NCBI GenBank assembly: GCA_040752835.1
Contig: JBFMGG010000007.1
Location: 372,001 to 436,000, forward strand
Direction of reading: 5' to 3'
DNA from: Campylobacterota bacterium
GTDB taxonomy: Bacteria; Campylobacterota; Campylobacteria; Campylobacterales; Sulfurimonadaceae
Length of the DNA stretch: 64,000 bases
Part shown: positions 1 through 64,000 of the stretch, one piece after another
Layout: every line of letters starts with the position of its first letter
How positions within the stretch are numbered: position 1 is the first letter of the stretch
Made by a program: the position numbers and the translations under genes
The notes under the pieces: model-generated
The model's input: the letters and a program-made list of their open reading frames with translations, nothing else
The model's database searches: none
What the model was told of the DNA's origin: nothing

Positions 1-597
1 CCGATCGGCCTGAAAGGGACCGATGAGTTCGTGATGAAACTCGCCGAACTGACGGGCGCGGAAGTACCTGAAAAACTCAAAATCGAGCGCGGCCGTCTGG
101 TCGACGCGATGCAGGATTCCTATCCGTACATGCACGGCAAAAAATTCGCGATCTGGGGCGACCCCGATTTCCTTCTCGGCGTGGTTTCATTCCTCCTCGA
201 GATGGGTGCGGAGCCGACGCACGTTCTGTGCCACAATGCACCCAACGGCTGGGCAGAAGAGATGAGAGCGCTGCTCGATACCTCTCCTGCCAAAGACAGC
301 CTGAACGTATGGGCCGGAAAAGACCTGTGGCACATGCGCAGCTTCCTCTTCACCGAGCCGGTCGATTTCATGATCGGTAACAGCTACGGTAAAGAGCTGA
401 TGCGCGATACGGGTACCCCGCTGATTTACGTCGGGTTCCCGATTTTTGACCGCCACCACCTCCACCGCTACAGCATCAGCGGTTACGACGGGGCGCTGAA
501 TCTTCTTACCTGGATCACGAACAAAGTTCTCGATCAACTGGACGAAGAGACCAAAGACATCGCGTCTACCGACTACTTCTTCGATATCGTCCGCTAA
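1..597 (+). CDS. nifK: Nitrogenase MoFe protein beta subunit, 3' part
   Basis: These are the last 198 residues of the nitrogenase molybdenum-iron protein beta chain, which with NifD forms the catalytic heterotetramer reducing N2 to ammonia in the cytoplasm. The frame is open at base 1, so the start and the N-terminal P-cluster cysteines lie outside the window. Characteristic stretches are MIGNSYGKEL, GFPIFDRHHLHR and the closing STDYFFDIVR; the FDRHHLHR signature separates NifK from its paralogue NifN. It ends at TAA, with no further nif gene until nifE about 50 kb away on the same strand. The identity is certain; only the truncation by the window edge limits it. Confidence 0.97.
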   Translation, partial: PIGLKGTDEFVMKLAELTGAEVPEKLKIERGRLVDAMQDSYPYMHGKKFAIWGDPDFLLGVVSFLLEMGAEPTHVLCHNAPNGWAEEMRALLDTSPAKDSLNVWAGKDLWHMRSFLFTEPVDFMIGNSYGKELMRDTGTPLIYVGFPIFDRHHLHRYSISGYDGALNLLTWITNKVLDQLDEETKDIASTDYFFDIVR

Positions 598-610
598 GAG
601 GATATTATTT

Positions 611-763
611 GAACGCCAGTGGAGCAAAGCCCCACTTGGCTTCGCTAGCCGCTATGGCACATGTAGCGTAGCGGAAAGCTTAGCCGTAGGCGACAGCAAA
701 CGCTTGCCTCTTCGAGGCAGAATCTGTCCCCTTGCGGGACACACTTCATTGATTTTCGTCATT
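611..763 (+). other. Row of small hairpins downstream of nifK
   Basis: No credible gene is seen here. Reading left to right there are successive inverted repeats: 615-640 (GCCA-GTGG pairing with CCAC-TGGC, one bulge), 638-650 (GGCT/AGCC), 649-674 (CCGCTA/TAGCGG), 705-719 (TGCCTC/GAGGCA) and 725-741 (TGTCCC/GGGACA). They precede the terminator at 764-787. This could be a structured nifK 3' UTR that protects the nif message, or a small RNA. No known RNA family was recognised. Confidence 0.4.
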
Positions 764-787
764 TCTCCGCGTCTGCGGAGATTTTTC
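764..787 (+). terminator. Rho-independent terminator after nifK
   Basis: A perfect 7-bp stem TCTCCGC/GCGGAGA with a 4-base loop is followed directly by TTTTTCTT. It separates the nifHDK-side transcript from the potassium operon. Confidence 0.8.
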
Positions 788-825
788 TTCCAAAAATTTT
801 GATTTTTCGTTGATTTTTTCGCCAC

Positions 826-831
826 TATAAT
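826..831 (+). promoter_or_regulatory. -10 element of the potassium operon
   Basis: A perfect TATAAT lies 27 bases before the ATG of the 32-residue peptide, in a T-rich stretch just after the nif terminator. No well-spaced -35 hexamer is evident (TTGATT copies sit 10 and 21 bases upstream), so the promoter may depend on an activator, possibly the KdpE-like regulator encoded downstream. Confidence 0.45.
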
Positions 832-858
832 TTGCTGAAACGATGCAAGTGGGGTAAT

Positions 859-957
859 ATGTCTGATCATATGTGGACAGTGGTTTTCGAATCGCTTTTT
901 TTATTTGTATTGGTTATTATTTTTTTCATCCGACTGGTAAAGACACTTCATAAATGA
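859..957 (+). CDS. Unannotated 32-residue membrane peptide, head of potassium operon
   Basis: This short frame encodes MSDHMWTVVF, then a stretch of hydrophobic residues (about 11-24) and a basic end RLVKTLHK, i.e. one predicted transmembrane helix. Its TGA overlaps the ATG of the next gene (ATGA at 954-957), so translation is probably coupled to the KdpD-like kinase. It starts about 20 bases after the expected transcription start. Small hydrophobic peptides are known in K+ transport (KdpF stabilises KdpABC), but no sequence likeness to KdpF is claimed. It could act as a small partner of the kinase or of KtrB. It is below usual gene-calling length; position, coupling and composition support it being real. 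Confidence 0.55.
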   Translation: MSDHMWTVVFESLFLFVLVIIFFIRLVKTLHK

Positions 958-1982
958 CAACATTCGTTTTTCCCTATCGCCATTACGTCGTCGCGTTGGT
1001 ACTTTTATTCGTGATAAGCGTCACGAGTGCACTGTTCGGCGCCGTTATGGGACTTACCAATATCGCGCTGCTCTATCTTTTGCCGGTTCTCGTCATTGCG
1101 TTGCGCGGAGACATGAAAGCGACGACAATTGTGACGGCGATTACCGTCGTGGTTTTCGACCTGCTGAACGTTCCGCCGCTGTTTAGCTTTAGCGTGCACG
1201 ATTTGGTCCACGCGTGGAGCTTCATCCTTTTTTTCCTGGTCGGATACACGATTACCTATCAGGCCAAGCGGATCCAGGCCAATGCAATCAAAGAGATGTT
1301 TCTTGATACCTTGTCGCACGATTTGAAGACTCCGCTTTCCTCACTTCTGGGGAATGTTTCCTTGCTGCTCAAAGACCATCCGGTCGATTCGCAGACACGA
1401 CGTGCTTTATTGCTGCAGATCAACGATTCCGGACAGCGGATCAACCGTCTGGCATCGAACCTTCTCGATAGCGCACGGCTCAAAGACGGAAACGGGGTAC
1501 TGCGACCCGAATGGTGCGATTTCGAAGACATTATCGGTGTCGCGTTGCAAGAATTCCGGTATCACCCCAACCAACATCGTATCGAGGTGGTGATTGATCC
1601 CGACACGGCGCTGTTTTGGGGCGATTGCGCGCTGCTGGTACGTCTGATGGTCAATCTGATGGACAATGCGCTCAAATATACCGAAGAGGGGAAGCGGATC
1701 CGGATTACGGTAGCGACGGATCGGAAAACGATCACGCTCCTCTTTTTCAATGAATCCTCCCCCATCAAAAAAAGCGATTTGAAAAACCTGTTTGAGCGGT
1801 TCTATCGTATCGATGACCGTGCCGATGTCGGCGGAAGCGGTATAGGGCTGTCGATTTGCCGCGATATTGCCGCAGTGCACGGCGGAACAATCGACGCGCG
1901 TAATTGTACGGGCGGAGTCTGTTTCGAAATCCGCCTCCCCATCCGCAAAGCATCGGACCATCCCATCGGAGAAGCATTATGA
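954..1982 (+). CDS. KdpD-like membrane sensor histidine kinase (short form)
   Basis: This 342-residue membrane histidine kinase is likely to sense K+ supply or turgor. Residues about 10-105 hold four membrane segments of the DUF4118 type found in KdpD. They are followed by a HisKA domain with the H-box LSHDLKTPLSSL, an N-box (NLMDNALKYT) and a G-box (GGSGIGLSI). Compared with full-length KdpD (about 900 residues), the N-terminal KdpD and Usp domains are absent. It overlaps the preceding peptide by ATGA and the following regulator by ATGA. The neighbours are KtrB/KtrA-type transporters rather than KdpABC, so this kinase probably controls a Ktr/Trk system. The family call is firm; the signal is inferred. 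Confidence 0.85.
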   Translation: MTTFVFPYRHYVVALVLLFVISVTSALFGAVMGLTNIALLYLLPVLVIALRGDMKATTIVTAITVVVFDLLNVPPLFSFSVHDLVHAWSFILFFLVGYTITYQAKRIQANAIKEMFLDTLSHDLKTPLSSLLGNVSLLLKDHPVDSQTRRALLLQINDSGQRINRLASNLLDSARLKDGNGVLRPEWCDFEDIIGVALQEFRYHPNQHRIEVVIDPDTALFWGDCALLVRLMVNLMDNALKYTEEGKRIRITVATDRKTITLLFFNESSPIKKSDLKNLFERFYRIDDRADVGGSGIGLSICRDIAAVHGGTIDARNCTGGVCFEIRLPIRKASDHPIGEAL

Positions 1983-2683
1983 AGGTTCAGGAACTGGTTC
2001 TGATCATCGAAGACGATGAAGCGATCGCCCGTATGCTGAGCCTGTCGCTTCGTCAGCAGGGATATAAAACGCTGATGGCCACGGATATGCAAAGTGCCCA
2101 CCGTGCCTTTCGTGCGAACCGTCCCGATTTGATATTGCTGGATCTGGGGCTTCCCGACGGTGACGGCAAAACGATGATCCGGACCATACGTACCCAAGCG
2201 GCGGTCCCCATTATCGTCATATCGGCACGTCATGAGGAAAAAGAGGTGATCGCTTCACTGGATGCCGGAGCGGACGATTATGTGTTCAAACCCTTTTCGC
2301 TGGATGAACTTGCCGCGCGTATGCGCTCCGCGCAGCGCCGTTTTCAAGGGTTGTCACCTTCTGTCAACATCATCAGTTGCGGGGATATCATCCTCGACAT
2401 CGCCGAACGCAGTGCCCGAAAAAGCGGCGAATATCTTAAACTGACGCCGACGGAATACAATCTGCTAAAATATTTCATGCTCCATCTCAATCAGGTCCTT
2501 CCGTACGCGCGTATACTCAAAGAAGTATGGGGTGTCGGGTATCAAAACGAGATGCAGTATCTGCGGACGTATATCAACTCCCTGCGCAAAAAAATCGAAA
2601 CGGATGCGGCGCGTCCAGGGTATATACGCACCGAAATGGGTGTCGGATACCGTTTTATCTGCGATACGACAACTCCCGAATAA
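1979..2683 (+). CDS. KdpE-like OmpR-family response regulator
   Basis: This 234-residue response regulator pairs with the kinase encoded just upstream (ATGA overlap at 1979-1982). The receiver domain (residues about 6-120) has the acidic pair EDDE, the phosphoacceptor in LILLDLGLPDGDG, and a conserved Lys in YVFKPF. The C-terminal winged helix of Trans_reg_C type ends with MGVGYRFIC, typical of KdpE (RGVGYRM). The start at 1979 was chosen for the overlap and because the receiver begins right there; a longer upstream frame adds unrelated residues. It probably activates this operon in response to K+ limitation. Confidence 0.88.
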   Translation: MKVQELVLIIEDDEAIARMLSLSLRQQGYKTLMATDMQSAHRAFRANRPDLILLDLGLPDGDGKTMIRTIRTQAAVPIIVISARHEEKEVIASLDAGADDYVFKPFSLDELAARMRSAQRRFQGLSPSVNIISCGDIILDIAERSARKSGEYLKLTPTEYNLLKYFMLHLNQVLPYARILKEVWGVGYQNEMQYLRTYINSLRKKIETDAARPGYIRTEMGVGYRFICDTTTPE

Positions 2684-4016
2684 AGGATTTCCCATACATA
2701 CCCGCGAATTAAAACTGATCGTCTACAGCTTCATCGGCCTGATCCTTTTTGGAACTTTGCTGCTTTTGATGCCCTTTTCCCATAACGGCGAACTTCGCTT
2801 TATCGATGCCCTCTTTACCTCTACTTCCGCGGTATGTGTGACGGGGTTGATCGTCAAAGATACTCCCGTCGATTTTACACCCATTGGGCAGACCGTCATC
2901 ATGCTTCTGATCCAGATCGGGGGGCTTGGGTATATGACCGCCGTGACCTTTCTGGCCGTAGTGCGCCGCCAAAAAATCGGCTATCGGGACCGCCTGATCC
3001 TGCAAGAATCGCTCAATTATCCGGGAATGGACGGTTTGGTACGGTTTTTGAAGATCGTTTTCGGATCGATTTTTATCATCGAAGTGATCGGGATGGCCGT
3101 CCTGACCCTGCGGTTCTGGGCGGACATGCCGCTTGAGAAGGCGGCTTGGTACGGGGTGTTTCATGCCGTTTCGGCCTTCAATAATGCCGGATTTTCTCTT
3201 TTCAGCGATAACATGATGGGATACCGGGGCGACTGGATCATCAATCTCACCGTGCCTGCACTGATCATTTTGGGAGGGCTGGGATATCTGGTTTTGACCG
3301 AGCTTTACCATTTCCGAAAAAAAGAGATTTTGCGCCTTTCCACCCATACCAAAATCGTCCTGGTAATGACGGCGATTTTGATCGCAGCAGGTATGGGACT
3401 GTTGCTCTCGCTGGAATGGAACAATGCGTTTCAATCGCTTTCATGGGATGAGAAATTGCTTGCCGCGTGGTTTGCGTCGGTCAACTACCGCACAGCCGGT
3501 TTCAACAGCATCGACCTCTCGACGCTGAGTGACGCCAACCTGTTTTTTTCGACGTTTTTCATGATGATCGGAGGGGCTCCGGGCGGTACGGCGGGGGGGA
3601 TCAAAATCACCGCCGTCGCATTGGCGTTGATCGGTGTTTGGTATACGCTTCGGGGAGATACCCACGTCCATGTTTTCCGTCGTTCCATCCCGTCGTACCA
3701 GATCCACAAAGCCTATGCGATCATTTTCGTCGCTTCGTTTTACGTCGTCGTATCGACCGTATTGCTGAGCGAAGTTGAGAGGCTTCCGTTTTTGCGGACA
3801 CTGTTTGAGGCGTGTTCGGCGTTTGGAACCGTGGGACTCTCAACGGGGAACGGAGGGGTGCTCAGCTACAGCGCGCTGTTCAGCGACGCGGGCAAGCTCA
3901 ATATCATTTTGTTGATGTTTATGGGACGGATCGGGGTGTTTGCCTTTACGGTCGTTATCGTCGGAAAAGCGGTGGAAAGCCGCATCAAATACGCAGAAGG
4001 AAAGGTAGTACTATGA
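2640..4016 (+). CDS. KtrB/TrkH-type K+ uptake channel subunit
   Basis: This is a membrane K+ translocation subunit of the superfamily of K+ transporters. The four pore-loop repeats are visible with their filter glycines: TSAVCVTGLIV, VSAFNNAGFSL, VNYRTAGFNSI and CSAFGTVGLSTG. The start is uncertain. GTG at 2640 (used here, 458 residues) and ATG at 2604 both lie inside the kdpE-like gene and lack a ribosome site. A clear AAAGGA at 2683-2688 is placed for a start at 2694, but that codon is ATA. The stop overlaps the ktrA-like start (ATGA, 4013-4016). Without its cytosolic partner such a pore is inactive, and the partner follows directly. Confidence 0.9.
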   Translation: MSDTVLSAIRQLPNKGFPIHTRELKLIVYSFIGLILFGTLLLLMPFSHNGELRFIDALFTSTSAVCVTGLIVKDTPVDFTPIGQTVIMLLIQIGGLGYMTAVTFLAVVRRQKIGYRDRLILQESLNYPGMDGLVRFLKIVFGSIFIIEVIGMAVLTLRFWADMPLEKAAWYGVFHAVSAFNNAGFSLFSDNMMGYRGDWIINLTVPALIILGGLGYLVLTELYHFRKKEILRLSTHTKIVLVMTAILIAAGMGLLLSLEWNNAFQSLSWDEKLLAAWFASVNYRTAGFNSIDLSTLSDANLFFSTFFMMIGGAPGGTAGGIKITAVALALIGVWYTLRGDTHVHVFRRSIPSYQIHKAYAIIFVASFYVVVSTVLLSEVERLPFLRTLFEACSAFGTVGLSTGNGGVLSYSALFSDAGKLNIILLMFMGRIGVFAFTVVIVGKAVESRIKYAEGKVVL

Positions 4017-4663
4017 ATAATTATGCGGTCATCGGATTGGGAAAATTCGGATTTCATGTTGCCAAAGGGTTAGCCCAGCAGGGGCTGAGTGTTATTGCCG
4101 TCGATCAGGACGAAGAACAGATCCGGGAGATCAACGAATTCGTGCAGGATGCGATCGTGCTCGATTCGACCGATATCCGCGCATTGCGCGAAGCGGGAAT
4201 CGGCAACGCCGACGTCGCGGTGGTGAGCATCGGCGAGAACATCGAAGCGAGCATCCTGACCGTCATGGCGCTCAAAGAACTGGGCGTTGAAACGGTCGTG
4301 GCCAAGGCGATCACGGCAGTACACGGGCAGATCCTATCCAAGCTCGGCGCGGCCAAAGTAATCTATCCCGAGATGGAATCGGCCAAGAAGATCGTCAAAA
4401 AAATGGTCAAAAACATGCATTACGAAACGATCGATCTCTCCATTACGATGAAGATCGCCAAACTGACCGTCCCTTCGTTTTGGGTCGGCACGTCGGTATT
4501 GTCGCCCGTTTTCGAAAACGAGTACGAAGTGAAACCCATCGCCTACAAACACGGCGGGATATGGTATACCTCCTTTGAACAAGACGACGTTCTGGAAAAA
4601 GGGGACATCCTCGTCGTCCTCGGCAACACCGCCCACATCGAGGCGTTGAGTAAAAAAATATAA
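4013..4663 (+). CDS. KtrA/TrkA-type regulatory RCK subunit
   Basis: This 216-residue cytosolic subunit gates the KtrB-like pore in response to nucleotide. It has an N-terminal Rossmann RCK_N domain with the dinucleotide motif GLGKFG (residues about 7-12), the acidic end of beta-2 (VDQDEEQ), and a C-terminal RCK_C part from about residue 140 (TVPSFWVGTSVL). One RCK_N plus one RCK_C is the KtrA layout; enterobacterial TrkA has two of each. Coupling to ktrB by ATGA means the two are made together. It is the last gene of the potassium operon. Confidence 0.9.
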   Translation: MNNYAVIGLGKFGFHVAKGLAQQGLSVIAVDQDEEQIREINEFVQDAIVLDSTDIRALREAGIGNADVAVVSIGENIEASILTVMALKELGVETVVAKAITAVHGQILSKLGAAKVIYPEMESAKKIVKKMVKNMHYETIDLSITMKIAKLTVPSFWVGTSVLSPVFENEYEVKPIAYKHGGIWYTSFEQDDVLEKGDILVVLGNTAHIEALSKKI

Positions 4664-4754
4664 CGCGGAGAATAGTAATTATTTATAACTAAATTATATA
4701 ATTCAGAGGATCGACAGCTTTTCGGAGTACGATGGTGTCATTAAAGGGGTTGGT

Positions 4755-6818
4755 ATGACTCTGATGCACAACATGACGATCACCCGGCGTACCGTATTGT
4801 GGCTGGTGGCGATATCGGCCGTATGGTTTACCGTTTTGGCGTTCGTCGTCCTTCAGGTCCGCGAGAGGGTCCGTCACGACGGCCTCACCGAAATCCGCAA
4901 CGTCCTTCAACACAAAACCGAAGCGATCGGGCGTTACGTCGCCTCGCAGAAAACCTCTCTGGACAATCTGGGCTACATCATCGACTTCGAATCGCGCCAC
5001 CACGCGATCTTCAGCCGTTCCTTCTGGAAAGACCCTCCGGCCGAATGGAATGCCGTCGTTTCGGATTTCGCCAAACAAAACGGCTTTTACGATATATTTA
5101 TCATCTCGGTGCAGGGTGATATCCTCTACAGCGTCAAAGAAGAGAGCGATCTGCATACCAACCTCTTCAACGGCCCCTACCGCGACAGCGAACTCTCCAC
5201 GGTGTTTAAAAACGCCCTGAGCAATGTTCTTCCTTACATTTCCGATTTCCGTTATTATCCTCCCAGCCGCGATTATGCCGCGTTTATGGCCAAACCCATT
5301 CTCAAAGAGGGAAAAGTGATCGGCGTGGCGGCGGTGCAAATGGATAACCGTGCCATCCATGCGGTGATCAACGATTACCGCGAACTCGGCAAAACGGGGG
5401 AAGTGATCGCATCGGTATACCGTAGCGGAGAATGGATCGCCATGGCTCCGCCCCGACACGGCGGATACCAGGCCTATGGCCCCATGCACGAACCTTCGTG
5501 TTTTCCCGCCGATGAAGTGAGAAAAGGGGAAAAAGGGGAAAAATACGCCCTCAACCAAAAAGGCTCCAGCGTCGCCGTGGCGTGGGATTACATCGAAGAA
5601 CTGCGGTGGATCGTCGCGGTCACGATCAACGAACAAGAACTCCTGAACGGCTGGTATAAGCTGATGACGTCGCTGATGGTCATTTTTTTCAACGGCGTGT
5701 TTCTGATCGGTTTCATGGTGGTGATGGCGTTCCGTTCGTTCTCCGGGCCGATCCAGGAATTGACCAACAAGGCCAAACAGCTTAGTGAAGGGGATTACGA
5801 TATCGATCTCAACGCCTCGAAATACGATTACGAATGGCAGATCCTCGTGGAGGGGTTCAAACAGATGTCGTTTGAAATCAAGCACAAGATCGCGCAGCTC
5901 AACGAACTCAACCAAAGCCTCGAAGAACGGATCCGTGTGAAAGCGCAAACCCTGCAGGAATACATCGACATCGTCGACAAATACGTCATCACCTCGCGCA
6001 CCGACAAATATGGCAATATCACCTACGTTTCCGAAGCGTTCTGCAGGGTAAGCGGTTATTCAAAAGAGGAACTGATCGGCAAAAATCACCGTATCGTGCG
6101 CCATCCCGATATGTCCCCCGAACTGTTCGAACAGCTTTGGACGACCATCGCGGCGGGCAGGGTCTGGAAAGGGGAGATCAAAAACCGCAGGGCCGACGGG
6201 AACCACTACTGGGTCGACACGACCATTACCCCCACCGTCGAGAACGGCGAGATTGTGGGCTATACGGCCGTGCGGCATGACATTACGGACAAAAAAATGA
6301 TCGAAGAGATGGCGGTGACCGACCCGATGACGGGGCTTTACAACCGCCGCCATTACGTCAAAACGATCCAAAAAGAGCTCAATCGGGCCAAACGCAACCG
6401 TTACACCCTCGCACTGATGATGATCGACGTGGACAACTTCAAGCTTTACAACGATACCTACGGACACCAGGAAGGCGATGAAGTCCTGAGCCGTATCGCC
6501 GCGATCCTGAAAATGTATACCTCGCGGGGCGGAGAGTGCGCGTTCCGCCTCGGGGGCGAAGAGTTTGCGATTCTCGTCGGCAGTATGGAAGAGGCCGAAT
6601 ACTACGATCTCGCCGAGCGGATACGCAGGGATATCGAGTCATTGCGGATCGTCCATGAAAAAAATCCTCCCTCCCGGTACGTCACGATTTCGGTCGGAAT
6701 CGCCCTGCGCACCGCCGATTCGGCGGTCGGTTGCGAAGAGCTGTACAAACATGCCGACGCGCAGCTGTACCGTTCAAAAGAGCTGGGACGTAACCGGGTG
6801 TCGATGGAAACGGTCTAG
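4755..6818 (+). CDS. Membrane diguanylate cyclase: Cache-HAMP-PAS-GGDEF
   Basis: This 687-residue membrane enzyme is expected to make c-di-GMP from two GTP. The order is: membrane helix about 13-35, a large periplasmic Cache-like domain to about 295, a second helix about 298-320, HAMP, a coiled coil (IAQLNELNQSLEERI), a PAS domain about 405-515 of the aerotaxis-receptor type (HRIVRHPDMSPELFEQLW, NHYWVDTTITP), and GGDEF about 525-687. The active site reads RLGGEEFAIL, so catalysis should be intact. The usual inhibitory-site RxxD is RGGE here, a conservative change. AAGGGG precedes the ATG, and TATAAT-like sequence is present at about 4693-4701. Aer-type PAS domains often bind FAD, so redox sensing is a reasonable inference. 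Confidence 0.9.
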   Translation: MTLMHNMTITRRTVLWLVAISAVWFTVLAFVVLQVRERVRHDGLTEIRNVLQHKTEAIGRYVASQKTSLDNLGYIIDFESRHHAIFSRSFWKDPPAEWNAVVSDFAKQNGFYDIFIISVQGDILYSVKEESDLHTNLFNGPYRDSELSTVFKNALSNVLPYISDFRYYPPSRDYAAFMAKPILKEGKVIGVAAVQMDNRAIHAVINDYRELGKTGEVIASVYRSGEWIAMAPPRHGGYQAYGPMHEPSCFPADEVRKGEKGEKYALNQKGSSVAVAWDYIEELRWIVAVTINEQELLNGWYKLMTSLMVIFFNGVFLIGFMVVMAFRSFSGPIQELTNKAKQLSEGDYDIDLNASKYDYEWQILVEGFKQMSFEIKHKIAQLNELNQSLEERIRVKAQTLQEYIDIVDKYVITSRTDKYGNITYVSEAFCRVSGYSKEELIGKNHRIVRHPDMSPELFEQLWTTIAAGRVWKGEIKNRRADGNHYWVDTTITPTVENGEIVGYTAVRHDITDKKMIEEMAVTDPMTGLYNRRHYVKTIQKELNRAKRNRYTLALMMIDVDNFKLYNDTYGHQEGDEVLSRIAAILKMYTSRGGECAFRLGGEEFAILVGSMEEAEYYDLAERIRRDIESLRIVHEKNPPSRYVTISVGIALRTADSAVGCEELYKHADAQLYRSKELGRNRVSMETV

Positions 6819-6860
6819 AACGCCGATTGCAGTCGATGAAAAAAGATCGGGAGGATACGT

Positions 6861-7085
6861 ATGGAACATCACGTCGTTATCGAAAAACTTTGCAGCTGCG
6901 CCAAAAAAGAGGGGTTCAGCCAGATCAGCACCTACGGTGACAAACCCTCGGCTCTCGAAGCTGCCCGGACGCAGCTGGCCTACATGCAGGGGCGCTTTTG
7001 CGGAAAACACGAATTCGAGCTGGTCGAGGTCGACGACCATTACGTGATCGGGATGGTCAGCGGCTGCGGCTGCGGCGGAGGATGA
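6861..7085 (+). CDS. Small cysteine-bearing protein, function unknown
   Basis: This 74-residue soluble protein was not recognised. It starts with MEHHVVIEKLCSCAKKEGF and ends with an unusual SGCGCGGG tail; five cysteines (two CxC pairs and one single) suggest metal or cofactor binding or disulfide chemistry. GGGAGG lies a proper distance before the ATG. It sits 42 bases after the diguanylate cyclase gene and may share its transcript. No function is proposed. Confidence 0.7.
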   Translation: MEHHVVIEKLCSCAKKEGFSQISTYGDKPSALEAARTQLAYMQGRFCGKHEFELVEVDDHYVIGMVSGCGCGGG

Positions 7086-7097
7086 GTCCTGTTAGAC

Positions 7098-7127
7098 TTG
7101 ATTGTTGAGCGGGCACCCTGATAAAAT
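7098..7127 (+). promoter_or_regulatory. Putative sigma-70 promoter
   Basis: TTGATT (7098-7103), an 18-base spacer and TAAAAT (7122-7127) lie 34 bases before the chosen TTG start at 7162. Confidence 0.4.
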
Positions 7128-7161
7128 TGCATTCCCGCAAATCAACGACAAGGTTTATGAA

Positions 7162-7572
7162 TTGAGCATCTACGCATTACAGTCCCCGGCCGGCGGTTTT
7201 TTGGATGAAGATTTAAGGCATTTCAACAAAACGTTCGACGACTGGTGCGTGCAGTTCGATAACTACGAAGACGCCAGGCTTATCGCCGAGACCCTCGACA
7301 AAAACCTCTATGCCGAAGTGGTGGAAATCACCCCGCTTAGTTATCCGAAATATTTTTTTCCGAACTTGCAGGGGATCATCCATGCCACGCGAGAAGTGGA
7401 CGGCAATATCGTCTGCATCGTCGAACCCTTCACCGGATCGTATTTTCGCCTTGCGGTATGCAATCTGAAAACCAAAACCGTCAAGCTCACCCCTTCGCGC
7501 TACAAAAGCACCATGAGCGTGGAGGGGGCGTTTGCCAATTTTAAAACGCGGGAAAGCGGCGACCCTCTCTAG
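7162..7572 (+). CDS. Hypothetical soluble protein
   Basis: This 136-residue protein (LSIYALQSPAGGFLDEDL onward) is of no recognised family, with no signal peptide or membrane helix. The TTG at 7162 was chosen because AAGG lies 8 bases upstream and a putative promoter ends at 7127; an upstream TTG at 7102 would start inside that promoter. The middle part (FPNLQGIIHATREVDGN) looks like ordinary beta-rich globular sequence. Confidence 0.6.
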   Translation: MSIYALQSPAGGFLDEDLRHFNKTFDDWCVQFDNYEDARLIAETLDKNLYAEVVEITPLSYPKYFFPNLQGIIHATREVDGNIVCIVEPFTGSYFRLAVCNLKTKTVKLTPSRYKSTMSVEGAFANFKTRESGDPL

Positions 7573-7732
7573 GGCTGGCGTAAGGATGCCACTTGCCATT
7601 TCGCCTCAAATGGGTAAATACGGGACATTGCGCATCGATGCGGGCCGCTTTGGCATGGCCCCTAATCCGATGTTGAAGTTTTTTTGGTCATCATTGGAAA
7701 GAGTATTTTCCGACGTAAGAGTTTTTGTAAGC

Positions 7733-8563
7733 ATGATGAGCCGATATTTTTTCCTGATAACGATATTTTTTACCTTTTCCCTCAACGCCCAGATCGACAA
7801 AGACGAAATGGACAGACTCAAAGTCGACGCGCTGATCGTCAAAGACCTCAAATCCGATGCGATGGTCTATTCCAAAGAAGCGTTCAAAGAAGTCAAGCCC
7901 GCCAGCCTGACCAAAATCATGACGGCGATCCTGGCGCTGGAGCAGGGGTATCTGTACCGCCCGGTGGTGATTACCTCCGAAATGGTTCGGGTCGAACCGA
8001 CCAAAGCGGGATACAGGGAAGGGGAGATGGTCATCCTTGAAGATCTCGTAAAGGCGGCCATGATCGAGTCGGACAACGACGCCGCGATGGCGATCGCGGT
8101 CGCCGTAGGCGGAAGCGTGGAGAAATTCGTCGAAATGATGAACGCCAAAGCCTCACTGCTGGGGATGAACAATACCCTGTTCACCAACCCCTGCGGCTAC
8201 GACATCGGCAACCACCACTCCACCCCGATCGATCTTCTCAGACTTGCCGAATACGCGATTCAAAATCCCCGGTTTAACGAAATCACGCGGATGAACCGCC
8301 ACGAATACGCCGAGCTTATTTCAGGCCGCCCCTTTGTCGCCAAGACCCACAACCATCTTCTGAACCGTTACGAATACGCCGTGGGGGTTAAAACGGGTTA
8401 CACTTCCAAAGCGGGCCCCTGTCTGATCGCCCGTGCCCAAAAAGACGGAAAAGACTGTCTGATTATCATGCTCAATGCCAAAGAAAACCGCTGGAGCCTC
8501 GCCCGCCAGATTTTCGAAAAGCTCTTTGTGCGTCCAGAGGATCAACCTTCCGACAAAGTATAG
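7733..8563 (+). CDS. D-alanyl-D-alanine carboxypeptidase (PBP5/6 type, S11)
   Basis: This 276-residue exported penicillin-binding protein should trim the terminal D-Ala from peptidoglycan stem peptides in the periplasm. All three S11 active-site motifs are present: SxxK as ASLTKIMT, SxN as ESDNDAA and KTG as GVKTGYTSKAG. A signal peptide (MMSRYFFLITIFFTFSLNA) sits at the start chosen here; the frame is open further upstream but those residues do not fit an exported protein. It is shorter than E. coli DacA (about 400) because the C-terminal beta domain and membrane anchor are missing, as in many short homologues. The 160 bases before it hold nothing recognisable. Confidence 0.88.
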   Translation: MMSRYFFLITIFFTFSLNAQIDKDEMDRLKVDALIVKDLKSDAMVYSKEAFKEVKPASLTKIMTAILALEQGYLYRPVVITSEMVRVEPTKAGYREGEMVILEDLVKAAMIESDNDAAMAIAVAVGGSVEKFVEMMNAKASLLGMNNTLFTNPCGYDIGNHHSTPIDLLRLAEYAIQNPRFNEITRMNRHEYAELISGRPFVAKTHNHLLNRYEYAVGVKTGYTSKAGPCLIARAQKDGKDCLIIMLNAKENRWSLARQIFEKLFVRPEDQPSDKV

Positions 8564-8598
8564 CGGTCGGATCGTTTTTTATCCCGTTTTATTTGGTT

Positions 8599-8621
8599 TT
8601 GCAACACAAATTTGGTATAAA
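8599..8621 (+). promoter_or_regulatory. Half of the chemotaxis-cluster box before a small gene
   Basis: TTGCAAC, exactly 10 bases, then TATAAA matches the downstream half and -10 spacing of the nine-member box found at 19-49 kb. The upstream repeat (expected at 8588-8594) reads TTTATTT and does not match. It may be a weak member or chance. Confidence 0.3.
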
Positions 8622-8684
8622 TCCATAAATTTATTTCTGTATTCGGCTCGGTGTGAGCTCTTAATCGAGAGGTACCATATCACT

Positions 8685-8900
8685 ATGATGCAAATTACAA
8701 CGGCACATCAAACCCCTACACCCGTAGAAGCAAACCAAATCGCCGATTCGGTGATGCAATCGAACAAACCGGCTTCGGAAGCCGTGATGGAATTTTTGGC
8801 CGCCCAAATCAAACGTAATGAAGATCAAACCAAAAACGATCTGAGCCAAATGATTGCGCAAACGACGGGAAAAGGGATGAATCTTAACGTAATGGCGTGA
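8685..8900 (+). CDS. Small hypothetical protein
   Basis: This 71-residue polar protein (MMQITTAHQTPTPVEANQIA onward) is predicted to be mainly helical. It has no signal peptide, membrane helix or cysteine. AGAGG precedes the first of two adjacent ATG codons by 12 bases. It is monocistronic: a TATAAA with a half chemotaxis-type box lies upstream and a strong terminator directly downstream. That isolated, well-expressed-looking layout suggests an abundant small protein. The family was not recognised. Confidence 0.65.
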   Translation: MMQITTAHQTPTPVEANQIADSVMQSNKPASEAVMEFLAAQIKRNEDQTKNDLSQMIAQTTGKGMNLNVMA

Positions 8901-8904
8901 GGGG

Positions 8905-8930
8905 GTTCCCTCCTTGCGAGGGAACGTTTA
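8905..8930 (+). terminator. Rho-independent terminator
   Basis: A perfect 8-bp stem GTTCCCTC/GAGGGAAC with loop CTTGC is followed by GTTTATT, five bases after the stop of the 71-residue gene. Confidence 0.75.
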
Positions 8931-9019
8931 TTCCACGCATCCGAACGTGAGGTTCGTGATGCGGTATTCTTTGTGGCCTTTCGGACGGAACCGAAACCAT
9001 CTTTTGAGTAAACGGATCA

Positions 9020-9355
9020 TCATGCGTACCTTTCATGCAAAGAAGAACCCTCTTTGTCATCTAACAGCACATGCTCATGAATGAAAGTGAGCGTTTCACC
9101 GATCACTTCGCCAATACTATCCGTATCCATGCCGGTGGACTCTTTTCGCGTGCTGCGAATGGCGGCACACAGTTCCGTGGCAGCAATACGTGGGAAACCC
9201 GATAAGTATGCCAGTTTGCGCATGAGAATTTTATAAGCGTTCATGCGCGAGCGTTCTCTTTCAGTTTTCTTTTGGCGTACAGCGATGTCGGCGTAAAGAA
9301 AATAGAGACGGAAAAAAAGGGCGATGGCCTCGTTTCGTTCGATGATACGGTTCAT
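9020..9355 (-). CDS. Hypothetical protein
   Basis: This 111-residue, mainly helical, charged protein (MNRIIERNEAIALFFRLYFL onward) is of no recognised family. A TATACT -10 lies about 12 bases before the ATG on the minus strand, so the message would be nearly leaderless. The frames on the other strand are shorter and lack a ribosome site. The segment 8931-9019 between this gene and the terminator is empty apart from a small CGAAC/GTTCG hairpin. Confidence 0.5.
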   Translation of the reverse strand: MNRIIERNEAIALFFRLYFLYADIAVRQKKTERERSRMNAYKILMRKLAYLSGFPRIAATELCAAIRSTRKESTGMDTDSIGEVIGETLTFIHEHVLLDDKEGSSLHERYA

Positions 9356-9431
9356 GCACGTAGTATAGGGCGATTCGGAGTTCGGGAACGATTATCTGGC
9401 AGATTGCCATATCCCTCCCTTCCGGAGGGTC

Positions 9432-10397
9432 TCAGAGAAACGGAAGCGCGCGGTAGAGTTTGAGGCCGAAAGATTTTTTGAGGGCAAGCCCGATGGGGTG
9501 ACGGCGCGTGATGGCGAAAAGAGCGGTACGGTTGCGCAGCAGCAGGCGCAGCATGGAAGGGTTGAACCAGCGGTGCGGGAACGCGTCGTGTGCCTGTTTG
9601 AGACGAATCAGGGTGTCCCGGTCGCTGCGGGTCAGGGTGGGAATGTGCAGCAGTTCGTCGATCACTTCGGCGTTTGAGACGTGCCCCTGTGTTTTTTTGG
9701 CGTGTTTACGAGCGATTTCATGAAAGAGCGAACATTTTTGGCGACCGTTGCAGCTGAGGGTATTGGACGCATGCTGACGGTATCCTACGAGCGGCTCGTC
9801 GACGTAGGCGATTCCTCCGGCCGAAGCGGCGCAGGCGGCGATCCATGCATCGAAATGGATACGTGAGGGGAAGGGGAACAGGTTGGGAAGCAACGAACGG
9901 TGCAGCACCATAGCGTGTGCGGAAACACAATTGTCGTACACGAACGAAAGAGGTGTGGTAGCGGCGATAAAGCGGTTGCGCAGTTTTTGCGAAAGCGTTT
10001 TCCCGATCCTCTTGCCCCGGGCATCGATCAAATACGAATCGCTGTAGACAAGCGATCTGTCGCCGATGGCGTTCATGAGGGTTTCGAGCTTGTGTGCTTC
10101 CCATACGTCGTCCTGATCGCACAGTGCGATGTACTCGCCCTGCGCTTTGGCAAGAGCCGATTCGAAATTACGGACATAACCGAGGTTTTGGGGATTGACG
10201 TGCAGCGTGATCGGAAGAGAGGAACGATAGCTTCGGACGATTTCGACGGTATCGTCGCTCGAACAGTCGTCCTGAACGATGATTTCGGTCGGCTGAAGGG
10301 TCTGTGCCGCGATCGATTCCAGCTGCGCGCGGATATAGGCTGCACCGTTGTAGGTGGCGATAATAACGGATATAGTTTTATTAAATGTGTTTGACAT
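9432..10397 (-). CDS. Glycosyltransferase family 2
   Basis: This 321-residue GT-A fold glycosyltransferase probably adds a sugar to a surface polysaccharide or rhamnan-type chain. The N-terminal signature ISVIIATYNGAAYIRAQLES, the nucleotide-binding region VQDDCSSDDT and the metal-binding acidic motif CDQDDVWE are clear. The layout resembles rhamnosyltransferase-like GT2 enzymes, but the donor sugar cannot be read from sequence. No other polysaccharide gene is near. It is cytosolic or peripheral; no membrane helix is obvious. Confidence 0.85.
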   Translation of the reverse strand: MSNTFNKTISVIIATYNGAAYIRAQLESIAAQTLQPTEIIVQDDCSSDDTVEIVRSYRSSLPITLHVNPQNLGYVRNFESALAKAQGEYIALCDQDDVWEAHKLETLMNAIGDRSLVYSDSYLIDARGKRIGKTLSQKLRNRFIAATTPLSFVYDNCVSAHAMVLHRSLLPNLFPFPSRIHFDAWIAACAASAGGIAYVDEPLVGYRQHASNTLSCNGRQKCSLFHEIARKHAKKTQGHVSNAEVIDELLHIPTLTRSDRDTLIRLKQAHDAFPHRWFNPSMLRLLLRNRTALFAITRRHPIGLALKKSFGLKLYRALPFL

Positions 10398-10481
10398 GAA
10401 TGTAATAATACTACCATTTAAGTATATAGATCAAGGGGATGGATCGGCAGGGCTGAATTCGCGGTTTAATGGCGAAAACGT

Positions 10482-10502
10482 TTACCATTGGTAACCCGTT
10501 AC
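10482..10502. promoter_or_regulatory. Overlapping inverted repeats
   Basis: TTACC-ATT-GGTAA (10482-10494) overlaps GTAAC-CC-GTTAC (10491-10502) in the gap between the glycosyltransferase and GIY-YIG genes. It could be an operator; nothing else is seen between 10398 and 10560. Confidence 0.25.
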
Positions 10503-10560
10503 GCCAAACCGGAAAAAAAGAGCTGATGAAACCGATTACCGCTTCTTTACGGATTATTTC

Positions 10561-10860
10561 CTAGATTTGCTTGGAGCTTTCTAAAAAGGCTTCTTTTTGG
10601 GGGCGGGTCATTTTTTTGATCGCTTTTTCGCGTTTAAGCGCACAGCTTTTATCGCGGCAGGGTTCACGGTAGACGAGAGTCAACGGCCGACGTGAACGGG
10701 TATATTTCGCCCCTTTGGGAGAATCGTTATGTTCGGCCAGCCGTTTTTCGACGTTGCGGGTAATACCGGTATAGAGCGTACCGTCGCCGCAGCGAAGAAT
10801 ATAAACGAAGTAAGGAGAATTTTGATGATCGGAGATTACGGCAGAGACAGATAAATGCAA
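10561..10860 (-). CDS. GIY-YIG domain protein (YhbQ-like)
   Basis: This 99-residue protein consists almost wholly of a GIY-YIG nuclease domain: FVYILRCGDGTLYTGITRNV supplies the two motifs, followed by the conserved Arg in RLAEHN and the late Glu in KREKAIKKM. Free-standing members such as YhbQ are thought to act in DNA processing or repair; a precise role is not known. It is cytosolic. The first residues (MHLSVSAVISDHQNS) may be an over-long start. Confidence 0.85.
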   Translation of the reverse strand: MHLSVSAVISDHQNSPYFVYILRCGDGTLYTGITRNVEKRLAEHNDSPKGAKYTRSRRPLTLVYREPCRDKSCALKREKAIKKMTRPQKEAFLESSKQI

Positions 10861-10885
10861 AAAAAAATCTTTATGAATTCGGACG

Positions 10886-11077
10886 TTACGCTTGAATGTC
10901 TATGTTTTGACCGATTCCGGTTAAAGCAGCGCCGCTCATCTTGTTTTCTTCTGTTTTTAAAGCTGTCTGTTCCGCACTTTGCAAAACGGTCAGAATATTA
11001 TTGCCTTCCACTTCCACCGCTATTTTGAGTGCGTACAATCCGGCACCGGCATCGTTTTGACTGGAAACGGCATTCAT
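10886..11077 (-). CDS. Small protein, possibly YjfB-type motility family
   Basis: This 63-residue protein (MNAVSSQNDAGAGLYALKIA onward) ends in GIGQNIDIQA. The layout of an Ala/Gln-rich helix followed by a G-x-N-[IL]-D-[IV] end is like the small putative motility family YjfB, whose function is unsettled. The likeness is by eye and weak. A possible promoter on the minus strand reads TTTAAACGATAATA, reminiscent of sigma-28 promoters. Confidence 0.5.
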   Translation of the reverse strand: MNAVSSQNDAGAGLYALKIAVEVEGNNILTVLQSAEQTALKTEENKMSGAALTGIGQNIDIQA

Positions 11078-11139
11078 GATTAAACCCTTTATTTGATCTG
11101 TACGGTATTATCGTTTAAAAATCGGAAAAATTGAGTACC

Positions 11140-11553
11140 TTATCGCCGATCAAGCGGGAGTCCTTCACTTTCCCACGCCCCGATTCCGCCTTCGAGATTT
11201 ACCGGTTTAAATCCGTTACGCTGCAGTATTCGTGCGGCGGCGACGCTGCGCATTCCGCTTTGGCAATAGACGACGATCGTTTTGCTTTTGAACGGTTCGA
11301 GCTTGGGGAGATTGGTTTCGAGGGAGCCCAGGGGAAGCGAAGAAGCCCCCTCGATCCGCTCTTGCGCAAACTCTTCGGGGGTTCGGACGTCGAGCAATAC
11401 GATGCCCCCCTCTTTTTGCAAAAGCGCCTGGGCCTGGGCGGGGGACACCGACTCGAAATCGGCAAGGATCCATCCCCGCATGTAGGCAAAATACCCGATG
11501 ACACCCATCACTACGACCCAGGATAAAAGGTTCGTAATCCGTTTGAGTGCCAT
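11140..11553 (-). CDS. Membrane-anchored rhodanese
   Basis: This 137-residue rhodanese-fold sulfurtransferase is anchored by one N-terminal helix (residues about 8-26, LLSWVVVMGVIGYFAYM). Typical rhodanese segments are LLDVRTPEEFAQERIEGA and the active-site loop with the persulfide cysteine, YCQSGMRS, followed by LEGGIGAWESEGLPL. The domain probably faces the periplasm. In sulfur-oxidising Campylobacterota such proteins may carry sulfane sulfur or detoxify cyanide; the substrate is inferred only. Confidence 0.87.
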   Translation of the reverse strand: MALKRITNLLSWVVVMGVIGYFAYMRGWILADFESVSPAQAQALLQKEGGIVLLDVRTPEEFAQERIEGASSLPLGSLETNLPKLEPFKSKTIVVYCQSGMRSVAAARILQRNGFKPVNLEGGIGAWESEGLPLDRR

Positions 11554-11621
11554 CGCCTGTTCTCTCTTTTCTGTTGTTGCGGGGGTATTGTAGGGGAAGA
11601 AGTTTAAAGTTTTCTGTAAAA

Positions 11622-11647
11622 GCCCGAGCTAGCGCTCTTCGTCGGGC
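11622..11647. other. Hairpin in the 11554-11791 gap
   Basis: GCCCGA/TCGGGC with an inner GAGC/GCTC stem is followed on the plus strand by ATTAATTT. It may be a weak terminator. The rest of this 238-base gap shows only the AAAAGGAG ribosome site of the next gene. Confidence 0.35.
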
Positions 11648-11791
11648 ATTAATTTAAGCGAAACGTTACGGAAAGGGACGCGTCCAGTAGAGTTTCGCCG
11701 CTGCAACGGATGTTACAGGTCAATCGACAAAAAAAGGGTATCAATAGGCTTTTTCAAATGTTATCATGCTGTATTACGACAAAAGGAGCCG

Positions 11792-12052
11792 ATGATGTTC
11801 AAAGAACTGATGTATACCGGTCTGGGCGGCGCTTTGCTGTTCAAGGAAAAAGTCGAGGAAGAGTTGAAAAAACTCGAAGAAAAAGGGAAAATCAACACTT
11901 CCGATACGAAAAGTTTTCTCGAAAGCCTGAAAACGAAAGGGGAAAACGAAGAGAACCGTCTCAAAGACGAACTCAAAACGGCGATTCGTGAAGTGATCGA
12001 GGAACTGGGGATCGCGACCAAAAAGGACATCGAAGAAGCGCTCAAAAAGTGA
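11792..12052 (+). CDS. Phasin-like coiled-coil protein paired with UbiB
   Basis: This 86-residue, highly charged helical protein has a short hydrophobic start (MYTGLGGALLFKEK), long Glu/Lys heptads and the end GIATKKDIEEALKK. This pattern matches the small phasin / polyhydroxyalkanoate-granule-associated family, whose members often precede AarF/UbiB genes. A strong ribosome site (AAAAGGAG) precedes the ATG pair. Its stop overlaps the next start (TGATG), so both are co-translated. Its role is probably to support or tether the UbiB-type protein rather than to coat storage granules; that is an inference. Confidence 0.7.
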   Translation: MMFKELMYTGLGGALLFKEKVEEELKKLEEKGKINTSDTKSFLESLKTKGENEENRLKDELKTAIREVIEELGIATKKDIEEALKK

Positions 12053-13581
12053 TGTCGTATTATTCTCCCCTGCGGTTGTGGCGGATATTTCTCCTGCTCC
12101 TTTCGCTTTATCTTCTCATCAAAAAAAGAGAGTCGTTTCTGGGGATCAGGCCTCTGAGTCCCCTGCGGCTACGCGAAACGATTACCGTTTTGGGTACGAG
12201 TTTCGTCAAGCTTGCGCAGGTGCTGGCAACCCGGAGCGATTTTTTCGACGAGGCGTATCTGCGCGAGCTCGGGACTCTGCACGATGATTTGCCGCCGATG
12301 AGCCCGGCCGAACGCAAGAGGGTGTTTGCGCGCGCGTTTCCTGCCGATCCGTTTGTCCGGTTCGAAGAAAAGGCCATCGCTTCGGCGTCGATCGGGCAGG
12401 TGCACGCGGCGTGGCTCGAAGGGGACGTGAAAGTGGCCGTCAAGCTGCGGCGGGAGGGGATCGAAAGACGCGTGCGCGCCGACATCCGAATTCTCAGAAG
12501 CTTTAACCGTTTTTTCCGTCCTCTTTTCTCCACTCTTACCCGCCACTCCATCGAAGCGGTGATCGAAGAGTTCGCCGCGATGATCGTGCGTGAATGCAGT
12601 TTCAACGAAGAGCGCCGCAATCTCGAAAAATTCAGTGCGATGTACGCACACAGCGGGATCGTTTTCCCTACGCATTATCCGCGCTGGTGCAGCGACGACG
12701 CGATCGTGATGAGTTTCGAGGAGGGGTGGCGTTTCGACGAACGCGAGCGGATCGGTGAGGCGGGGATCGATGTCGCCGTGCTGATCGAGAAACTGGTGCG
12801 GTTTTACACCGACCAGATGCTGGTGAAGGGATTTTTCCACGCCGATCCCCATCCGGGAAATCTACTGGTCCGTTCCGACGGTGCGCTGGTACTGCTCGAT
12901 TTCGGAATGGTCAAACGGGTTCCCAACGACACCCGCATCGCAATCATCGAGCTGATCCGTTCGGCGAACGAACGCGACTTCGAAGGATACGTCAGTGCCG
13001 CCAAGCGACTGGGGACCGTCGCCTATGATGCCCCCTCTGCCGAACTGGCGGAGTTCACCGAACGGATGTTCGATATTTTCGGAAACGACGCCCTGGACAG
13101 TTCGAGTATGCAAAAACTGGCTTTCGACGTTCTGGATCAGACCCGTAACCTTCCGTTCAAACTCCCGCAGGAAGCGATTTATATCCTCCGCGTCAGTGCC
13201 ATTATCGAAGGGCTGGGGACCACGTACATCGAAAATTTCAACGGGATCAAGGACATTCTTCCGATCTTGCAGCGCAACATTCCCCGTGCGCTGGGGATGA
13301 AAGATTCACTGGTGGAGACCCTGTTTGACGAATTTTCCCGATTGCCCGAGGATGTGGGCGCACTGCGCGAAACGCTGCGCCGTGCCAGCCGCGGAGAACT
13401 CGTCGTCGAACTCTCGCCCCGCCAGATGGAGCAGCTGCATGCCGACCTGCAACGTTCCCTCGCACCGATGTATGCGGCGGCGGGCTTCGCTCTGGGGGCG
13501 TTTGCGGCATGGATGTCGGGGTGGGAGAACGCGTCGTATGTTTTGATGTGTGCTGCCGCCTTGAGGATGTGGTTTCGTTAG
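12052..13581 (+). CDS. ubiB: UbiB/AarF (ABC1) family atypical kinase
   Basis: This 509-residue ABC1/UbiB protein belongs to a protein-kinase-like ATPase family needed for quinone biosynthesis or lipid handling. The family signatures are visible: an N-terminal KxGQ-like stretch (VKLAQVLATRSDFF), the A-rich nucleotide loop (ASASIGQVH), the invariant Lys (VAVKLRREG), the catalytic HADPHPGNLL and the metal-binding LLDFGMV. The C-terminal 40 residues form hydrophobic helices likely to sit in the membrane. In typical members the QKLGQ segment is more strictly kept (KFGQ/KLGQ); here it reads KLAQ. ATG at 12052 overlaps the upstream stop. In Campylobacterota, which make menaquinone, the pathway role is uncertain. 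Confidence 0.85.
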   Translation: MSYYSPLRLWRIFLLLLSLYLLIKKRESFLGIRPLSPLRLRETITVLGTSFVKLAQVLATRSDFFDEAYLRELGTLHDDLPPMSPAERKRVFARAFPADPFVRFEEKAIASASIGQVHAAWLEGDVKVAVKLRREGIERRVRADIRILRSFNRFFRPLFSTLTRHSIEAVIEEFAAMIVRECSFNEERRNLEKFSAMYAHSGIVFPTHYPRWCSDDAIVMSFEEGWRFDERERIGEAGIDVAVLIEKLVRFYTDQMLVKGFFHADPHPGNLLVRSDGALVLLDFGMVKRVPNDTRIAIIELIRSANERDFEGYVSAAKRLGTVAYDAPSAELAEFTERMFDIFGNDALDSSSMQKLAFDVLDQTRNLPFKLPQEAIYILRVSAIIEGLGTTYIENFNGIKDILPILQRNIPRALGMKDSLVETLFDEFSRLPEDVGALRETLRRASRGELVVELSPRQMEQLHADLQRSLAPMYAAAGFALGAFAAWMSGWENASYVLMCAAALRMWFR

Positions 13582-13671
13582 CGGGGCCTATGCTACAATA
13601 GTCCTCCGAGATGAGGAATCCCCCCTAGAAAGGTCGCAAGCCCCCGATGAGATATTCTTTCCGCAAGGAAG

Positions 13672-14283
13672 ATGCGTATGCCGCGCGTCGATAACAACCG
13701 GTTTTACGCCGCATCGCTCAAAAAATACGGCGTATCGGCACGGGGGGTGCAGTGGCGCAGCGAAGAGAATCAGCTGATCCGTTTCGAACAGATCGCCGCG
13801 CTGATCCTCCCCGCACCGGGGGCTGTACGCATTGCCGATGCGGGATGCGGATTCGGCGATTTCTACCGCTTTCTCTTCCCCGTACTGGGGGAAAAGCTCC
13901 ATTACATCGGGATCGATTCGCACGAAGAGATGGTTCGGATCGCCCGCAAACGCGCCCTGGGCGAACTGCTCTGGCGCGACGTGTTGAGAGACCCTCTCCC
14001 CCCGGCCGATTATTACGTCTGCAGCGGCGCGCTCAACATTCTCACCCCCTATGAAGCCCAGCGGTTCATCCGCCGTTGTTACGAATCCTCCGGAAAAGGG
14101 TTCGTTTTCAATTTTTTGGAAGGGGCCGAACCCTCGAACACCTACAACTACATGAGTGCTGCGAACATCGAGCGGATGGCGCGCGAACTGAACGCGCGGT
14201 GCGTTTTGCGGCGCGGATATCTCCAGGGCGACTGCACCGCCGCTTTTTACAAACCGCACGATGCCACGCGATTGCAACAGTGA
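13672..14283 (+). CDS. Class I SAM-dependent methyltransferase
   Basis: This 203-residue Rossmann methyltransferase has the SAM-binding motif I IADAGCGFGDFYRFL, the acidic end of motif II (IGIDSHEEM) and a post-motif segment (ADYYVCSGALNIL). No substrate can be assigned. AAGGAAG precedes the ATG; upstream, TTCTTTCC can pair with the ribosome site, so translation may be dampened. A TACAAT -10 lies near 13596 after the ubiB stop. The following HD-GYP gene starts 35 bases downstream. Confidence 0.8.
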   Translation: MRMPRVDNNRFYAASLKKYGVSARGVQWRSEENQLIRFEQIAALILPAPGAVRIADAGCGFGDFYRFLFPVLGEKLHYIGIDSHEEMVRIARKRALGELLWRDVLRDPLPPADYYVCSGALNILTPYEAQRFIRRCYESSGKGFVFNFLEGAEPSNTYNYMSAANIERMARELNARCVLRRGYLQGDCTAAFYKPHDATRLQQ

Positions 14284-14318
14284 TACGTGATAATCTCGCA
14301 AACGACAAAGGGGGAGAG

Positions 14319-15542
14319 ATGAGCTACGTTTTAAACCTTCGGGAGGTGACGTATGCCCTTTCCGAAGCGCTCGATTACGTCGGAATCGACGATACGATGC
14401 ACGGCAAGCGGGTAGCGTTCATGGCGGCCGAAATAGGCAAACGCCTCGGATGGCCGACGGAGAGGATCGACGATCTGATCGTGGCGGGAATGATGCACGA
14501 CTGCGGCGTCTCATCGACCGATGTACACGACCACCTGGTCAGCGAACTCGATTGGGACAATTCGCAGGCGCATTGCATACGCGGCAGTGCGCTGCTCGAA
14601 AAAGTCGGTATCTACCGCAGCTACGCCTCTGCGATTTTTTACCATCACACCCACTGGGACGAACTGCCGCCGACGCTCGATCGGCTCACCATGGAAAACG
14701 CCAACCTGATCTACCTCGTCGACCGGGTCGATGCACTGCGCGTCCAGATCGGCGACGCCGATGCGCATCAGCGCGCACGGATCGGCGAGATAATCCGCAA
14801 ATATGCCGGGAAAATGTTTTCGCCCGAGCTCGTCGACGCCTACACGTTCTGCGCGCAAGCCGATTCGTTCTGGTTCTACCTGGAGAGCGAAGCGCTCGGC
14901 GGGTATCTGCACGAATGGCTCGAAAACGGGACGCCCGAAGAGGTGCCTTTCGAGTCGATCAAAGCGATCGCGATGCTGTTTGCCGACGTCGTCGATGCCA
15001 AAAGCACGTTTACGACCGAACACTCCTACGGCGTCGCGTCGCTGGGACGCTACATCGCCGAAGGACTCGCTCTGGGCCGGGAAGTCGAGGAGAAGGTCGA
15101 GCTGGCCGCGCTGCTGCACGATCTGGGAAAACTGAGGGTGGCCGACGCGATTTTAAACAAGCAAGGTCCCCTGAACGAGGACGAGCGGCTTAAAATGAAC
15201 CGTCACGGTTTCGATTCGCACATGATCCTGCGAAAAATCAAGGGGATGAACGACATCGCCCGGATCGCCTCACTCCATCACGAGTATCTCAACGCAAGCG
15301 GATATCCCTATCATCTTTCCGCAGATCAAATTCCGCTCGAAGCGCGGGTGCTGGCTGTTGCCGATATTTTTCAGGCGCTGATCCAGGACCGTCCCTATCG
15401 CAGCGGGCTCGATGCCCGCTCGGCACTTGAAATTTTGCGGCAGATGGTGCTGGAGGGGAGACTCGATTCCCGAATCGTGGCGTTCGTCGAAGCCGATCTG
15501 CAACGGTGCCATGAACACGCGAAAAAAAAGATCGAACTCTGA
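14319..15542 (+). CDS. Tandem HD / HD-GYP phosphodiesterase
   Basis: This 407-residue cytosolic protein has two HD-type halves. The first (residues about 1-200) has MMHDCGVSS. The second is an HD-GYP domain with LLHDLGKLRV, MNRHGFDSH, the GYP motif as HHEYLNASGYP (usually HHExxDGxGYP) and ADIFQALIQDRPYR. HD-GYP domains hydrolyse c-di-GMP; the Asn-Ala in place of Asp-Gly in the motif leaves activity likely but unproven. The start at 14319 follows a strong GGGGGAGAG; longer upstream frames overlap the methyltransferase gene. It converges with the minus-strand signalling cluster, only 9 bases away. Confidence 0.85.
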   Translation: MSYVLNLREVTYALSEALDYVGIDDTMHGKRVAFMAAEIGKRLGWPTERIDDLIVAGMMHDCGVSSTDVHDHLVSELDWDNSQAHCIRGSALLEKVGIYRSYASAIFYHHTHWDELPPTLDRLTMENANLIYLVDRVDALRVQIGDADAHQRARIGEIIRKYAGKMFSPELVDAYTFCAQADSFWFYLESEALGGYLHEWLENGTPEEVPFESIKAIAMLFADVVDAKSTFTTEHSYGVASLGRYIAEGLALGREVEEKVELAALLHDLGKLRVADAILNKQGPLNEDERLKMNRHGFDSHMILRKIKGMNDIARIASLHHEYLNASGYPYHLSADQIPLEARVLAVADIFQALIQDRPYRSGLDARSALEILRQMVLEGRLDSRIVAFVEADLQRCHEHAKKKIEL

Positions 15543-15551
15543 AAAAGGGCG

Positions 15552-16673
15552 CTAGTCGATAAAGCGGAGGCTGCAAAGGTCGTTGCGCGGCAGGGTGGCG
15601 ATGAACGAAGAGCCTTTGGGCCCGACCGCCAGTTCGAGCGATCCCTTGAATTCTTGTTCGATGATGAGGCGTGCGACGTGCAGGCCGATACCGAAACCCT
15701 CTTCTTTGTTTTTCGTCGAAAAGTCGGGTTGGAAGATTTGTTCGCGGAGCGGCTCGGGGACCCCTCCCGCTTCGTCCCGGACGCTCAGATAGATGTGGCT
15801 TTGGTCTGAACGCGTCTCGAGGCTGATGAAGCGTCTTCCGGTGGTTCTGGAACCGGTGTAGGCGTCTTTGGCGTTGGCGACGAGGTTGATCAGGACCTCT
15901 TCGAGATCGGTCTGGTATCCGTAAATCTGGGCGTCTTGCGCCGGATGGGGGATTAGCAGCTCGATATCGTGCTGTTTGAGCTGTTCGCTCCACAGCGAGG
16001 CGATTCGCTCGAACAGTTCGCGGATCGAAAAAAGTTCTTTGGCGCGATGGACTTTCCCCAGGCTAAGGACGCTTTTGAGGATGTCCGACATCCGTTGCGC
16101 CTGATCCGAAACGATCTGCGCGCTTTTGGCGACGGATACGGATTTGATATTCTCTTCGATCCCCGTCTGGATCATCAGGTTGATCGCTTCCATGCTGATC
16201 AGATTGATCGGCTGGCGCCACTGGTGGGCGACCATCCCCAGCGAATCGACCAGACCCGAACGGCGTGAGCGCATTTTGAGGGCGTTCGTGTAGCGTTTAT
16301 TCCCCCAGAGCGAGAGGAACAGTTTTTCGAGTTCGCCCATCACCGCATCGTATCGGAGGGTGAAGTGATCGGGGGTGAAACGGACCGTGTGGGTCAGCAC
16401 GGCAAGCGGCCAGAACGCCTCTTCGTCCTCGTCGGGGGTGATGAGGCAGACGCTAAAGGCTCCATGACGCGCTTTGAGGGAACGGACGACGTTGAGGAGC
16501 GCGGCGTCGATACGCGGCGTTTCGACGATGAGCCCCACCGCATCCTCGGTGCTCATCGAGAGTTCCTCGAGCGTCAGGTCGACGATGCGAAACGCCGCGA
16601 GCATCGACGGCGTGGGGACGAACAGCGCGGAGTGGGTCTGAAGGCGCAGAAGGGCGGGTTTGCTGTCATTCAT
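15552..16673 (-). CDS. Soluble histidine kinase, pseudo-receiver input
   Basis: This 373-residue cytosolic histidine kinase is the last gene of a three-gene operon. The first 120 residues resemble a receiver fold without the phosphoacceptor (AVGLIVETPRIDAALLNVVR). The H-box reads LGMVAHQWRQPIN, the QWRQP type common in Campylobacterota, followed by an N-box (NLVANAKDAY) and G-boxes (RDEAGGVPE, GFGIGLHVARL). No membrane helix is present, so the signal must be cytosolic or come from a partner. It overlaps the preceding REC-GGDEF-EAL gene by 8 bases, implying equal dosage of the two. Confidence 0.85.
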   Translation of the reverse strand: MNDSKPALLRLQTHSALFVPTPSMLAAFRIVDLTLEELSMSTEDAVGLIVETPRIDAALLNVVRSLKARHGAFSVCLITPDEDEEAFWPLAVLTHTVRFTPDHFTLRYDAVMGELEKLFLSLWGNKRYTNALKMRSRRSGLVDSLGMVAHQWRQPINLISMEAINLMIQTGIEENIKSVSVAKSAQIVSDQAQRMSDILKSVLSLGKVHRAKELFSIRELFERIASLWSEQLKQHDIELLIPHPAQDAQIYGYQTDLEEVLINLVANAKDAYTGSRTTGRRFISLETRSDQSHIYLSVRDEAGGVPEPLREQIFQPDFSTKNKEEGFGIGLHVARLIIEQEFKGSLELAVGPKGSSFIATLPRNDLCSLRFID

Positions 16674-18324
16674 GGGGCACCTCGAACGGATCGCCTACGG
16701 CGTATCCCTGGATGTAGTCGATCCGGGCCGCATTAAGCAAGGCGATGTGGGCCGGATCGGAAATGTTTTTGGCGATCGCTTTGGACCCTACCAGATGGAC
16801 GATTTCGACCATGCTGGCGATAATGTGTCCGATCCCCTCGTCGTGTGCGAGTTTTTCGGTCACTTTAGGGTGGAAGTTCATGTAGTCGGGTTTGAGCGAG
16901 AGGAGCAGGGGAAGGTCGAATTCACCCGCGCCGAAATGGTTGAGGATGATTTTATACCCTTCCCGCTGTAACTCGGAGACGGTGGAAGCGGGCGTTTCGT
17001 CGTAGAGGGTTTCGATCCCGTTGATGAGCTGAAACGCGATGTTGGCGGGAGCGATCCCGAAACGTTCGGTCCAAAAGCGGATGTAGGCGACGAGCCCTTC
17101 GTCGCTCAGGTCGTTCGACGAGAGGTTGATGACGACGAGCGAGCCCTGATCCAGCGATGGGTAAAGTTGCAGGGTGTTGCGGATCATGGAACGGGTGATC
17201 ATCACCATCTGCCCCATGCTGATCGCGAGGTTCAAAAACGTATCCGGGCCGTAAAGCTGACCGTCTTTTCGGATGCGGATAAGGCTTTGGTACATTGCCG
17301 GTTGGAGGGTGCGGGCATCGACGATGGGCTGGAAAAGGGGGACGATGTCCTCGTGGACGAGGGCATTGAAAATCATCCGGAGAATGTCGCGGCTTGACGT
17401 GAGGGAGGGACCGTCGATCTCCCGAAGCGGGCGGTAGACGCTCACTGCGCCGCCGGAACGGTCGTTGGTCGTTTCCAGCGCCCGTTTGGAGTGCAGCAGG
17501 ACGTTGTCGCTGCCCGATGCGATCCCGACCGAGAGGGTCGAGTTGAGGATGATTCCCCGTTCGGACGTGTGGAAATAGCGGACGACCGAGGTCATGTTTC
17601 CGGCGAGTTCGGCCGCGTAATCGGTATGTTCTCCCTCGAAGAGGAGGCAGAATTCATCCGTCGCAGTGCGGAAAAACTCCCCTTTGGGCTCGAAGACCAG
17701 ACTTTCGAGCAGGCGGGAGAGTTCGCTCAGGTACTCGTTGGCGTACTCTTCCCCGACGAACGAAATGATGTTGTTAAAATGGTTCACCCGAAGGCGCATC
17801 AAGGTTACGGCAGAGGCGTCGTGATCGCCAATCCGTTCGGTGAGGGCGGGAAAAAGGTTCCAGCCCGTGATCGGGTCGAACGCCGATTCGGCGGGTGAAT
17901 CGGCCACGTTTTCCAGGGAAAAAACCTTTTCGAGGGTGCTGAAAAGTTTGGGCATTGCCAGCGGTTTGAGAAGGTATCCCTGAACGTTCTGGGCGATCGC
18001 TTCGGCCATGAAATTCGCTTCGTCGTGGGCCGAGAGGATGACGACAGGCTGGGAGGGGGAGAGGGCACGGATTTCGCGGATGAGACGAAGGCCGCCGAGT
18101 TTGGGCAGCTCGAGGTCGGTGACGACGAGGGTGAAAGGGTCGGACGCTTTAAAACGGTCGTAAAAGAGGGCGAGTGCTTCTTCTCCGTCCGAGGCGATGA
18201 CGTATTCGCGGAAAAAGACCCGCAGTATGCGGCTCAGCGATTCGGCAATTTCGGGGTCGTCGTCGATGATGAGAACCGAACGCGATTCCGCACCTTCTTT
18301 GAGCCGCTGGATCGAATTAGCCAA
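16666..18324 (-). CDS. REC-GGDEF-EAL protein, both output domains degenerate
   Basis: This is a 552-residue response regulator. The receiver has an intact acceptor (LVVTDLELPKLGG) and Lys (YLLKPLA). The GGDEF domain has lost its active site (RTATDEFCLLF in place of GGDEF). The EAL domain reads YQSLIRI where EALLR is expected, and FGAGEFDLPLL where DDFGSGYSN is expected, so neither synthesis nor hydrolysis of c-di-GMP is likely. It probably binds c-di-GMP, GTP or a protein partner and passes on phosphorylation state. It overlaps its neighbours by 8 bases on both sides: the OmpR-type regulator upstream and the histidine kinase downstream. Confidence 0.87.
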   Translation of the reverse strand: MANSIQRLKEGAESRSVLIIDDDPEIAESLSRILRVFFREYVIASDGEEALALFYDRFKASDPFTLVVTDLELPKLGGLRLIREIRALSPSQPVVILSAHDEANFMAEAIAQNVQGYLLKPLAMPKLFSTLEKVFSLENVADSPAESAFDPITGWNLFPALTERIGDHDASAVTLMRLRVNHFNNIISFVGEEYANEYLSELSRLLESLVFEPKGEFFRTATDEFCLLFEGEHTDYAAELAGNMTSVVRYFHTSERGIILNSTLSVGIASGSDNVLLHSKRALETTNDRSGGAVSVYRPLREIDGPSLTSSRDILRMIFNALVHEDIVPLFQPIVDARTLQPAMYQSLIRIRKDGQLYGPDTFLNLAISMGQMVMITRSMIRNTLQLYPSLDQGSLVVINLSSNDLSDEGLVAYIRFWTERFGIAPANIAFQLINGIETLYDETPASTVSELQREGYKIILNHFGAGEFDLPLLLSLKPDYMNFHPKVTEKLAHDEGIGHIIASMVEIVHLVGSKAIAKNISDPAHIALLNAARIDYIQGYAVGDPFEVPHE

Positions 18325-18997
18325 GTTCGCCCTTTTTCATAATGTACCCGAATCCCCTCATGTTTTCGATCAGCTCTTCTTTGAGCTTCTGGCGGACGCG
18401 GTTGACGAGGGACCGGATGGTGGAAGCTTCGGCATCCTCGCCGTCCCAGATGAACGAGCGGATGCTCTCATCGGTCATCACCTGCCCGAGATTGCTGACG
18501 AAAAGGACGATGAGGGCGTGCTCGCGCTTGGTAAATTTCTGCACCGTATCGTCGTAATAAAGGAGATTGGTCTCTTTGTTGAATGTATAGCGGTCGCTGA
18601 GACGGATGATGGGATCGGAAGCGGGTTCGGCGTTTTGCTGGCTCTGCGCACTCAGACGCTGGATACGGATGTCGAGCTCTTTGAGGTTGAACGGCTTTTT
18701 GAGGTAGTCGCTGCATCCAAGGTCGAAGGCGTCGGAGATGTATTCGATGTCGTGGTAGGCGCTGATGACGATTTTCGGGACGTCGGGATAGCGCAGCGCG
18801 ATCGCTTTGAGACATTCGAGCCCGCCGACGAGGGGGGTGTTGATGTCAAGAATGTAAAAATCGTGCATTTTGGATTCGATTACGTCGAGTACTTCCTGAC
18901 CGTTGTCGTAATGGTCGACCAGATGCCCCCGCGAGAGGAGATAGGTCCGGATCGAGCGCGCCAGCATGAATTCGTCTTCCAGCAACAGGATTTTCAT
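18317..18997 (-). CDS. OmpR/PhoB-family response regulator, candidate cluster regulator
   Basis: This 226-residue DNA-binding response regulator has a receiver with acidic LLLEDEF, phosphoacceptor FYILDINTPLVGG and Lys in YLKKPF. The winged-helix output has the typical recognition region STIRSLVNRVRQKLK and the closing NMRGFGYIMKKG. It is the only DNA-binding regulator seen in the 15.5-49.2 kb minus-strand cluster. Its own promoter (19027-19060) carries the 11-base-period direct repeat shared by eight other operons there, which is the type of site this family binds. Autoregulation and control of the cluster are inferred. It heads an operon with the degenerate GGDEF-EAL protein and a kinase. 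Confidence 0.9.
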   Translation of the reverse strand: MKILLLEDEFMLARSIRTYLLSRGHLVDHYDNGQEVLDVIESKMHDFYILDINTPLVGGLECLKAIALRYPDVPKIVISAYHDIEYISDAFDLGCSDYLKKPFNLKELDIRIQRLSAQSQQNAEPASDPIIRLSDRYTFNKETNLLYYDDTVQKFTKREHALIVLFVSNLGQVMTDESIRSFIWDGEDAEASTIRSLVNRVRQKLKEELIENMRGFGYIMKKGELG

Positions 18998-18998
18998 A

Positions 18999-20180
18999 TT
19001 ACAGCCCCTTGTGTTGTTCGGAGGGTATTGTAGGCGAACTGCGTTGCATTAATGTGGCATTTTTGAAGAGGTAGCGAAACGAAGTCCCCCTTACGGGGGT
19101 GGAAGAGATCTCGATTTCGACGTTTTCCTCTCGGCAGATCTGCGCCACGATACTCAGCCCCAGCCCGTAACCGCCCTTGGTTTCCGACTCGCGGTGAAAG
19201 CGTTCGAAAATCTTTTTTTTGTCGTGGATGAGGGGACCGTGGTTGCGGATTTCGAAGTAGATGTCGTCGTTGCGCATTCCGACGGTGATTGCGATTTCGC
19301 CGGGTCGGTAGGAGTATTTGATCGCATTGGAGAGGGTGTTGTCCACCAGCCGGGCGAGTTTCAGCTCCGAAAACATGATGGAGGGGAGGTTGGGCTGTCC
19401 CGTACGCATCGAAAGGGTCAGTTCGTTTACTTCGGCGATGCAGGTGAAATACTGTTTGCGTTCGGCAATGTAGGAGACGAGATCGATCACGACTTTCTGG
19501 TCGGGGATACGGTCGCGTTTCATGAGATAGGTCATGTCTTCGTAACTGTTCTGGATGATCCTCGCCCCCGCTTCGATCGCGCTGAGCGATTCGTTTTCGA
19601 TCCCCTCCATCCGAAGGAGGTCGATGTTGGTGATGATGACGGCCAGCGGCGTGTGGATCTCGTGGATCGCATTTTTGAGAAACCGGTCCTGATCGTTGAG
19701 GAGGCGCAGGGCGTATTCTCGCGATTCTTCGAGGAGTTTGCGGCTCTCGGCGAGGGCGTTGTCGTAATCGATCTGCTCGAGCATGTCGATGAGTGCGGTG
19801 AAAAGTTCGTCCTGGTTGATCGGTTTGAGAACGAAACGGTCGATCCCGCAGCGGATCGATTCGATGAACATCGTACTCTCTTCGGCCCCGGAGATGGCGA
19901 TGACCCGCTGCAGCGGATCGATTTTTTTCAGTCTTCCGGTGAGCTCAAGGCCGCTGCTGCGTCCGAGGTTGACGTCGGTGATCACCAGCAGGGGGGAAGG
20001 GGATTCGCGGAACGCGTGGTAGAGATCGAGCGCCTCCTCGGGATCGGAGGCGGTTTGGATGGAGTCGAAAAAATGGGACAGAAGCCGCTGAAGGCTCTCC
20101 TGCATCAGAGGATCGTCTTCGACGATCAACAGCGATTTGCCGGAGGAGAGTTTTTTCAGACGTGCAGCCTCGGAGACCAT
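18999..20180 (-). CDS. REC-histidine kinase hybrid, soluble
   Basis: This 393-residue cytosolic hybrid has an N-terminal receiver (IVEDDPLMQ; acceptor VVITDVNLGRSSG; Lys in FVLKPIN), a short coiled coil, then a HisKA domain (AIHEIHTPLAVI) and an ATPase domain (VDNTLSNAIKYS, GGYGLGLSIV). A receiver placed before the kinase usually lets another kinase tune its activity. It is the last gene of the operon that starts with the GAF-kinase at 23127. Its final codons contain the promoter for the next operon, so the two transcription units overlap. Confidence 0.88.
   Translation of the reverse strand: MVSEAARLKKLSSGKSLLIVEDDPLMQESLQRLLSHFFDSIQTASDPEEALDLYHAFRESPSPLLVITDVNLGRSSGLELTGRLKKIDPLQRVIAISGAEESTMFIESIRCGIDRFVLKPINQDELFTALIDMLEQIDYDNALAESRKLLEESREYALRLLNDQDRFLKNAIHEIHTPLAVIITNIDLLRMEGIENESLSAIEAGARIIQNSYEDMTYLMKRDRIPDQKVVIDLVSYIAERKQYFTCIAEVNELTLSMRTGQPNLPSIMFSELKLARLVDNTLSNAIKYSYRPGEIAITVGMRNDDIYFEIRNHGPLIHDKKKIFERFHRESETKGGYGLGLSIVAQICREENVEIEISSTPVRGTSFRYLFKNATLMQRSSPTIPSEQHKGL
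19027..19060 (-). promoter_or_regulatory. Cluster box + -10, before the OmpR-type regulator
   Basis: Minus strand: ATGCCAC-N4-ATGCAAC-N10-TACAAT. The -10 ends 29 bases before the regulator ATG. The whole element lies inside the coding 3' end of the upstream kinase gene. It is one of nine copies with identical spacing (others at 23155, 28800, 35758, 38313, 41703, 45034, 45710, 49189). Confidence 0.75.
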
Positions 20181-20198
20181 GGTACCTCTTTGTGCAGA

Positions 20199-21968
20199 TT
20201 AAACAGCTGCGGATATTATAGCTTCTTGTACGGGAAGTTTCGGTTCGACCGGACGGATTTTTTTCATGCAGGGGTCAAACGGCATCGGTGCGCCGAAGAG
20301 ATACCCTTGCGATTCGCATACGCCGAGGCTGCAGATCCGCTCGTGCAGCGCTTCGGCAGAGACGTATTCCGCGATCGTCCTGATCCCCAGGCGCTCGGCA
20401 AACGTGGTAAGAAGTTCGACGATGCTCTGGGAGACGTAGTCGGTGGCGATCGTTTCGATCAGCGAGCCGTCGAATTTGATGTAGTCGACGTTGAGTTTGG
20501 CGAGATGTTCGAAATTCGAATAACCCGACCCGAAGTCGTCGAGAGCCACTTTGCAACCGAGTTCTTTCAGTTTGGCGAAAAAATTCTGAATTTCGGCATA
20601 CGATTCGACCCCTTCGCTTTCGAGCAGTTCGAAGACGAGACGGTGCGGTTCGGGAAAAGAAGCGATCTGCTGGAAGAGGAATTCGCGGGTGGGGTGATGG
20701 GAGATGTCCTCGATCGAAAGGTTGATACTGACGCTGCATTCGGAATCTCTGAAATCGTTCAGGACCGACGCGATGACGAGTTTGGTGATCGTACGGTACA
20801 TCTTCGTCTCTTTGGCGATCGGTAGAAACTGTACCGGAGAAAGAAACTGCCCATCGGGCGTCATGAGGCGCAGGAGCGCTTCGTATTTGACGATGCGCAT
20901 CGTGGTATTGTCAATGATGGGCTGGTAAAACGGGACAAATCGGTTTTCAACGATTGCCCGTTTGATCGTATCGATGCACTTGAGCTTGTAGCTGTTGCCG
21001 TGGTTGTGGTGTTCCGCCGAACGATAGATGACGGTTCTCCCCTCTTTTTCGGCCTGGCGCAGTGCGAAATCGGCATGTGAAAGGCTCAGCTCGTCTCCGG
21101 GATGGACAATAGCGGCGTACATTTCCAGATACATTTTTTCCCCGGCCACGACGATTTCGGTCGCTTCGAAATGCTGGACGATAAGGTGAACGAGCGGTTC
21201 AAGACTCTGTACCCCCGCCGGCGAGAGGAGGGCGAAATGGGTTCCGCTGGTACGGTAAAGGCCGTGGTGCTCGACGTTCATCTCGTCGTTGACCAGACGC
21301 CGGAGGATGCTGGCGGTTTGTTGTAGAACGGCGTTTCCCGCATCATATCCGTACGTGTCGTTGAGATGTTTAAAGTCCCCGATTTTAAACAGGACGAGGG
21401 TATGGTTTGAATAGGTAAAAATATCCTGTTCCAGTTTTCCGAGCGAATACAGTCCGCTGATCCGGTCGAAGGTATAGGTTTGGATCGCTTCGCGGGTTTT
21501 GGTTTCGACGAGCTCTTCGAGATGTTGGCGGTATTGAACGTTCTCCCGCTCCATTTTGATCTTGCCGACCACTTTGTGGAGCGTAGCCATGGTCTGTTCC
21601 CGTTCCATCGGCTTGAACAGGTAGCCGTCGACGCCCAGCTGGATCGATCGGTGGAGGTAATTGACGTCTTTGTGGGCCGAGACGAGGAGGGTTGATAGGT
21701 CCGGATAGCGTTCCTTGATTTTTTCGATCATCGTAAGGCCGTCGAATTTGGGCATTTCGATATCGGTGATGACCAGATCGAAGGGAGTTTCAAGGGCCGC
21801 TTCAAGCCCTTTTTCTCCGTTGGATTCATGGCGGATATTTTCGAAAAAACGGCTCAGGAACGTGAGGTATTCGCGGCCGATAAGCGGGTCGTCCTCGACG
21901 TAGAGGACGTGCAGTCCTCTGGCGTTGTCGCGGATGGCGGCGATGAGTTTGGCGGGATCAGTCGACAA
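20199..21968 (-). CDS. REC-GGDEF-EAL protein with probably active EAL
   Basis: This 589-residue response regulator has a receiver (YVEDDPLIG; acceptor LVITDIEMPKFDG; YLFKPM), a degenerate GGDEF (YRTSGTHFALL, no catalytic motif) and an EAL domain with its key motifs intact (KYEALLRLM, INLSIEDI, FELLESEG, DDFGSGYSN, IAEYV). It should hydrolyse c-di-GMP in a phosphorylation-dependent way. The start chosen is TTG at 21968, 11 bases inside the upstream kinase gene, because AGGAGGT lies 5 bases before it; the longer frame has no ribosome site. The overlap implies coupled translation with the GAF-kinase. Confidence 0.88.
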   Translation of the reverse strand: MSTDPAKLIAAIRDNARGLHVLYVEDDPLIGREYLTFLSRFFENIRHESNGEKGLEAALETPFDLVITDIEMPKFDGLTMIEKIKERYPDLSTLLVSAHKDVNYLHRSIQLGVDGYLFKPMEREQTMATLHKVVGKIKMERENVQYRQHLEELVETKTREAIQTYTFDRISGLYSLGKLEQDIFTYSNHTLVLFKIGDFKHLNDTYGYDAGNAVLQQTASILRRLVNDEMNVEHHGLYRTSGTHFALLSPAGVQSLEPLVHLIVQHFEATEIVVAGEKMYLEMYAAIVHPGDELSLSHADFALRQAEKEGRTVIYRSAEHHNHGNSYKLKCIDTIKRAIVENRFVPFYQPIIDNTTMRIVKYEALLRLMTPDGQFLSPVQFLPIAKETKMYRTITKLVIASVLNDFRDSECSVSINLSIEDISHHPTREFLFQQIASFPEPHRLVFELLESEGVESYAEIQNFFAKLKELGCKVALDDFGSGYSNFEHLAKLNVDYIKFDGSLIETIATDYVSQSIVELLTTFAERLGIRTIAEYVSAEALHERICSLGVCESQGYLFGAPMPFDPCMKKIRPVEPKLPVQEAIISAAV

Positions 21969-23127
21969 GGAGCACCTCCTGATCGGAATGGTCCGGGATC
22001 GAAAGGGCAAAGACGCTTTCGCCTGAGCCGCTGCTGACCCGGATCGTCCCGCCGAGGTGTTTTTCGACGATGATCGCCGACATGTACAGCCCTAGCCCCG
22101 TGCCGTGTTTTTCGTCCTTGGTGCTGAAATAGGGCTCGAAAATCCGGGTGAGGATCTCCTGCGCAATCCCCCCGGCGTTGTCGCGGACGAGGAAGAGCGC
22201 TTTTTGGGATTGCGGCCGGAGTTCCAGCGTGATGCGGGGATGCGGGATGCTGTTCTCGGCGAAGGCGTCTTTGGCGTTGTTGAGGATGTTCAAAAAGACC
22301 TGCAGCAGCTCGTTTTTGTAGGTCGTAAACGCCATCGAGCGATCGCCTTCAAAATGCAACCGGATGCGCTGGCTTTCAAAACTTTTTCCCAGGATGCTGC
22401 TGATTTCGTCGCACAGTTCGCCGAAGTTCATCCGCTGCGGGAGTTTGTTCGGCCGGAAAAAGTTTCGGAAATCGTCGATGGTCTGCGAGAGAAACTGGAT
22501 CTGTTTGTCGATCAGCTCGAGGTCTTTGAGAAGCTGTTCCTCGTTCATTTCCCCCAGCTGGATACTGAGGATCGAGTTGCTGCTTACCAGCCCGATGATC
22601 GTGATCGGCTGGCGCCACTGGTGGGCGATCATGCCGATCATTTCCCCCATGATTGCCATGCGCGACTGGCTGATCATCAGTTTTTCGTTCGCTTCGTTAC
22701 GGTGGATCTGATGCTCGAATGCGCCGCTGAGTTCTTGGAGCCGTTTTTCATTTCGGCACGCGTCGATGGCGTTGGCCAGTTTCGTCGTGAACGTGACGAA
22801 CATTTCCCCGTAGGTTTGTGCCGCACGGGCGTCGGAGAAGAGAAACAAAAAATGCTCGATCCCCACCGGCACGTCCAAGACGCATCCCTCAACGCTCTTG
22901 TGGAGAGCGAAACCGTCGATGTCGGTGCTGAGCTTTTGGGGTAGAGGCACCCTCTGGCCTCTTGCGGCGAGAGGGGCCGAGGCGGGCGGAGCGGGAAGAA
23001 ACATGCCCCCCGCCGCACCGGTTTGGGAGACGAAGGTTTCGACAACTTCGGCGAGCATGTCGTCGAGGTTGAGCGAATTGCCGATGGCGCTTAGGCAGGC
23101 GTAGGCGACCTCAATGGACGGTTTCAT
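21958..23127 (-). CDS. Soluble GAF-type histidine kinase
   Basis: This 389-residue cytosolic kinase has an N-terminal GAF-like domain (about 1-150: VAYACLSAIGNSLNLDDML onward), a coiled coil, a HisKA domain with the H-box IGMIAHQWRQPITII, an N-box (ILNNAKDAF), and G-boxes (RDNAGGI, GTGLGLYMSAIIVEKH). The start at 23127 was chosen for the AAGGGAG ribosome site; a longer frame upstream has none and would run through the promoter. It is the first gene of an operon GAF-kinase, REC-GGDEF-EAL, REC-kinase, headed by the cluster box at 23155-23188. Confidence 0.87.
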   Translation of the reverse strand: MKPSIEVAYACLSAIGNSLNLDDMLAEVVETFVSQTGAAGGMFLPAPPASAPLAARGQRVPLPQKLSTDIDGFALHKSVEGCVLDVPVGIEHFLFLFSDARAAQTYGEMFVTFTTKLANAIDACRNEKRLQELSGAFEHQIHRNEANEKLMISQSRMAIMGEMIGMIAHQWRQPITIIGLVSSNSILSIQLGEMNEEQLLKDLELIDKQIQFLSQTIDDFRNFFRPNKLPQRMNFGELCDEISSILGKSFESQRIRLHFEGDRSMAFTTYKNELLQVFLNILNNAKDAFAENSIPHPRITLELRPQSQKALFLVRDNAGGIAQEILTRIFEPYFSTKDEKHGTGLGLYMSAIIVEKHLGGTIRVSSGSGESVFALSIPDHSDQEVLLVD

Positions 23128-23154
23128 GTGCTCCCTTGCACGTTTGATACCGTA

Positions 23155-23188
23155 ACTATAACGCCGTTGTGTGGCAATCACGTTGCAA
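23155..23188 (-). promoter_or_regulatory. Cluster box + -10, before the GAF-kinase operon
   Basis: Minus strand: TTGCAAC-N4-TTGCCAC-N10-TATAGT, with the -10 27 bases before the ATG at 23127. Confidence 0.78.
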
Positions 23189-23196
23189 TCGCTTCC

Positions 23197-25278
23197 TCAG
23201 CGCAGCAGCCCGTACTGGCGCAGGAGCTTTTCGTATTCGTCGTCTTTGCCGAACTCTTTGAGGTAATAGGCGGCAATGGTGCGGGCCATCGCGAGGGAGT
23301 TTTCGGCGAGCAGGTGCGAGAGGCGGTTGAACGTCGCCTGTCGGACGCACTCTTTGATCTTGGCCTGGAAAAAGGCGATGGAAGCGTAGGGAGCCATGAT
23401 CTGCTGCACCAGTTTGATCTCCCCTTTACCGACGGCGGCCATCGCGTCGCTCAAAACGGCATCGAAAGCGCGGTCGTATTCGGCAAATTCCCGCATCGAT
23501 TCGAGGTCGGGATGGGCGGAAACGAGCTCATAAGCCGCCTGGATGTCGTCGGCGAAGATATGGGCGAGAAGGGTGCGGCGCAGCTGGATCGCTTTGCCGA
23601 TTTCGGCAAGTTCATGGCGGTAAGGGAGGAAGACGGCGAGTTGTTTGATCCCCGCGATCGCGTCGTCGTAGCGGTTTTCGTCCACCAGGGAGCGGATCTT
23701 TTTGATCGACGCTTCGGCCAGGGTACATACTTTTTTGTAGAGCTCTTCGTGTTGCAAAAACGGGTTTTGTTCGGTGAGGAGAAAATACTCTTTGAACTTT
23801 TTCTCTTTGATCAATGCGTCGGACTGGAGGAAGACGGCATGATTTTTGAACAATGCGTGGATCATCTCTTTTTTCCCCGGCACGGAGGTGAAGGGTTTGA
23901 GCAGCTCCTGCGCTTTTGGGGCGTTGCGCAGCGGGTCGGACGAGAGGAGTTTTTTGGCCTCGGCGAAATGTTTGGTGAAATACAGTTCGAGTTTGCGCGC
24001 GCTGTCGGTTTTCGCCAGGTAGGGGGCTTTCTCGAGCATTCCGAACGCTTCGAGAAAGTTTTTGTTCTGCACCGTGAGCGCAAATTTTTCAAAATCTTTT
24101 TGTTTTTGCAGGAGAAATTCGAACTCTTTTTTGTATTCGCCATCACCCAGGAACGGCTCGGCAAACTCAAGCGCGGAGGCGGCGTTTCCGGTCGAGAAGC
24201 GGTTGATGATCTCTTTGAGAGTCTCCTCCCATGCTTCCTGGAACATCTCCGACATCGGGTGGATCGCCAGAAAGAGGTTTTTGTCGAGGCAGATTTTGGC
24301 CGTACGGTAGTTTTTGACCGACACCGCCTGCGCAAAATCGTCGATAAAAGCGTGCATGTCGATGACGTAGAGCCAGCCGTTTTCAAAGCCGATGTGGAGG
24401 GTCGAGCCTTCGATGTGGAGCGTGCCGATCCCTTTCTGGTCGAGTTTGAACGTCGAAAAGAGGGTGTTGTCGGAGAGTTTGACGATGTGCAGGTGGCCGC
24501 TGCGGGTCCCTACGATCGCGTAACGGCCGCTTTGGTCGAGGACGCACGACGTCGGCCACGAGGGGAAAAGCACTTTTTTGCGCATCTCTTCGGTTTTGAA
24601 ATCGTAGAGGTAGGAATACCCCTCTCTTCCGACCGCGTAGAGGGCTTTGGAATCGTTGAAGAAAAAAGCGTCCTGGACTACGTCTTCGAGGTACGTATGG
24701 AGACGCTCTTTCTGGAACCTGAGGTTCAGAACGCTCAGCGATTTGTCGTAAGCCGCGCAGGCAAGATGGCTTCCCCCCTCGTCGACCGCTAGGGAGGAGA
24801 TATAATCGGGGCGGGGTTTGAGCGACATGACCTTGCGCCCGTTCTCGGAGCTGTAGATGTAGACCTTTCCGTCGGTACCGCCGGTGATGAGGTATTGCCC
24901 CTCACGGCCGCAGAATCGCATGATCTCGGCCCGCTGGTCGTGCCCTTTGACGAAAAGGGGTTCAGGGGGCTCGGGAGGTTCTCCTTTGGTCTCTTCGCCC
25001 GAGGGGACGGGATCGTAGACGGGGCGGCACAGGGCACAGGCCCCGTTGTCCTTGGTACTGTAGGCGAGCACTCCCGTGGGGCTGAAAGAAGCCCCTTTCT
25101 GATAGGTGTGGAGCGGTTCGTCGGGTTCGCATACGGGGTCGTGACGCTTCATTTCCCAGCGCTCTTTGTCGACGGTATAGAAATTGCCCAGCGTATTGGC
25201 GAAATAGACGGCGTTGTCGTCCGCATGGACCGCTATGACGCTTCCTTGCACCTGGTAGGATCGGATGATTTTGATCAT
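23197..25278 (-). CDS. WD40-like propeller plus helical-repeat protein, function unknown
   Basis: This is a 693-residue cytosolic protein without signal peptide or membrane helix. Residues about 1-310 consist of repeated beta blades of WD40 character (YLITGGTDGKVYIYSSENGR, YAIVGTRSGHLHIVKLSDNT, HIGFENGWLYVIDMHAF). Residues about 320-693 are alpha-helical repeats. A cysteine pair (GACALCRPV) lies in the propeller. A propeller followed by an alpha-solenoid resembles eukaryotic coatomer and intraflagellar-transport scaffolds; that is only a likeness of layout. It is the last gene of a kinase/receiver operon (18 bases after the REC-PAS gene), so a scaffold for phosphorelay or receptor proteins is a reasonable guess. 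Confidence 0.75.
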   Translation of the reverse strand: MIKIIRSYQVQGSVIAVHADDNAVYFANTLGNFYTVDKERWEMKRHDPVCEPDEPLHTYQKGASFSPTGVLAYSTKDNGACALCRPVYDPVPSGEETKGEPPEPPEPLFVKGHDQRAEIMRFCGREGQYLITGGTDGKVYIYSSENGRKVMSLKPRPDYISSLAVDEGGSHLACAAYDKSLSVLNLRFQKERLHTYLEDVVQDAFFFNDSKALYAVGREGYSYLYDFKTEEMRKKVLFPSWPTSCVLDQSGRYAIVGTRSGHLHIVKLSDNTLFSTFKLDQKGIGTLHIEGSTLHIGFENGWLYVIDMHAFIDDFAQAVSVKNYRTAKICLDKNLFLAIHPMSEMFQEAWEETLKEIINRFSTGNAASALEFAEPFLGDGEYKKEFEFLLQKQKDFEKFALTVQNKNFLEAFGMLEKAPYLAKTDSARKLELYFTKHFAEAKKLLSSDPLRNAPKAQELLKPFTSVPGKKEMIHALFKNHAVFLQSDALIKEKKFKEYFLLTEQNPFLQHEELYKKVCTLAEASIKKIRSLVDENRYDDAIAGIKQLAVFLPYRHELAEIGKAIQLRRTLLAHIFADDIQAAYELVSAHPDLESMREFAEYDRAFDAVLSDAMAAVGKGEIKLVQQIMAPYASIAFFQAKIKECVRQATFNRLSHLLAENSLAMARTIAAYYLKEFGKDDEYEKLLRQYGLLR

Positions 25279-25296
25279 GGCACCGCTCCTTTCGTG

Positions 25297-26103
25297 TTAC
25301 TCGCCCGAATCGATCAGGCAGAGAATGTAAAACCGTTTCGGTCCTTCCGTACGCATCCTTTTGAGTTTCAGACGATAGCTCGACGCTTCGAATTCAAACG
25401 CGAGCTCTCCCCCCATGTAGAGGTGTTCTTCTTTCCAGTCACAAAACGACGGGGAGGTCCTGGTCATCGCGTCGTGGAAAAAGAGCGATTTGAAATCGAG
25501 CTCTTTGGTGAGGAGTTTCGGATAATGTTCGGTTCCCGCGACGAGAGAAAGCAGGTCGCTGTTGCAGGCGGCGACGGTATCGTTCTCGTCGACGATGAGA
25601 GAGGGGAGCGGTATGTTGTCGACGAGGGTCTGAAACGAGAACTGAAAAGTGTGTTCGACCAGTTCACGCCGCTCGCTGCGCTCTTTTTCGGCACGGTAGT
25701 TTTCCTGTTCGATTTTCAGAGCGAGTTCGTAGAGGATCGTGTCGAGTTTGTCGAAGATAATCGGTTTGATCATGAAGTGTTCGACCCCGATTTCGATCGC
25801 GCGGAGCATATACGCCGCTTCGGAATGGGCGGTGATCATGATGCACTTTTGCGAGGGATTGATCTGTTTGATCTTTTCGAGCATGTCCAGCCCGTTCATG
25901 ACGGGCATTGTCTGATCGGAGATGACGATATCGACCGGCCGGAGCGAATCGCGGTAAAAGGCCAGCCCCTCCTCCCCATCGGCGGCGAGGGAAACGTTTC
26001 CGACACTGTCACCGAGCATGTCGTAAACCATCTCGCGGATCAGCCGTTCGTCGTCGACAAACAGGATATGGAGTTTTTTCATGAGGTCGTGTCTGCTTTG
26101 CAT
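25297..26103 (-). CDS. REC-PAS-like response regulator without DNA-binding domain
   Basis: This 268-residue protein has a receiver (ILFVDDERLIREM; acceptor DIVISDQTMPVMNG; Lys in FMIKPI), a short helix, and a C-terminal PAS-like domain (LVDNIPLPSLIVDENDTVAA). No enzymatic or DNA-binding output is seen, so it probably signals by protein contact. ATG at 26103 was chosen because AAGGA lies 7 bases upstream; an inner ATG at 26082 lacks a site. It lies between a REC-kinase (4-base gap) and the WD40 gene. Confidence 0.8.
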   Translation of the reverse strand: MQSRHDLMKKLHILFVDDERLIREMVYDMLGDSVGNVSLAADGEEGLAFYRDSLRPVDIVISDQTMPVMNGLDMLEKIKQINPSQKCIMITAHSEAAYMLRAIEIGVEHFMIKPIIFDKLDTILYELALKIEQENYRAEKERSERRELVEHTFQFSFQTLVDNIPLPSLIVDENDTVAACNSDLLSLVAGTEHYPKLLTKELDFKSLFFHDAMTRTSPSFCDWKEEHLYMGGELAFEFEASSYRLKLKRMRTEGPKRFYILCLIDSGE

Positions 26104-26107
26104 CGGG

Positions 26108-27388
26108 TTATCCTTGTATAAAGTCGGTAATCGGGAGGTCGAGGGTGAGGCACGCCCCCTCAGCCGTGTTGGAAGCGCCGATCGTTCCGCCGAGGCGTTC
26201 TTCGACGATGCGTCGGGACATATACAGGCCGATCCCGGTCCCTTGCGCTTTGTGTTTGGTCGTAAAATAGGGTTCGAAGATTTTGTCGATGACCTCTTCG
26301 TCGATCCCTCCGCCGTTGTCGCATACGTTCAGCCGCAGGCGGTTGTCGTCGCCAATGGAGGCATCGACACGGATCACTCCCCGGGAAATGCCGTGCGAGA
26401 GGATCGCGTCCTTGGCGTTGTTGAGGAGGTTGAGGACCACTTGTTTGATATCTTCCGGAAAGCCGTAAAGGCGGATTTGTGCCGAAATATCCGCTTCGAT
26501 CTTCACCCCGGAGAGGGCGAAACTTTTTTCGAGCAGGCTGATCGTACTGCGCAGCGTGTCTTCGAGGATGTAGGTTACTTTTTCGCGGTTGGGTTCGACC
26601 TGCCCGCGGAAGTCGTCGATCGTCTGGGACATGTGCTGGATGGTCTGGAGCGCGTCTGAGAGGCTTTGGGCCATGATCTCATCGGTAAGGGTGCCGTTTT
26701 TGTGGTGACGGCTGATTTTCTGGAACAGCATCGAGATGATGTTGAGCGGCTGGCGCCACTGGTGGGCGATGTTGCCGATCATCTCCCCCAGTGCGGCGAG
26801 TTTGGCCTGATGGAGCATCAGGGCGTCTTTCTGGCGGTTTTTCTGGATCTCCTCCTCGACCCGGCGTTCGAGGTCGCGGTTGAGACAGCGGATTGTCTGC
26901 GTCGCGTCGTAACTCAGGGAGAGGGAGTAGACGAGCTGATAGATCTCTTCGTTGTTGAACGGTTTGCGGATATAGAAAATGTTGCTTTTGAGGCATTCGA
27001 GAATCTCTTTGTTGCTGCGGTCGGAATAGGCGGTCGCGATGATGATGTTAACGTCGGGATCGATCTCTTTGAGCCGTATCGAGGTCTCCAGCCCGTCGAT
27101 GCCGTTGGGCATCCGCATGTCGACGATGCACACGGGAATACGGTTCCCCCCTTCGTATTCGCGTCGGAAGATTTCGACCCCTTCCAGGCCGTTGTTGGCC
27201 TGGTGGAGATGAAAATCGATCACTTTTTCCCCGCCGTCGATGGCACTGCAGTCGATGTCGTGCAGTTTTTCGAGCTTCATGATCGCGTCTTCGAGGCTGG
27301 TCCGTTTATAGGGGGAGAGGATCGACGCGTAGGCGTCGAGGATCGTCGTATCGTCGTCAATGGTGAGAATGTGTGTGGTGAGTTCCAT
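26108..27388 (-). CDS. REC-histidine kinase hybrid, soluble
   Basis: This 426-residue hybrid kinase has an extended N-terminal receiver (LTIDDDTTILDAY; acceptor CIVDMRMPNGIDG; YIRKPFN) with an insertion of about 35 residues after helix 1, then a coiled coil, the H-box IGNIAHQWRQPLNII, an N-box (LLNNAKDAI) and G-boxes (CDNGGGIDEE, GTGIGLYMSRRIVEE). It is cytosolic. The gene abuts its upstream neighbour by 1 base. The kinase part is closely similar to the GAF-kinase at 21958-23127, so the two probably arose by duplication. Confidence 0.88.
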   Translation of the reverse strand: MELTTHILTIDDDTTILDAYASILSPYKRTSLEDAIMKLEKLHDIDCSAIDGGEKVIDFHLHQANNGLEGVEIFRREYEGGNRIPVCIVDMRMPNGIDGLETSIRLKEIDPDVNIIIATAYSDRSNKEILECLKSNIFYIRKPFNNEEIYQLVYSLSLSYDATQTIRCLNRDLERRVEEEIQKNRQKDALMLHQAKLAALGEMIGNIAHQWRQPLNIISMLFQKISRHHKNGTLTDEIMAQSLSDALQTIQHMSQTIDDFRGQVEPNREKVTYILEDTLRSTISLLEKSFALSGVKIEADISAQIRLYGFPEDIKQVVLNLLNNAKDAILSHGISRGVIRVDASIGDDNRLRLNVCDNGGGIDEEVIDKIFEPYFTTKHKAQGTGIGLYMSRRIVEERLGGTIGASNTAEGACLTLDLPITDFIQG

Positions 27389-27389
27389 G

Positions 27390-28766
27390 TCATCCCTCCG
27401 GAGTCAGGGTGATCGTAAAGAGCGACCCTTTGCCGATCCCCTCGGATTTGCAGGTGATCGTATGGCCGTTTCCGGTGAGGAAATTGGCAAACGAGTGGAG
27501 TCCCAGACCGTGGCCGTCGTGTTTGGTGGTAAAGCCTTGCAAAAAGACGTTTTTGATCGTCGTCTCATCCATCCCGATCCCGTTGTCGTAGACGTCGATG
27601 ACGATGTCCTCGGCCATGACGATGGAGTCGTTCATCATCATGTCGAGTTCGAAGAAACTTCCCTCACGGGGGACGCTTCGGGCACTGATTTTGATCATTT
27701 TGGAGAGGATGTATTTGTCGTTGTAGGCGGTATTGACGGCGTGAATCGAATTCTTCAGGAGATTGAGCAGGCCGTTGAAGAGGTGAATGCGGTTGATGTT
27801 GAACGTGAGTTCGGAGGGGACGTCGAGCATCAGCAGAATGTCGTGGCGGAAGAGCTGCGGTTCGATCACGCTGCGGATTTCGCCGATCAGCTCGGAGAGT
27901 TTGACCACTTCGTCCATGTTCGTTTTCGTATTTTTGTACAGTTCCTGCTGGAAAGCGATCGTCGTAGCGATGTTGCTGATCGATTTCTGGAGGCTTTTCA
28001 TGTCGGTGTCGAGGACGTTTTTGATCGTGTCGGTGAGGGAGGATTCGATGATGTTGAGGCTCATCTCCACTTTTTTGAGGTTTTTGAGGTATTCCTCGGT
28101 CGCTTCCTCCCGGATGAAACAGCGGTTGCCCAGCAGCTGCTCTTTGATGTGGTCGAAATATTTGAAGAAAAACTGCATCGGTTCGAGGTTTTTGATGATC
28201 CGTTCCGACAGATGCTGCGCTCCGGTGACAATGTTTCCGATGTTGTGGATGTATTCGCTTGTGACGTCGAAAATACCCTGTTTATACGCCAGCTCTTTGG
28301 AGATGCTGATTTCGTTTTTGTGGAGTTCGACGACGTTGGTGATGTCGGTGAGTGAGAGGATGTAGCTTTCGCGGTGTTTGTCGGAACTCCCCTCGGTATG
28401 GTTGATCACCGTGGAGATGATCGTAAAATAGAGGAGTTTCCCCTCGATCGTCATTTCGACTTTGGGAAGCATCCGTTCGTCTTTGAACGTCAGGAATTCG
28501 AACCATGCGTCGGTCGGGCATGAACCGTAGGTATTGGTGATCGGGAGGGTCTGGATTTTTTGCGGGTAATGCGCGTCCATGACCGAATCGAACACCTGAT
28601 GGAAATAGTTGTTGGTCTGAAGCAGCTCGCCTTTGGGGTTGACCAGCAAGATCGCGGTGTGGGCGGTCGCGTCGAAAAGGCTTTTGTTGATTTGTTCCAG
28701 ATCCTGCTGCAGACGGTTGATATCGGTTTCGTATTGGCGGGTGATCGGGGACTGGGTCGTATACAT
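27390..28766 (-). CDS. PAS histidine kinase with atypical H-box
   Basis: This 458-residue cytosolic kinase has an N-terminal coiled coil, a PAS-like domain (about 30-150), and a non-standard phosphorylation region SEYIHNIGNIVTG, where the His is followed by Asn-Ile-Gly-Asn rather than E-[IL]-[RK]-TP. The ATPase domain is normal (NGLLNLLKNSIHAV, YDNGIGMDE, GHGLGLHSFANF). It heads a four-gene operon (kinase, REC-kinase, REC-PAS, WD40 protein) with AAGGA before the ATG and the cluster box upstream. Confidence 0.85.
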   Translation of the reverse strand: MYTTQSPITRQYETDINRLQQDLEQINKSLFDATAHTAILLVNPKGELLQTNNYFHQVFDSVMDAHYPQKIQTLPITNTYGSCPTDAWFEFLTFKDERMLPKVEMTIEGKLLYFTIISTVINHTEGSSDKHRESYILSLTDITNVVELHKNEISISKELAYKQGIFDVTSEYIHNIGNIVTGAQHLSERIIKNLEPMQFFFKYFDHIKEQLLGNRCFIREEATEEYLKNLKKVEMSLNIIESSLTDTIKNVLDTDMKSLQKSISNIATTIAFQQELYKNTKTNMDEVVKLSELIGEIRSVIEPQLFRHDILLMLDVPSELTFNINRIHLFNGLLNLLKNSIHAVNTAYNDKYILSKMIKISARSVPREGSFFELDMMMNDSIVMAEDIVIDVYDNGIGMDETTIKNVFLQGFTTKHDGHGLGLHSFANFLTGNGHTITCKSEGIGKGSLFTITLTPEG

Positions 28767-28799
28767 GGTTTTCCTTGTCGTCTGGAAGAGTGTGGAAAG

Positions 28800-28833
28800 A
28801 TTATGGCGCTTTTGTGTGGCAAGTATGTTGCAA
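28800..28833 (-). promoter_or_regulatory. Cluster box + -10, before the PAS-kinase/WD40 operon
   Basis: Minus strand: TTGCAAC-N4-TTGCCAC-N10-CATAAT, with the -10 33 bases before the ATG at 28766. Confidence 0.78.
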
Positions 28834-28846
28834 AAAACGGTGGGGA

Positions 28847-29401
28847 TCAGTAGAGGTCGGAAATATCGTAAAAATGCATTTTTTCAAAAAAACGGACCAC
28901 TTTGCGGAGCTTTTCGCGCGAGGGCGGTTCGGTTTCGACCAGCAAAAGCCCGGTGTAATGGTCGATCATCTCGTGACGCAGCGCGAAAAAGCCGCTCTGG
29001 TTGAGCGAATCGCCCGAGAGCGCTTTGTGGATCGCCTGATAGATGCGGTTCTTTTCGGTCGGCGATAATTCGGCGTTTTCCAGGCGGATCACGTCCGAAC
29101 ATTCCCGCAGCGCCTTGTCGAAGGGGTATTCGTGTTTGGGATCGTTTGCCGCTGCGGCGTGCGCGGGGAGTTTCAGACGCGGTTTGGGAGCATTGTAGAG
29201 ATAACGGTAGCGGGCCGTAAGGTTGTACTGATGAATCAGGGAGTCCGCCGCCGCCGCAGGCCCCAGGAAATACTGGGGGAGGGTGTTTTTGAATTCGACG
29301 CTCACTTTTCCGCCCGGCGTCGCATACCATCGGATTATGGCGGCTCCTTTGGCTTTTGCATCGGCGATGACCGCCTCGAGGAGGCGTTCTTTGGGAGTCA
29401 T
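28847..29401 (-). CDS. Hypothetical protein, last gene of the che operon
   Basis: This 184-residue soluble protein was not recognised. It starts MTPKERLLEAVIADAKAKGA and has a conserved-looking middle (NLTARYRYLYNAPKPRLKL) and a helical C-terminal half. It follows cheB by 15 bases and shares its transcript. No receiver, PAS, membrane or catalytic motif is seen. Its place suggests an accessory to receptor adaptation, without direct evidence. Confidence 0.65.
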   Translation of the reverse strand: MTPKERLLEAVIADAKAKGAAIIRWYATPGGKVSVEFKNTLPQYFLGPAAAADSLIHQYNLTARYRYLYNAPKPRLKLPAHAAAANDPKHEYPFDKALRECSDVIRLENAELSPTEKNRIYQAIHKALSGDSLNQSGFFALRHEMIDHYTGLLLVETEPPSREKLRKVVRFFEKMHFYDISDLY

Positions 29402-29416
29402 GGGGATTTCCGGCTC

Positions 29417-30475
29417 CTAGACGTTACGCGATCCGAACCGTTCGATCCGTTCGGGGATATTTTCGAGATCGACGCTCTCGCGTACGCCTCCCGCTTCGAT
29501 CGCCTTGGCCGGCATCCCGAAAACGACGCACCGTTTGGCACTCTGGGCGATCGTGTAGGCACCGGCGTCGAACATCTCTTTGATCCCGATGGAGCCGTCA
29601 TCCCCCATCCCGGTGAGCATCACCCCCATGGCGTTGCGCCCCGCCGCGTTGCAGACGCTGCGCATCATGACGTCGACGCTCGGCTTGTGGCGGCTGATGC
29701 GGGGGCCGTCGAGGAGCTTGATGACGTAGCGCCCTCCCTTGTTTTCAAGAATCATGTGGCGATTGCCCGGTGCGATGTAGACCGATGAAGGTTCGACGAT
29801 CTGGCCGTCATGGGCTTCATAGACGTTCAGAGGGCTCAGACGGTTGAGCCGTTCGGCAAAACTCCCCGAAAACCCGAATGGGATGTGGAGCGTGATCAGT
29901 ATCGGCGGCAGGGGAGGACGCAGGGCGGAAAAAATTTCCATCAGGGTTTCCACCCCTCCCGTCGATGCTCCGATAGCGATCACTTTTCCCCCGTAAACGG
30001 GAGAAGGTTTATGGGGGACGAGTTCGTCGGGATGGATTTTTGCCGTTTCGATTTCGATCGGCTGCTTTTTGATCTTGTTTTTGGCCCGATAGCGGTCGAT
30101 CAGAAACGTCAGGCGCATCAGGGTGTCTTCCATGCGGCCGAAAAACGACGCGTCGCTTTCGCCGATCTTTTTTTTCGGAATGAACCCTACCGCACCGTCG
30201 TCGAATACCTCTTCATGGCGCGATGCGTCGGTCGATATGACGACCGCGGGCATCGGATGCAGCCGCATCAGGTTGCGCAAAAACGCGACGCCGTCCATTT
30301 TCGGCATGTTGATGTCGATGGTGACGAGGTCAGGGTCGTGTTTTTTGATCAGGTCGCGCGCCTCGAACGCATCCGAGGCGGTCGCCACGACCGTAAAATC
30401 CTCGATTCGGGAGATCATGTCCGAGAGGACCCGCTGCATCAGCGGGGAATCGTCGATAACGATGACACGGTACAT
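29417..30475 (-). CDS. cheB: Chemotaxis methylesterase/deamidase CheB
   Basis: This 352-residue receptor methylesterase removes methyl groups from chemoreceptor glutamates when phosphorylated by CheA. It has an N-terminal receiver (VIDDSPLMQRVL; acceptor LVTIDINMPKMDG) and a C-terminal esterase domain with the catalytic Ser (IGASTGGVETL), His (LHIPFGFSGSF) and Asp (TGMGDDGS). The start at 30475 follows AGGAGAG and sits right at the receiver; a much longer open frame upstream overlaps cheD in another frame. Full-length receiver plus esterase is the classical form. Confidence 0.95.
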   Translation of the reverse strand: MYRVIVIDDSPLMQRVLSDMISRIEDFTVVATASDAFEARDLIKKHDPDLVTIDINMPKMDGVAFLRNLMRLHPMPAVVISTDASRHEEVFDDGAVGFIPKKKIGESDASFFGRMEDTLMRLTFLIDRYRAKNKIKKQPIEIETAKIHPDELVPHKPSPVYGGKVIAIGASTGGVETLMEIFSALRPPLPPILITLHIPFGFSGSFAERLNRLSPLNVYEAHDGQIVEPSSVYIAPGNRHMILENKGGRYVIKLLDGPRISRHKPSVDVMMRSVCNAAGRNAMGVMLTGMGDDGSIGIKEMFDAGAYTIAQSAKRCVVFGMPAKAIEAGGVRESVDLENIPERIERFGSRNV

Positions 30476-30483
30476 CCGCTCTC

Positions 30484-31107
30484 CTAGAACAATATGACGC
30501 CGCTCTCTGCGGGGGCGCTTTCGGTCTTGTTGACCGCGCGGGCGAGGGCGCGGTCGGCCTGGGCGAGTTTTTCGTCCATCGAACGGTTGGCGATCGTTTT
30601 CGCGATGGTCTGGAAATCGCGGTCGAGCATTACGACGCGGCCGTTGCTTCCCAGGACGTTTTCGGCGACGATCCGGATCCCCTCGGATCGGCAAAACTGA
30701 CGCGCGAAGAGGACGTTGCGCTCCCCGATGCTGTCGCTGAGATCGTGCAGGATATTCGCGCCGCCGGCGATTTTGGCCGAGATGTTTTCTTTGCGGCAGC
30801 CGAGTTTGTACATTTCGTTGAGCATCGCCTCCATGGCGTAGAGTCCGAAACGGCAGGAAGTCCCCTGCGCACACGAGGTGGGGAGGAGAAAATGGTTCAT
30901 CCCTTTGACCTGCAGCGCCGCATCGTAGAGCATGACCGCCACGCATGAACCCAGCAGGGTGGTGATGGGGAGGTCGTCTTCGTCGTAGGTGATGGCGAAC
31001 TCTCCCCCGATGATCCCGAGGGTCTCTTTGTTGCGGATGTATTTGATCGCGTCGGGACGCGACAGTTTGACGATTTTGGAATCAACCGTCCCTTTGATGA
31101 TTTTCAT
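30484..31107 (-). CDS. cheD: Chemoreceptor glutamine deamidase CheD
   Basis: This 207-residue protein deamidates receptor glutamines and in some bacteria stimulates CheC. The family core is clear: TTLLGSCVAVMLYD with the catalytic Cys, GMNHFLLP with the His, and the later AGGANILHDL and GIRIVAENVLGSNGR. No cheC is seen nearby; the cheZ-like gene may supply the phosphatase. Its ATG overlaps the cheR stop (ATGA). Confidence 0.93.
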   Translation of the reverse strand: MKIIKGTVDSKIVKLSRPDAIKYIRNKETLGIIGGEFAITYDEDDLPITTLLGSCVAVMLYDAALQVKGMNHFLLPTSCAQGTSCRFGLYAMEAMLNEMYKLGCRKENISAKIAGGANILHDLSDSIGERNVLFARQFCRSEGIRIVAENVLGSNGRVVMLDRDFQTIAKTIANRSMDEKLAQADRALARAVNKTESAPAESGVILF

Positions 31108-31940
31108 GGATACTCTTTGGTTTTGACAAAAATATTCTGGCCGTACCGCTCGACGTAGGGGCTGAGCTCCAGCGGGCTCTCCGAATGACCCAGATAGAGC
31201 GTTCCTCCGGGTTTGAGCGTGCGGAACAGCTTTTTCAAGATGGCGTTCTGGTCGTTCTGGTTGAAATAGATGAGCACGTTTCGGCAGAACACGACGTCGA
31301 ACTCATGGGGCTTGAACGGATACTCCTGCGCCATCAGGTTGTGACGTTCGAAGCGGACGCGCCGTGCGAGCGTTTCTTTGACCTTGATCAGGTAATCGCC
31401 CTCTTTGGTCGGATGTGCCCGACGTTTGAAAAATTCCGAGGGGCGTATCCATTCGGGAAAGTCCTCGGCGTTTTTTTTCCATTCGTAGATGCCGTTGGAG
31501 GCATGGCGGAGTACGTCGGTATCGATGTCGGTCGCCAGCAGCGAATAGTTCAGTCCCGGATAGGAATGGATCGATTTGGCCGCTTCCATCGTCATCAGGA
31601 TCGAATAGGGCTCTTCCCCCGTCGATGCCGCCGAACAGTAGATCTTCAGCTCCGTACCCGTCCCGGCGGCCTGTTTGAAAACGCGGTCTTTGAGGTCGTC
31701 GAAGTGAAACGATTCCCGGAAAAAATTGGTTTTGTTGGTCGTAAAGGTGCTGATGAACGTATCGACGTAACGTCCCTGCTCGACGGCGCCTAAAATCGCG
31801 TCGATATCGTCGTGCGCGACGTCGCGCTTGAGCTTGTCGAGGCGGTTGGCGATCATGACGTCCTTATTCGCACCCAGGGTAATGCCGCTGTGGCGGTACG
31901 CCAGCTCGCGGGCACGATCAAGCTGACGCGCTGTATACAT
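31104..31940 (-). CDS. cheR: Chemoreceptor methyltransferase CheR
   Basis: This 278-residue SAM-dependent methyltransferase methylates receptor glutamates. N-terminal helices (YRHSGITLGANKDVMIANRL) precede the SAM domain with TNFFRE, CSAASTGEEPYSI, ATDIDTDVLRHA and the ending FCRNVLIYF. The start at 31940 lies 23 bases inside cheW and has GGGAG upstream. Receptors ending in WESF are encoded nearby and probably recruit this enzyme through its beta-subdomain. Confidence 0.95.
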   Translation of the reverse strand: MYTARQLDRARELAYRHSGITLGANKDVMIANRLDKLKRDVAHDDIDAILGAVEQGRYVDTFISTFTTNKTNFFRESFHFDDLKDRVFKQAAGTGTELKIYCSAASTGEEPYSILMTMEAAKSIHSYPGLNYSLLATDIDTDVLRHASNGIYEWKKNAEDFPEWIRPSEFFKRRAHPTKEGDYLIKVKETLARRVRFERHNLMAQEYPFKPHEFDVVFCRNVLIYFNQNDQNAILKKLFRTLKPGGTLYLGHSESPLELSPYVERYGQNIFVKTKEYP

Positions 31941-32418
31941 TCGTCGCTCCCTCACCGGCGCGGGAGAGGCGCTGCATCTCGTCTTTGTCGAGGATACGGT
32001 CGATGTCGAGGATGACGATCATTTTCTCCTCTTTTTTGAACAGCCCCTTGAGGTATTCGGGTGCGATGGAGGTCCCCATGTCGGGGGCGGGGTAGAGGCG
32101 GTCGAGATCGACGTTTTCCATATCCGAGACTTCGTCGACGACGAGGCCGATCATGCGCATATCCTGAGTTTTGACGGCGATGATGATCGTGCGGTTCGTA
32201 TAGATCGGATCGTCGTTGACGTTGAAACGGACCCTCAGATCGATGACCGGGGCCACTTCGCCGCGCAGGTTGATCACCCCCTTGACCCAGCGGCTGGCGT
32301 CGGGAATCGGGGTGACGGTCGGATAGGTGAGAATCTCGCGCACCTTGTTGATCTGAATACCGTAGGTTTCGTTGCCGAGTTTGAAAGTCAGAAGCTGGTT
32401 GCTCTCGATGATGGCCAT
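31918..32418 (-). CDS. cheW: Chemotaxis coupling protein CheW
   Basis: This 166-residue adaptor links receptors to CheA. It is a single CheW-like SH3-type domain with the family segments QLLTFKLGNETYGIQINKVR, GVINLRGEVAPVIDLR and IGLVVDEVSD. It is cytosolic. It lies between cheA (9-base gap) and cheR (23-base overlap) in the operon. Confidence 0.95.
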   Translation of the reverse strand: MAIIESNQLLTFKLGNETYGIQINKVREILTYPTVTPIPDASRWVKGVINLRGEVAPVIDLRVRFNVNDDPIYTNRTIIIAVKTQDMRMIGLVVDEVSDMENVDLDRLYPAPDMGTSIAPEYLKGLFKKEEKMIVILDIDRILDKDEMQRLSRAGEGATNVYSASA

Positions 32419-32427
32419 GGCGTTCTC

Positions 32428-34473
32428 CTAGTAATTTTTCTCTAATATGTTCATTGTGTCGATGATAAGGCCGATCGTTCCGTCTCCGCGTACCGTGGCG
32501 CCGCCGATCCCCTGCGCGTTGCGGAAATTTTTGTCCAGCGGTTTGATGACAAACTGCTGCTGGTTCATGAACTCGTCGACGAAGAGGGCGATTTTCTGCG
32601 CGGCCGAACGTACCACGATGAGCAGCCCTTCGGTGAGCTTGCGGTACTGGGGGGCGACGTTGAATACGTTGTGCAGCCGAACGATCGGGATAAACTCGTT
32701 GCGCAGCATGAGCATCTCCGAATCCTTGTCCCCGATGTGCTTGATCATCTCTTCTTCGGGCTTTAGCGATTCGATAATCGCCGACAACGGCAGGATAAAC
32801 TGCTCGCGCCCGATTCGGATATTGAGCCCGTCGAGGATCGCGAGCGTCAGGGGAAGGGCGATCGTAAACGTCGTGCCGTACCCCTCTTCGGTGTCTACCT
32901 TGATCGCGCCGCCGAGTTTTTTGATGTTGGACATGACCACGTCCATCCCGACGCCGCGCCCCGAAATGTCGGTAACCGCGTCGGCGGTCGAGAGACCCGG
33001 GGCAAAGATCAGCATCGCTTTTTCCTCTTTGCTCATGGCTGCGGCCTGATGCTCGTCGATGACCCCGTTTTCGAGTGCTTTGGCCGTCACTTTGGCGACG
33101 TTGATCCCGCCGCCGTCGTCTTGGATCTTGATGATCATCTGCCCGTTGGCCTGTTCGGCGCTCATCATCAGCGTTCCCGTTTCGGGTTTTCCGAGGGCAC
33201 GCCGTTTTTCGGGCGATTCGATCCCGTGATCCAGACCGTTGCGGACGATGTGCATCAGAGGATCGGTGAGCCCTTCGATCATCGCCTTGTCGATTTCGAC
33301 GCTTTCGCCGAAATGTTTGAAATCGATTTTTTTATCGAGTTTTTTGGCGGTATCGCGGATCACTTTGGGAAACTTCGAAAAAACGGTCTCCATCGGCACC
33401 ATCCGGACGCTCATGACCGATTCTTGGAGCTCTCTGATATGGCGGTCGATCAGATCAAGCCGTTCGGAGAGTTCGGCTTTTATCTTCTGGTCTTCCATCG
33501 TGTAGGTGTACTGCGAGAGCATCGAGTGTGCGATGACCAGTTCGCCGATGTTGTTCATCAAACCGTCGATTTTCGACAGATCCACGCGGATCGAATTCGA
33601 GGTGCTGTCGGCTTTGAACTTCTTGGCTTCCTTGTTTTCCGCTGTAAGGGCTTCTTTGGGCGTTGCGGGTTTGGAGACTGCGGTGTCGGCTGTTTGGACC
33701 GAGCGCACCGGGATGTCGTCGAAAAACCCGAAATCCTCCTCGAGGGCGATCGGAGCCGACGGGGCATCGTCGAAAAAGCCGAACCCTCCGGAACCCGAGG
33801 ATAGTTCGTCTCCCGCCCGGCGGAAAGCCTCTTGTTCCAGATCGTCGAAAAATCCGAAAATCTCTTCGAACGGGGGAACTTCATGCTCTTGCGGGGAGTG
33901 TGCACGATCGTCGAACAAGCCGAAGTATTCGTCCATCCCCTGCGGCAGTTCCGTCTCCTCCGAGGGCTCCTGGCCCAGAGGGCCGAACCCTTCTTCATCA
34001 TCGAGGGGAAGAAGCAGCCCGAAATCCTCATCGCTGCCGGCAGAGGCGGTGAGCATTTCCAGCTCGCGCGAGTCTTCGTTAAAAGCGTCGATCTTGCGCA
34101 GGAGAAGCGCCTTGATCTCCGCGAAACGATCCTCTGCCAGTTCGCTTGCCAGTTCGAGTTCGAGCACCTCTTTGAGGGTGTCGATACCTTCGATCAGCAA
34201 CCCCGCCATGCTCTCTTCGAACGAGAGCTCGCCGTTGCGCAGGCGGTCCATGAAAAATTCGAGTTCATGGGCGAGGGCCGCGAACATCGCAAGCTCGACC
34301 GACGCGGAGTTGCCTTTGAGGGTGTGGACGGACCGGAAGAGCGAATTGATCGTTTCACCGTCCATGTCGCCGCTCTCTTCGGCTTCGAGTAACAGCGTAT
34401 CGATCGTCTCGAAAATATCTTCGGCCTCTTCGAGGAACATCTGCCGATATTTATTAATATCAAAAACTGCCAT
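32428..34473 (-). CDS. cheA: Chemotaxis histidine kinase CheA with FGFFDD-repeat linker
   Basis: This 681-residue kinase phosphorylates CheY and CheB. The HPt domain has its phospho-His at residue about 50 (RSVHTLKGNSAS). Residues about 150-255 form an acidic linker, in place of a P2 domain, with four near-identical motifs (YFGLFDD 183, IFGFFDD 205, GFGFFDD 230, DFGFFDD 247). Then come the dimerisation helices, the ATPase domain (HIVRNGLDHGIE, DDGGGI, GRGVGMDVV) and the CheW-like P5. There is no C-terminal receiver, unlike the CheAY of Campylobacter and Helicobacter. The start MAVFDINKYRQ at 34473 has AAGGA upstream; a longer frame adds non-family residues. Confidence 0.95.
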   Translation of the reverse strand: MAVFDINKYRQMFLEEAEDIFETIDTLLLEAEESGDMDGETINSLFRSVHTLKGNSASVELAMFAALAHELEFFMDRLRNGELSFEESMAGLLIEGIDTLKEVLELELASELAEDRFAEIKALLLRKIDAFNEDSRELEMLTASAGSDEDFGLLLPLDDEEGFGPLGQEPSEETELPQGMDEYFGLFDDRAHSPQEHEVPPFEEIFGFFDDLEQEAFRRAGDELSSGSGGFGFFDDAPSAPIALEEDFGFFDDIPVRSVQTADTAVSKPATPKEALTAENKEAKKFKADSTSNSIRVDLSKIDGLMNNIGELVIAHSMLSQYTYTMEDQKIKAELSERLDLIDRHIRELQESVMSVRMVPMETVFSKFPKVIRDTAKKLDKKIDFKHFGESVEIDKAMIEGLTDPLMHIVRNGLDHGIESPEKRRALGKPETGTLMMSAEQANGQMIIKIQDDGGGINVAKVTAKALENGVIDEHQAAAMSKEEKAMLIFAPGLSTADAVTDISGRGVGMDVVMSNIKKLGGAIKVDTEEGYGTTFTIALPLTLAILDGLNIRIGREQFILPLSAIIESLKPEEEMIKHIGDKDSEMLMLRNEFIPIVRLHNVFNVAPQYRKLTEGLLIVVRSAAQKIALFVDEFMNQQQFVIKPLDKNFRNAQGIGGATVRGDGTIGLIIDTMNILEKNY

Positions 34474-34481
34474 AACCTTCC

Positions 34482-34850
34482 TTAGCGGCTGAGAACGATT
34501 CCGACCGCCTTGAGAAGCTGCTCGGGTACGAACGGCTTGACGATCCATCCGGTTGCTCCGACCGCCTTTCCTTTGGCTTTCATGTCGTCGTTCTTTTCGG
34601 TAGTGAGGGTCAGAATCGGGGTTTTGGCGTACGAGGGAAGCTTGCGCAGTTCCACGATCAGGTCAAATCCGTTCATGTTGGGCATGTTGATGTCGGTCAC
34701 GATCAGGTCGAACACCGTCGCTTTGGCTTTTTCGAGACCGTCGGCACCGTCGATCGCTTCGGTGACGTCGGGGTATCCCCCTTCGTTCAGGGCGTATTTG
34801 ACCATGTCGCGCAGCATATTGGAATCGTCAACAATCAAAATCTTTGGCAT
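34482..34850 (-). CDS. cheY: Chemotaxis response regulator CheY
   Basis: This 122-residue single receiver domain presumably carries the CheA signal to the flagellar switch or another output. The acidic pair (IVDDSNMLR), acceptor (LIVTDINMPNMNG), Thr (ILTLTTE) and Lys (WIVKPFVPE) are in place. It sits between the cheZ-like gene and cheA. As it comes from a CheA without a fused receiver, this is likely the main phosphate acceptor of this system. Confidence 0.93.
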   Translation of the reverse strand: MPKILIVDDSNMLRDMVKYALNEGGYPDVTEAIDGADGLEKAKATVFDLIVTDINMPNMNGFDLIVELRKLPSYAKTPILTLTTEKNDDMKAKGKAVGATGWIVKPFVPEQLLKAVGIVLSR

Positions 34851-34871
34851 ATTTTTCTCCGTATTTGGGTA

Positions 34872-35729
34872 TTAAAACAACGTAAAGTCGTCGATATCGA
34901 CCTGCTCAGGTTTGCACCCTTGCATGGCATCCTCATGGCCCATCGCGTAATCGCGCTGTTCTTGGATCGTGTAAAACGGTACGAGTCTGGCTTTGAGCTC
35001 GTCTTGCTCGGCCATGCTGACGCTGCATCCGTTTTCGCGGGCATGGGCGATGTCGTCTTCCATGATCTTGCTGATCCCGTCGATCATCTGGGTGATCCGG
35101 TCTTCGCACTGGAGCACCATGATGAAACCGAACATCGCCTTGATCACCTCGTCGGTCCGGGAGAGGATCGAGTGGGTCATGTTCCACGACTCTTCCAGAT
35201 CGTTGAACTCTTCGGGGACGATCTGGGTTTTGAGGGCGGTCAGTTTTTCGTAGGCGACCGCGGCGTCCTTGTGGATTGCGCGCATCTCTTCGACCCGCTC
35301 TTCGAAGATGGTCTCGATTTCACGCGTGCTTTCGCGCATGCTCTGTTTGATCCCCTCGAGGTTTGCCTGATGGACGCCGGTATCGACGCTAAAGCGGCTG
35401 AGGATCTCCCGGAGGCGGCGAGTTCGGGCTTTTTGGTCGATATGGTTCCGGTAGGCTTCGAGCATCGCCGGGAGACGTTCGAGCCGTTTGCGGTCGATCC
35501 ACGCGCTGAACGAATCCGGGACGAGTCGCCGTTCGCTCTCGGGGTCATTCAGCGCGATGATGAAAAAGCACTCTTTGGGATCGACGAAAGCGCCTGCGTA
35601 CTCGGCGTGTTCGAGCCCGCATACCAAAACGTCGCATCCCTTCTCCCGTGCGTCGACCGGAGCGAAACCGCTCCCCTCGAGTGAGGGGAACCGCTCTTCG
35701 TCTTCTAACAAATTCCAGAGGGTATTCAT
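34872..35729 (-). CDS. CheZ-like phosphatase with extra N-terminal domain
   Basis: This is a 285-residue protein and the first gene of the che operon. The C-terminal half is a long helical hairpin ending in FGFIMVLQCEDRITQMIDGI; the D-x3-Q in EDRITQ matches the catalytic Asp/Gln spacing of CheZ (DLTGQ). The N-terminal about 110 residues look like a receiver-type fold without acceptor (CDVLVCGLEHAEYAGAFV, FFIIALNDPES). The protein ends in DIDDFTLF, an acidic-aromatic tail also met elsewhere in the cluster; E. coli CheZ has a C-terminal CheY-binding peptide. It probably dephosphorylates CheY-P. The match is by motif and position, so the call is likely rather than certain. Confidence 0.7.
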   Translation of the reverse strand: MNTLWNLLEDEERFPSLEGSGFAPVDAREKGCDVLVCGLEHAEYAGAFVDPKECFFIIALNDPESERRLVPDSFSAWIDRKRLERLPAMLEAYRNHIDQKARTRRLREILSRFSVDTGVHQANLEGIKQSMRESTREIETIFEERVEEMRAIHKDAAVAYEKLTALKTQIVPEEFNDLEESWNMTHSILSRTDEVIKAMFGFIMVLQCEDRITQMIDGISKIMEDDIAHARENGCSVSMAEQDELKARLVPFYTIQEQRDYAMGHEDAMQGCKPEQVDIDDFTLF

Positions 35730-35757
35730 TACCGTATCCTTTTAAAACTACGGTGTC

Positions 35758-35791
35758 AGTATTCCGTATTAGTGTTGCAATATTGTGGCAA
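35758..35791 (-). promoter_or_regulatory. Cluster box + -10, before the che operon
   Basis: Minus strand: TTGCCAC-N4-TTGCAAC-N10-AATACT, with the -10 28 bases before the ATG at 35729. Confidence 0.77.
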
Positions 35792-35858
35792 AACGGTTGT
35801 TTCGCCGTCCGTGAAAAAAGGGGTGGCGGGGGTGAAGCGCCTAAGGCGATTCACGTGG

Positions 35859-38243
35859 TTAAAAACTCTCCCAGATATCATCGCTCTCATGTTTGACCGG
35901 CGGCTTGGGAGCCGTATGGGCAGGTTTGACAGAAGCCCGGATCGCAGGACGTACGGGTGTAGGGGAAGGGCGCGCAGTACCATGGGCGGCGTGTGTCGGG
36001 TGTTCGGAAACCTGCTGGGTCTGTGCGCAGGCGTTTGCGCGGACCTTGTTGAGTGATGCAAACACTTTGGCGGTGTCGTTTTCGATCTCTTTGGCGATCC
36101 GTCCGAGCTCTTCGTGTGTGGCTCCCGCTTTTTCGCGGTTGATGTACTCCTGAACCTTCTGGTGGACGTGGGCATGGTTGGAGAGGAGTTCGTTCCATTC
36201 GGAGCCTTGGGCATAACTCTCGTTGCTGTGGGCCTGGATCCATTTACCAAGATCGCACTGGTGCTCGTTCGTGACCGTCCATGCGGTGACGCTCTCTTTG
36301 AGTTTGCCGAAGTTGTTGTTTTTGAAATTGATGTGGTCGAATTTGAGTTTGTTCGTTTCGAACATCATGTCGATTCGGCAGACGCGGTTTTCGGACTCTT
36401 TGCGGTATTTGGTCTTTGCCGAGGTCGCGCTGAGGGTTTGCGACATCCCCAGAATCTCTTCGCTGAGCTTGCTCACTTCGCCCGCAAGCGACGCGTTTTG
36501 CTGCGTCATCTGATCGAGCTGCGCGACGGCGGAATTGATCTGGTTGATCCCCGCCATCTGTTCGCGGCTGCCGTTGGCGACGTCCTGGACCAGCTGGGTC
36601 GTGTGGGAGATTTTCTGGTTGATGACGTCGAACCCTTTCATCATGTTTTCGCTCACCGCCAGACCGTCTTTGGATTTGGCGTTGGCCAGTTCGGCGAGTT
36701 CTTTGATCTGCGAGGCGGCGTCGGCGCTGCGGTTGGCGAGGTTGCGCACTTCCTGGGCGACGACGGCGAACCCTTTGCCCGCTTCGCCTGCGGTGGCCGC
36801 TTCGACGGCGGCATTGAGCGAGAGGATATTGGTCTGGAAGGCGATGTTTTCGATGATGGCAACCGCTTCGTTGATCGCCTGGGTCGCTTTGCTGATCTCG
36901 TTCATCGACATGACCGTCGTATCGGCGAGGGCTTTGCCTTCGCTGGCGGCCTGTTCGGTTTCACGTGCCAGCGACGCCATTTCGGAGGCTTTCTGGCTGT
37001 TGGCCGAGATGTTGCTGGTGAGCTCTTCGATCGCGGCGGCGGTCTCTTCGAGACTTGAGGCCTGCGTGTTGCTCGATCCGGAGAGATCGTTGCTCGCGTT
37101 CGAGAGGGTGGTCGCCCCCTGGTTGAGGGCGATGCCGTTTTTGGAAAGGAGGGCCATGAAATCGCCGATGCTTTCGCTGAGCACCTGCAGGCTCGTCATC
37201 ATCCCGCCGAGTTCGCCGGAGTATTTGCCCGTCTCGAATTCGACGGCGAAATCGCTGGTCCCCAGAGCCGACATGACGCGCGAGATTTCGGCGGTCGCTT
37301 TTTCCATTTCGGCCAGGGCGGTGTTGAAACCGTTGATAGCTTGTTGAAGATTCGGGCTTCCCGCCTGGATTTTGATCCTGCTCGAAACAAACCCGATCGC
37401 CATCATCTCGCTGACACGGCGGATATCGTCGATCGCCGCTTTGTCTTGTTGGGCGATTGCGTCGAGTTTCTTCATGTAGCCGTTGAACAAGTGCGAGATT
37501 TCTCCCATCTCATCTTTTGAATGGATCGGAAGCTGATACTTCGTATCGTTGGAGTTTTGTATTGATAAAAAACCTTCCTTGACGTTGTTTATGCTCTTCA
37601 TAATCGATCGGATAACCATTGTTCCGATAACGAAAAGAGCCGAACCGGACAGGATGAGCAAGGTTATGACTAGAATTCTAGACATTTCATAAATTTCGGC
37701 TGCTTTGTCTTTTTCGGCTTTTGCTACTTTTAATTGCAATTCTATCAGGGCCGAAATTTTCTCACCGATGGGGTCAATCATGGGATAAAGCTCTTGAACG
37801 CTGATATTTGCGACAAGCTGAGCATCTCGAGCATGACACGCTTGTAAAATTTTTTCAGAAATTTCATTTCCTCTGGTCATCAAAATTTCTGCCTCTTTGG
37901 CCAACTTGGCTTCTTCGGGTGTTAAAGTAGTGGACATATATGCTTTCCAGTTCTCGTCTACCACTTTTTTCGCATCATCGATATTTTTCGCACAGTCGTT
38001 GAAACTGATATTTCCGTTGCGCGTTTTGTGGGTTGTGTCAACGATATTCACCGCATACGCATCAGCGATTTTTTTAAGTTGTTCCAGAGGAACGACCCTG
38101 TCGTTATATACGGTTTCTAATCCTGCATTAACCTCGGCAAGTTTTAAAATACCGAACAAACCTATGACTATCGCTGTTAAAATACCTAGTGTGATAAGCA
38201 GATTTATTTTTGCTTTGATGAGCATGTTGTTTAGAAAATTCAA
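35859..38243 (-). CDS. Membrane chemoreceptor with CZB domain and WESF tail
   Basis: This is a 794-residue methyl-accepting chemotaxis protein. TM1 is at about 13-33, the periplasmic four-helix-type sensor at about 34-188, TM2 at about 190-212, then HAMP and a second HAMP-like region. The signalling hairpin tip reads [20 protein letters not shown] zinc-binding CZB domain follows (DHINFKNNNF, NEHQCDLGKWI, HVHQKV), then a Pro-rich flexible linker and the C-terminal peptide DDIWESF, which fits the xWxxF tether for CheR/CheB. It is monocistronic with its own cluster box at 38313-38346. The periplasmic ligand is unknown. Confidence 0.93.
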   Translation of the reverse strand: MNFLNNMLIKAKINLLITLGILTAIVIGLFGILKLAEVNAGLETVYNDRVVPLEQLKKIADAYAVNIVDTTHKTRNGNISFNDCAKNIDDAKKVVDENWKAYMSTTLTPEEAKLAKEAEILMTRGNEISEKILQACHARDAQLVANISVQELYPMIDPIGEKISALIELQLKVAKAEKDKAAEIYEMSRILVITLLILSGSALFVIGTMVIRSIMKSINNVKEGFLSIQNSNDTKYQLPIHSKDEMGEISHLFNGYMKKLDAIAQQDKAAIDDIRRVSEMMAIGFVSSRIKIQAGSPNLQQAINGFNTALAEMEKATAEISRVMSALGTSDFAVEFETGKYSGELGGMMTSLQVLSESIGDFMALLSKNGIALNQGATTLSNASNDLSGSSNTQASSLEETAAAIEELTSNISANSQKASEMASLARETEQAASEGKALADTTVMSMNEISKATQAINEAVAIIENIAFQTNILSLNAAVEAATAGEAGKGFAVVAQEVRNLANRSADAASQIKELAELANAKSKDGLAVSENMMKGFDVINQKISHTTQLVQDVANGSREQMAGINQINSAVAQLDQMTQQNASLAGEVSKLSEEILGMSQTLSATSAKTKYRKESENRVCRIDMMFETNKLKFDHINFKNNNFGKLKESVTAWTVTNEHQCDLGKWIQAHSNESYAQGSEWNELLSNHAHVHQKVQEYINREKAGATHEELGRIAKEIENDTAKVFASLNKVRANACAQTQQVSEHPTHAAHGTARPSPTPVRPAIRASVKPAHTAPKPPVKHESDDIWESF

Positions 38244-38312
38244 AGGACTAATCCCCCTCTAAGATTGTTGTGCATTCTGAACTCCTTGCAGATCGGTATA
38301 TAAGATGGCGGA

Positions 38313-38346
38313 ACTATAAAGAAACAGTGTTGCGTTTTTGTTGCAA
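38313..38346 (-). promoter_or_regulatory. Cluster box + -10, before the CZB receptor gene
   Basis: Minus strand: TTGCAAC-N4-ACGCAAC-N10-TATAGT, with the -10 69 bases before the ATG at 38243. The second repeat has two changes (TT to AC). Confidence 0.7.
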
Positions 38347-38365
38347 AATCGGTTTATTTTTTTTG

Positions 38366-39718
38366 TCAGAAAGCAAAAATATCGTCTATGTCGCCGTCTT
38401 GATTCTCGATTGCCGGCTGAATTCCGAGCATGCTTTCGAGCATGGCCGCATTACTGATGATGGTATCGTTCATGTAATCCACGCTCGGAGCCCCATCGTA
38501 AAAAACGGTTTGGACCCAGTTCATCAGATCCATTCCGAAGGTTTTACAAAACATACCCAGCGATGCCGATTTTTCGATAAACGCCTCTATGCTGTCGTGT
38601 ATCGATGTCGCCAGGGAATTCAGTGCGCGGGAGATCGGATAGCTTTCGGGATACATCGATGCCGTTTTGGCGATACGGTCGAGATAATACGAAATTTCCG
38701 CTACTTCATCATCTGTGATGTAGCCGCTGCCGACCATCAGCAAATGGGTATTGAGTCGCGAGAGATACTCATTGATGTTTTCCAGGTCTTCGGGGTCCAT
38801 GTACTCGAACGTACGTATTTCTGCCGCGTCTGAAGTATCCAAAGAGGCGATATGGGAGATGCCTGCTTCCTCAGATGCGCTCAACCCGCCGTCAGATCCT
38901 TTTGTCTGCATATGCGCATTGTCGGGTATATGAACGCTTTCTTCCGTGATCTTGGCTTCTGGAAGAGGCGAAAGAATGCAGAGTTTGCTGCGGTTGCTTT
39001 TCATATTCGCGATTCCCGGCGTTTTTTTCAGTGCAGACTGGATCAGGGAAGTTTTGACTTTCGAAAGTCCTTCGATCGTGAAATAGAGATTGCTATCCGA
39101 TTCTTCAACCCAGATATGTGGTTTGACCGAACAGTCCAGGCAGAGCGTTCCGATATCGTGTATTGCCCGAACGGCATCGGAGAGTTCGGGAGTCGCATCA
39201 TGGGCTTTAAGAAGATAATATTCCCAAAACTCGGCCAGAACGTCATAATCCTTGACAAAAAAAGAGAGTGTCCGCGCATAGGTATTGTGGCCGAAAAGGT
39301 TATGCCCTTCGTGCAGCGAAAGATGGTGGCATCGCGCGTCGATAAGTGCGAGGTAGTTTTTTAGACGCGCGAGGAATATGTCGGGATTGATGGGTTTTCT
39401 GATGTAATCTTCGGCTCCGCTGTGCAAAATGTTTTTCTTTTGTTCGGCATTATCGGGGTCGGATATCGCAACGATCAGTACGTTGCTGTTTCGGGAACGG
39501 ATTCTTTTGACCGTTTCGACGCCGTCGAGTTCGGAAACGGCGATTTCGGTGAAAACGAGATGGAAGCGCTCGAGCTCACACAGCATCACCGCTTCGGCGC
39601 CGTTGTCGACGGTATGCACGGTAAGCTGTTGTTCTTTTTCCAGGGCATGGGTTTCGATGAGGCGTCGGATCGATTCACGGCTATGCGGATCACGGTCGAT
39701 AATAAGGATGTTTTTCAT
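38366..39718 (-). CDS. Receiver protein with Glu acceptor and unrecognised C-terminal domain
   Basis: This 450-residue cytosolic protein has an N-terminal receiver (ILIIDRDPHSRES; Lys in YIRKPIN) with Glu where the phosphoacceptor Asp should be (LVFTEIAVSELDG); such a change can mimic constant phosphorylation. A middle region (about 130-240) is unassigned. The last about 130 residues are helical and homologous to the end of the 48031-49143 protein (shared W-x3-V, Y-x-[ND]-[DN]-[ST]-x-IS[ND]-x7-LE pattern). It ends in DIDDIFAF. The gene follows a soluble chemoreceptor and a PAS gene and probably shares their transcript. Its role in the receptor complex is inferred. Confidence 0.75.
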   Translation of the reverse strand: MKNILIIDRDPHSRESIRRLIETHALEKEQQLTVHTVDNGAEAVMLCELERFHLVFTEIAVSELDGVETVKRIRSRNSNVLIVAISDPDNAEQKKNILHSGAEDYIRKPINPDIFLARLKNYLALIDARCHHLSLHEGHNLFGHNTYARTLSFFVKDYDVLAEFWEYYLLKAHDATPELSDAVRAIHDIGTLCLDCSVKPHIWVEESDSNLYFTIEGLSKVKTSLIQSALKKTPGIANMKSNRSKLCILSPLPEAKITEESVHIPDNAHMQTKGSDGGLSASEEAGISHIASLDTSDAAEIRTFEYMDPEDLENINEYLSRLNTHLLMVGSGYITDDEVAEISYYLDRIAKTASMYPESYPISRALNSLATSIHDSIEAFIEKSASLGMFCKTFGMDLMNWVQTVFYDGAPSVDYMNDTIISNAAMLESMLGIQPAIENQDGDIDDIFAF

Positions 39719-39812
39719 GTTTCTCCGATTGCGTAACCAAACGCTGTGTTGTCGTTATAAAAAGGTTAAAAAGATACCGCTGCGGCGAAGCCGCATGGAG
39801 CGATGGGGGGCT

Positions 39813-41204
39813 CTAGAAGCTTTCCCAGACATCGTCTTGTAGAACGACGGCAGGTTTGGAAGGAGGAGTGGAACGTTTTGACGGCATATTTGAAGGAGCG
39901 AAATGGCTTGAAGCCGGCATCGTTGGCTTGGGTGTGTTAACAGACGACAGAATCTTTGATTTGGCCGCAAAATTTTTATTGGATGCGTCTTCAACCATTG
40001 TCAGCGCTTTGCGAATCGTCGAATCGGCGATATTGTCGGCTTCGGAAGCTACTTTCGCGTTTTCTTGCGTCATCTGGTCGAGCTGGGTAACGGCGGTATT
40101 GATCTGGCTGATACCCTGCATCTGTTCACGGCTCGCGTTGCTGACGTCCTGGACGAGCATCGTGGTCTGCTCGATCTTTTCGGCGATCACTTCGAACCCT
40201 TTGGTAAGCTCGGTGGCGATGTTCATCCCCTCGTCCGATTTGGCGGCGGCCTGTTCGGCGAGGGATTTTATCTCTTTGGCGGCGTCGGCGCTGCGGTTGG
40301 CGAGGTTGCGCACTTCCTGGGCGACGACGGCGAACCCTTTGCCCGCTTCGCCTGCGGTGGCCGCTTCGACGGCGGCGTTGAGCGAGAGGATGTTCGTCTG
40401 GAACGCAATGTTTTCGATGATGGCGACGGCGTTGTTGATCGAACGGGTCGCCTCCTGGATCTCGGTCATCGCCGATGCGGTGCGGTTGGCGAGCTGGGCG
40501 CCGTGTTTGGCACTTTCGTCCGTTTGTGCCGCCATGCGGGCCATATCGTTGGCCTTTTGGGCGTTGTTTTGGACGTTGCTCGTCATCTCTTCCATCGCTG
40601 CTGCGGTCTCTTCGAGGCTTGCGGCTTGCTGGTTGCTCGCGGTAGAGAGAGATTCGACCGCCATTTTCAGCGTATTGGCGTCGTTTTGGAGTTCCAAACC
40701 GTTGCTCAGGGATGTCCCCAGCATATCGTTGATCGAATTTTGCATGGCGTTTAGTCCGACGATCAGCCGTTCCAGGATCCCCCCTTTTTCATCATCGGGA
40801 TTGAGATGGGCTGTAGGCGTGTAGTCGTGGCGTGCATAGCTTTCTAAAATCTCGTCGATTTGAAGGAAACGGGCACGGTTTATGCGAATCATATCGTTGA
40901 GTGTTTTTATGAACGAATTGAGCTCACCCGTTTCAGGTACCGCTTCGATAAATTCCGAGTACCATCCGTTTTTGACGCGTAACATGATGCGTTGGGCTTC
41001 GGCAACGGCGTACATGTCTTTGATGTTGCGATTGATGCACGCTTCGAGGCGGGAGGTAATGAGTTGGCCGACCGGGTGGAGTTTGTTGTCCGAAAACTGT
41101 TTATCGGCGTACGGATTGGTATTGCGTTTCCCCTCGATGATGTCGAAGGCGGTATTGAGCATATTTTCGAGCAGCTGGGCGTCTTTTGCGCTGATTCCGA
41201 ACAT
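39813..41204 (-). CDS. Soluble chemoreceptor with WESF tail
   Basis: This 463-residue methyl-accepting protein has no membrane helix. About 200 N-terminal residues form helices with a possible sensory or HAMP-like role ([20 protein letters not shown] onward). The signalling domain has the tip [19 protein letters not shown], then a flexible linker and the tail QDDVWESF for CheR/CheB docking. The start at 41204 follows AAGGAT; the frame is open upstream but overlaps the PAS gene in another frame. It lies 16 bases after a single-PAS protein, so the pair probably works as a two-part energy or redox receptor, as CetA/CetB do in Campylobacter. Confidence 0.92.
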
Positions 41205-41220
41205 TGGAATATCCTTTTTG

Positions 41221-41625
41221 TTAGTGAAGTGTTTTGTACAGTTCGACGGCCGAAGCGATTTCGTCTTCGGCGGGTTTTTTCCGGCACGACATGTAATAGC
41301 GTTTACCCTCGCGCATGACGGGAAAAACCGTTGCGTAGACCCAGTAAAAACCGTTCCCGCCCTTGACCGAATTTTTGACGAACCCGGTCCAGATTTTGCC
41401 CGATCTGACCGTATCCCAGAGGTCTTTAAACGCGGCACGGGGCATGTCGGGATGGCGGACGAGGTTGCGGGGTTTTCCTCTTAACTCATCGATTGAATAT
41501 CCGGCTACTTCGCAAAAATCGTTGTTGGCGAACGTGATGATACCTCTTTCATCGGTTTCGGATACGAGAAACGCTTCGGATGTCAGAACGCGTTCGGAGC
41601 CGTTGTAGGTAAAAATCTGTGACAT
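41221..41625 (-). CDS. Single-PAS protein of the aerotaxis (Aer/CetB) type
   Basis: This 134-residue protein consists of one PAS domain: [36 protein letters not shown], and [12 protein letters not shown]. The RHPDMP and W-x-G segments are typical of the FAD-binding PAS of Aer and CetB. No output domain is fused; the soluble chemoreceptor gene follows directly, so the PAS protein likely senses redox or oxygen state and passes it on by contact. The start MSQIFTY was chosen as the first Met before the domain; an ATG 12 bases upstream is also possible. The cluster box lies 77 bases upstream. Confidence 0.88.
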
Positions 41626-41702
41626 AAGGACAATCATCTCCTGAGTGGGTTGGTCGATTCTTCTGTTGCGGTTTGTCAAAAAAGAATCTTTTGGTACGAC
41701 GA

Positions 41703-41736
41703 ATTATCCGACATTAGTGTTGCAAGTTTGTGGCAA
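41703..41736 (-). promoter_or_regulatory. Cluster box + -10, before the PAS/soluble receptor operon
   Basis: Minus strand: TTGCCAC-N4-TTGCAAC-N10-GATAAT, with the -10 77 bases before the ATG at 41625. Confidence 0.78.
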
Positions 41737-41798
41737 TCGAAAGAGGATGCTGAAAAAGCGGGGATTTTCCCGCTTTTTCGAAGGTGCACGAGGAGTGG

Positions 41799-42911
41799 TT
41801 ATCGCCCTAGACGGCTGGAACGTTCTTCTTGCAGCATGGAGGTAAGAATACGGATCACCTCCTGGCTGGCCTCTTCGGCTTTTTTGAAATAAGTTGCAAC
41901 GTTTTCGGACTCCTGGGTACAGCTGTTGTTTTTAACACATTCGACAGCGGCGATGATATTGTCATGAACCGTTTTATGCGGTGCTTCAAGCCGTACAAAG
42001 CTCGGAGTCGTACCGAAGATTTTTTCACCGTTTCCGCCTTTTGCCCATCGGCCGAGACGGCAGTGGTGATGGTCGACGAATTCTTCTTCAAGACGCAGTG
42101 TAAATACGCTTTTATAACCTTTGGCTTTAAACAGCAGATGATCGAGTTTGACCAGAACCATGAACACCGAATAAAGAACGTTGGTCGATTCGCTGTCGAT
42201 CTCTTTTGCCTGTTCGTTTAGCTGATGAAGCGTTTGGCTGAATTCTTCGAGTTTTTGTGCGGACGATGAGGAGATGGTTTCCATGTTGGACGAACGTTCG
42301 TAGATCTCCACGGCATTTTGTTTCAGGCTCTGCACGCTGATTTCGACTTCCTGGGTCGCTTTTTGCGTCCGCTCTGCGAGCTTTCGGACTTCATCGGCGA
42401 CGACCGCGAATCCGCGTCCGTGCTCTCCGGCACGTGCGGCTTCGATCGCGGCGTTGAGAGCCAAGAGATTGGTCTGATCGGATATGTCTTTGATCAGGTT
42501 GATAATCTGGCTGATCGCGCTGACGCTTTCGTTTAATTGTGAGACTGACCCGTAGTTATCGGTAATATTGCCCACAAGCTCTTGTTGGACAGCGAGCAGT
42601 TCACGGATTTCGGCATTGATTTCAAGAACGTTTTCCCGGTTGCTTTTGTTGAGCCGTTCGATCGATTCGAGTTCGTGAACGTTCTCGGTGAGATCTTTTT
42701 GCAAAAGTGCAAGATCGGTCTGACATCCTGATGTAAGCCCTTCGGTCAGCTGGTGAACCAGTCGGCTCATCGCTACGTTGTCGCGCAAGCGGGAAATTTC
42801 TTGTTTGAGCTCCTCGTTTTCGCTTTCCAGCCGGCGGTTGTCGTTTTCAAGCCGTGTGATTGCCGCCTGCATCGGAACGGTGTCGACGGCGGTGTCGCGT
42901 TTAAAAAACAT
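41799..42911 (-). CDS. Soluble chemoreceptor with CZB domain (TlpD-like)
   Basis: This 370-residue cytosolic receptor has a short coiled coil ([20 protein letters not shown]), a signalling domain with the tip [19 protein letters not shown], and a C-terminal CZB zinc domain ([29 protein letters not shown]). This layout is that of Helicobacter pylori TlpD, which reports on reactive oxygen, zinc or energy state. The start at 42911 follows AAGGAG; upstream residues of the longer frame are non-family. It lacks the WESF tail and, unlike its neighbours, the cluster box; a standard sigma-70 promoter is present instead. Confidence 0.92.
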
Positions 42912-42954
42912 AAAAAAAAAACTCCTTATTGATGATTTTGTGATCATAAGCAAC

Positions 42955-42982
42955 ATTATATAAAATAAAAATTAATTGTTAA
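42955..42982 (-). promoter_or_regulatory. Sigma-70 promoter of the TlpD-like gene
   Basis: Minus strand: TTAACA, 16 bases, TATAAT in a very AT-rich stretch, 43 bases before the ATG. No TTGCMAC repeats are present, in contrast to the surrounding genes. Confidence 0.6.
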
Positions 42983-43051
42983 TTTTATATTTAGCTTATA
43001 TAAAAGGCGACGCTATCGCCGCCTGCTCGAACGGTGCGATCTCCTCGGTCG

Positions 43052-44986
43052 TTATTCCCCGTCTGCGGATTTCGCGGTTTCCGAGGGGAGACGGTCCATC
43101 AGGGCAAAGAGCTCGGTACTTGCCTCTTCCATATCGCGGAAGTTGGCGATGATCTCGCTTGCGTGGGTCAGGCAGAGCTGCCCGGTGGTGTCTTTGATGA
43201 AAGCGAGATTTTTATTGACGCGGTCATGGACGATTTCGTGCGGCCGGGTCATCTGCGCGAAGCTCGTCGTTTTGCCGAAGCGCCGACGCCCCTCTTCGTT
43301 ATACCATTGGCCGATGCTGCACTGCTGCGTCGTCAGCACCTCAAGACGGGGCTCACAGCGCATGAGGCTGTTGTAGGCGCGCGATTTGTAGATGATGTGG
43401 TCGATTTTCGCCAGGACGATGAAGACGCTGTTTTCCATCATGTACGACGAATTGACGATGCTTGTCGACGTCTCGTTGAGCCGGATCAGGGTTTTTTCGA
43501 AATCGTGGATGTGCTCGGTCGAGGATTCGACCACCCGGTTCATCTCTTCGGCACTTTTTTCGATGTCGCTCATATCCTGTTTGAGCGAGTTGATCGAGAC
43601 GGCGATTTCACCCGTGGCTTTGTGCGTCCGCTCGGCCAGTTTGCGCACTTCGTCGGCGACGACCGCGAAACCGCGTCCGTGCTCGCCGGCCCGTGCGGCT
43701 TCGATCGCGGCATTGAGCGCGAGGAGGTTGGTCTGCTCGGCGATGTCGGTGATGAGCCGGATGATCGAATTGATCTCCTGCGTGCGCGAAGCCATATGGA
43801 TGATCGCCTCGTTGTTTTCGTTGACGCTTTGTTTCATCGTTTCGAGTTCACGTACGATCATTTCGATCGTTTGACGGCTGTCGTCGGAGAGGTTGGCGGC
43901 CTCTTTCGTCGATCGGGTCACCTCTTTGAGATTGGCGATGTTGTGCTCGAGATTGTGCTGGATGACCGCGAGCGATTCGGTCACTTCGACCGAGAGCTTG
44001 CTCAGCTCCGAATTGAGCGCGTCGCGCTGCTTTTTCCCTTCCTGCTCTTCCATTACACGGATCGAATTGCGGACCAGTTCGGTCGCGTCGATGAACTCGC
44101 CGTGCATCCCTTGCGAACTCAGCGGTACGCTAAAATCCCCGCGCGTCGCGTTGCCGATGGTGAGATTGATCCGGTGGATAAAAGTCTCTATCTGGCTGAT
44201 GAGCTGTTCGAGCGAATGCCCCATGAGGCCGAGTTCGGTCCCAGGAGCCGCCTCGATGCGGGTCTGGGCAAAATTACCTTCGGCGACGCGGCGTATGACG
44301 AGGGTAAACGATTCGAGTGCCGAAACGATGGAACGCTGGACGAGATTGGCGAACACGAAAATCATCACCGCAACCGCGATCCCCGAGACCATGACCGCCG
44401 TTTTGAAAAAGAGGATGTTGTCGTGCATCTCATCGGTAGCGGCGATGAAGCGGTCCCGCTTCATTTTGACCACTTTTTCGAAACTTTCGCGTGAGGCTTC
44501 GGCATAGGGAGTCAGCTCTTTTTTGTACTGGCCGTAAATGGGGATCGTGTTGGCCGAAATGAGGGTTTTATCCATTTTGCCGAGGGTCTGCATCAGCGCC
44601 ATCGTGTTGTCCAGAAACGCGAACGTCGTCCGCTTGGCTTCGGCGATCAGCGATTCGGACTCCGAGTCGGCCAGTTTTTCGAGTTCGGCGAAGTTCTTTT
44701 TGATTTTTTCGGATCGCTCCTGGAGTTTCACCATGTTTTTGTCATAGCTGTTGCCGAGCATGATGTCGCGGCTAGTGCGGCTGACGTAATTGAGGTCTTT
44801 TTCGATTTCTAGGGTATACAGCGCTCCGGCCGTGGCGTTTTGCTGCAGCTGGGTATAGTCGGATTCGATTTTGCTCAGGGCGAAAAAGACGAATACCGCA
44901 GCGAAGACGACCGCCGCCGTGACGCTGAGGACGAGATAGGTCATCCGCTGTCGGATGGAGAGCCGTTCGAACAAAGACGTGTTCAT
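43052..44986 (-). CDS. Membrane chemoreceptor with CZB domain
   Basis: This 644-residue methyl-accepting protein has TM1 at about 15-37, a periplasmic helical sensor (about 38-195), TM2 at about 197-219, HAMP, a signalling domain with the tip [19 protein letters not shown], and a C-terminal CZB domain ([30 protein letters not shown]). It shares its tip type with the TlpD-like receptor, not with the WESF receptors. The start [10 protein letters not shown] at 44986 has AAGGGGG upstream; an upstream in-frame Met has none. The gene has its own cluster box. Confidence 0.93.
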
Positions 44987-45033
44987 GAGGTTCCCCCTTT
45001 CGGTTACATTTTTATTACATTGCAATCAGGGGT

Positions 45034-45067
45034 ATCGTAACGCTTTAATGTTGCAAATGTGTGGCAA
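45034..45067 (-). promoter_or_regulatory. Cluster box + -10, before the 644-residue receptor gene
   Basis: Minus strand: TTGCCAC-N4-TTGCAAC-N10-TACGAT, with the -10 47 bases before the ATG at 44986. It starts just 12 bases after the stop of the receptor gene's upstream neighbour (POTRA). Confidence 0.75.
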
Positions 45068-45077
45068 AATCGTCCGA

Positions 45078-45683
45078 TCAGTTTTTCCCTTCGCGGGCGT
45101 AGCGGGCTTTGAAAGATGGGTATTTTTTGATCGCGACGGTGACGATGCCGTTTTCGTCGGCCTGCGCGATTTCGGCGTAGGCGAGTTCGTAGCGGCGGGA
45201 ACGGTAATAATCTTGGACCGTTTTAACCAGTTTCGCGAGTGCGGCGTCGTTGTGCTCGGTCCCCAGCAGCGGTTCGATCTCTTTCATCAGACGGTAGGTG
45301 GAAATCTTTTCGTTTCCGGTGAAAAAGACGCGGTTGATCAGCCCTTTGTGCAACGGCCGCCGCTCCATTTCACCGATGGAACGCCGGTTGAAATCGGTAT
45401 ATTTTTTGATACTGACGGTCACGGTGCGGTTTTTTTCGTCGATGGAGGCGACCGAAGCGTAGGCGAGGCTGAAATTGTTTTTACGGTAAAACGACTCGAC
45501 GTCTCCTGCGATCCGCTCAGCGGTGGAAGCGTCAAGCGTTTTGCCCAGATAGGGCTGAACCAGCGCATTGAGTTTCTTGGTCGGGATTTTTTCGTTACCT
45601 TCGAAAACGATTTTGTCGATGGGGGTCGAAGCCCAAAGGGAGAGGGATAAGAGTGCGAGTGAAAGCAAGACGTTAACGCGCAT
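45078..45683 (-). CDS. Exported protein with two POTRA-like repeats
   Basis: This 201-residue secreted protein has a signal peptide (MRVNVLLSLALLSLSLWA) and two repeated units of POTRA type: IDKIVFEGNEKIPTKKLNAL ... FYRKNNFSLAYASV, and INRVFFTGNEKISTYRLMKE ... YYRSRRYELAYAEI. POTRA domains occur in BamA, TpsB and FtsQ proteins and bind unfolded or partner proteins, but here no barrel or membrane domain follows, so it would be a free periplasmic protein. The start at 45683 has AAGGAG. It has its own cluster box, tying it to chemotaxis genes for unknown reasons. Confidence 0.8.
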   Translation of the reverse strand: MRVNVLLSLALLSLSLWASTPIDKIVFEGNEKIPTKKLNALVQPYLGKTLDASTAERIAGDVESFYRKNNFSLAYASVASIDEKNRTVTVSIKKYTDFNRRSIGEMERRPLHKGLINRVFFTGNEKISTYRLMKEIEPLLGTEHNDAALAKLVKTVQDYYRSRRYELAYAEIAQADENGIVTVAIKKYPSFKARYAREGKN

Positions 45684-45709
45684 GCATGCTCCTTGAAGTA
45701 AATTGGGGA

Positions 45710-45743
45710 ATTGTATGACGTTAGTGTGGCAAGTGTGTTGCAA
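45710..45743 (-). promoter_or_regulatory. Cluster box + -10, before the POTRA gene
   Basis: Minus strand: TTGCAAC-N4-TTGCCAC-N10-TACAAT, with the -10 26 bases before the ATG at 45683. Confidence 0.78.
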
Positions 45744-45768
45744 ATGCGCAGGCGCGCGGGGAGGCGGG

Positions 45769-48015
45769 TTAGAGATTCCCGCCGCAGTTGAGGGATTTGA
45801 TGGCATCGAGTCCGCTGAAAACGCCGCGCGTCGCCTCTTCAAGATCGCGCGTGATCCGCTCGAGAGTCTGGGAAGAGGCACGGGATAGATCGGCTTCGAT
45901 GTAGGACTGCACCCCGCTGTGTACTTTTTCATGGGCGCTGAGCAGCGCATTCCACGCTTCGCCCTGGGCAAACGGCGCCGAAGCGTGTTCATCGATCCAT
46001 TTGCCAAGATTGCACTCGTGGTGGTTGCTCACCCGCCAGACGCTGTGTTCGCTTTTGAGTTTTTTGTAGTTGTTCTCTTTGAAATTGATGTGGTCCATTT
46101 TGAGTTTTGTCGTGTCGAACATTATTTGTACGTCACAAATTTGTCGTTCGACGCTTTGGTCGTATTTGACACGAGAGAGCATATGGCCAAAGTGTTCCGT
46201 TTTATCGAGGATTTCGTTGGCTATCTGGGCGACGTTGTTGGCGGTTTTGGCGTTTTGCTGCGTCATCTGGTCTAGCTGGCTGACGGCATCGTTGATCTGG
46301 TTGATACCCGCCATCTGTTCACGGCTTGCGTTCACTACGTCGCGCACCATCGCGTCGGTTTCGGTGATCTTGCGGGCGATCGTCGAGAAACTTTCCATCA
46401 TGTTCTGGGAGGTTTCCAGACCCCCTTGCGATTTTTCGCGCGCGCTGCGGGCGAGCTGCTGGATCTGCGCTGCGGCGTCGGCGCTGCGGTTGGCGAGGTT
46501 GCGCACTTCCTGGGCGACGACGGCGAACCCTTTGCCCGCTTCCCCGGCGGTGGCCGCTTCGACGGCGGCGTTTAGCGAGAGGATGTTGGTCTGGAACGCG
46601 ATGTTGTCGATGATGTCGACCGCCTGGTTGATCGCTTCGGTCGCGCGGACGATTTCATGCATCGCTTCGAGGCTTTCACCCGCTACGGTGTTACCCCGCT
46701 CGGCGGCATGCATCGCTTCCTGGGCCGTACGGGCCATCGTTTCGGCTTTCGAGGTATTGGATGCGACGTTCGAGGTGAGCTCTTCGATAGCCGCAGCGGT
46801 CTCTTCGAGGCTCGAAGCCTGCTGGTTGGCGCTCGCACTCAGTTCGTCGCCCGAAGAGGCGAGATGATGGGCGTCGCGGGTAAATTCGTGCGAAAATTTT
46901 GCAATCAGGGCAAAAATTTCGCTGTTGGAGACTGTCATCGCTCGAAGTGCCTGGTCTATTGACGCAAACGACCCTTTCGCGTCGCGCGATTCTCCCGATT
47001 GGCTGTAGTCGCCCTGGGCAAAACCGATGAATGTTGTTATCAGTTTTCCGAAGGTGAGCTCGATTTCGTCAAGGAACGTATTGAGCGTGCGGGAGAGCTG
47101 CTGGAGATTGGGATCGCTGTACCGGGTGGCGATACGGTGGTGGAGAAATCCTTTGCTGGCGTTTGAACAGATGGTTTCGAAATCGAGGATCGCCTGCTGC
47201 TGTTCGTTGAACTTCGCTTCCGCTTCTTTGATATTGCGGTTGATCATGGCTCCCATTTTCCCGAATTCGTCGCTTCCCAGATCAGGCAGGGGCTGGGCGT
47301 GTTTCTCTTCTCCCCCCAGAAAACGGAAAAATCCGAGCAGGCCGTTCTGCGCCAGCGAGAGGGATTCCTTGATCTGCGAGGCGATCATGAGCATGATAAC
47401 GATCATCGCGGCGATGCCGATCGCTCCGCCGATGCCCGCGACGATTCCCCACATGAGAATATCGTTTTTAAAGGTCTCTTTCATTCGTGCGGCTTCGTCC
47501 ATTTTAGACGCTACGAGGCTCTTCATCGATTCGCGCGACGCTTTGGCCAGCGGTGAAAAATTGGCATGATAAAAACGGTAGGTGGCTCCCAGATCGTGCG
47601 GTCCGTTTCGGAGGGTACGCATCAGATCGCGCGACGACGTGATAAACACCATCGCGTCGTTTTTGGCTTTTTTGCACACGCGTCGTTGCGCCGCGTCGCT
47701 GGTCGTCTGCTCCATCCGTGTAAAGAGGGTCTCGATCTTCGCGTACGTGTCGTCGAGTTTGTTCAGGTTTTCGTTCAGATCGCCGCCGAGCATGATCTCA
47801 CGGGTGATACGGCTGAAATAGTTCAGCTCTTTTTCGGTCTCCAGTACGGCTTTGACCCCTTCGAAGCTTCGCTGATCGAAGCTTTCGAACTCTTTGTTGA
47901 GCGAATTGGTCGCCAGCAGGAAAATCAGTGTTTCGAAAATCACGACCGCAGAGGCGAGCACCATGATGAAGCCGAGTTTTTTCGAGACCGGTATACCGGT
48001 AAGCCATTGTTTCAT
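45769..48015 (-). CDS. Membrane chemoreceptor with CZB domain, no tail peptide
   Basis: This 748-residue methyl-accepting protein has TM1 at about 14-36, a helical periplasmic sensor to about 190, TM2 at about 192-216, HAMP and an extended HAMP-like region, a signalling domain with the tip [19 protein letters not shown], and a CZB domain ([29 protein letters not shown]). It closely resembles the 794-residue receptor but ends SLNCGGNL after the CZB domain, without linker or WESF. It is co-transcribed with the receiver protein upstream (15-base gap). Confidence 0.92.
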
Positions 48016-48030
48016 TGCCGAATCCTTGTG

Positions 48031-49143
48031 TTAGAATAATTCGATATCGTTCTCCGACGATACCGCGTGCTGATTGCTCAAAAGTCCTTCCAGGCTGAGG
48101 GCATCGCTGATGAGCGAATTGTCCAGATAGTGGATGTCCTCGGCACGTCGGTAGTGCAGTACCTCTTTACGCCATCGTTCGAGGTTGTCAAAGAGCGAGG
48201 AGAGCATCGGCATGATCGCGGGGAGTTTCCCCGGATCGTCGACCGATTCGAAGGTTCTGGCCAGTTGCTGTATCCCGTACGAGAGGGCTCCGAACTGGGG
48301 GATCAGCTCGATTTCCCGCGCGTAATCGCGCAGGATGTCCGTGAGGCTTGAAAGCGTCTCCTGGGTCGCGTTGCGCTCGGCATTGGTAAGCAGGAGATGG
48401 AAGCTGTCCTCGAGCAGTTCGAGCTCTTCATCGGTTTTATCCAGTTCGAGCGGGTAAGCGCCGTGGAACTCTTCGGCACTCATTTTTTCATTGCGCGTGT
48501 AGAGCATCACCTTTTCGCTTTCGTTGAGCTCACGCCCGGCGGCGTGATCGTTGTAGAGCTCGCACGTCTGCGGGGGAACGAAGGTCTGGGCACTTTCGGC
48601 GCGGGGCTCCCTGGCGGCATTACGTTTGTCGCGCTTGTATTCGTCGAGCGCGCAGCTGAGTTCCAGATTCGCTTCGCGCAGTTCGCGGTTCGATTCTTCG
48701 AGCATCGTGCTGAAATAATCGAGCATCTTCTGATCGTACACCGCCTGGCACGTTTTTTCGAGCTGCATGAGCACTTCGTTCATTTTGAGCGGCTTGACGA
48801 TGAAAGCGTCGATCCCGATATTGATCAGCTGCAGCAGCCGTTCGCTCTCCGAATTGCCCGAAACGACGACGATCCGCTGCTGCGGATTGAGCTCGCGGAT
48901 GTTTGCGGCCAGCTCGGTGCCGCTCATGACGGGCATGGCGAGGTCGGTCACGACAAGATCGTAGGGTGCGGACTGATAGAGCATGATCGCTTCGACCCCG
49001 TCGGATGCAATGTCGATGGTTTTGAAAAAACGCTGTAGAAAAGATTGCAGTTGTTTTTGGAGGAGAGGATCGTCCTCTACGAGCAGCAGTCGCATCTCAA
49101 ATCCGATCTCTTTGAGATGTTTGGCTACAAAGCTGTAATCCAT
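48031..49143 (-). CDS. Receiver protein with the cluster-specific C-terminal domain
   Basis: This 370-residue cytosolic protein has an intact receiver (LLVEDDPLLQKQ; acceptor LVVTDLAMPVMSG; Lys in FIVKPLK), a coiled coil (LEESNRELREANLELS), a variable middle, and a helical C-terminal domain of about 130 residues homologous to that of the 38366-39718 protein. It ends in ENDIELF. It heads an operon with a chemoreceptor. No known output domain is seen. A link between receptor and CheA, or a phosphate sink, is possible. The start may be the inner Met of FEMRLLLVEDD, since the first 16 residues precede the receiver. Confidence 0.78.
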   Translation of the reverse strand: MDYSFVAKHLKEIGFEMRLLLVEDDPLLQKQLQSFLQRFFKTIDIASDGVEAIMLYQSAPYDLVVTDLAMPVMSGTELAANIRELNPQQRIVVVSGNSESERLLQLINIGIDAFIVKPLKMNEVLMQLEKTCQAVYDQKMLDYFSTMLEESNRELREANLELSCALDEYKRDKRNAAREPRAESAQTFVPPQTCELYNDHAAGRELNESEKVMLYTRNEKMSAEEFHGAYPLELDKTDEELELLEDSFHLLLTNAERNATQETLSSLTDILRDYAREIELIPQFGALSYGIQQLARTFESVDDPGKLPAIMPMLSSLFDNLERWRKEVLHYRRAEDIHYLDNSLISDALSLEGLLSNQHAVSSENDIELF

Positions 49144-49188
49144 TCGGCCATTCCTTGATAATTGAAAATAATACGGATCATGGAAGGC

Positions 49189-49222
49189 ATTGTGCCACTA
49201 TAGTGTCGCAACTGTGTTGCAA
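49189..49222 (-). promoter_or_regulatory. Cluster box + -10, before the receiver/receptor operon
   Basis: Minus strand: TTGCAAC-N4-TTGCGAC-N10-CACAAT, with the -10 45 bases before the ATG at 49143. Confidence 0.72.
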
Positions 49223-49294
49223 TTTCGGCCTCTTCGGACGTTGATTTTTTCATTTTTTTGATTCATAATGCGGCGAGTAAAAAAGGGGGGAACG

Positions 49295-49897
49295 ATGACG
49301 GAGCGTTTTGACCGTGCGGCGGAAAATTGGGACAAAGGGGACATGCGGCGATTCATCGCCGAGTCGGTTTTTCAGACGATCGCAAGCCGCATCGCCCTGC
49401 TGGGGCACATGGATATTCTCGATTTCGGATGCGGCACGGGACTGCTGGGATTCCGCATCGCCCCGCAGGTGCGTTCGGTAACGGGAGTCGATCTTTCCGA
49501 AAAGATGCTCGAGCAGGCCGCCGCGAAAAATACGCCGCACTTGCGGATGGAAGTGGTGCGGGCTGACCTGATAAACGAGCCGCTGGAGCGGATGTTCGAT
49601 GGAATCGTCAGCTCGATGGCGATGCACCACGTCGACGATACCGGGGCGCTGTTCCGGGCGTTTCGGAAGCATCTCAAACGTGACGGTTTTGTCGCGGTCG
49701 CCGACCTCGATGCCGAAGACGGAACCTTTCACTCCCACGGAAACGAAGGGGTGCACCATCTGGGATTCGATCGGGAAAAACTCCGCGAAACGATCGAAGA
49801 AACGGGGTTTTCGAACGTACGGTTCCATACTGCCTGCACGGTCGAAAAAGAGGGCAAAAAATACCCCGTTTTTCTGGTTACCGCGACGAAACTCTGA
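49295..49897 (+). CDS. Class I SAM-dependent methyltransferase
   Basis: This 200-residue methyltransferase has the SAM motif ILDFGCGTGLLGF, motif II acidic end (VTGVDLSEKML), and SSMAMHHVDD, a pattern of small-molecule (UbiE/BioC-like) enzymes. The start MTERFDRAAENWDK was chosen for AAGGGGGG just upstream. It converges with the next gene (3-base gap). Substrate unknown. Confidence 0.82.
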   Translation: MTERFDRAAENWDKGDMRRFIAESVFQTIASRIALLGHMDILDFGCGTGLLGFRIAPQVRSVTGVDLSEKMLEQAAAKNTPHLRMEVVRADLINEPLERMFDGIVSSMAMHHVDDTGALFRAFRKHLKRDGFVAVADLDAEDGTFHSHGNEGVHHLGFDREKLRETIEETGFSNVRFHTACTVEKEGKKYPVFLVTATKL

Positions 49898-49900
49898 TCG

Positions 49901-50326
49901 TCAGGAAAAATGTCCGAGCAGCTCTTGCGGGCCGGATTTGCGCAGATCGGCGCTCACGGATTTGGCAATCGCCTGCCGTGCCGTTTCGGAAAGCGCCGCG
50001 AGGAGTTCGTTGTGGTGACGTGCGGGAAAAGCGAGGTAACACGATTCCGGCTGCGCATCGGCGAGAATCTTCGAGATGTCTCCGGCCACCATGCGTACGA
50101 GTTCCTGTTGAGCGTGATGCTCCAAAGAGTGATTTTCACCGCTGGAGTGGTGAAAGTTTCCGCGGTCGTCACTGAGCATATCCCCCGTTGTTTTGCGTCC
50201 TTCGATGTAATCGATATCCTCCAGCGCCTCCACATGGTAACGCCCCGTTTCTGAAATATAATCCACTCTGTAGCTTTTGAGACCGCCCATATCGGCGGCG
50301 ATGATCCGTTTTCCTGCGTGTTCCAT
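49901..50326 (-). CDS. Host_attach (PF10116-type) family protein
   Basis: This 141-residue cytosolic protein resembles the family named after an Agrobacterium attachment gene: KRIIAADMGGLKSYRV, a polar middle with GRKTTGDMLSDDRGNFH, then a helical part (RMVAGDISKILADAQ) and FPARHHNELLAAL. Molecular function is unknown, and the family is common in free-living bacteria, so the name should not be read as a host interaction. It is divergent from nifE. Confidence 0.72.
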   Translation of the reverse strand: MEHAGKRIIAADMGGLKSYRVDYISETGRYHVEALEDIDYIEGRKTTGDMLSDDRGNFHHSSGENHSLEHHAQQELVRMVAGDISKILADAQPESCYLAFPARHHNELLAALSETARQAIAKSVSADLRKSGPQELLGHFS

Positions 50327-50400
50327 CTATTCCCTCCTGCGATACAAAAATTATCGAAACGAATAAATAGTACTCCCGTATACTTAAAGAAACGTTGAGA

Positions 50401-50417
50401 TCGTACGGAATTTGCAT
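50401..50417 (+). promoter_or_regulatory. Sigma-54-like element before nifE
   Basis: TCGTAC-N5-TTTGCAT-type spacing: TCG at the -24 position and TTGCAT at -12 with the sigma-54 distance (consensus TGGCAC-N5-TTGC). The -25 G is C. The same TCGYAC-N5-TTGCAT pattern occurs before nifN. The ATG follows 30 bases later. Confidence 0.45.
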
Positions 50418-50447
50418 ACGGTAAAGACTTCATGCGAGGAGCCTCAC

Positions 50448-51809
50448 ATGGTCAGCCGTGCCAAGATCAAAGAACTGCTCAACGAGAGCGCCTGTTCACA
50501 CAGCAAGAACAAAAAACCCGGCGAGGGGTGCGACAAGCCCAAGCCGGGGCTGGCCGCCGGGGGATGCGCGTTCGACGGTGCGCAGATATCGCTCTTTCCC
50601 TACGCCGACGCCGTCCATCTCGTTCACGGCCCCCAGACATGCCTGGGGGCCTCATGGGAGACACGCGAGACAAAAACGTCGTACAACGGGCGCGACCATA
50701 CCCAGATGGGATTTACGACGGGGATTTCGACGAACGACGTCATTTTCGGCGGCGACAAAAGGCTCGCAGATTCGATCGATTATATTGCAGAACACTATCG
50801 CCCCGAAGCGATTTTCGTCTATTCGACCTGCGTTACGGCACTGGTGGGAGACGACATCGACGCCACCTGCCGCGCAGGGAGTGAACGCCACGCCATCCCG
50901 GTCGTTCCCGTCCATGCCCCCGGATTCGTCGGGAGCAAAAACCTCGGGTCGCGTCTGGCGGGCGAAGCGGTACTCGAACACCTCATCGGGACCAAGGAAC
51001 CCGAACATACCACCCCATACGACATCAACCTTATCGGTGATTACAACGTTACGGGGGATATGTGGCAGTACCTCCCGCTGTTCGAAAAGATCGGCATACG
51101 GGTTTTGAGTTCGCTCAGCGGCGACGGTCGGGTAGGGGATATCCGCATGGCGCACCGTGCACGGCTCAACGTCATTGTCTGCGCCAAATCGCTCATTACC
51201 CTGACGCGCAAGATGCAGGAGCGCTACGGCATTCCCTGGATCTCGGTCTCGTTTTACGGCAAACGCGACACAACCGCCGCGATTCGCGAGATTGTCGCGG
51301 CACTGGGAGATCCCGGACTCGTCGCGCGCGCCGAAACGGTGATTGCCGAAGCCGAGGCGGAGCTGGAAGAAAAACTCGCCCCCTACAAGGCGCTGTTCGC
51401 GGGGAAAAAAGCGGTGCTCAACACGGGGGGAAACAAAGCGTGGTCGATCGCTTCGGGGCTACAGGACCTTGGGATCGAAGTGGTAGCGACAAGCGTCGCC
51501 AAATCGACGCAGGACGACATCGACAAGGCGCGCGAGTACCTCGGACCCGACGGCATTTTGATGACCAAACCTGCCGCCGAGCAGGCCGGGGTGATCGATA
51601 GGAGCGGGGCGCATATCCTCCTCGCCGGAGGGCGCAGCCTCTATACGGCGATCAAGAAAAAGATCAGTTTTATCGACGTAAACCAGGAGAAAAAGACGAG
51701 TTACGGAGGATACGAAGGGTTGCTTAACCTCGCCGAAGAACTCAAACACGCGTTGCGCAACCCCGTCTTTGCCAACGTTGCACGCCCAGCCCCGTGGGAG
51801 GCGGATTAG
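50448..51809 (+). CDS. nifE: FeMo-cofactor scaffold protein NifE
   Basis: This 453-residue protein forms with NifN the scaffold on which the iron-molybdenum cofactor is finished before transfer to NifDK. Family marks are the N-terminal GCAFDGAQISLFPYADAV with the cofactor-cluster cysteine, HGPQTCLGASW, YSTCVTALVGDDI, and PVHAPGFVGSK. The start at 50448 has GAGGAG 7 bases upstream; a longer frame to 50412 lacks a site. Its 3' end overlaps the convergent mdaB-like gene by 4 bases. nifN, normally directly next, lies 1.75 kb away. Confidence 0.96.
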   Translation: MVSRAKIKELLNESACSHSKNKKPGEGCDKPKPGLAAGGCAFDGAQISLFPYADAVHLVHGPQTCLGASWETRETKTSYNGRDHTQMGFTTGISTNDVIFGGDKRLADSIDYIAEHYRPEAIFVYSTCVTALVGDDIDATCRAGSERHAIPVVPVHAPGFVGSKNLGSRLAGEAVLEHLIGTKEPEHTTPYDINLIGDYNVTGDMWQYLPLFEKIGIRVLSSLSGDGRVGDIRMAHRARLNVIVCAKSLITLTRKMQERYGIPWISVSFYGKRDTTAAIREIVAALGDPGLVARAETVIAEAEAELEEKLAPYKALFAGKKAVLNTGGNKAWSIASGLQDLGIEVVATSVAKSTQDDIDKAREYLGPDGILMTKPAAEQAGVIDRSGAHILLAGGRSLYTAIKKKISFIDVNQEKKTSYGGYEGLLNLAEELKHALRNPVFANVARPAPWEAD

Positions 51810-52387
51810 GAGAAGTTTTCGCCCAGCTTCTCACGCAGCCCTCCCAGCGCCGTATCGATGCTGAAATCGGCTCCGTAGACGTTGTGAACCGAATAACTGG
51901 GATAAGGCTGCGCCCCGCAGAACTGAAACGCCTTGTGCAGCGCGACGTTCGCCTGATCGAGGCTGAGCCCCTCGAAAAAACCGTCCGGATTGCCAAACTC
52001 GCTCGGGGGACAGTTGTAGGTAAAGCTGAGCATGTAGCGCTTGTTTTTCATCAGCCCGCCGCTTCCGTACTTTCCGCCTTCGGCGCGTCCGTCGTTGACG
52101 AACGTCACGGTGCCGTTGCCGCCCGAGAGGATCTCGTCCAGGTATTTTTTCCCCAGCCAGGGCAGCCCCATCCAGTAAACGGGAGACTGGACGAAAAACA
52201 GGTCGGCCCATGCGAATTTTTCCAGTTCTTCGGCGACGTCGTAGCCGTTTTCGATCACCGTCTCTTTGACGTCATAACCGTTTGCGGTAAAAAATGCTTT
52301 GGCTTCGGTAACAAGATCGCGGGTCAGGTTGCCGTTGGCGAACCCTTCGTATTTTTGGTGGAGGTTGAGGAGGAGGATGTGTTTCAT
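51806..52387 (-). CDS. NAD(P)H quinone reductase, MdaB-like
   Basis: This 193-residue flavodoxin-fold protein resembles MdaB (modulator of drug activity B), which reduces quinones by two electrons and protects against oxidative stress. It has the N-terminal LLLNLHQKYEGFANGNLT, the flavin loop QSPVYWMGLPWLGKKYLD, and SFTYNCPPSEFG. It is inserted, on the opposite strand, between nifE and nifN. Two tandem palindromes (52411-52467) lie right upstream and probably bind its repressor. A role in protecting nitrogen fixation from oxygen is an inference from position. Confidence 0.85.
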   Translation of the reverse strand: MKHILLLNLHQKYEGFANGNLTRDLVTEAKAFFTANGYDVKETVIENGYDVAEELEKFAWADLFFVQSPVYWMGLPWLGKKYLDEILSGGNGTVTFVNDGRAEGGKYGSGGLMKNKRYMLSFTYNCPPSEFGNPDGFFEGLSLDQANVALHKAFQFCGAQPYPSYSVHNVYGADFSIDTALGGLREKLGENFS

Positions 52388-52410
52388 GGGTTACTCCGTA
52401 TTATTTGAGA

Positions 52411-52436
52411 TAATCATATCATTTTTGATGTGATTA
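52411..52436. promoter_or_regulatory. Operator-like palindrome 1
   Basis: TAATCATATCA-TTTT-TGATGTGATTA: 11-base arms with one mismatch, 24 bases before the mdaB-like ATG. Confidence 0.6.
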
Positions 52437-52440
52437 GAAT

Positions 52441-52467
52441 TAATCGTATCAATATCTGATACGATTA
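52441..52467. promoter_or_regulatory. Operator-like palindrome 2
   Basis: TAATCGTATCA-ATATC-TGATACGATTA: perfect 11-base arms. It begins 30 bases after palindrome 1, near three helical turns, which suggests cooperative binding of a dimeric regulator between the mdaB-like gene and the HEPN-like gene. Confidence 0.65.
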
Positions 52468-52522
52468 TATGGCTTAAACGAATCAAACAACTTTTGAAAT
52501 CAGAAATATATAGATGGAATGA

Positions 52523-53512
52523 ATGGAAAATAAGGACTGGGAATATCGAAAAGTTTTAGTCATGTCTGATGTTCCGATAAAAGGCACATATAGATTTAAT
52601 GACTTGTTTCAAATTTTGCCTGCTGAAGAAAAAGCACCTAAACCGCCATATGTTTTGGCACATCATCCTTGTATAATTGAATTTCGATTTAAAATTGATA
52701 AAACACCAAGACAAAGATTTGATGGGTATAAATCAGAACAATGGATAGTCAACAATGATGACGCACGAAAAGTTTTAAAAGAAATTTTACTTCTCATGAA
52801 TCTTTTTTCTTTTCATCAAATATTTGACTATTTTCCTTCTCAAAGTTGGTTTATACCTATGGGGAATGATAAAATAGAAGATGCACAATGGGGTCAAAAT
52901 GGGTATTGGTATGATGGATTTGAGTCAAAAATAACTACATTTTCAGACGGAGATTATGATCCAATAGAATTAATTGATACAAATAAATATCTTACTCAGT
53001 ACGGAAGAGTTATAGGACAGGGGTTTGACTTACCTGACCGAATAGATATGTTTCTGAAACAATATTTTGAATTGACGGATAGTAAAAGGCAATCATTTCT
53101 TTCAGCATGCTCGTTATTCAATCAGGGAAGAAAACTGTGGTCGGAACATCCAAGTTTATCTTTTACGGCACTGGTTTCTTCGTTGGAAACATTGATAGAA
53201 ATTGATTTCAAGAAAAAAAAAGTGGAAAGCTGTAAAGACTGTGGACAGAAAAAATACTCATTGACTGAAAAGTTTAGAGATTTTTTCGGAAAATATGGAT
53301 CACCATCTCCTGAGTTCAGAGAATACGCAACAAGAATATATAAACAGAGATCGAAAATACTTCATACAGGCAAATTATTTCTTGGTGAAGTGGAACCTAT
53401 AAGATTTGGTAGTTGGGCAAATATTGATGATGATCAATTTCGAAGAAATGTAGTTACCACTTGTAGAATTTGTATGATAAATTGGCTTCTGAAACAAAAC
53501 AATACTAAATAG
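52523..53512 (+). CDS. AT-rich HEPN-like protein, probably acquired
   Basis: This 329-residue cytosolic protein is encoded by markedly AT-rich DNA with A/T-ending codons, unlike every neighbour, so it was probably acquired. The C-terminal half looks like a HEPN-type domain: SLETLIEIDF, a possible zinc knuckle CKDCGQKKY, and YKQRSKILHTG, where R-x4-H matches the HEPN RNase motif. HEPN proteins often serve in phage defence or toxin systems. The N-terminal half (WEYRKVLVMSDVPIKGTYRF onward) resembles the N-terminal domains placed before such HEPN parts, but no family is asserted. No antitoxin-like partner is next to it. Confidence 0.65.
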   Translation: MENKDWEYRKVLVMSDVPIKGTYRFNDLFQILPAEEKAPKPPYVLAHHPCIIEFRFKIDKTPRQRFDGYKSEQWIVNNDDARKVLKEILLLMNLFSFHQIFDYFPSQSWFIPMGNDKIEDAQWGQNGYWYDGFESKITTFSDGDYDPIELIDTNKYLTQYGRVIGQGFDLPDRIDMFLKQYFELTDSKRQSFLSACSLFNQGRKLWSEHPSLSFTALVSSLETLIEIDFKKKKVESCKDCGQKKYSLTEKFRDFFGKYGSPSPEFREYATRIYKQRSKILHTGKLFLGEVEPIRFGSWANIDDDQFRRNVVTTCRICMINWLLKQNNTK

Positions 53513-53520
53513 GTACTTCT

Positions 53521-53537
53521 CGCACAAAACTTGCATT
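53521..53537 (+). promoter_or_regulatory. Sigma-54-like promoter before nifN
   Basis: TCGCAC-N5-TTGCAT matches TGGCAC-N5-TTGC in spacing and all but the -25 G. It ends 23 bases before the nifN ATG, after the inserted gene, so nifN can be expressed without read-through from nifE. Confidence 0.5.
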
Positions 53538-53560
53538 TTCCATGATAACAAGGAGTTGTC

Positions 53561-54862
53561 ATGGAACCCAGCCGCACCGTTTTTACATCCCACAAACCGC
53601 TTCAAGTCAACCCGATCAAACACTCCCAGCCGATGGGGGCGACCCTCGCGTTTTTAGGGGTCAAAGACTGTATGCCCCTCATGCACGCCGCGCAGGGGTG
53701 CGCTTCGTACACCAAGGTCTTTTTCACCCGCCATTTTAACGAACCGATCGCCGTGCGCAACACCTCGGTGAGCGACATCACGGCCGTCCTGGATGGAGGG
53801 GATTACTCGATCCTGATGGCGATCGAAAACATCACGGAAAAGGAGAAAAATCTCCGCCCCAGCATGATCGGGCTTCACACGACGGGATTGACGGAGACCA
53901 AGGGGGACGACGTACGCGGTGTGGGAATACACGTCGAGATTCCTTACGTCTACGTCAACACCCCCGATTACGAAGGGGGGATGGAGAGCGGATGGGCGCT
54001 CACCGTCACGGCGATGATCGAACAGCTGACCGAACCTTCGGCAAGCATCAAGCCCAACAGGCTCGTCCTCCTCCCTCACGTGAGTCTCCAGCCGATCGAG
54101 GTCGAAAAGCTTAAATGCCTCTGCGGGGATTTCGGATTCGAAACGTACGCGCTCCCCGATCTGTCGACGTCGCTGGACGGGTACTGGGAAGAGGGACAGG
54201 GGAAACTCGCCAACGGCGGGATCAGTGTCGATGAGGTGCGCGACCTCGCCAGCGCGTCGGTCGTGGTTTCGATCGGTGCATCGATGCAAAAGGCCGCATC
54301 GGCGCTGCTGGTCAAAAATCCTTCCATCCTGCATCTGCATTTCGATCACGTCATGGGACTGGAAGGGTGCGACAATTTTGTCGGGGCACTTATGAAACTG
54401 CGACACTCCGAGCCCAAGCCGCTCGTCAAACGGTGGCGTTCGCGTCTGCAGGATGCGATGCTCGACACCCATTTCCTGATTGGAACTTCCCATTTTGTCG
54501 TGACGGGAGAACCGGACATGCTCAGCGGCATCTGCGCCCTGCTGCACAGCGTCGGCGGGACGGTCGATCTGGCCGTCTCCACGGTCCCAAGCCCGGTTCT
54601 GGAAGGGGTAAAAGCCGAACGGGTGATCGTCGGTGACCTCGAAGACGCGGAACCCTATTTTGAAAACGCCGACCTTGTGATCAGCAACTTCCATGCAGAA
54701 CGGATCTTGCACAGTTATCCGCATACGGCACTGGTCATCCGGGGATTTCCGAATTACGAGGAGCTGGGGAACCCCCTCAAAAACGACCAGTTATACGAGG
54801 GGAGCACCTACTTCCTGTTCGAAGTGGCCAATGCATTGCGAAAAGTAAAACATCACGGATAG
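53561..54862 (+). CDS. nifN: FeMo-cofactor scaffold protein NifN
   Basis: This 433-residue partner of NifE is similar to NifK. Family marks are NPIKHSQPMGATLAFLGVKD, the cysteine segment HAAQGCASYTKVFFTRHF, and the C-terminal ALVIRGFPNYEELGNP. AAGGAG precedes the ATG. It begins an unbroken run of nif genes (nifN, nifX, NifX-associated, flavodoxin, nifW, nifZ) with 1-12 base gaps or overlaps, which is a single operon. The protein is cytosolic and oxygen-sensitive as a complex. Confidence 0.95.
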   Translation: MEPSRTVFTSHKPLQVNPIKHSQPMGATLAFLGVKDCMPLMHAAQGCASYTKVFFTRHFNEPIAVRNTSVSDITAVLDGGDYSILMAIENITEKEKNLRPSMIGLHTTGLTETKGDDVRGVGIHVEIPYVYVNTPDYEGGMESGWALTVTAMIEQLTEPSASIKPNRLVLLPHVSLQPIEVEKLKCLCGDFGFETYALPDLSTSLDGYWEEGQGKLANGGISVDEVRDLASASVVVSIGASMQKAASALLVKNPSILHLHFDHVMGLEGCDNFVGALMKLRHSEPKPLVKRWRSRLQDAMLDTHFLIGTSHFVVTGEPDMLSGICALLHSVGGTVDLAVSTVPSPVLEGVKAERVIVGDLEDAEPYFENADLVISNFHAERILHSYPHTALVIRGFPNYEELGNPLKNDQLYEGSTYFLFEVANALRKVKHHG

Positions 54863-54872
54863 AGAGGACACT

Positions 54873-55325
54873 ATGAATACGAAAATCACGGTTGAAGGGG
54901 AAGGGATGGTACCGAACGCGATGAAAGTCGCCTTCGCGACCAAGGACATGGAAGAGATCAACGCCCATTTCGGCGGGGCGCGGGAGTTCGTCGTCTACAA
55001 CGTCTCCAAAGAGGGATTTTCGCTCTGCGAGGTGATCAAAACCGACACTACGGGGATAGAGGATGACGACAAAACCGATTTCCGGGTCCGCGCGCTGGCG
55101 GGTGTCAACATCATGTATTGCGAGAGCATCGGCGGTACGGCAGCGGCCAAGGTGATCCGCGCGGGGATTCATCCGATGAAAGTGAACGAACCCACCCTGA
55201 TCGAAGAGATCCTCAAATCACTCGTGGCGATGATCAACTCCAATCCGCCGCCGTGGATTAAACGGATCATCCACATGCAGACCGAACGCGACGTCCGCCA
55301 GGACCGCTGGGCGGAGGGGGAATAA
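54873..55325 (+). CDS. nifX: FeMo-cofactor carrier NifX
   Basis: This 150-residue member of the NifX/NifB-C/NafY family binds cofactor precursors (NifB-co, VK-cluster) and passes them between NifB and NifEN. It has the family core MKVAFATKDMEEINAHFGGA, VNIMYCESIGGTAAAKVIRAGIHPMKV (split across the domain) and a C-terminal basic helix ending RQDRWAEGE. It lies 10 bases after nifN. Confidence 0.93.
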   Translation: MNTKITVEGEGMVPNAMKVAFATKDMEEINAHFGGAREFVVYNVSKEGFSLCEVIKTDTTGIEDDDKTDFRVRALAGVNIMYCESIGGTAAAKVIRAGIHPMKVNEPTLIEEILKSLVAMINSNPPPWIKRIIHMQTERDVRQDRWAEGE

Positions 55326-55326
55326 C

Positions 55327-55779
55327 ATGGAAACAGCCACGACTTTGAGCGATTTCGGGATCGAAATCGTCCGCCAGCTGCGGGCAATGGATCAGTTCGG
55401 AAACTGGGCAAAAATCGGCGACGAGGAACTCCTCATTAAAAAATACGTCAAGACCAAAGAGGAGCTCAAACAGATCCCCCTCATCGCCGACATCGACGAG
55501 ATGATGATCAACGACATCAAGATGATCTACAAGGCGGTCGCGTTGTCATTCGAGCGCAAAACGGGGGTCGTATGCAACGTCATCATGGAGATGAGCCACG
55601 AGGGGTTCGGACGGTGTGCCGTCATCGCCGATCGGATCTGTATCGTCAACAAGTATTTCAAGGATGCACACCGTTTCAGCTACCGCACCCTGGATGCGCT
55701 CTTCGAGGACGGCGACAAAATGCTTGACAGCGCGATAACGATCTACGAGCAGTACAAACCGTGCATTAACCAAGGATAA
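55327..55779 (+). CDS. NifX-associated nitrogen fixation protein (DUF269)
   Basis: This 150-residue protein of the DUF269 family is nearly always found right after nifX. It has the family stretch QLRAMDQFGNWAKIGDEELL, and MSHEGFGRCAVIADRICIVN, then a helical end. Its function is not established; cofactor assembly is assumed from linkage. It starts 1 base after the nifX stop. Confidence 0.93.
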   Translation: METATTLSDFGIEIVRQLRAMDQFGNWAKIGDEELLIKKYVKTKEELKQIPLIADIDEMMINDIKMIYKAVALSFERKTGVVCNVIMEMSHEGFGRCAVIADRICIVNKYFKDAHRFSYRTLDALFEDGDKMLDSAITIYEQYKPCINQG

Positions 55780-55790
55780 AGGAGACAACG

Positions 55791-56306
55791 ATGGCAAAAG
55801 TAGGTATTTTTTTCGGAAGCAGTACCGGGGCGACCCGCGAAGCGGCTGAACAACTCGCAGGAGAGTTCAATGGTTCCGAGCTCATCGACATGGAAGAGGA
55901 CTTTGAGGGGATCGACCAGTTCGACGAATTCGACGTCCTCCTGATCGGTTCGTCGACATGGGGGCAGGGGGACCCGCAGCGCGATTGGGTCGACCCCCTC
56001 TACGAGCTCTCCAACGACCGCCCCGATCTGGGCGGCAAAAAAGTGGCCTTCTTCGGTGCGGGGGACCAAAAGACCCACGGCGAACACTTTGTCAGCGCTC
56101 TGGGGAAATTGCACGAGCTCTTCACCTCGCTGGGGGCAGAGGCCTACGGCTTTACGACTACCGAGGGGTTCGAATACGATTTTTCACTTGCCGAAAAGGA
56201 CGGGCAATTCTGCGGGCTGGCGTTTGACAACGTCAACCAGGAGGAACTGACCGAATCGCGCGTCAGCGCATGGGCGTCCCAGCTCAAAAACGAGATGGGG
56301 CTCTAA
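55791..56306 (+). CDS. nifF: Flavodoxin, probable electron donor to nitrogenase
   Basis: This 171-residue long-chain flavodoxin binds FMN: the phosphate loop is FFGSSTGATREAAEQLA, the first isoalloxazine loop SSTWGQGDPQRDW and the second FGAGDQKTHGEHF. Place in the nif operon, with AAAGGAG before the ATG, points to supplying low-potential electrons to NifH. It could also serve general metabolism. Confidence 0.9.
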   Translation: MAKVGIFFGSSTGATREAAEQLAGEFNGSELIDMEEDFEGIDQFDEFDVLLIGSSTWGQGDPQRDWVDPLYELSNDRPDLGGKKVAFFGAGDQKTHGEHFVSALGKLHELFTSLGAEAYGFTTTEGFEYDFSLAEKDGQFCGLAFDNVNQEELTESRVSAWASQLKNEMGL

Positions 56307-56318
56307 AAGGAGGAAACG

Positions 56319-56696
56319 ATGGGTACGCTGGCCGAATTTGAAAAAATCACCGATGCCGAAGAGTTCTTCGAATTCTTTGATATTAACTACGATGAACGTC
56401 TGGTTCAGGTAAAACGGTTCCATATCATGAAAAAGTTCGGGGAGTTGGTGGAGAAGGCCAAAGGCCACGACATGGGAAGCGACGCGAAACTGCTCGAATA
56501 CTACAAATTCGCCCTCCTCAGCGTCTATAAAAACTTTGAAAACGGTTACAGTCCCTCGGCGGCGGACGTGTGGTCGATGTTCGACAAACCCAGCGCCTGC
56601 GGAACCTGTTCGACCGCCGGAAGCTGCAACGACATTACGGAGGTGAGCAATGGAGCCCATGCCTGCACCGGTAACCACAACAGCGTCAACTTCTGA
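56319..56696 (+). CDS. nifW: Nitrogenase-stabilising protein NifW
   Basis: This 125-residue protein helps keep the MoFe protein active, thought to protect it from oxygen. Family marks are AEEFFEFFDINYDERLVQVKR (read as two adjacent parts), FHIMKKFGELVEKA, and the helix EYYKFALLSVYKNF. The C-terminal about 30 residues are Cys-rich (SACGTCSTAGSC), which is unusual for NifW and might bind metal. It overlaps nifZ by 47 bases. Confidence 0.9.
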   Translation: MGTLAEFEKITDAEEFFEFFDINYDERLVQVKRFHIMKKFGELVEKAKGHDMGSDAKLLEYYKFALLSVYKNFENGYSPSAADVWSMFDKPSACGTCSTAGSCNDITEVSNGAHACTGNHNSVNF

Positions 56697-57096
56697 AGAG
56701 ATGCCGATCAGTGAGGAAGCCCGCCGGACCAACCTCTACAAAATGTCGGCCAAAGACGAAATCCTCCCCGTATTCCGTATCGGACAGCGGGTCAGGCTGA
56801 TCAAGGCGATCCGCAACGACGGGACCTATCCTTATGCCGCCCCGGGAGATTTTCTCGTCGATGCGGGAGCGGAGGGGTACGTCCGAAAAATCGGCGATTT
56901 TTTGCAGACGATCCGGATTTACGAAGTGAATTTTTTCGAAGAGGGGGTTATCTTCGGATGCCGTGAAGCCGAGCTCGAAGCGGCGGAAGAGGAAGACGGC
57001 TACGACGAAGTCGCCGAAGAACTGCGGTGGCTTAAAGAACACCGTGCCCGAAAAGCAGCCGAAAAAACGGCGCAATCTCAGGAAAAGGGGGAGTAG
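56650..57096 (+). CDS. nifZ: Nitrogenase maturation protein NifZ
   Basis: This 148-residue protein of the NifZ family helps form the second P-cluster of NifDK. The core is IGQRVRLIKAIRNDGTYPYA, AEGYVRKIGDFLQTI and IFGCREAELE. The start at 56650 has GGAGGTGA upstream, though the first about 35 residues are low-complexity; an inner start (ATG at 56701) would lie at the nifW stop. A charged helix (about 115-148) extends the C terminus beyond the usual core. Confidence 0.88.
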   Translation: MEPMPAPVTTTASTSEEMPISEEARRTNLYKMSAKDEILPVFRIGQRVRLIKAIRNDGTYPYAAPGDFLVDAGAEGYVRKIGDFLQTIRIYEVNFFEEGVIFGCREAELEAAEEEDGYDEVAEELRWLKEHRARKAAEKTAQSQEKGE

Positions 57097-57166
57097 CATC
57101 GCACTTTTTTTGGGATTAGGAGAGTTCGGAAATCGGTTCCGGACAGTGTGCCCGCAAGGGTTAATC

Positions 57167-57187
57167 CTAAACGACCCGTTCGTTTAG
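57167..57187. other. Perfect inverted repeat after nifZ
   Basis: CTAAACGA-N5-TCGTTTAG, an 8-bp perfect stem without a T-run, 29 bases before the ferredoxin ATG. It may be a regulator site for the ferredoxin gene or an mRNA end-stabilising hairpin. Confidence 0.4.
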
Positions 57188-57215
57188 TGCATCATCATAA
57201 TAAAAAGGAGTTGGG

Positions 57216-57506
57216 ATGACAACACGTGTAGAAATTATGAATGACTTTCTGGCGATCAACGTCCGCCCGGGCAAGACGATCCAGGATATCGTCGAAGCTT
57301 CGGGAAGCGCTTTGCCTTTCGGATGTCGTGACGGCGAATGCGGTACCTGTGTCGTATCGGTCGAGTCGGGGATGGAGTATATGAGCGAAATCAACGACAA
57401 AGAGAAAGCGGTACTGAAAACGCTGAACGAAAGCAATCCCAAAGCGCGTCTCGCCTGCCAGATGAAAGTCGTCGCACCGAACGGACTGGTTCGCCTCAAA
57501 TACTGA
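57216..57506 (+). CDS. [2Fe-2S] ferredoxin of the nif block
   Basis: This 96-residue plant-type ferredoxin has the cluster ligands in GCRDGECGTCVVSV (C-x4-C-x2-C) and the fourth Cys in RLACQMKV. It transfers single electrons in the cytosol. Place beside nif genes and rpoN suggests use in nitrogen fixation, e.g. cofactor synthesis or supply to NifH, though plant-type ferredoxins are not usually the main donor. AAAGGAG precedes the ATG. Confidence 0.92.
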   Translation: MTTRVEIMNDFLAINVRPGKTIQDIVEASGSALPFGCRDGECGTCVVSVESGMEYMSEINDKEKAVLKTLNESNPKARLACQMKVVAPNGLVRLKY

Positions 57507-57530
57507 TGCGCCCGGCGTATCCGACGTCGC

Positions 57531-57550
57531 GGACGGTGTTGCATCCGTCC
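57531..57550 (+). terminator. Possible terminator after the ferredoxin gene
   Basis: GGACGG-N8-CCGTCC stem, with a T-run (57566-57571) only 15 bases later. A second small inverted repeat TGATTA-TTTTT-TAATCA follows at 57560-57576. Confidence 0.4.
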
Positions 57551-57607
57551 CGGCGAAATTGATTATTTTTTAATCAGTTATCCCCGAATTCCCATCGAAT
57601 CTCCCCC

Positions 57608-57613
57608 TATAAT
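57608..57613 (+). promoter_or_regulatory. -10 element before rpoN
   Basis: Perfect TATAAT; transcription should begin near 57620, which leaves the ATG at 57629 almost leaderless and favours the start at 57674. Confidence 0.5.
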
Positions 57614-57673
57614 GAACGAGAACGAAATATGCAACGCATAGAGCGATCAAACGATTCGTATCAGGTGAAGACG

Positions 57674-58939
57674 ATGCAGACAACTCTCTCTTTCAAACAG
57701 AAACAACTTCCCAGACTTTCGATGCAGACGTGGCTACCTTTGCTCCAATGCTCTTTGAACGACCTCGAAAAGCATTTGCAGGTGATTACCAATGAAAACC
57801 CCTGCCTCGAAGTCAAATCGGGCTTTGAACAGTCCAATGCCTCTTCGGGAGGTTCATCGGCCTACGGGGCGTTTCAAAACTACGTTTCCAACGCCTCGTC
57901 CGACCAGATCGAATGGCTCAGCATCGCTTCATCCTCCCTGTACGAAAAGCTCGACGAACAGATCGTCGCCCCGCTGTTTCCGACGCCGATTTCACAGAAA
58001 ATCGCCCGCCAGATCGTTTATTACATCAATGAGGAAGGGTATTTCGAAGGGAGCGTCGAAGAGGTCGCCCGCCAGTGCGATACCGACCCCCAGAGCGTCG
58101 AGCGGGTGCGACAGCGTTTCGCCCATCTCGAACCTTCCGGCGTGGGCGCGCGCGATTACAAAGAATCGTTTTTGTTCCAGCTCGCGGATTACGATCTTGA
58201 CGATGAACTGAGTATTTTGCTCAGTGCGATGATTTTGCAGTTCGATAAAATGGAGAAATTCATCAAGCATCCCCGTCTTTCCGATGCCAAACACGTTTTG
58301 CAGCATCTGAAAAACCCTCCGGCACTTGAATACATGGAACCCGAGGCGCAGATTACCCCGGACCTGTTCGTCGAGTTTTCAGGCTCCGAACTCAACATCC
58401 GGATCAATCATGCCTTCTACCCCGATTTGCAGGTCCATCAGATCGACAAATACGACCATTTCGCCAAACAGAAATTCAAAGAGGCGCGCGAACTCGTCAA
58501 GCTCCTTGACCTGCGCAAAGCGACGCTGTACAACGTCGCGCTGGTTCTGCTCGAAAAACAGTACGCTTTTTTCATGGGGGGCGAGCTCAAACCTCTGCGC
58601 CTTCAGGACGTCGCCGACGAACTGGGCTTCAACGAATCGACCATTTCCCGTGCCATCGCGGACAAATACATCCAGACCGAGCGTGGGCTTTATGCGTTCA
58701 AGGACTTTTTCTCGAACTCCATCGGAGAGGTTTCGACGTCCGAGATCAAACACTTTTTGCAGCGCCTGGTGCAGAGCGAAAACAAAGATGACCCCTACAG
58801 CGACAAAACGCTGCACGAAATGATCGAAGAACGTTTCCGCGTCAAAATGGTCCGCCGCGTCATCGCGAAATACCGACAGGAACTCGATATCCCCTCCTAC
58901 AAAGAGCGGCAGTTTTTGTACAGGCTGGAGCTCCTTTAG
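57674..58939 (+). CDS. rpoN: RNA polymerase sigma-54 factor
   Basis: This 421-residue sigma-54 is required for transcription at -24/-12 promoters with an enhancer-binding activator. The Gln-rich N-terminal activator region (SFKQKQLPRLSMQTWLPLLQ), the core-binding part, the helix-turn-helix (LQDVADELGFNESTISRAI) and the RpoN box (VRRVIAKYRQ; consensus ARRTVAKYR) are all present. ATG at 57674 was chosen for AGGTGA 7 bases upstream; ATG at 57629 is possible. In Campylobacterota sigma-54 serves flagellar genes, so linkage to nif suggests either the only copy or a nif-dedicated paralogue. Confidence 0.94.
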   Translation: MQTTLSFKQKQLPRLSMQTWLPLLQCSLNDLEKHLQVITNENPCLEVKSGFEQSNASSGGSSAYGAFQNYVSNASSDQIEWLSIASSSLYEKLDEQIVAPLFPTPISQKIARQIVYYINEEGYFEGSVEEVARQCDTDPQSVERVRQRFAHLEPSGVGARDYKESFLFQLADYDLDDELSILLSAMILQFDKMEKFIKHPRLSDAKHVLQHLKNPPALEYMEPEAQITPDLFVEFSGSELNIRINHAFYPDLQVHQIDKYDHFAKQKFKEARELVKLLDLRKATLYNVALVLLEKQYAFFMGGELKPLRLQDVADELGFNESTISRAIADKYIQTERGLYAFKDFFSNSIGEVSTSEIKHFLQRLVQSENKDDPYSDKTLHEMIEERFRVKMVRRVIAKYRQELDIPSYKERQFLYRLELL

Positions 58940-58943
58940 CTCC
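58927..58943 (+). terminator. Hairpin over the rpoN stop codon
   Basis: GGAGCT-CCTTT-AGCTCC, followed by a pyrimidine-rich CCCCTTCCTTTTCC. A weak terminator candidate. Confidence 0.4.
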
Positions 58944-59114
58944 TTGGCCCCTTCCTTTTCCCCGCCTTAACGTAATTTATAGCTTCTTTCTTTTATAATG
59001 GGCCAATTTTTTTCCGTTATATTCCCGGAACTAGAATCGTCCGCCTCTTTCGCGCGGCAAGCTTTAGTACCATAGCGGTAAGCGTAATAAATCAAACAGT
59101 ATAAAGGAGACGAC

Positions 59115-60809
59115 ATGCAAATCAGCGGTGCGCAGATGGTTATCGAAGCACTTATCGCCGAGGGCGTCGACGTGGTGTTCGGATACCCCGGCGGAGCGAT
59201 CATGAACGTCTATGATGAGATCTACAAACAACGCTCTTTTCAGCACATTCTGACCCGCCACGAACAGGCGGCGGTCCACGCGGCGGAGGGGTATGCCAAA
59301 GCGACCGGCAAAGTAGGGGTCGCGATGATCACCTCGGGTCCGGGATTCACCAACGGCGTAACGGGACTGGCGGATGCCTACATGGATTCCATTCCCCTTG
59401 TCGTCATCAGCGGGCAGGTTCCCATGTCGCTCATCGGAACCGACGCGTTCCAGGAGATCGACGCGGTCGGGATAAGCCGCCCGTGTACGAAGCACAACTA
59501 CCTCGTGACCGACGCGGCCGACCTGCCGCGTATCCTCAAGGAGGCCTTCTACATCGCCCGCACGGGCCGTCCCGGTCCGGTTCACGTCGACATCCCCAAA
59601 GACGTGACGGCGCAGATCGCGACGTTTGATTATTCCAAAGAGGTCGAACTCGAAACCTACAAACCGACGACCAAAGGAAACGCCCGCCAGATCAAAAAAG
59701 CGATCGAGGCGATCGCCGCGGCCAAACGGCCGCTCCTTTACCTCGGCGGGGGCGTCGTCAGTTCGGGTGCCGCCGATCTGGTCCGCGAGTTTGCGCGGAT
59801 GACGCAGATCCCCGCGGTCGAGACGTTTATGGCGCGCGGGACGCTCTGCTTTGACGATCCGCTGCTTATCTCGATGCTCGGGATGCACGGTTCGTACGCG
59901 GCGAACATGGCGATGTCCGAGACCGATCTCGTCATCGGCCTGGGCGCGCGCTTCGACGACCGCGTCACGGGAAAACTCTCGGAGTTCGCCAAAAACGCCC
60001 AGATTATCCACGTCGACATCGATCCCGCATCGGTTTCGAAACTGGTGCATGCCCACTTCCCGATCGTCGGCGACGTCAAAAACGTCCTTGAACAGATGAT
60101 GCCGCTGGCGCGTGAGCAGGTCGATCCGGCACGTTATGCGTCGTGGCACAATACGATTGCCAATTTCAACAAGCTCCACCCCCTCTCGTACAAAGAAGAG
60201 GGAGACCGTCTCAAACCCCAGTGGGTCATCGAGCGGATCGGCCAGCTGCTGGGCGAAAACGCCAACATCTCCACCGACGTCGGACAGCACCAGATGTGGA
60301 CGGCGCAGTTTTATCCGTTCAGTCGCCCCCGCCAGTGGATCAGTTCGGGCGGTCTTGGGACGATGGGATTCGGTTTCCCCGCTGCTCTTGGGGTCAAGCG
60401 CGCCGATCCCGAACGGGTTAGTATTAACATCACCGGGGACGGTTCGATCCTGATGAATATCCAGGAACTGATGACGGCGGTCGAGTACAAGCTCCCCGTC
60501 ATCAACGTCATCCTCAACAACAACTTTTTGGGGATGGTACGCCAGTGGCAAACCCTCTTTTACGACAAGCGCCACTCGCAGACCGATCTCTCGATGCAAC
60601 CTGATTTCGTCAAGCTCGCCGAAGCCTTCGGCGGGGTAGGGTACCGCGTCAACACCAAAGAGGAGTTTGACGCCGCCCTCAAAGACGCGATCGACAAAAA
60701 TGTCGTGGCGATCATTGACGTCGTCGTCAACCGTTTCGAAAACGTTCTGCCGATGGTTCCCGCGGGCGGATCGCTCTTTAACATGATGCTCGAATACAAG
60801 GAGAAATAA
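59115..60809 (+). CDS. ilvB: Acetolactate synthase large subunit
   Basis: This 564-residue thiamine-diphosphate enzyme condenses pyruvate into acetolactate (or with 2-ketobutyrate) for valine, leucine and isoleucine synthesis. The N-terminal GYPGGAIMNVYDEI with catalytic Glu in HEQAAVHAAEGYAKATG, FAD region segments, and the ThDP/Mg motif GDGSILMNIQELMTA...NNNFLGMVRQWQ are visible. AAAGGAG precedes the ATG. It is coupled to ilvH (TAATG). A TATAAT at 58994-58999 may be its promoter. Confidence 0.96.
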   Translation: MQISGAQMVIEALIAEGVDVVFGYPGGAIMNVYDEIYKQRSFQHILTRHEQAAVHAAEGYAKATGKVGVAMITSGPGFTNGVTGLADAYMDSIPLVVISGQVPMSLIGTDAFQEIDAVGISRPCTKHNYLVTDAADLPRILKEAFYIARTGRPGPVHVDIPKDVTAQIATFDYSKEVELETYKPTTKGNARQIKKAIEAIAAAKRPLLYLGGGVVSSGAADLVREFARMTQIPAVETFMARGTLCFDDPLLISMLGMHGSYAANMAMSETDLVIGLGARFDDRVTGKLSEFAKNAQIIHVDIDPASVSKLVHAHFPIVGDVKNVLEQMMPLAREQVDPARYASWHNTIANFNKLHPLSYKEEGDRLKPQWVIERIGQLLGENANISTDVGQHQMWTAQFYPFSRPRQWISSGGLGTMGFGFPAALGVKRADPERVSINITGDGSILMNIQELMTAVEYKLPVINVILNNNFLGMVRQWQTLFYDKRHSQTDLSMQPDFVKLAEAFGGVGYRVNTKEEFDAALKDAIDKNVVAIIDVVVNRFENVLPMVPAGGSLFNMMLEYKEK

Positions 60810-61279
60810 TGGAAAACGCACGCAGAGTTATTTCCGTTATCGTACTGAACGAGGCGAGCGTCCTCTCACGCATCGTCGGATTGTTTTCAGGGCGCGGCTA
60901 CAACATCGAGTCGCTCACCGTGGCACCGATCCCCGATTCGAAATATTCGCGGATTACGATTGTCACTGCCGGTTCGGTACGGGTGATCGAGCAGATTACC
61001 AAACAGCTGCACAAACTGATTCCCGTTTTGAAAGTCTACGAGCATGCCGATCTTGTCGAAAAAGAGATGGCGATGGTCAAGATCCCCCTGAACGAATCGC
61101 TCAGCGATATCGAAGCGCTGGCCCACGCCTACAACGGCCGCATCGTCAACGTCGGCAGCGATACCCTGATCGCGATGGTAGCCGATGAGCCCTCACGCGT
61201 CGGCCATTTCCTCGAAGCGATCAAGCGTTTTCACCCAAAAGAGATCGTCCGTAGCGGCTCTGTCGCCCTGGAGAGATAA
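60809..61279 (+). CDS. ilvH: Acetolactate synthase small (regulatory) subunit
   Basis: This 156-residue subunit activates IlvB and gives valine feedback inhibition. The N-terminal ACT domain is clear (VIVLNEASVLSRIVGLFSGR, GYNIESLTVAPIPD), and a C-terminal domain begins near residue 80 (MVKIPLNESLSDIEALAHAY). Its ATG overlaps the ilvB stop, so the two subunits are made together. Confidence 0.95.
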   Translation: MENARRVISVIVLNEASVLSRIVGLFSGRGYNIESLTVAPIPDSKYSRITIVTAGSVRVIEQITKQLHKLIPVLKVYEHADLVEKEMAMVKIPLNESLSDIEALAHAYNGRIVNVGSDTLIAMVADEPSRVGHFLEAIKRFHPKEIVRSGSVALER

Positions 61280-61280
61280 G

Positions 61281-62228
61281 ATGACACTCTCCGAAATCGC
61301 ATCGATCGTCGGATGCAGCGTCGAAAACGGTAACATCGAAATCGCGTCGATGAATACGCTGCAGAATGCCCAGAAGGGAGAAATATCGTTTCTCTCCGAC
61401 GGAAAATACGAAAAAGAGCTGACCGATACCAAAGCCTCGGCCGTCATCCTCCCCGCCGCTAAAGCCGCGCTTCTGCCGGAGGGGGTGATTGCGCTTCCCA
61501 GCGACGAACCCTACATGGCGGTAGCGAAGCTTTCGAAATATTTCGCCAAGCCGATCCAAAGCAGCGACCAAGCGCCTCTCATCGGCGAAGGGACGGTCGT
61601 ATACCCGACCGCACACATCGAAAACGGCGCCCTGATCGGAAAAAACTGCACGATCATGAGCGGGGTTTATGTCGGGGCCGAGGCACGCATCGGCGATAAC
61701 GTTGTTCTCTATCCCAACGTTTGCGTCTACCGCGACTGCGTCGTCGGCAACGGCGTGAGCATCCATGCCGGAACGGTGATCGGAAGCGACGGTTTCGGAT
61801 ACGCCCACACCAAAACGGGCGAACACGTCAAACTCTATCAGAACGGAAACGTCGTAATCGAAGACGACGTCGAGATCGGGGCCAACTGTACCGTCGATTG
61901 CGCGGTATTCGGTTCGACGCTGATTAAACGGGGCTCGAAAATCGACAATCTGGTCCAGATCGGCCACAACTGCGTGGTCGGCGAATATTCGATCCTCGTT
62001 TCGCAGGTGGGGCTTGCGGGATCGACCACGTTGGGGCGCAACGTCGTGATGGGTGGCCAGAGCGCGACGGCCGGACACCTGAGCATTGCCCCCTTTACAA
62101 CCCTGGCTGCCCGTGCCGGAGTAACAAAAAATGTTGCAAAAAGTGGCGTTTACAGCGGCTTTCCGCTCATGGAGCATAAATTGTGGCTGAAACTGCAGGC
62201 AAAATTGGCTAAAATGATCGAATCCTAA
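61281..62228 (+). CDS. lpxD: UDP-3-O-acyl-glucosamine N-acyltransferase LpxD
   Basis: This 315-residue trimeric acyltransferase performs the third step of lipid A synthesis. It has an N-terminal uridine-binding domain (about 1-100), a left-handed beta-helix of hexapeptide repeats (LIGKNCTIMSGVYVGAEARI, DGFGYAHTKTGEHVKLYQNG), the catalytic His region (IDNLVQIGHNCVVGE) and C-terminal helices. The ATG at 61281 lies 1 base after the ilvH stop with GGAGAG upstream, so it continues the ilv operon. Confidence 0.94.
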   Translation: MTLSEIASIVGCSVENGNIEIASMNTLQNAQKGEISFLSDGKYEKELTDTKASAVILPAAKAALLPEGVIALPSDEPYMAVAKLSKYFAKPIQSSDQAPLIGEGTVVYPTAHIENGALIGKNCTIMSGVYVGAEARIGDNVVLYPNVCVYRDCVVGNGVSIHAGTVIGSDGFGYAHTKTGEHVKLYQNGNVVIEDDVEIGANCTVDCAVFGSTLIKRGSKIDNLVQIGHNCVVGEYSILVSQVGLAGSTTLGRNVVMGGQSATAGHLSIAPFTTLAARAGVTKNVAKSGVYSGFPLMEHKLWLKLQAKLAKMIES

Positions 62229-62245
62229 AGTCGGAGGAATCGCGG

Positions 62246-62788
62246 ATGAAGAGATGGATGGCAGGGATTGTGATGAGTGCGGCATTGCTCAATGCCGCCG
62301 ACGCCCCGGGTGAATTCCGGATGCCCGACATCGTTCTCGATGCGATCAAACACTGCGAATGCCTTCAGGAAAACGGGGCGTGCAATCCGCACGTCATCCG
62401 GATCAACGCGATCGAAGACGCCCAGCGTGCGGCAGCAGCGGGATTCGCCGTCAACGGCCATCTGATCCGCTGCGGTTCGACGCAGGAGTGCGCGATGCAG
62501 GCTCAGGCGCTGATTGAGGGAGGAATCACGAACCTCGACCTCGGGCCTTACCAGATCAATTACAAATACCATCCCAACCCTTTCGTCCACGAATATTTCG
62601 ACGAGCCGACGGCCCGTGAAAAGGCTAACGGCATCCTGACGCGACTGGTCAAAAGTTTCGGCTATTCTTGGGAAACGCTCGGCCGCTACCACCACGCCCC
62701 CACCGATCCGGCGCGCAATGCCCGCTACTACCGCAAAATGTACGCCTATATCTACGGCAACGGCTTCAAAGGCGAAGGGACCGATTGA
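62246..62788 (+). CDS. Exported lytic-transglycosylase-like protein
   Basis: This 180-residue protein has a signal peptide (MKRWMAGIVMSAALLNA) and a fold pattern of small SLT/IagB-type transglycosylases that cut peptidoglycan: VIRINAIEDAQRAA with a possible catalytic Glu, NLDLGPYQINYKYHP (compare GxxQIN), and LGRYHHAPTDPARNARYYRK near the end. A cysteine pair (CECLQENGAC) may form a disulfide. GGAGGAA precedes the ATG. It lies 17 bases after lpxD. The catalytic residue assignment is by eye. Confidence 0.7.
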   Translation: MKRWMAGIVMSAALLNAADAPGEFRMPDIVLDAIKHCECLQENGACNPHVIRINAIEDAQRAAAAGFAVNGHLIRCGSTQECAMQAQALIEGGITNLDLGPYQINYKYHPNPFVHEYFDEPTAREKANGILTRLVKSFGYSWETLGRYHHAPTDPARNARYYRKMYAYIYGNGFKGEGTD

Positions 62789-62800
62789 ATTTAAGGTTGC

Positions 62801-62820
62801 TTTAGCCAAAATCGGCTAAA
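62801..62820 (+). terminator. Possible terminator
   Basis: TTTAGCC-N6-GGCTAAA, a perfect 7-bp stem, followed by CTCTTTCCC. Weak T-run. Confidence 0.45.
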
Positions 62821-62854
62821 CTCTTTCCCATATCATTATCGATTAGGAGATTGT

Positions 62855-63076
62855 ATGAGCTCAGGTGCAACGATTATCAGTGAAATTCCTCTCGACGGTA
62901 CGAAAAAAGGGGTCATCAGTATCAGTAAAATCGATGAACCTTACGGTGAGGGGAGCGACAGCGTCGCAAGTATCGGAGTATCGCTCTCGGGTGATGCCAA
63001 AAACCCCGAATGGAAAGTTCACATCCCAATGGGAAACATCGACGCCGTCGTAGACGCATTGAAAAGTATTAAATGA
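62855..63076 (+). CDS. Small hypothetical protein
   Basis: This 73-residue soluble, beta-rich protein (MSSGATIISEIPLDGTKKGV onward, ending DAVVDALKSIK) was not recognised. It has no cysteine, signal peptide or membrane segment. TAGGAG precedes the ATG, and it has its own short transcript-sized space between two hairpins. Confidence 0.7.
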   Translation: MSSGATIISEIPLDGTKKGVISISKIDEPYGEGSDSVASIGVSLSGDAKNPEWKVHIPMGNIDAVVDALKSIK

Positions 63077-63084
63077 TTTAGAAG

Positions 63085-63106
63085 TCCCCGCTATTTCGTG
63101 CGGGGA
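63085..63106. terminator. Hairpin between convergent genes
   Basis: TCCCCGC-N8-GCGGGGA, a 7-bp stem between the small protein gene and the aminotransferase gene. It may stop transcription from both sides, though T-runs are poor. Confidence 0.5.
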
Positions 63107-63122
63107 ATGTGAAAGAAAAAAG

Positions 63123-64000
63123 TTATTTTTTGGATGCGACAAACGTCGCGATACGTTTGATCCCTTCACGAATGCTTTCGATATCGGTCGCAAAACTGAA
63201 GCGGAAGTACCCCTCAGAACCGAACCCTACGCCCGGAACGACGGCGACCCCCTGATCTTCCAGCAGCTCTTTACAAAACTGCATCGAATCGTTGCTCACT
63301 TCTTTGATGTTGACGAACAGGTAAAAGGCTCCGGCAGGAGAGAGGACGCTGAGACCGTCAACCTCGTTGAAGAGTTTGACCGCTTCGTCGCGCCGCGCTT
63401 TGAACTGAACGCGCATCGCTTCGATGTCGGCGTCCGCTTCGCCGTTGAGGCCGACGATCGCCGCTTTTTGCGTAATGCTGTTGATGTTCGAAGTGCTCTG
63501 GCTCTGGAGTTTTTTCGTCGCCTGGATGATTTCGGTATTGGCCGCGGCCATGTACCCGAAACGCCATCCCGTCATCGCGACCGATTTGGAGAGGCCGTTG
63601 ATCGTGACGGTGCGTTTGAACATATCGTCGCTGACTGCCGCGGCCGAGGTGAACTCGCCGTCGTAGATCAGTTTTTCGTACATTTCGTCGCTGGCGACGA
63701 TGACATCGGTCCCTTCGAGCACTTTGCCCAGGGCAACGAGTTCCTCACGCGTATAGACCGCACCCGTCGGATTCGAAGGAGAGGTGAGGATCAGCATTTT
63801 TGTTTTCGGCGTCAATGCCGCTTTGAGTTGCTCGGGGGTGATTTTGAACCCGCTCGCATCGTCGGTCATGATCTCGACGACGCTTCCGCCGCAGTACATA
63901 ACCAGTTCGGGGTAGGTGACCCAGTAGGGAGCGGGAATGATGACTTCGTCGCCGGCTTGGATCGTACAGGCAAAGAGGTTGTAAAGAGAGTGTTTCGCTC
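63123..64000 (-). CDS. Class I/II pyridoxal-phosphate aminotransferase, 3' part
   Basis: These are the last about 292 residues of a fold-type I aminotransferase, most likely an aspartate aminotransferase; the frame continues past base 64000, so the start is outside. Visible marks are APYWVTYPELV, TSPSNPTGAVYT with the PLP-contacting Asn, IVASDEMYEKLIYDG with Asp and Tyr, the Schiff-base Lys in INGLSKSVAMTGWRFGYM, and the substrate carboxylate-binding Arg near FRFSFAT. An inner Met at 63899 is not the true start, since the conserved sequence continues before it. Confidence 0.92.
   Translation of the reverse strand, partial: AKHSLYNLFACTIQAGDEVIIPAPYWVTYPELVMYCGGSVVEIMTDDASGFKITPEQLKAALTPKTKMLILTSPSNPTGAVYTREELVALGKVLEGTDVIVASDEMYEKLIYDGEFTSAAAVSDDMFKRTVTINGLSKSVAMTGWRFGYMAAANTEIIQATKKLQSQSTSNINSITQKAAIVGLNGEADADIEAMRVQFKARRDEAVKLFNEVDGLSVLSPAGAFYLFVNIKEVSNDSMQFCKELLEDQGVAVVPGVGFGSEGYFRFSFATDIESIREGIKRIATFVASKK

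Follow-up and report, generated by a model that had tools for sequence, protein, structure and literature searches.

Does the response regulator encoded in a cluster of kinase, chemoreceptor, and c-di-GMP enzyme genes control that cluster, and does it also control itself from a promoter nested within the neighboring kinase gene? This question is raised by a 64,000-nucleotide stretch of DNA from a Sulfurimonadaceae bacterium (Campylobacterota), which we refer to in its entirety as the window. Our reading, to which we assign a probability of about 0.82, is that the protein encoded at 18317–18997 reads boxes of the form WTGCMAC-N4-WTGCMAC and activates about ten transcription units, along with its own gene twice over. 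The regulator gene lies in an operon with these features:

23155..23188, minus strand, operon-head box and -10 hexamer (TTGCAACGTGATTGCCAC, TATAGT), next start at 23127
21958..23127, minus strand, histidine kinase (Pfam), first operon gene
20199..22010, minus strand, receiver-GGDEF-EAL protein (Pfam)
18999..20180, minus strand, receiver-histidine kinase (Pfam Response_reg, HisKA, HATPase_c), whose last codons hold the internal box
19043..19060, minus strand, internal direct-repeat box ATGCCAC-N4-ATGCAAC, 0 mismatches to WTGCMACN4WTGCMAC
19027..19032, minus strand, -10 hexamer TACAAT, 10 bp past the internal box
18317..18997, minus strand, OmpR/PhoB-type response regulator of 226 aa (Pfam Response_reg and Trans_reg_C)
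16666..18324, minus strand, receiver-GGDEF-EAL protein (Pfam), overlapping the regulator's end
15552..16673, minus strand, histidine kinase-type ATPase protein (Pfam), last operon gene

Read along the minus strand, positions 19060..19043 are ATGCCACATTAATGCAAC, followed by ten bases and then TACAAT, with 29 bases between this hexamer and the regulator ATG (18997). Both elements lie wholly within the kinase ORF (18999-20180), the stop of which is one base upstream of the regulator ATG. The original prediction, which placed a shared box and TACAAT 29 bases before this ATG and inside the kinase gene, is an exact match to the sequence. The regulator's own promoter carries its own box, as expected of a positively autoregulated regulator, and the gene is also downstream of the operon-head box at 23188; relatives have similar boxes upstream of the operon.

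The internal box belongs to a family defined by a direct repeat of WTGCMAC with an 11-bp period and a -10 hexamer exactly 10 bp downstream. Nine boxes had been claimed; we found ten promoter-type copies in the window, which, besides the two in the operon above, are:

14261..14294, plus strand, box and -10 before an HD-GYP-type (HD_5) protein gene, 14319-15542
28800..28833, minus strand, box and -10 before a kinase operon, 28766-23197 (kinases, receiver protein, beta-propeller protein)
35758..35791, minus strand, box and -10 before 35729-34872 and the che operon (CheY, CheA, CheW, CheR, CheD, CheB)
38313..38346, minus strand, box (1 mismatch) and -10 before a chemoreceptor, 38243-35859
41703..41736, minus strand, box and -10 upstream of a chemoreceptor, 41438-39813, possibly not the transcript's first gene
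45034..45067, minus strand, box and -10 before a chemoreceptor, 45025-43052
45710..45743, minus strand, box and -10 before a POTRA-domain protein, 45683-45078
49189..49222, minus strand, box (1 mismatch) and -10 before a receiver protein, 49143-48031

The che operon has the gene order CheY-A-W-R-D-B; the F7-class chemosensory operon of Sulfurospirillum, Sulfuricurvum, and Sulfurimonas is defined by receptor heptad class together with gene order (PMC9321776). A further box lies about 134 kb past the window end on the same contig.

We rejected a chance origin of the boxes on three counts. Allowing at most two mismatches, the WTGCMACNNNNWTGCAAC pattern matched the window 12 times against 1.87 expected, and none of 100 shuffles yielded as many. 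The exact repeat occurs ten times in the whole genome (eight within the window), and its reversed control not at all. Finally, when the codons of this genome's kinase tail were shuffled synonymously, an equally good site arose in 0.0004 of trials; the same shuffle in three relatives (G079, G085, and G091) gave modest values of 0.11–0.14.

Promoter geometry bears on the sign of regulation. In a set of 61 distinct exact boxes, offset 10 is where TATAAT-like hexamers are most frequent (40 boxes; the next highest offset has 5), and nAnnnT occurs at that offset in 57. Among these 57, the sequence ACTAA, which was not part of the search, is conserved after the box (A 55, C 45, T 41, A 50, A 36). A good -35 hexamer is found at none of the ten window sites, where the best match is 3/6 or fewer. 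This combination of a fixed -10 distance and no -35 hexamer is that of an activator promoter in which the box replaces the -35. Occupancy of the -35 region might also block polymerase, and PhoB is a dual regulator whose effect is set by site position (PMC10294691); the regulator might by analogy repress through its own box, giving negative autoregulation. We think this improbable, given that the ten window promoters have no good -35 and that the 10-bp distance from box to -10 is fixed in the 61 boxes, a constancy that an activator touching sigma would need and a repressor would not.

The protein itself is an OmpR/PhoB-type response regulator, receiver followed by winged helix, on the evidence of Pfam and predicted fold. 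Both Pfam matches exceed the cut-off (receiver, E 1.1e-20; Trans_reg_C winged helix, E 3.2e-12), confirming the class originally proposed, and the predicted structure (mean pLDDT 85.2, pTM 0.56) matches the KdpE-DNA, PhoP-DNA, and PmrA-DNA complexes in fold. Residues E7, D8, D51, and K100, which we take to be the phosphoacceptor aspartate and the active-site acid and lysine residues, are unchanged across 18 orthologues, as is the T193-R200 stretch of the predicted recognition helix (residues 191-204). The claim of a single DNA-binding response regulator in the cluster is true at the Pfam level for about 14-50 kb, though not for the whole window, which encodes a second one:

1904-2683, plus strand, second OmpR-type regulator in the window

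Direct repeats are bound by all OmpR/PhoB-type regulators with known sites, according to PMC4832192, and three characterized systems offer comparisons. In Escherichia coli PhoB, of the same type, the pho box pairs two 7-nt direct repeats separated by 4 nt (PMC4415409), and its sites overlap the -35 region, where the dimer contacts sigma (PMC3348028). The half-site here is TTGCMAC, in contrast to CTGTCAT for PhoB; kinases, chemoreceptors, and c-di-GMP enzymes take the place of phosphate genes as targets; and the regulator's own promoter is nested in a kinase gene. On the half-site and the sensing genes targeted in the window, we rejected a PhoB orthologue; by analogy, the regulator would work like PhoB without being classed as PhoB. 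PhoP of Mycobacterium tuberculosis binds as a tandem dimer to 7-bp direct repeats whose spacer is strictly 4 bp (PMC4832192), but its motif (TCACAGC), regulon, and recognition helix are different. HP1043/HsrA, from Helicobacter pylori in the same phylum, is an OmpR-type protein that recognizes direct repeats 11 bp apart between centers and binds its own promoter (PMC5253667), although it is an orphan essential regulator with TTTAAG repeats and a 5-bp spacer. Searches of open-licence full texts brought up no paper describing the present regulator or box, and literature searches for a promoter inside a kinase gene brought up nothing close.

The association between regulator and boxes was then assessed in genome samples, neither of which is corrected for relatedness. 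Among 398 genomes of the order, an orthologue is encoded in 13, every one of which has promoter-type boxes (79 in total), compared with 41 of the 385 genomes lacking it (49 boxes); the co-occurrence anticipated for relatives was thus borne out (Fisher P 1.3e-12, uncorrected for relatedness). Within the family, where orthologues share 62% identity or more (next matches, 45% or less), exact boxes were found in all 19 orthologue-bearing genomes out of 101 (147 boxes) and in 27 of the remaining 82 (45 boxes). An orthologue of the che operon CheA (73% or more) is present in 8 of the 101 family genomes, all with the regulator. Because the other 11 of the 19 regulator genomes keep boxes without this CheA, boxes track the regulator and not the che operon, and we rejected the idea that they are a property of the latter. 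As judged from these sequence comparisons, the link between regulator and box is strong.

A box in a genome without an orthologue had been named as a refuting case, and taken literally it occurs. Near-identical boxes with a good -10 but no orthologue are found in G049 (6), G055 (3), and G066 (8), the absence being less sure in G066 because that genome is 76% complete, and the same boxes occur without the orthologue in 15 genomes of one family of the order sample (f20). The probable reason is that a box much like this one serves other OmpR-type regulators in other genomes: six inspected loci each place a different regulator of this type, with a similar recognition helix, near such boxes. Only these (L136-L141) count as box-adjacent among 14 sequences so labelled, the rest (L107, L108, L109, L110, L114, L122 twice, and L142) being discounted as not near a box. 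The proteins near TTGCAAC boxes in G049, G055, G066, and G259 share TTGCAAC-N4-TTGCAAC or ATGCAAC variants with a -10 at 10 bp, but their DNA-binding domains are 27-34% identical and they are not orthologues, and several of their boxes precede lipoprotein-like genes. Regulators near boxes elsewhere carry the helix pattern [TR]xR[SA]L[VI]xRxR, which was written after inspecting the sequences and has exceptions: the orthologue in G064 fails it, and one regulator of G149, where 30 of 36 regulator sequences were inspected for the helix, fits it at 6 kb from a box.

Could a different regulator of this genome read the boxes, the neighboring one being merely a target? The genome has 17 Trans_reg_C matches (L161 was unparsed, and 15 other regulators were parsed), and in other genera similar boxes are probably read by other OmpR-type regulators. 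Against this, for 10 of the 15 a counterpart at 62% identity or more is encoded in G078, which has no boxes, and another, at C7:559759 near the distal box, was rejected as general reader since it is present in only 2 of 101 genomes. Five regulators in all, this one among them, have no close counterpart in G078, and of the five it alone was profiled and excluded. The presence profile of the neighboring regulator fits the boxes, and among those parsed only it carries the helix pattern, a pattern chosen after looking. We give a different reader little credence.

The internal site was compared across 20 orthologous loci. It is found at -58 to -64 in 14 and is missing from 5, among them G088, which at 89% identity is the second closest relative. 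In G088, G052, G070, and G046, none of which has it, a same-strand upstream box is followed by an unbroken gene run into the regulator; G089 has a divergent box only. At least one same-strand box leads into the regulator gene in 19 of 20 loci, counting a weak site in G099; the exception is G089. In a further set of 15 loci, after dropping L085 (21% identity, another phylum) and with L082 outside the evaluation, 11 of 13 evaluated loci have the internal box, although 9 of the 13 apparently overlap the genomes above.

Even if the regulator reads the boxes, the copy in the kinase gene may be inert or minor, with expression coming from the operon-head box at 23188. Most intragenic PhoB sites of E. 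coli are reported to be inert and not conserved (PMC10294691), the window's internal box has no ACTAA extension, and of the five loci that lost the box, four have one upstream of the operon. Yet its -10 is at the exact spacing and its position is shared by 14 of 20 loci, and in 12 genomes the peak of synonymous codon identity among 347 kinase-gene windows starts one codon before it, the exact internal-box window ranking second. (Excluded were a near duplicate, G094; a broken frame, G076b; and the six loci without an in-gene internal box, G088, G052, G070, G046, G089, and G099.) In G099, the kinase ends at FRYIF directly before a weaker box, which is still in place outside the coding frame. On balance, an inert or minor copy is unlikely.

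That the kinase tail is instead conserved as protein, with the DNA box a by-product, we regard as highly improbable. The peptide NAT-LQ(H/Q) is indeed conserved in box-bearing genomes, but past FRYIF/FRYLF the tail varies in length or is missing among relatives, as in G099, and synonymous positions are unusually fixed, in keeping with the shuffle of this genome's own tail. Because the tail is expendable, coding constraint on the box is weak. It had been argued that dual coding and regulatory constraint implies function; function is supported through conservation, but the coding-position argument is weak alone, because intragenic PhoB sites are mostly inert in E. coli and the kinase tail is dispensable. 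We rejected the unqualified form, inside a gene and hence functional: the case for a functional internal site rests on conservation, not coding position.

With the sites, geometry, conservation, and co-occurrence with the regulator observed as above, we propose a circuit in which the regulator acts as activator. One or more kinases encoded beside it would phosphorylate it; two copies would then bind the half-sites head to tail, over the position of the missing -35, and bring RNA polymerase to the -10 hexamer, which lies 10 bp beyond the box. Some ten transcription units, comprising kinases, c-di-GMP enzymes, chemoreceptors, and the che operon, would be activated in this way, as would the regulator gene, both from the operon head and from the nested promoter in the kinase's last codons. 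The nested promoter would lift the regulator and downstream genes, the second half of the operon, relative to the three preceding genes. The regulator probably activates itself along with the sensing genes, because a probable site of its own ends the neighboring kinase gene. Its place at the center of the regulon, as originally predicted, is supported by co-occurrence and a conserved own site; binding and the positive sign of autoregulation we infer from position.

Through this reading, a large accessory sensing cluster gains a named regulator, a DNA word, and about ten targets, and a single protein with a single box is enough for testing the whole circuit. It also provides a clean comparative case of a conserved promoter within coding sequence, unlike intragenic PhoB sites, most of which are inert, and one in which the kinase tail apparently owes its existence to the promoter. 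For predicting specificity in the OmpR family, the helix pattern common to distant regulators near similar boxes makes a small test case. More tentatively, and at slightly below even odds for the whole, the TTGCAAC repeat and helix pattern may form a portable pair used by distant Campylobacterales OmpR-type regulators for unrelated, often self-controlled regulons, while in the Sulfuricurvum/Sulfurimonas branch the promoter was overprinted, such that the kinase C-terminal tail is simply the next gene's promoter, translated. The circuit is a well-supported, previously undescribed example of a familiar kind, in a sulfur-oxidizing type of environmental bacterium.

We think it quite probable (about 0.8) that the OmpR/PhoB-type regulator of this cluster reads a family of direct-repeat boxes and activates its own promoter, which is nested in the preceding kinase gene. 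The features concerned are as follows.

18317-18997 (-), OmpR/PhoB-type response regulator (domains: receiver, Trans_reg_C)
18999-20180 (-), receiver-histidine kinase gene, ending one base before the regulator ATG (18997)
19060-19043 (-), internal box, ATGCCACATTAATGCAAC
19032-19027 (-), TACAAT
23188, operon-head box
23197-25278 (-), gene within the kinase operon with WD40-like beta-propeller matches
41438-41736 (-), stretch with a box at 41736, after which a short ORF (41221-41679) overlaps the region where the chemoreceptor gene starts
45078-45683 (-), 201-aa protein with two POTRA-type matches, directly behind a box
1904-2683 (+), second OmpR-type regulator (Response_reg and Trans_reg_C), lying outside the sensing cluster and having a helix, NEMQYLRTYINSLRKK, unlike the box-associated pattern described below

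The internal box and TACAAT, ten bases apart, lie entirely within the kinase ORF, with 29 bases between TACAAT and the regulator ATG. The original prediction had described this box, -10, spacing and position, and on sequence reading its description is exact.

A direct-repeat search found ten WTGCMAC-N4-WTGCMAC sites in the window, each of them upstream of genes of the cluster and followed at exactly 10 bp by a -10-like hexamer. In the whole 2.13-Mb genome there are ten exact repeats, of which the window contains eight, and no copy of the reversed pattern; of the copies elsewhere, that at C7:569839 has a good -10, and that at C6:16426, which has none, is probably a chance occurrence. Among 61 distinct exact boxes at loci of regulator-bearing genomes, a TATAAT-like hexamer stands at offset 10 in 40; no other offset as far as 24 has more than five. 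ACTAA, directly after the second half-site, is the most conserved sequence outside the search pattern, and the best match to a -35 hexamer is at most 3/6 in each of the ten window promoters. These promoters share the layout of the pho box, described as a pair of 7-nt direct repeats separated by 4 nt (PMC4415409) that sit over the -35 region (PMC3348028). Mycobacterium tuberculosis PhoP is reported to bind as a tandem dimer on 7-bp repeats with a 4-bp spacer (PMC4832192), and Helicobacter pylori HP1043 to use TTTAAG repeats 11 bp apart, centre to centre (PMC5253667).

The box and -10 at C7:569839 (loci L010 and L105) precede a protein starting MAGQELTFGEHEF, and in G085, a compared genome, a box precedes a protein with a similar start, VAGQELSFGDHEF; together these point to a regulon that reaches beyond the cluster. 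Within the cluster, the POTRA-type protein would be an unexpected member of a sensing regulon. TTGCAACCTATTTGCAAC, present in four copies in G070 (contigs C4 and C14) and in a single copy in G098, resembles a repeated element more than a promoter.

Of the 20 orthologous loci (19 genomes), 14 have the internal site at -58 to -64 from the regulator start when at most two mismatches are allowed over box and -10 together; it also occurs in four more named Sulfuricurvum contigs (L071, L072, L079 and L083). When the 12 kinase genes that carry the box are compared in 347 windows, synonymous codon identity is highest in a window beginning one codon ahead of the box and second highest in the window of the box itself. 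An equally good site arises from random synonymous codons in 0.0004 of trials, both for this genome and for G094, a near duplicate of it; for the other relatives keeping the site the fraction is 0.006 to 0.14. Intragenic PhoB sites of Escherichia coli are described as mostly unconserved and inert (PMC10294691), whereas the internal site is conserved and has a correctly placed -10. It is missing in five of the 20 loci (G088, G052, where it is degenerate, G070, G046 and G089); four of these have a same-strand box upstream and an unbroken gene run into the regulator, and in G089 the sole box is divergent.

The kinase tail varies in length and sequence among relatives, and the G099 kinase ends at FRYIF directly before a weaker, intergenic site with two mismatches in the box and two in the -10. 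The tail is therefore not needed, and it seems to be a translated promoter, not a part of the protein that happens to hold one.

Co-occurrence in relatives, proposed originally as a check, was borne out: boxes are present in every orthologue-bearing genome, 19 of 19 in the family sample and 13 of 13 in the order sample. Among the 101 family genomes, orthologues (at least 62% identity) separate sharply from paralogues (at most 45%). The 19 with the orthologue carry 147 exact boxes, 1 to 23 each; 27 of the 82 without it carry 45, and only two of the 82 have four or more. Across the 398 Campylobacterales genomes, the 13 with the orthologue hold 79 promoter-type sites, at least one in each, 41 of the 385 others hold 49, and the reversed control pattern is absent throughout. 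The orthologue also occurs on named Sulfurimonas contigs.

We considered whether the chemosensory operon carries this association. Its CheA (at least 73% identity) is present in eight of the 101 family genomes, all among the 19 with the regulator; we rejected the idea because regulator and boxes occur together in 11 genomes that lack this CheA. Comparison with the boxless relative G078 or by family profile covered 11 of the 15 other parsed OmpR-type regulators of this genome: ten have counterparts of at least 62% identity in G078, and one occurs in only 2 of 101 family genomes.

Boxes without the orthologue, named originally as the refuting case, do occur. Boxes of nearly the same sequence number six in G049, three in G055 and eight in G066, with a good -10 at most of those read, and 15 genomes of one order-sample family (f20) have one to three each. 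In G049, G055 and G066, several of the boxes, TTGCAACGYTTTTGCAAC or similar, stand before lipoprotein-like genes. A different OmpR-type regulator gene adjoins the box or sits two genes off in all six loci examined, from about four lineages (G049, G055, three in G066, and G259). The boxes of G049, G055 and G066 probably mark separate regulons whose DNA word is almost identical. Our reading is that one word serves several regulators, and we do not count this against the present regulator using the box.

The present regulator and the six box-neighbouring ones have in common the helix pattern [TR]xR[SA]L[VI]xRxR, which was defined post hoc, after inspection of the sequences. It occurs in 19 of 20 orthologous sequences, in one of 16 parsed regulators of this genome (the present one), in none of 17 in boxless G078, and in one of 30 G149 regulators read, itself 6 kb from a box. 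The predicted structure places the recognition helix at residues 191-204, and its fold matches the KdpE-, PhoP- and PmrA-DNA complexes at low whole-chain TM-scores that probably reflect a different orientation of the two domains.

F-class chemosensory operons have been described in these genera, in passages that say nothing on their transcriptional control (PMC9321776), and we found no published description of this regulator or box in the open-licence full-text literature. The original view of an autoregulated regulator at the centre of a regulon stands with refinements, strengthened by co-occurrence and site conservation and qualified by boxes that occur without the orthologue. Gene order in the window is box, kinase, receiver-GGDEF-EAL, receiver-kinase, internal box, regulator, receiver-GGDEF-EAL and kinase-type protein, so the regulator is preceded by its own box twice over; many relatives have matching ORF sizes and boxes in the same order, the domains being known from the window only. 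Judged from this arrangement, the regulator would likely exert positive feedback through its own boxes and give the downstream half of the operon additional output.

Follow-up and report, generated by a model that had tools for sequence, protein, structure and literature searches.

A direct-repeat promoter box and its candidate OmpR/PhoB-type activator mark an accessory chemosensory regulon in Campylobacterota

Results

The locus lies in a 2.13-Mb genome that belongs to Sulfuricurvum by its nearest relatives. In the 64,000-nucleotide stretch that we analysed (the window), promoter after promoter carries the same element: two TTGCMAC half-sites separated by 4 bp and followed, after a further 10 bp, by a −10 hexamer. 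The genes and boxes are as follows; all che assignments are from Pfam and NCBIfam.

49189–49222, minus: box and −10 (TTGCAAC-N4-TTGCGAC-N10-CACAAT), promoter of 48031–49143 and 45769–48015
48031–49143, minus: receiver-domain adaptor, behind the 49189–49222 box
45769–48015, minus: CZB chemoreceptor, behind the 49189–49222 box
45710–45743, minus: box and −10 (TACAAT), promoter of 45078–45683
45078–45683, minus: exported protein of 201 aa with POTRA domains, behind the 45710–45743 box
45034–45067, minus: box and −10 (TACGAT), promoter of the HAMP/CZB chemoreceptor gene 43052–44986
41703–41736, minus: box and −10 (GATAAT), promoter of a PAS-only gene (stop at 41221) and the chemoreceptor gene 39813 to about 41204
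38313–38346, minus: weak box (TTGCAAC/ACGCAAC) and −10 (TATAGT), promoter of 35859–38243
35859–38243, minus: 4HB-HAMP-CZB chemoreceptor, behind the 38313–38346 box
35758–35791, minus: box and −10, promoter of the accessory che operon
28847–35729, minus: accessory che operon, in the order 285-aa protein, cheY, cheA, cheW, cheR, cheD, cheB
34482–34850, minus: cheY
32428–34548, minus: cheA
31918–32418, minus: cheW
31104–31955, minus: cheR
30484–31107, minus: cheD
within 29417–30946, minus: cheB
28800–28833, minus: box and −10 (CATAAT), promoter of the operon 23197–28766
23197–28766, minus: kinase, receiver-kinase, receiver and beta-propeller operon, behind the 28800–28833 box
23155–23188, minus: box and −10 (TATAGT), promoter of the regulator-containing operon
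21958–23127, minus: kinase, regulator-containing operon
20199–22010, minus: REC-GGDEF-EAL protein, regulator-containing operon
19027–19060, minus: internal box and −10 (TACAAT), inside the kinase coding sequence, 63 bp upstream of the regulator start
18999–20180, minus: receiver-histidine kinase, adjoining the regulator gene
18317–18997, minus: OmpR/PhoB-type response regulator, the candidate activator (from Pfam domains, recognition helix and co-occurrence)
16666–18324, minus: REC-GGDEF-EAL protein, regulator-containing operon
15552–16673, minus: kinase, regulator-containing operon
14261–14294, plus: tenth box and −10 (GATAAT), promoter of the HD-domain gene 14319–15542

The first-pass annotation had described nine minus-strand copies, and their coordinates and spacings (4 and 10 bp, invariant in all nine) are exactly as it gave them; it missed the tenth. 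Its statement that the copies precede the first gene of an operon fails for the one at 19027, which lies inside the 3′ end of a kinase gene, ahead of the regulator gene. Mixed pairs of TTGCAAC and TTGCCAC, which it took as usual, are common in the window, but the boxes of relatives mostly have TTGCAAC in both half-sites. Two copies are weak, at 19060 (ATGCCAC/ATGCAAC) and at 38346 (TTGCAAC/ACGCAAC).

Several of the products deserve comment. The exported protein encoded at 45078–45683 has two POTRA domains without a barrel and is a conserved target of the box, also in loci L034, L070 and L074. Large WD40-like beta-propeller proteins recur in these signalling operons (23197–25278 in the window; L034, L039, L041 and L075). 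The pairing of a PAS-only protein with a chemoreceptor resembles the bipartite CetB/CetA system (PMC2628428), a likeness by resemblance only. The gene at the head of the che operon (34872–35729, 285 aa) has no Pfam or PDB relative, and it is only a guess that its product is a CheZ-like phosphatase.

The genome has three CheA genes. The CheA of the window combines Hpt, HATPase and CheW domains but lacks a receiver; it is thus a second CheA without the receiver fusion of the F3 class, and it comes with its own cheY, cheW, cheR, cheD and cheB. Another CheA, encoded on contig C3 by an open frame of 843 aa, is F3-like by length, and a pattern search of the genome found no box near it. With two other CheA genes present and no box at the F3-like one, the che operon of the window is an accessory rather than the primary system. 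The idea of a chemotaxis and phosphorelay regulon needs narrowing: it takes in the che operon, receptors, kinases, c-di-GMP enzymes and an adhesin, while the primary F3 chemotaxis genes lie outside it.

The box is far from a chance pattern. Allowing up to three mismatches, TTGCMAC-N4-TTGCMAC has 30 matches in the window, whereas shuffled sequence gives 13.7 ± 4.5. In pattern searches of the whole genome, six of the seven exact boxes fall inside the window's block, and the box including the −10 (up to three mismatches) has 16 matches against 7 for a reversed-pattern control. Across 228 genomes the true pattern gives 226 matches and the reversed control 5. The spacing is equally strict. In 289 kb made up of the window and 14 homologous loci, all 20 exact half-site pairs are offset by 11 bp, where about 0.03 would be expected per offset, as are 48 of 52 relaxed pairs.

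The −10 is fixed too. Among 57 distinct boxes, drawn from the window or via the regulator protein without regard to the −10, position −11 is A in every case and position −7 is T in 55. The wider consensus, from a set in which part of the sequences were picked with a −10, reads wwTTGCAACAnAnTTGCAACACTAA-N6-TAnAAT. Inspection of the box set revealed no −35 beyond chance at these promoters, and an extended −10 is absent as a feature (TG in only 11 of 83 boxes). No third or inverted half-site was found at the box, and we rejected an inverted-repeat or three-half-site operator on this ground. What is present is the 7-4-7 direct repeat of the pho box (PMC4415409).

The regulon reaches beyond the block. 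Pattern searches of the genome located four further promoter-placed boxes:

C7:569839: box before a PAS protein, then a membrane chemoreceptor
C4:20515: box before a CZB chemoreceptor
C7:236448: box before a TPS-domain exoprotein
C7:559726: degenerate box 75 bp before a paralogous OmpR-type regulator gene, followed by a good −10

The boxed paralogous regulator occupies locus L167 (G000:C7:559726–560460), and the box before it suggests a putative regulator cascade. Two more pattern matches, C6:194792 and C8:108955, look like chance. At least 14 promoters in the genome, counted by pattern searches and not by a full matrix scan, share the box placed at the exact distance. The proposal of a single activator for this block is supported, and to its territory at least four more promoters must be added.

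In relatives, the box stands before the same classes of gene and also before GGDEF, OmpA and prepilin-peptidase genes, and the regulon is present in at least three genera. The box persists when operons are rearranged: the HD-domain gene lies apart with its own box in the window but comes third in the PAS/receptor operon of L034 and L035, under a single box. Neither the box nor such a regulon was found in the literature that was searched, which agrees with the initial impression that no described regulon of Campylobacterota has this box. The regulon is new, its type of regulator (PhoB/OmpR) already known, and the box and target set are unusually clean.

The protein encoded at 18317–18997 combines a receiver (PF00072, E = 1.1e-20) with a C-terminal Trans_reg_C winged helix (PF00486, E = 3.2e-12), the architecture of the OmpR/PhoB family. 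The nearest folds of the modelled regulator are DNA-bound KdpE and OmpR/PhoB homologs; model confidence is low in the last 20 residues. The phosphorylation site is intact, with E7, D8, D51, S79 and K101 invariant across 15 orthologs. The recognition helix is the third helix of the winged helix, residues 191–204 in the model. Its sequence is TIRSLVNR[VL]R in all orthologs, even at 62% identity (TIRSLVNRVR in the window), as compared with TIRAE[VI][SN]RLKK in the commonest paralogs. We rejected membership of PhoB or CtrA because the regulator scores below both equivalog cut-offs (65.7 bits against 296.2 for PhoB, TIGR02154; 89.4 against 350 for CtrA, NF045991). One genome (G038) has 19 boxes and two orthologs, which share 76–77% identity with the window protein.

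The regulator gene has a box of its own. The copy at 19027 falls within the final codons of the preceding gene, that of the kinase 18999–20180, 63 bp before the regulator start, and a box is kept at 63–64 bp, inside the preceding kinase gene, in most orthologs; L041 has it in degenerate form, and L044 (G020) lacks it despite the regulator. This conservation supports a predicted autoregulatory site. From its adjacency, the 18999–20180 product is likely the cognate kinase.

Box and regulator mostly occur together and are mostly absent together. Of the 41 genomes of the genus, 14 encode an ortholog, and boxes are found in all 14 of these versus 4 of the 27 without. In the family (228 genomes), boxes occur in 24 of 25 genomes with an ortholog versus 22 of 203 without (Fisher 1e-18), and in the twenty-fifth ortholog genome (G099) the promoter of the regulator itself contains a box with two mismatches, making 25 of 25. 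On a tree built from a single protein, FlhA, the regulator changes at least seven times, and about six of seven independent pairs agree with none opposed, so that phylogenetically independent support is modest (sign test, p about 0.03).

Nor does any other OmpR-type regulator behave in this way. The genome has 17 OmpR-type matches; leaving out a truncated frame (C7:437599), we compared 16 across five complete genomes, two box-bearing and three box-free, and only 18317–18997 is present in both of the former and absent from all three of the latter. The other 15 were rejected as readers of the box on this profile, which covered OmpR-type regulators. The first reading, that one OmpR/PhoB-type activator switches on the block, has strong support, and so has its candidate, the regulator 18317–18997. 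The evidence consists of the direct repeat with its 11-bp period and its fixed distance to the −10, the co-occurrence over 228 genomes, the elimination of 15 of the other 16 OmpR-type regulators and the conserved autoregulatory box.

Two other candidates were considered for what the boxes track. CheA was rejected: five regulator-bearing genomes without a window-class CheA still keep boxes. Motility as such was also rejected, since flagellar FlhA occurs in 35 of the 41 genomes and the boxes are therefore not simply a marker of flagellated species.

There are exceptions. One genome estimated to be 100% complete (G151) has six boxes and no ortholog, and boxes without an ortholog also occur in G215, in the incomplete MAGs G040 and G207 and in a few others. 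In such genomes another paralog may read the box, or the gene may lie in an assembly gap; some of the G151 boxes precede orthologs of regulon genes, which points to another reader there or to an unassembled regulator. Moreover, the regulator is linked to many of its targets, and some of the correlation can arise when the whole cluster is gained or lost at once. Indeed, G036, whose FlhA is nearly identical to that of G038, lacks the regulator and has one box versus 19. It also lacks the window-class CheA, so that the correlation stems in part from entire modules being gained or lost.

Related patterns occur elsewhere. A variant box, TTGCAACGTTTTTGCAACG, is found ahead of exported-protein genes in G077, G080 and G223 (genera g15 and g17; L345, L349, L353 and L356), genomes without a regulator ortholog; its −10 keeps the usual distance, and the whole looks like a related but separate regulon. 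In G151 and G207 (L342, L346, L360, L361, L363 and L365), several near-identical copies of the box stand before short leaders of about 35 codons that begin MLHKQIILAAHIDTTF and are followed by (CA)n or (GA)n runs. This has the look of a family of phase-variable genes that share the promoter box.

Discussion

The box is very probably the operator of a dedicated, self-activating OmpR/PhoB-type regulator, encoded at 18317–18997, that activates an accessory sensory network through a phosphorelay. The probable phosphate donors are the receiver-kinase encoded next to the regulator and the kinases of the same operons. Once the regulator is phosphorylated, two protomers would bind head-to-tail on the two 7-bp half-sites with an 11-bp period, an arrangement that the geometry of the box fits. 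Only 10 bp separate the end of the downstream half-site from a sigma-70 −10, which suggests that the bound dimer would substitute for −35 contacts and recruit RNA polymerase. One phosphorelay would in this way switch on the accessory array (cheYAWRDB with CZB and CetA/B-like receptors), and would also induce its own kinases, enzymes of c-di-GMP turnover, surface proteins and the regulator gene itself. What we infer are direct binding, an activating and not a repressing effect, phosphate transfer from the neighbouring kinase and the physiological signal.

Such a geometry, a phosphorylated dimer on an 11-bp direct repeat that stops 10 bp short of the −10, is the one PhoB adopts on pho boxes. Contact of PhoB with sigma is established. 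Sigma-70 promoters of Campylobacterota often lack a −35, and a missing −35 alone is therefore no proof of activation. This blunts the original argument that the box replaces the −35 as PhoB/OmpR sites do: no −35 exceeds chance, as that argument held, but such promoters are common in this phylum. We favour activation because the distance to the −10 is invariant. It is improbable that the regulator binds the box as a repressor whose activity falls on phosphorylation. The site covers the −35 region and overlaps that of the polymerase, and promoters of this phylum can work without a −35. Nevertheless, a 10-bp gap to the −10 fixed at nearly all sites is expected of a sigma-contacting activator and needless for a repressor, and the promoters have neither an extended −10 nor a −35 to drive them alone. 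Equally doubtful is a scheme in which another OmpR-type regulator operates the box, for example the 36%-identical paralog G000:C7:559801, and 18317–18997 is a mere target. The degenerate box in the paralog's own promoter and the box-bearing genomes without an 18317–18997 ortholog speak for it. However, the paralog finds a reciprocal best hit in neither of the two box-bearing complete genomes tested, its relatives at similar identity are found in box-free genomes, and its recognition helix is different.

We give almost no credence to two further explanations. The TTGC of the second half-site is like a sigma-54 −12 element and might betray −24/−12 promoters of an alternative sigma factor, with no activator site at all; yet the obligatory GG at −24 is found in 0 of 57 boxes, which led us to reject sigma-54 promoters, and nearly all have a sigma-70 −10. 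That we are dealing with a repetitive element or a coincidence, with no regulatory role, might be guessed from nine copies clustered in one region. Such an origin is scarcely believable when the flanks are unrelated whereas box and −10 are kept, and when boxes precede unlinked, differently arranged targets in three genera.

Returning to the regulator 18317–18997 as dedicated activator, we can imagine, tentatively and with some doubt, that array, phosphorelay, c-di-GMP enzymes and activator form a portable sensory module. This would be gained and lost as a unit with its own promoter code, lending the box to resident receptors, adhesins and a paralogous regulator. Extra chemosensory arrays are common in bacteria, and their role and control are obscure; a single box marks a co-regulated set and, shared by receptors, kinases and c-di-GMP enzymes, shows which genes work together. 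If we are right, removing one regulator in cultured S. kujiense should silence the whole accessory network and spare F3 chemotaxis.

Sulfuricurvum and Sulfurimonas have extra F classes beside F3 (PMC9321776), and the window operon is such an extra, non-F3 system. According to the same study, no experimental data exist on Campylobacterota that carry multiple chemosensory classes; it differs from ours in that it reports no promoter box or regulator, the word 'promoter' being absent from its main text.

One of the closest known systems is PhoB of E. coli, an OmpR-family response regulator that reads one box common to many operons, likewise two 7-nt direct repeats 4 nt apart in 11-nt units (PMC4415409). 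The half-sites differ, TTGCMAC here and CTGTCAT in the pho box, as do the targets, here chemosensory and c-di-GMP genes, and the present regulator fails the PhoB cut-off (65.7 against 296 bits). Within Campylobacterota, PceP (RR2) of Sulfurospirillum is also an OmpR-family regulator with a direct repeat near the −35 and self-activation, but its box is CTATW-N17-CTATW and its targets serve tetrachloroethene respiration (PMC7755780). In the CtrA phosphorelay of Alphaproteobacteria, an OmpR-family regulator governs motility and chemotaxis genes through a 4-mer direct repeat with an 11-bp period (TTAA-N7-TTAA; PMC4046655), to be compared with TTGC-N7-TTGC here. The present regulator is no CtrA (89 against 350 bits), no cell-cycle role is implied, and, in contrast to CtrA, its targets are an accessory array and not flagellar genes.
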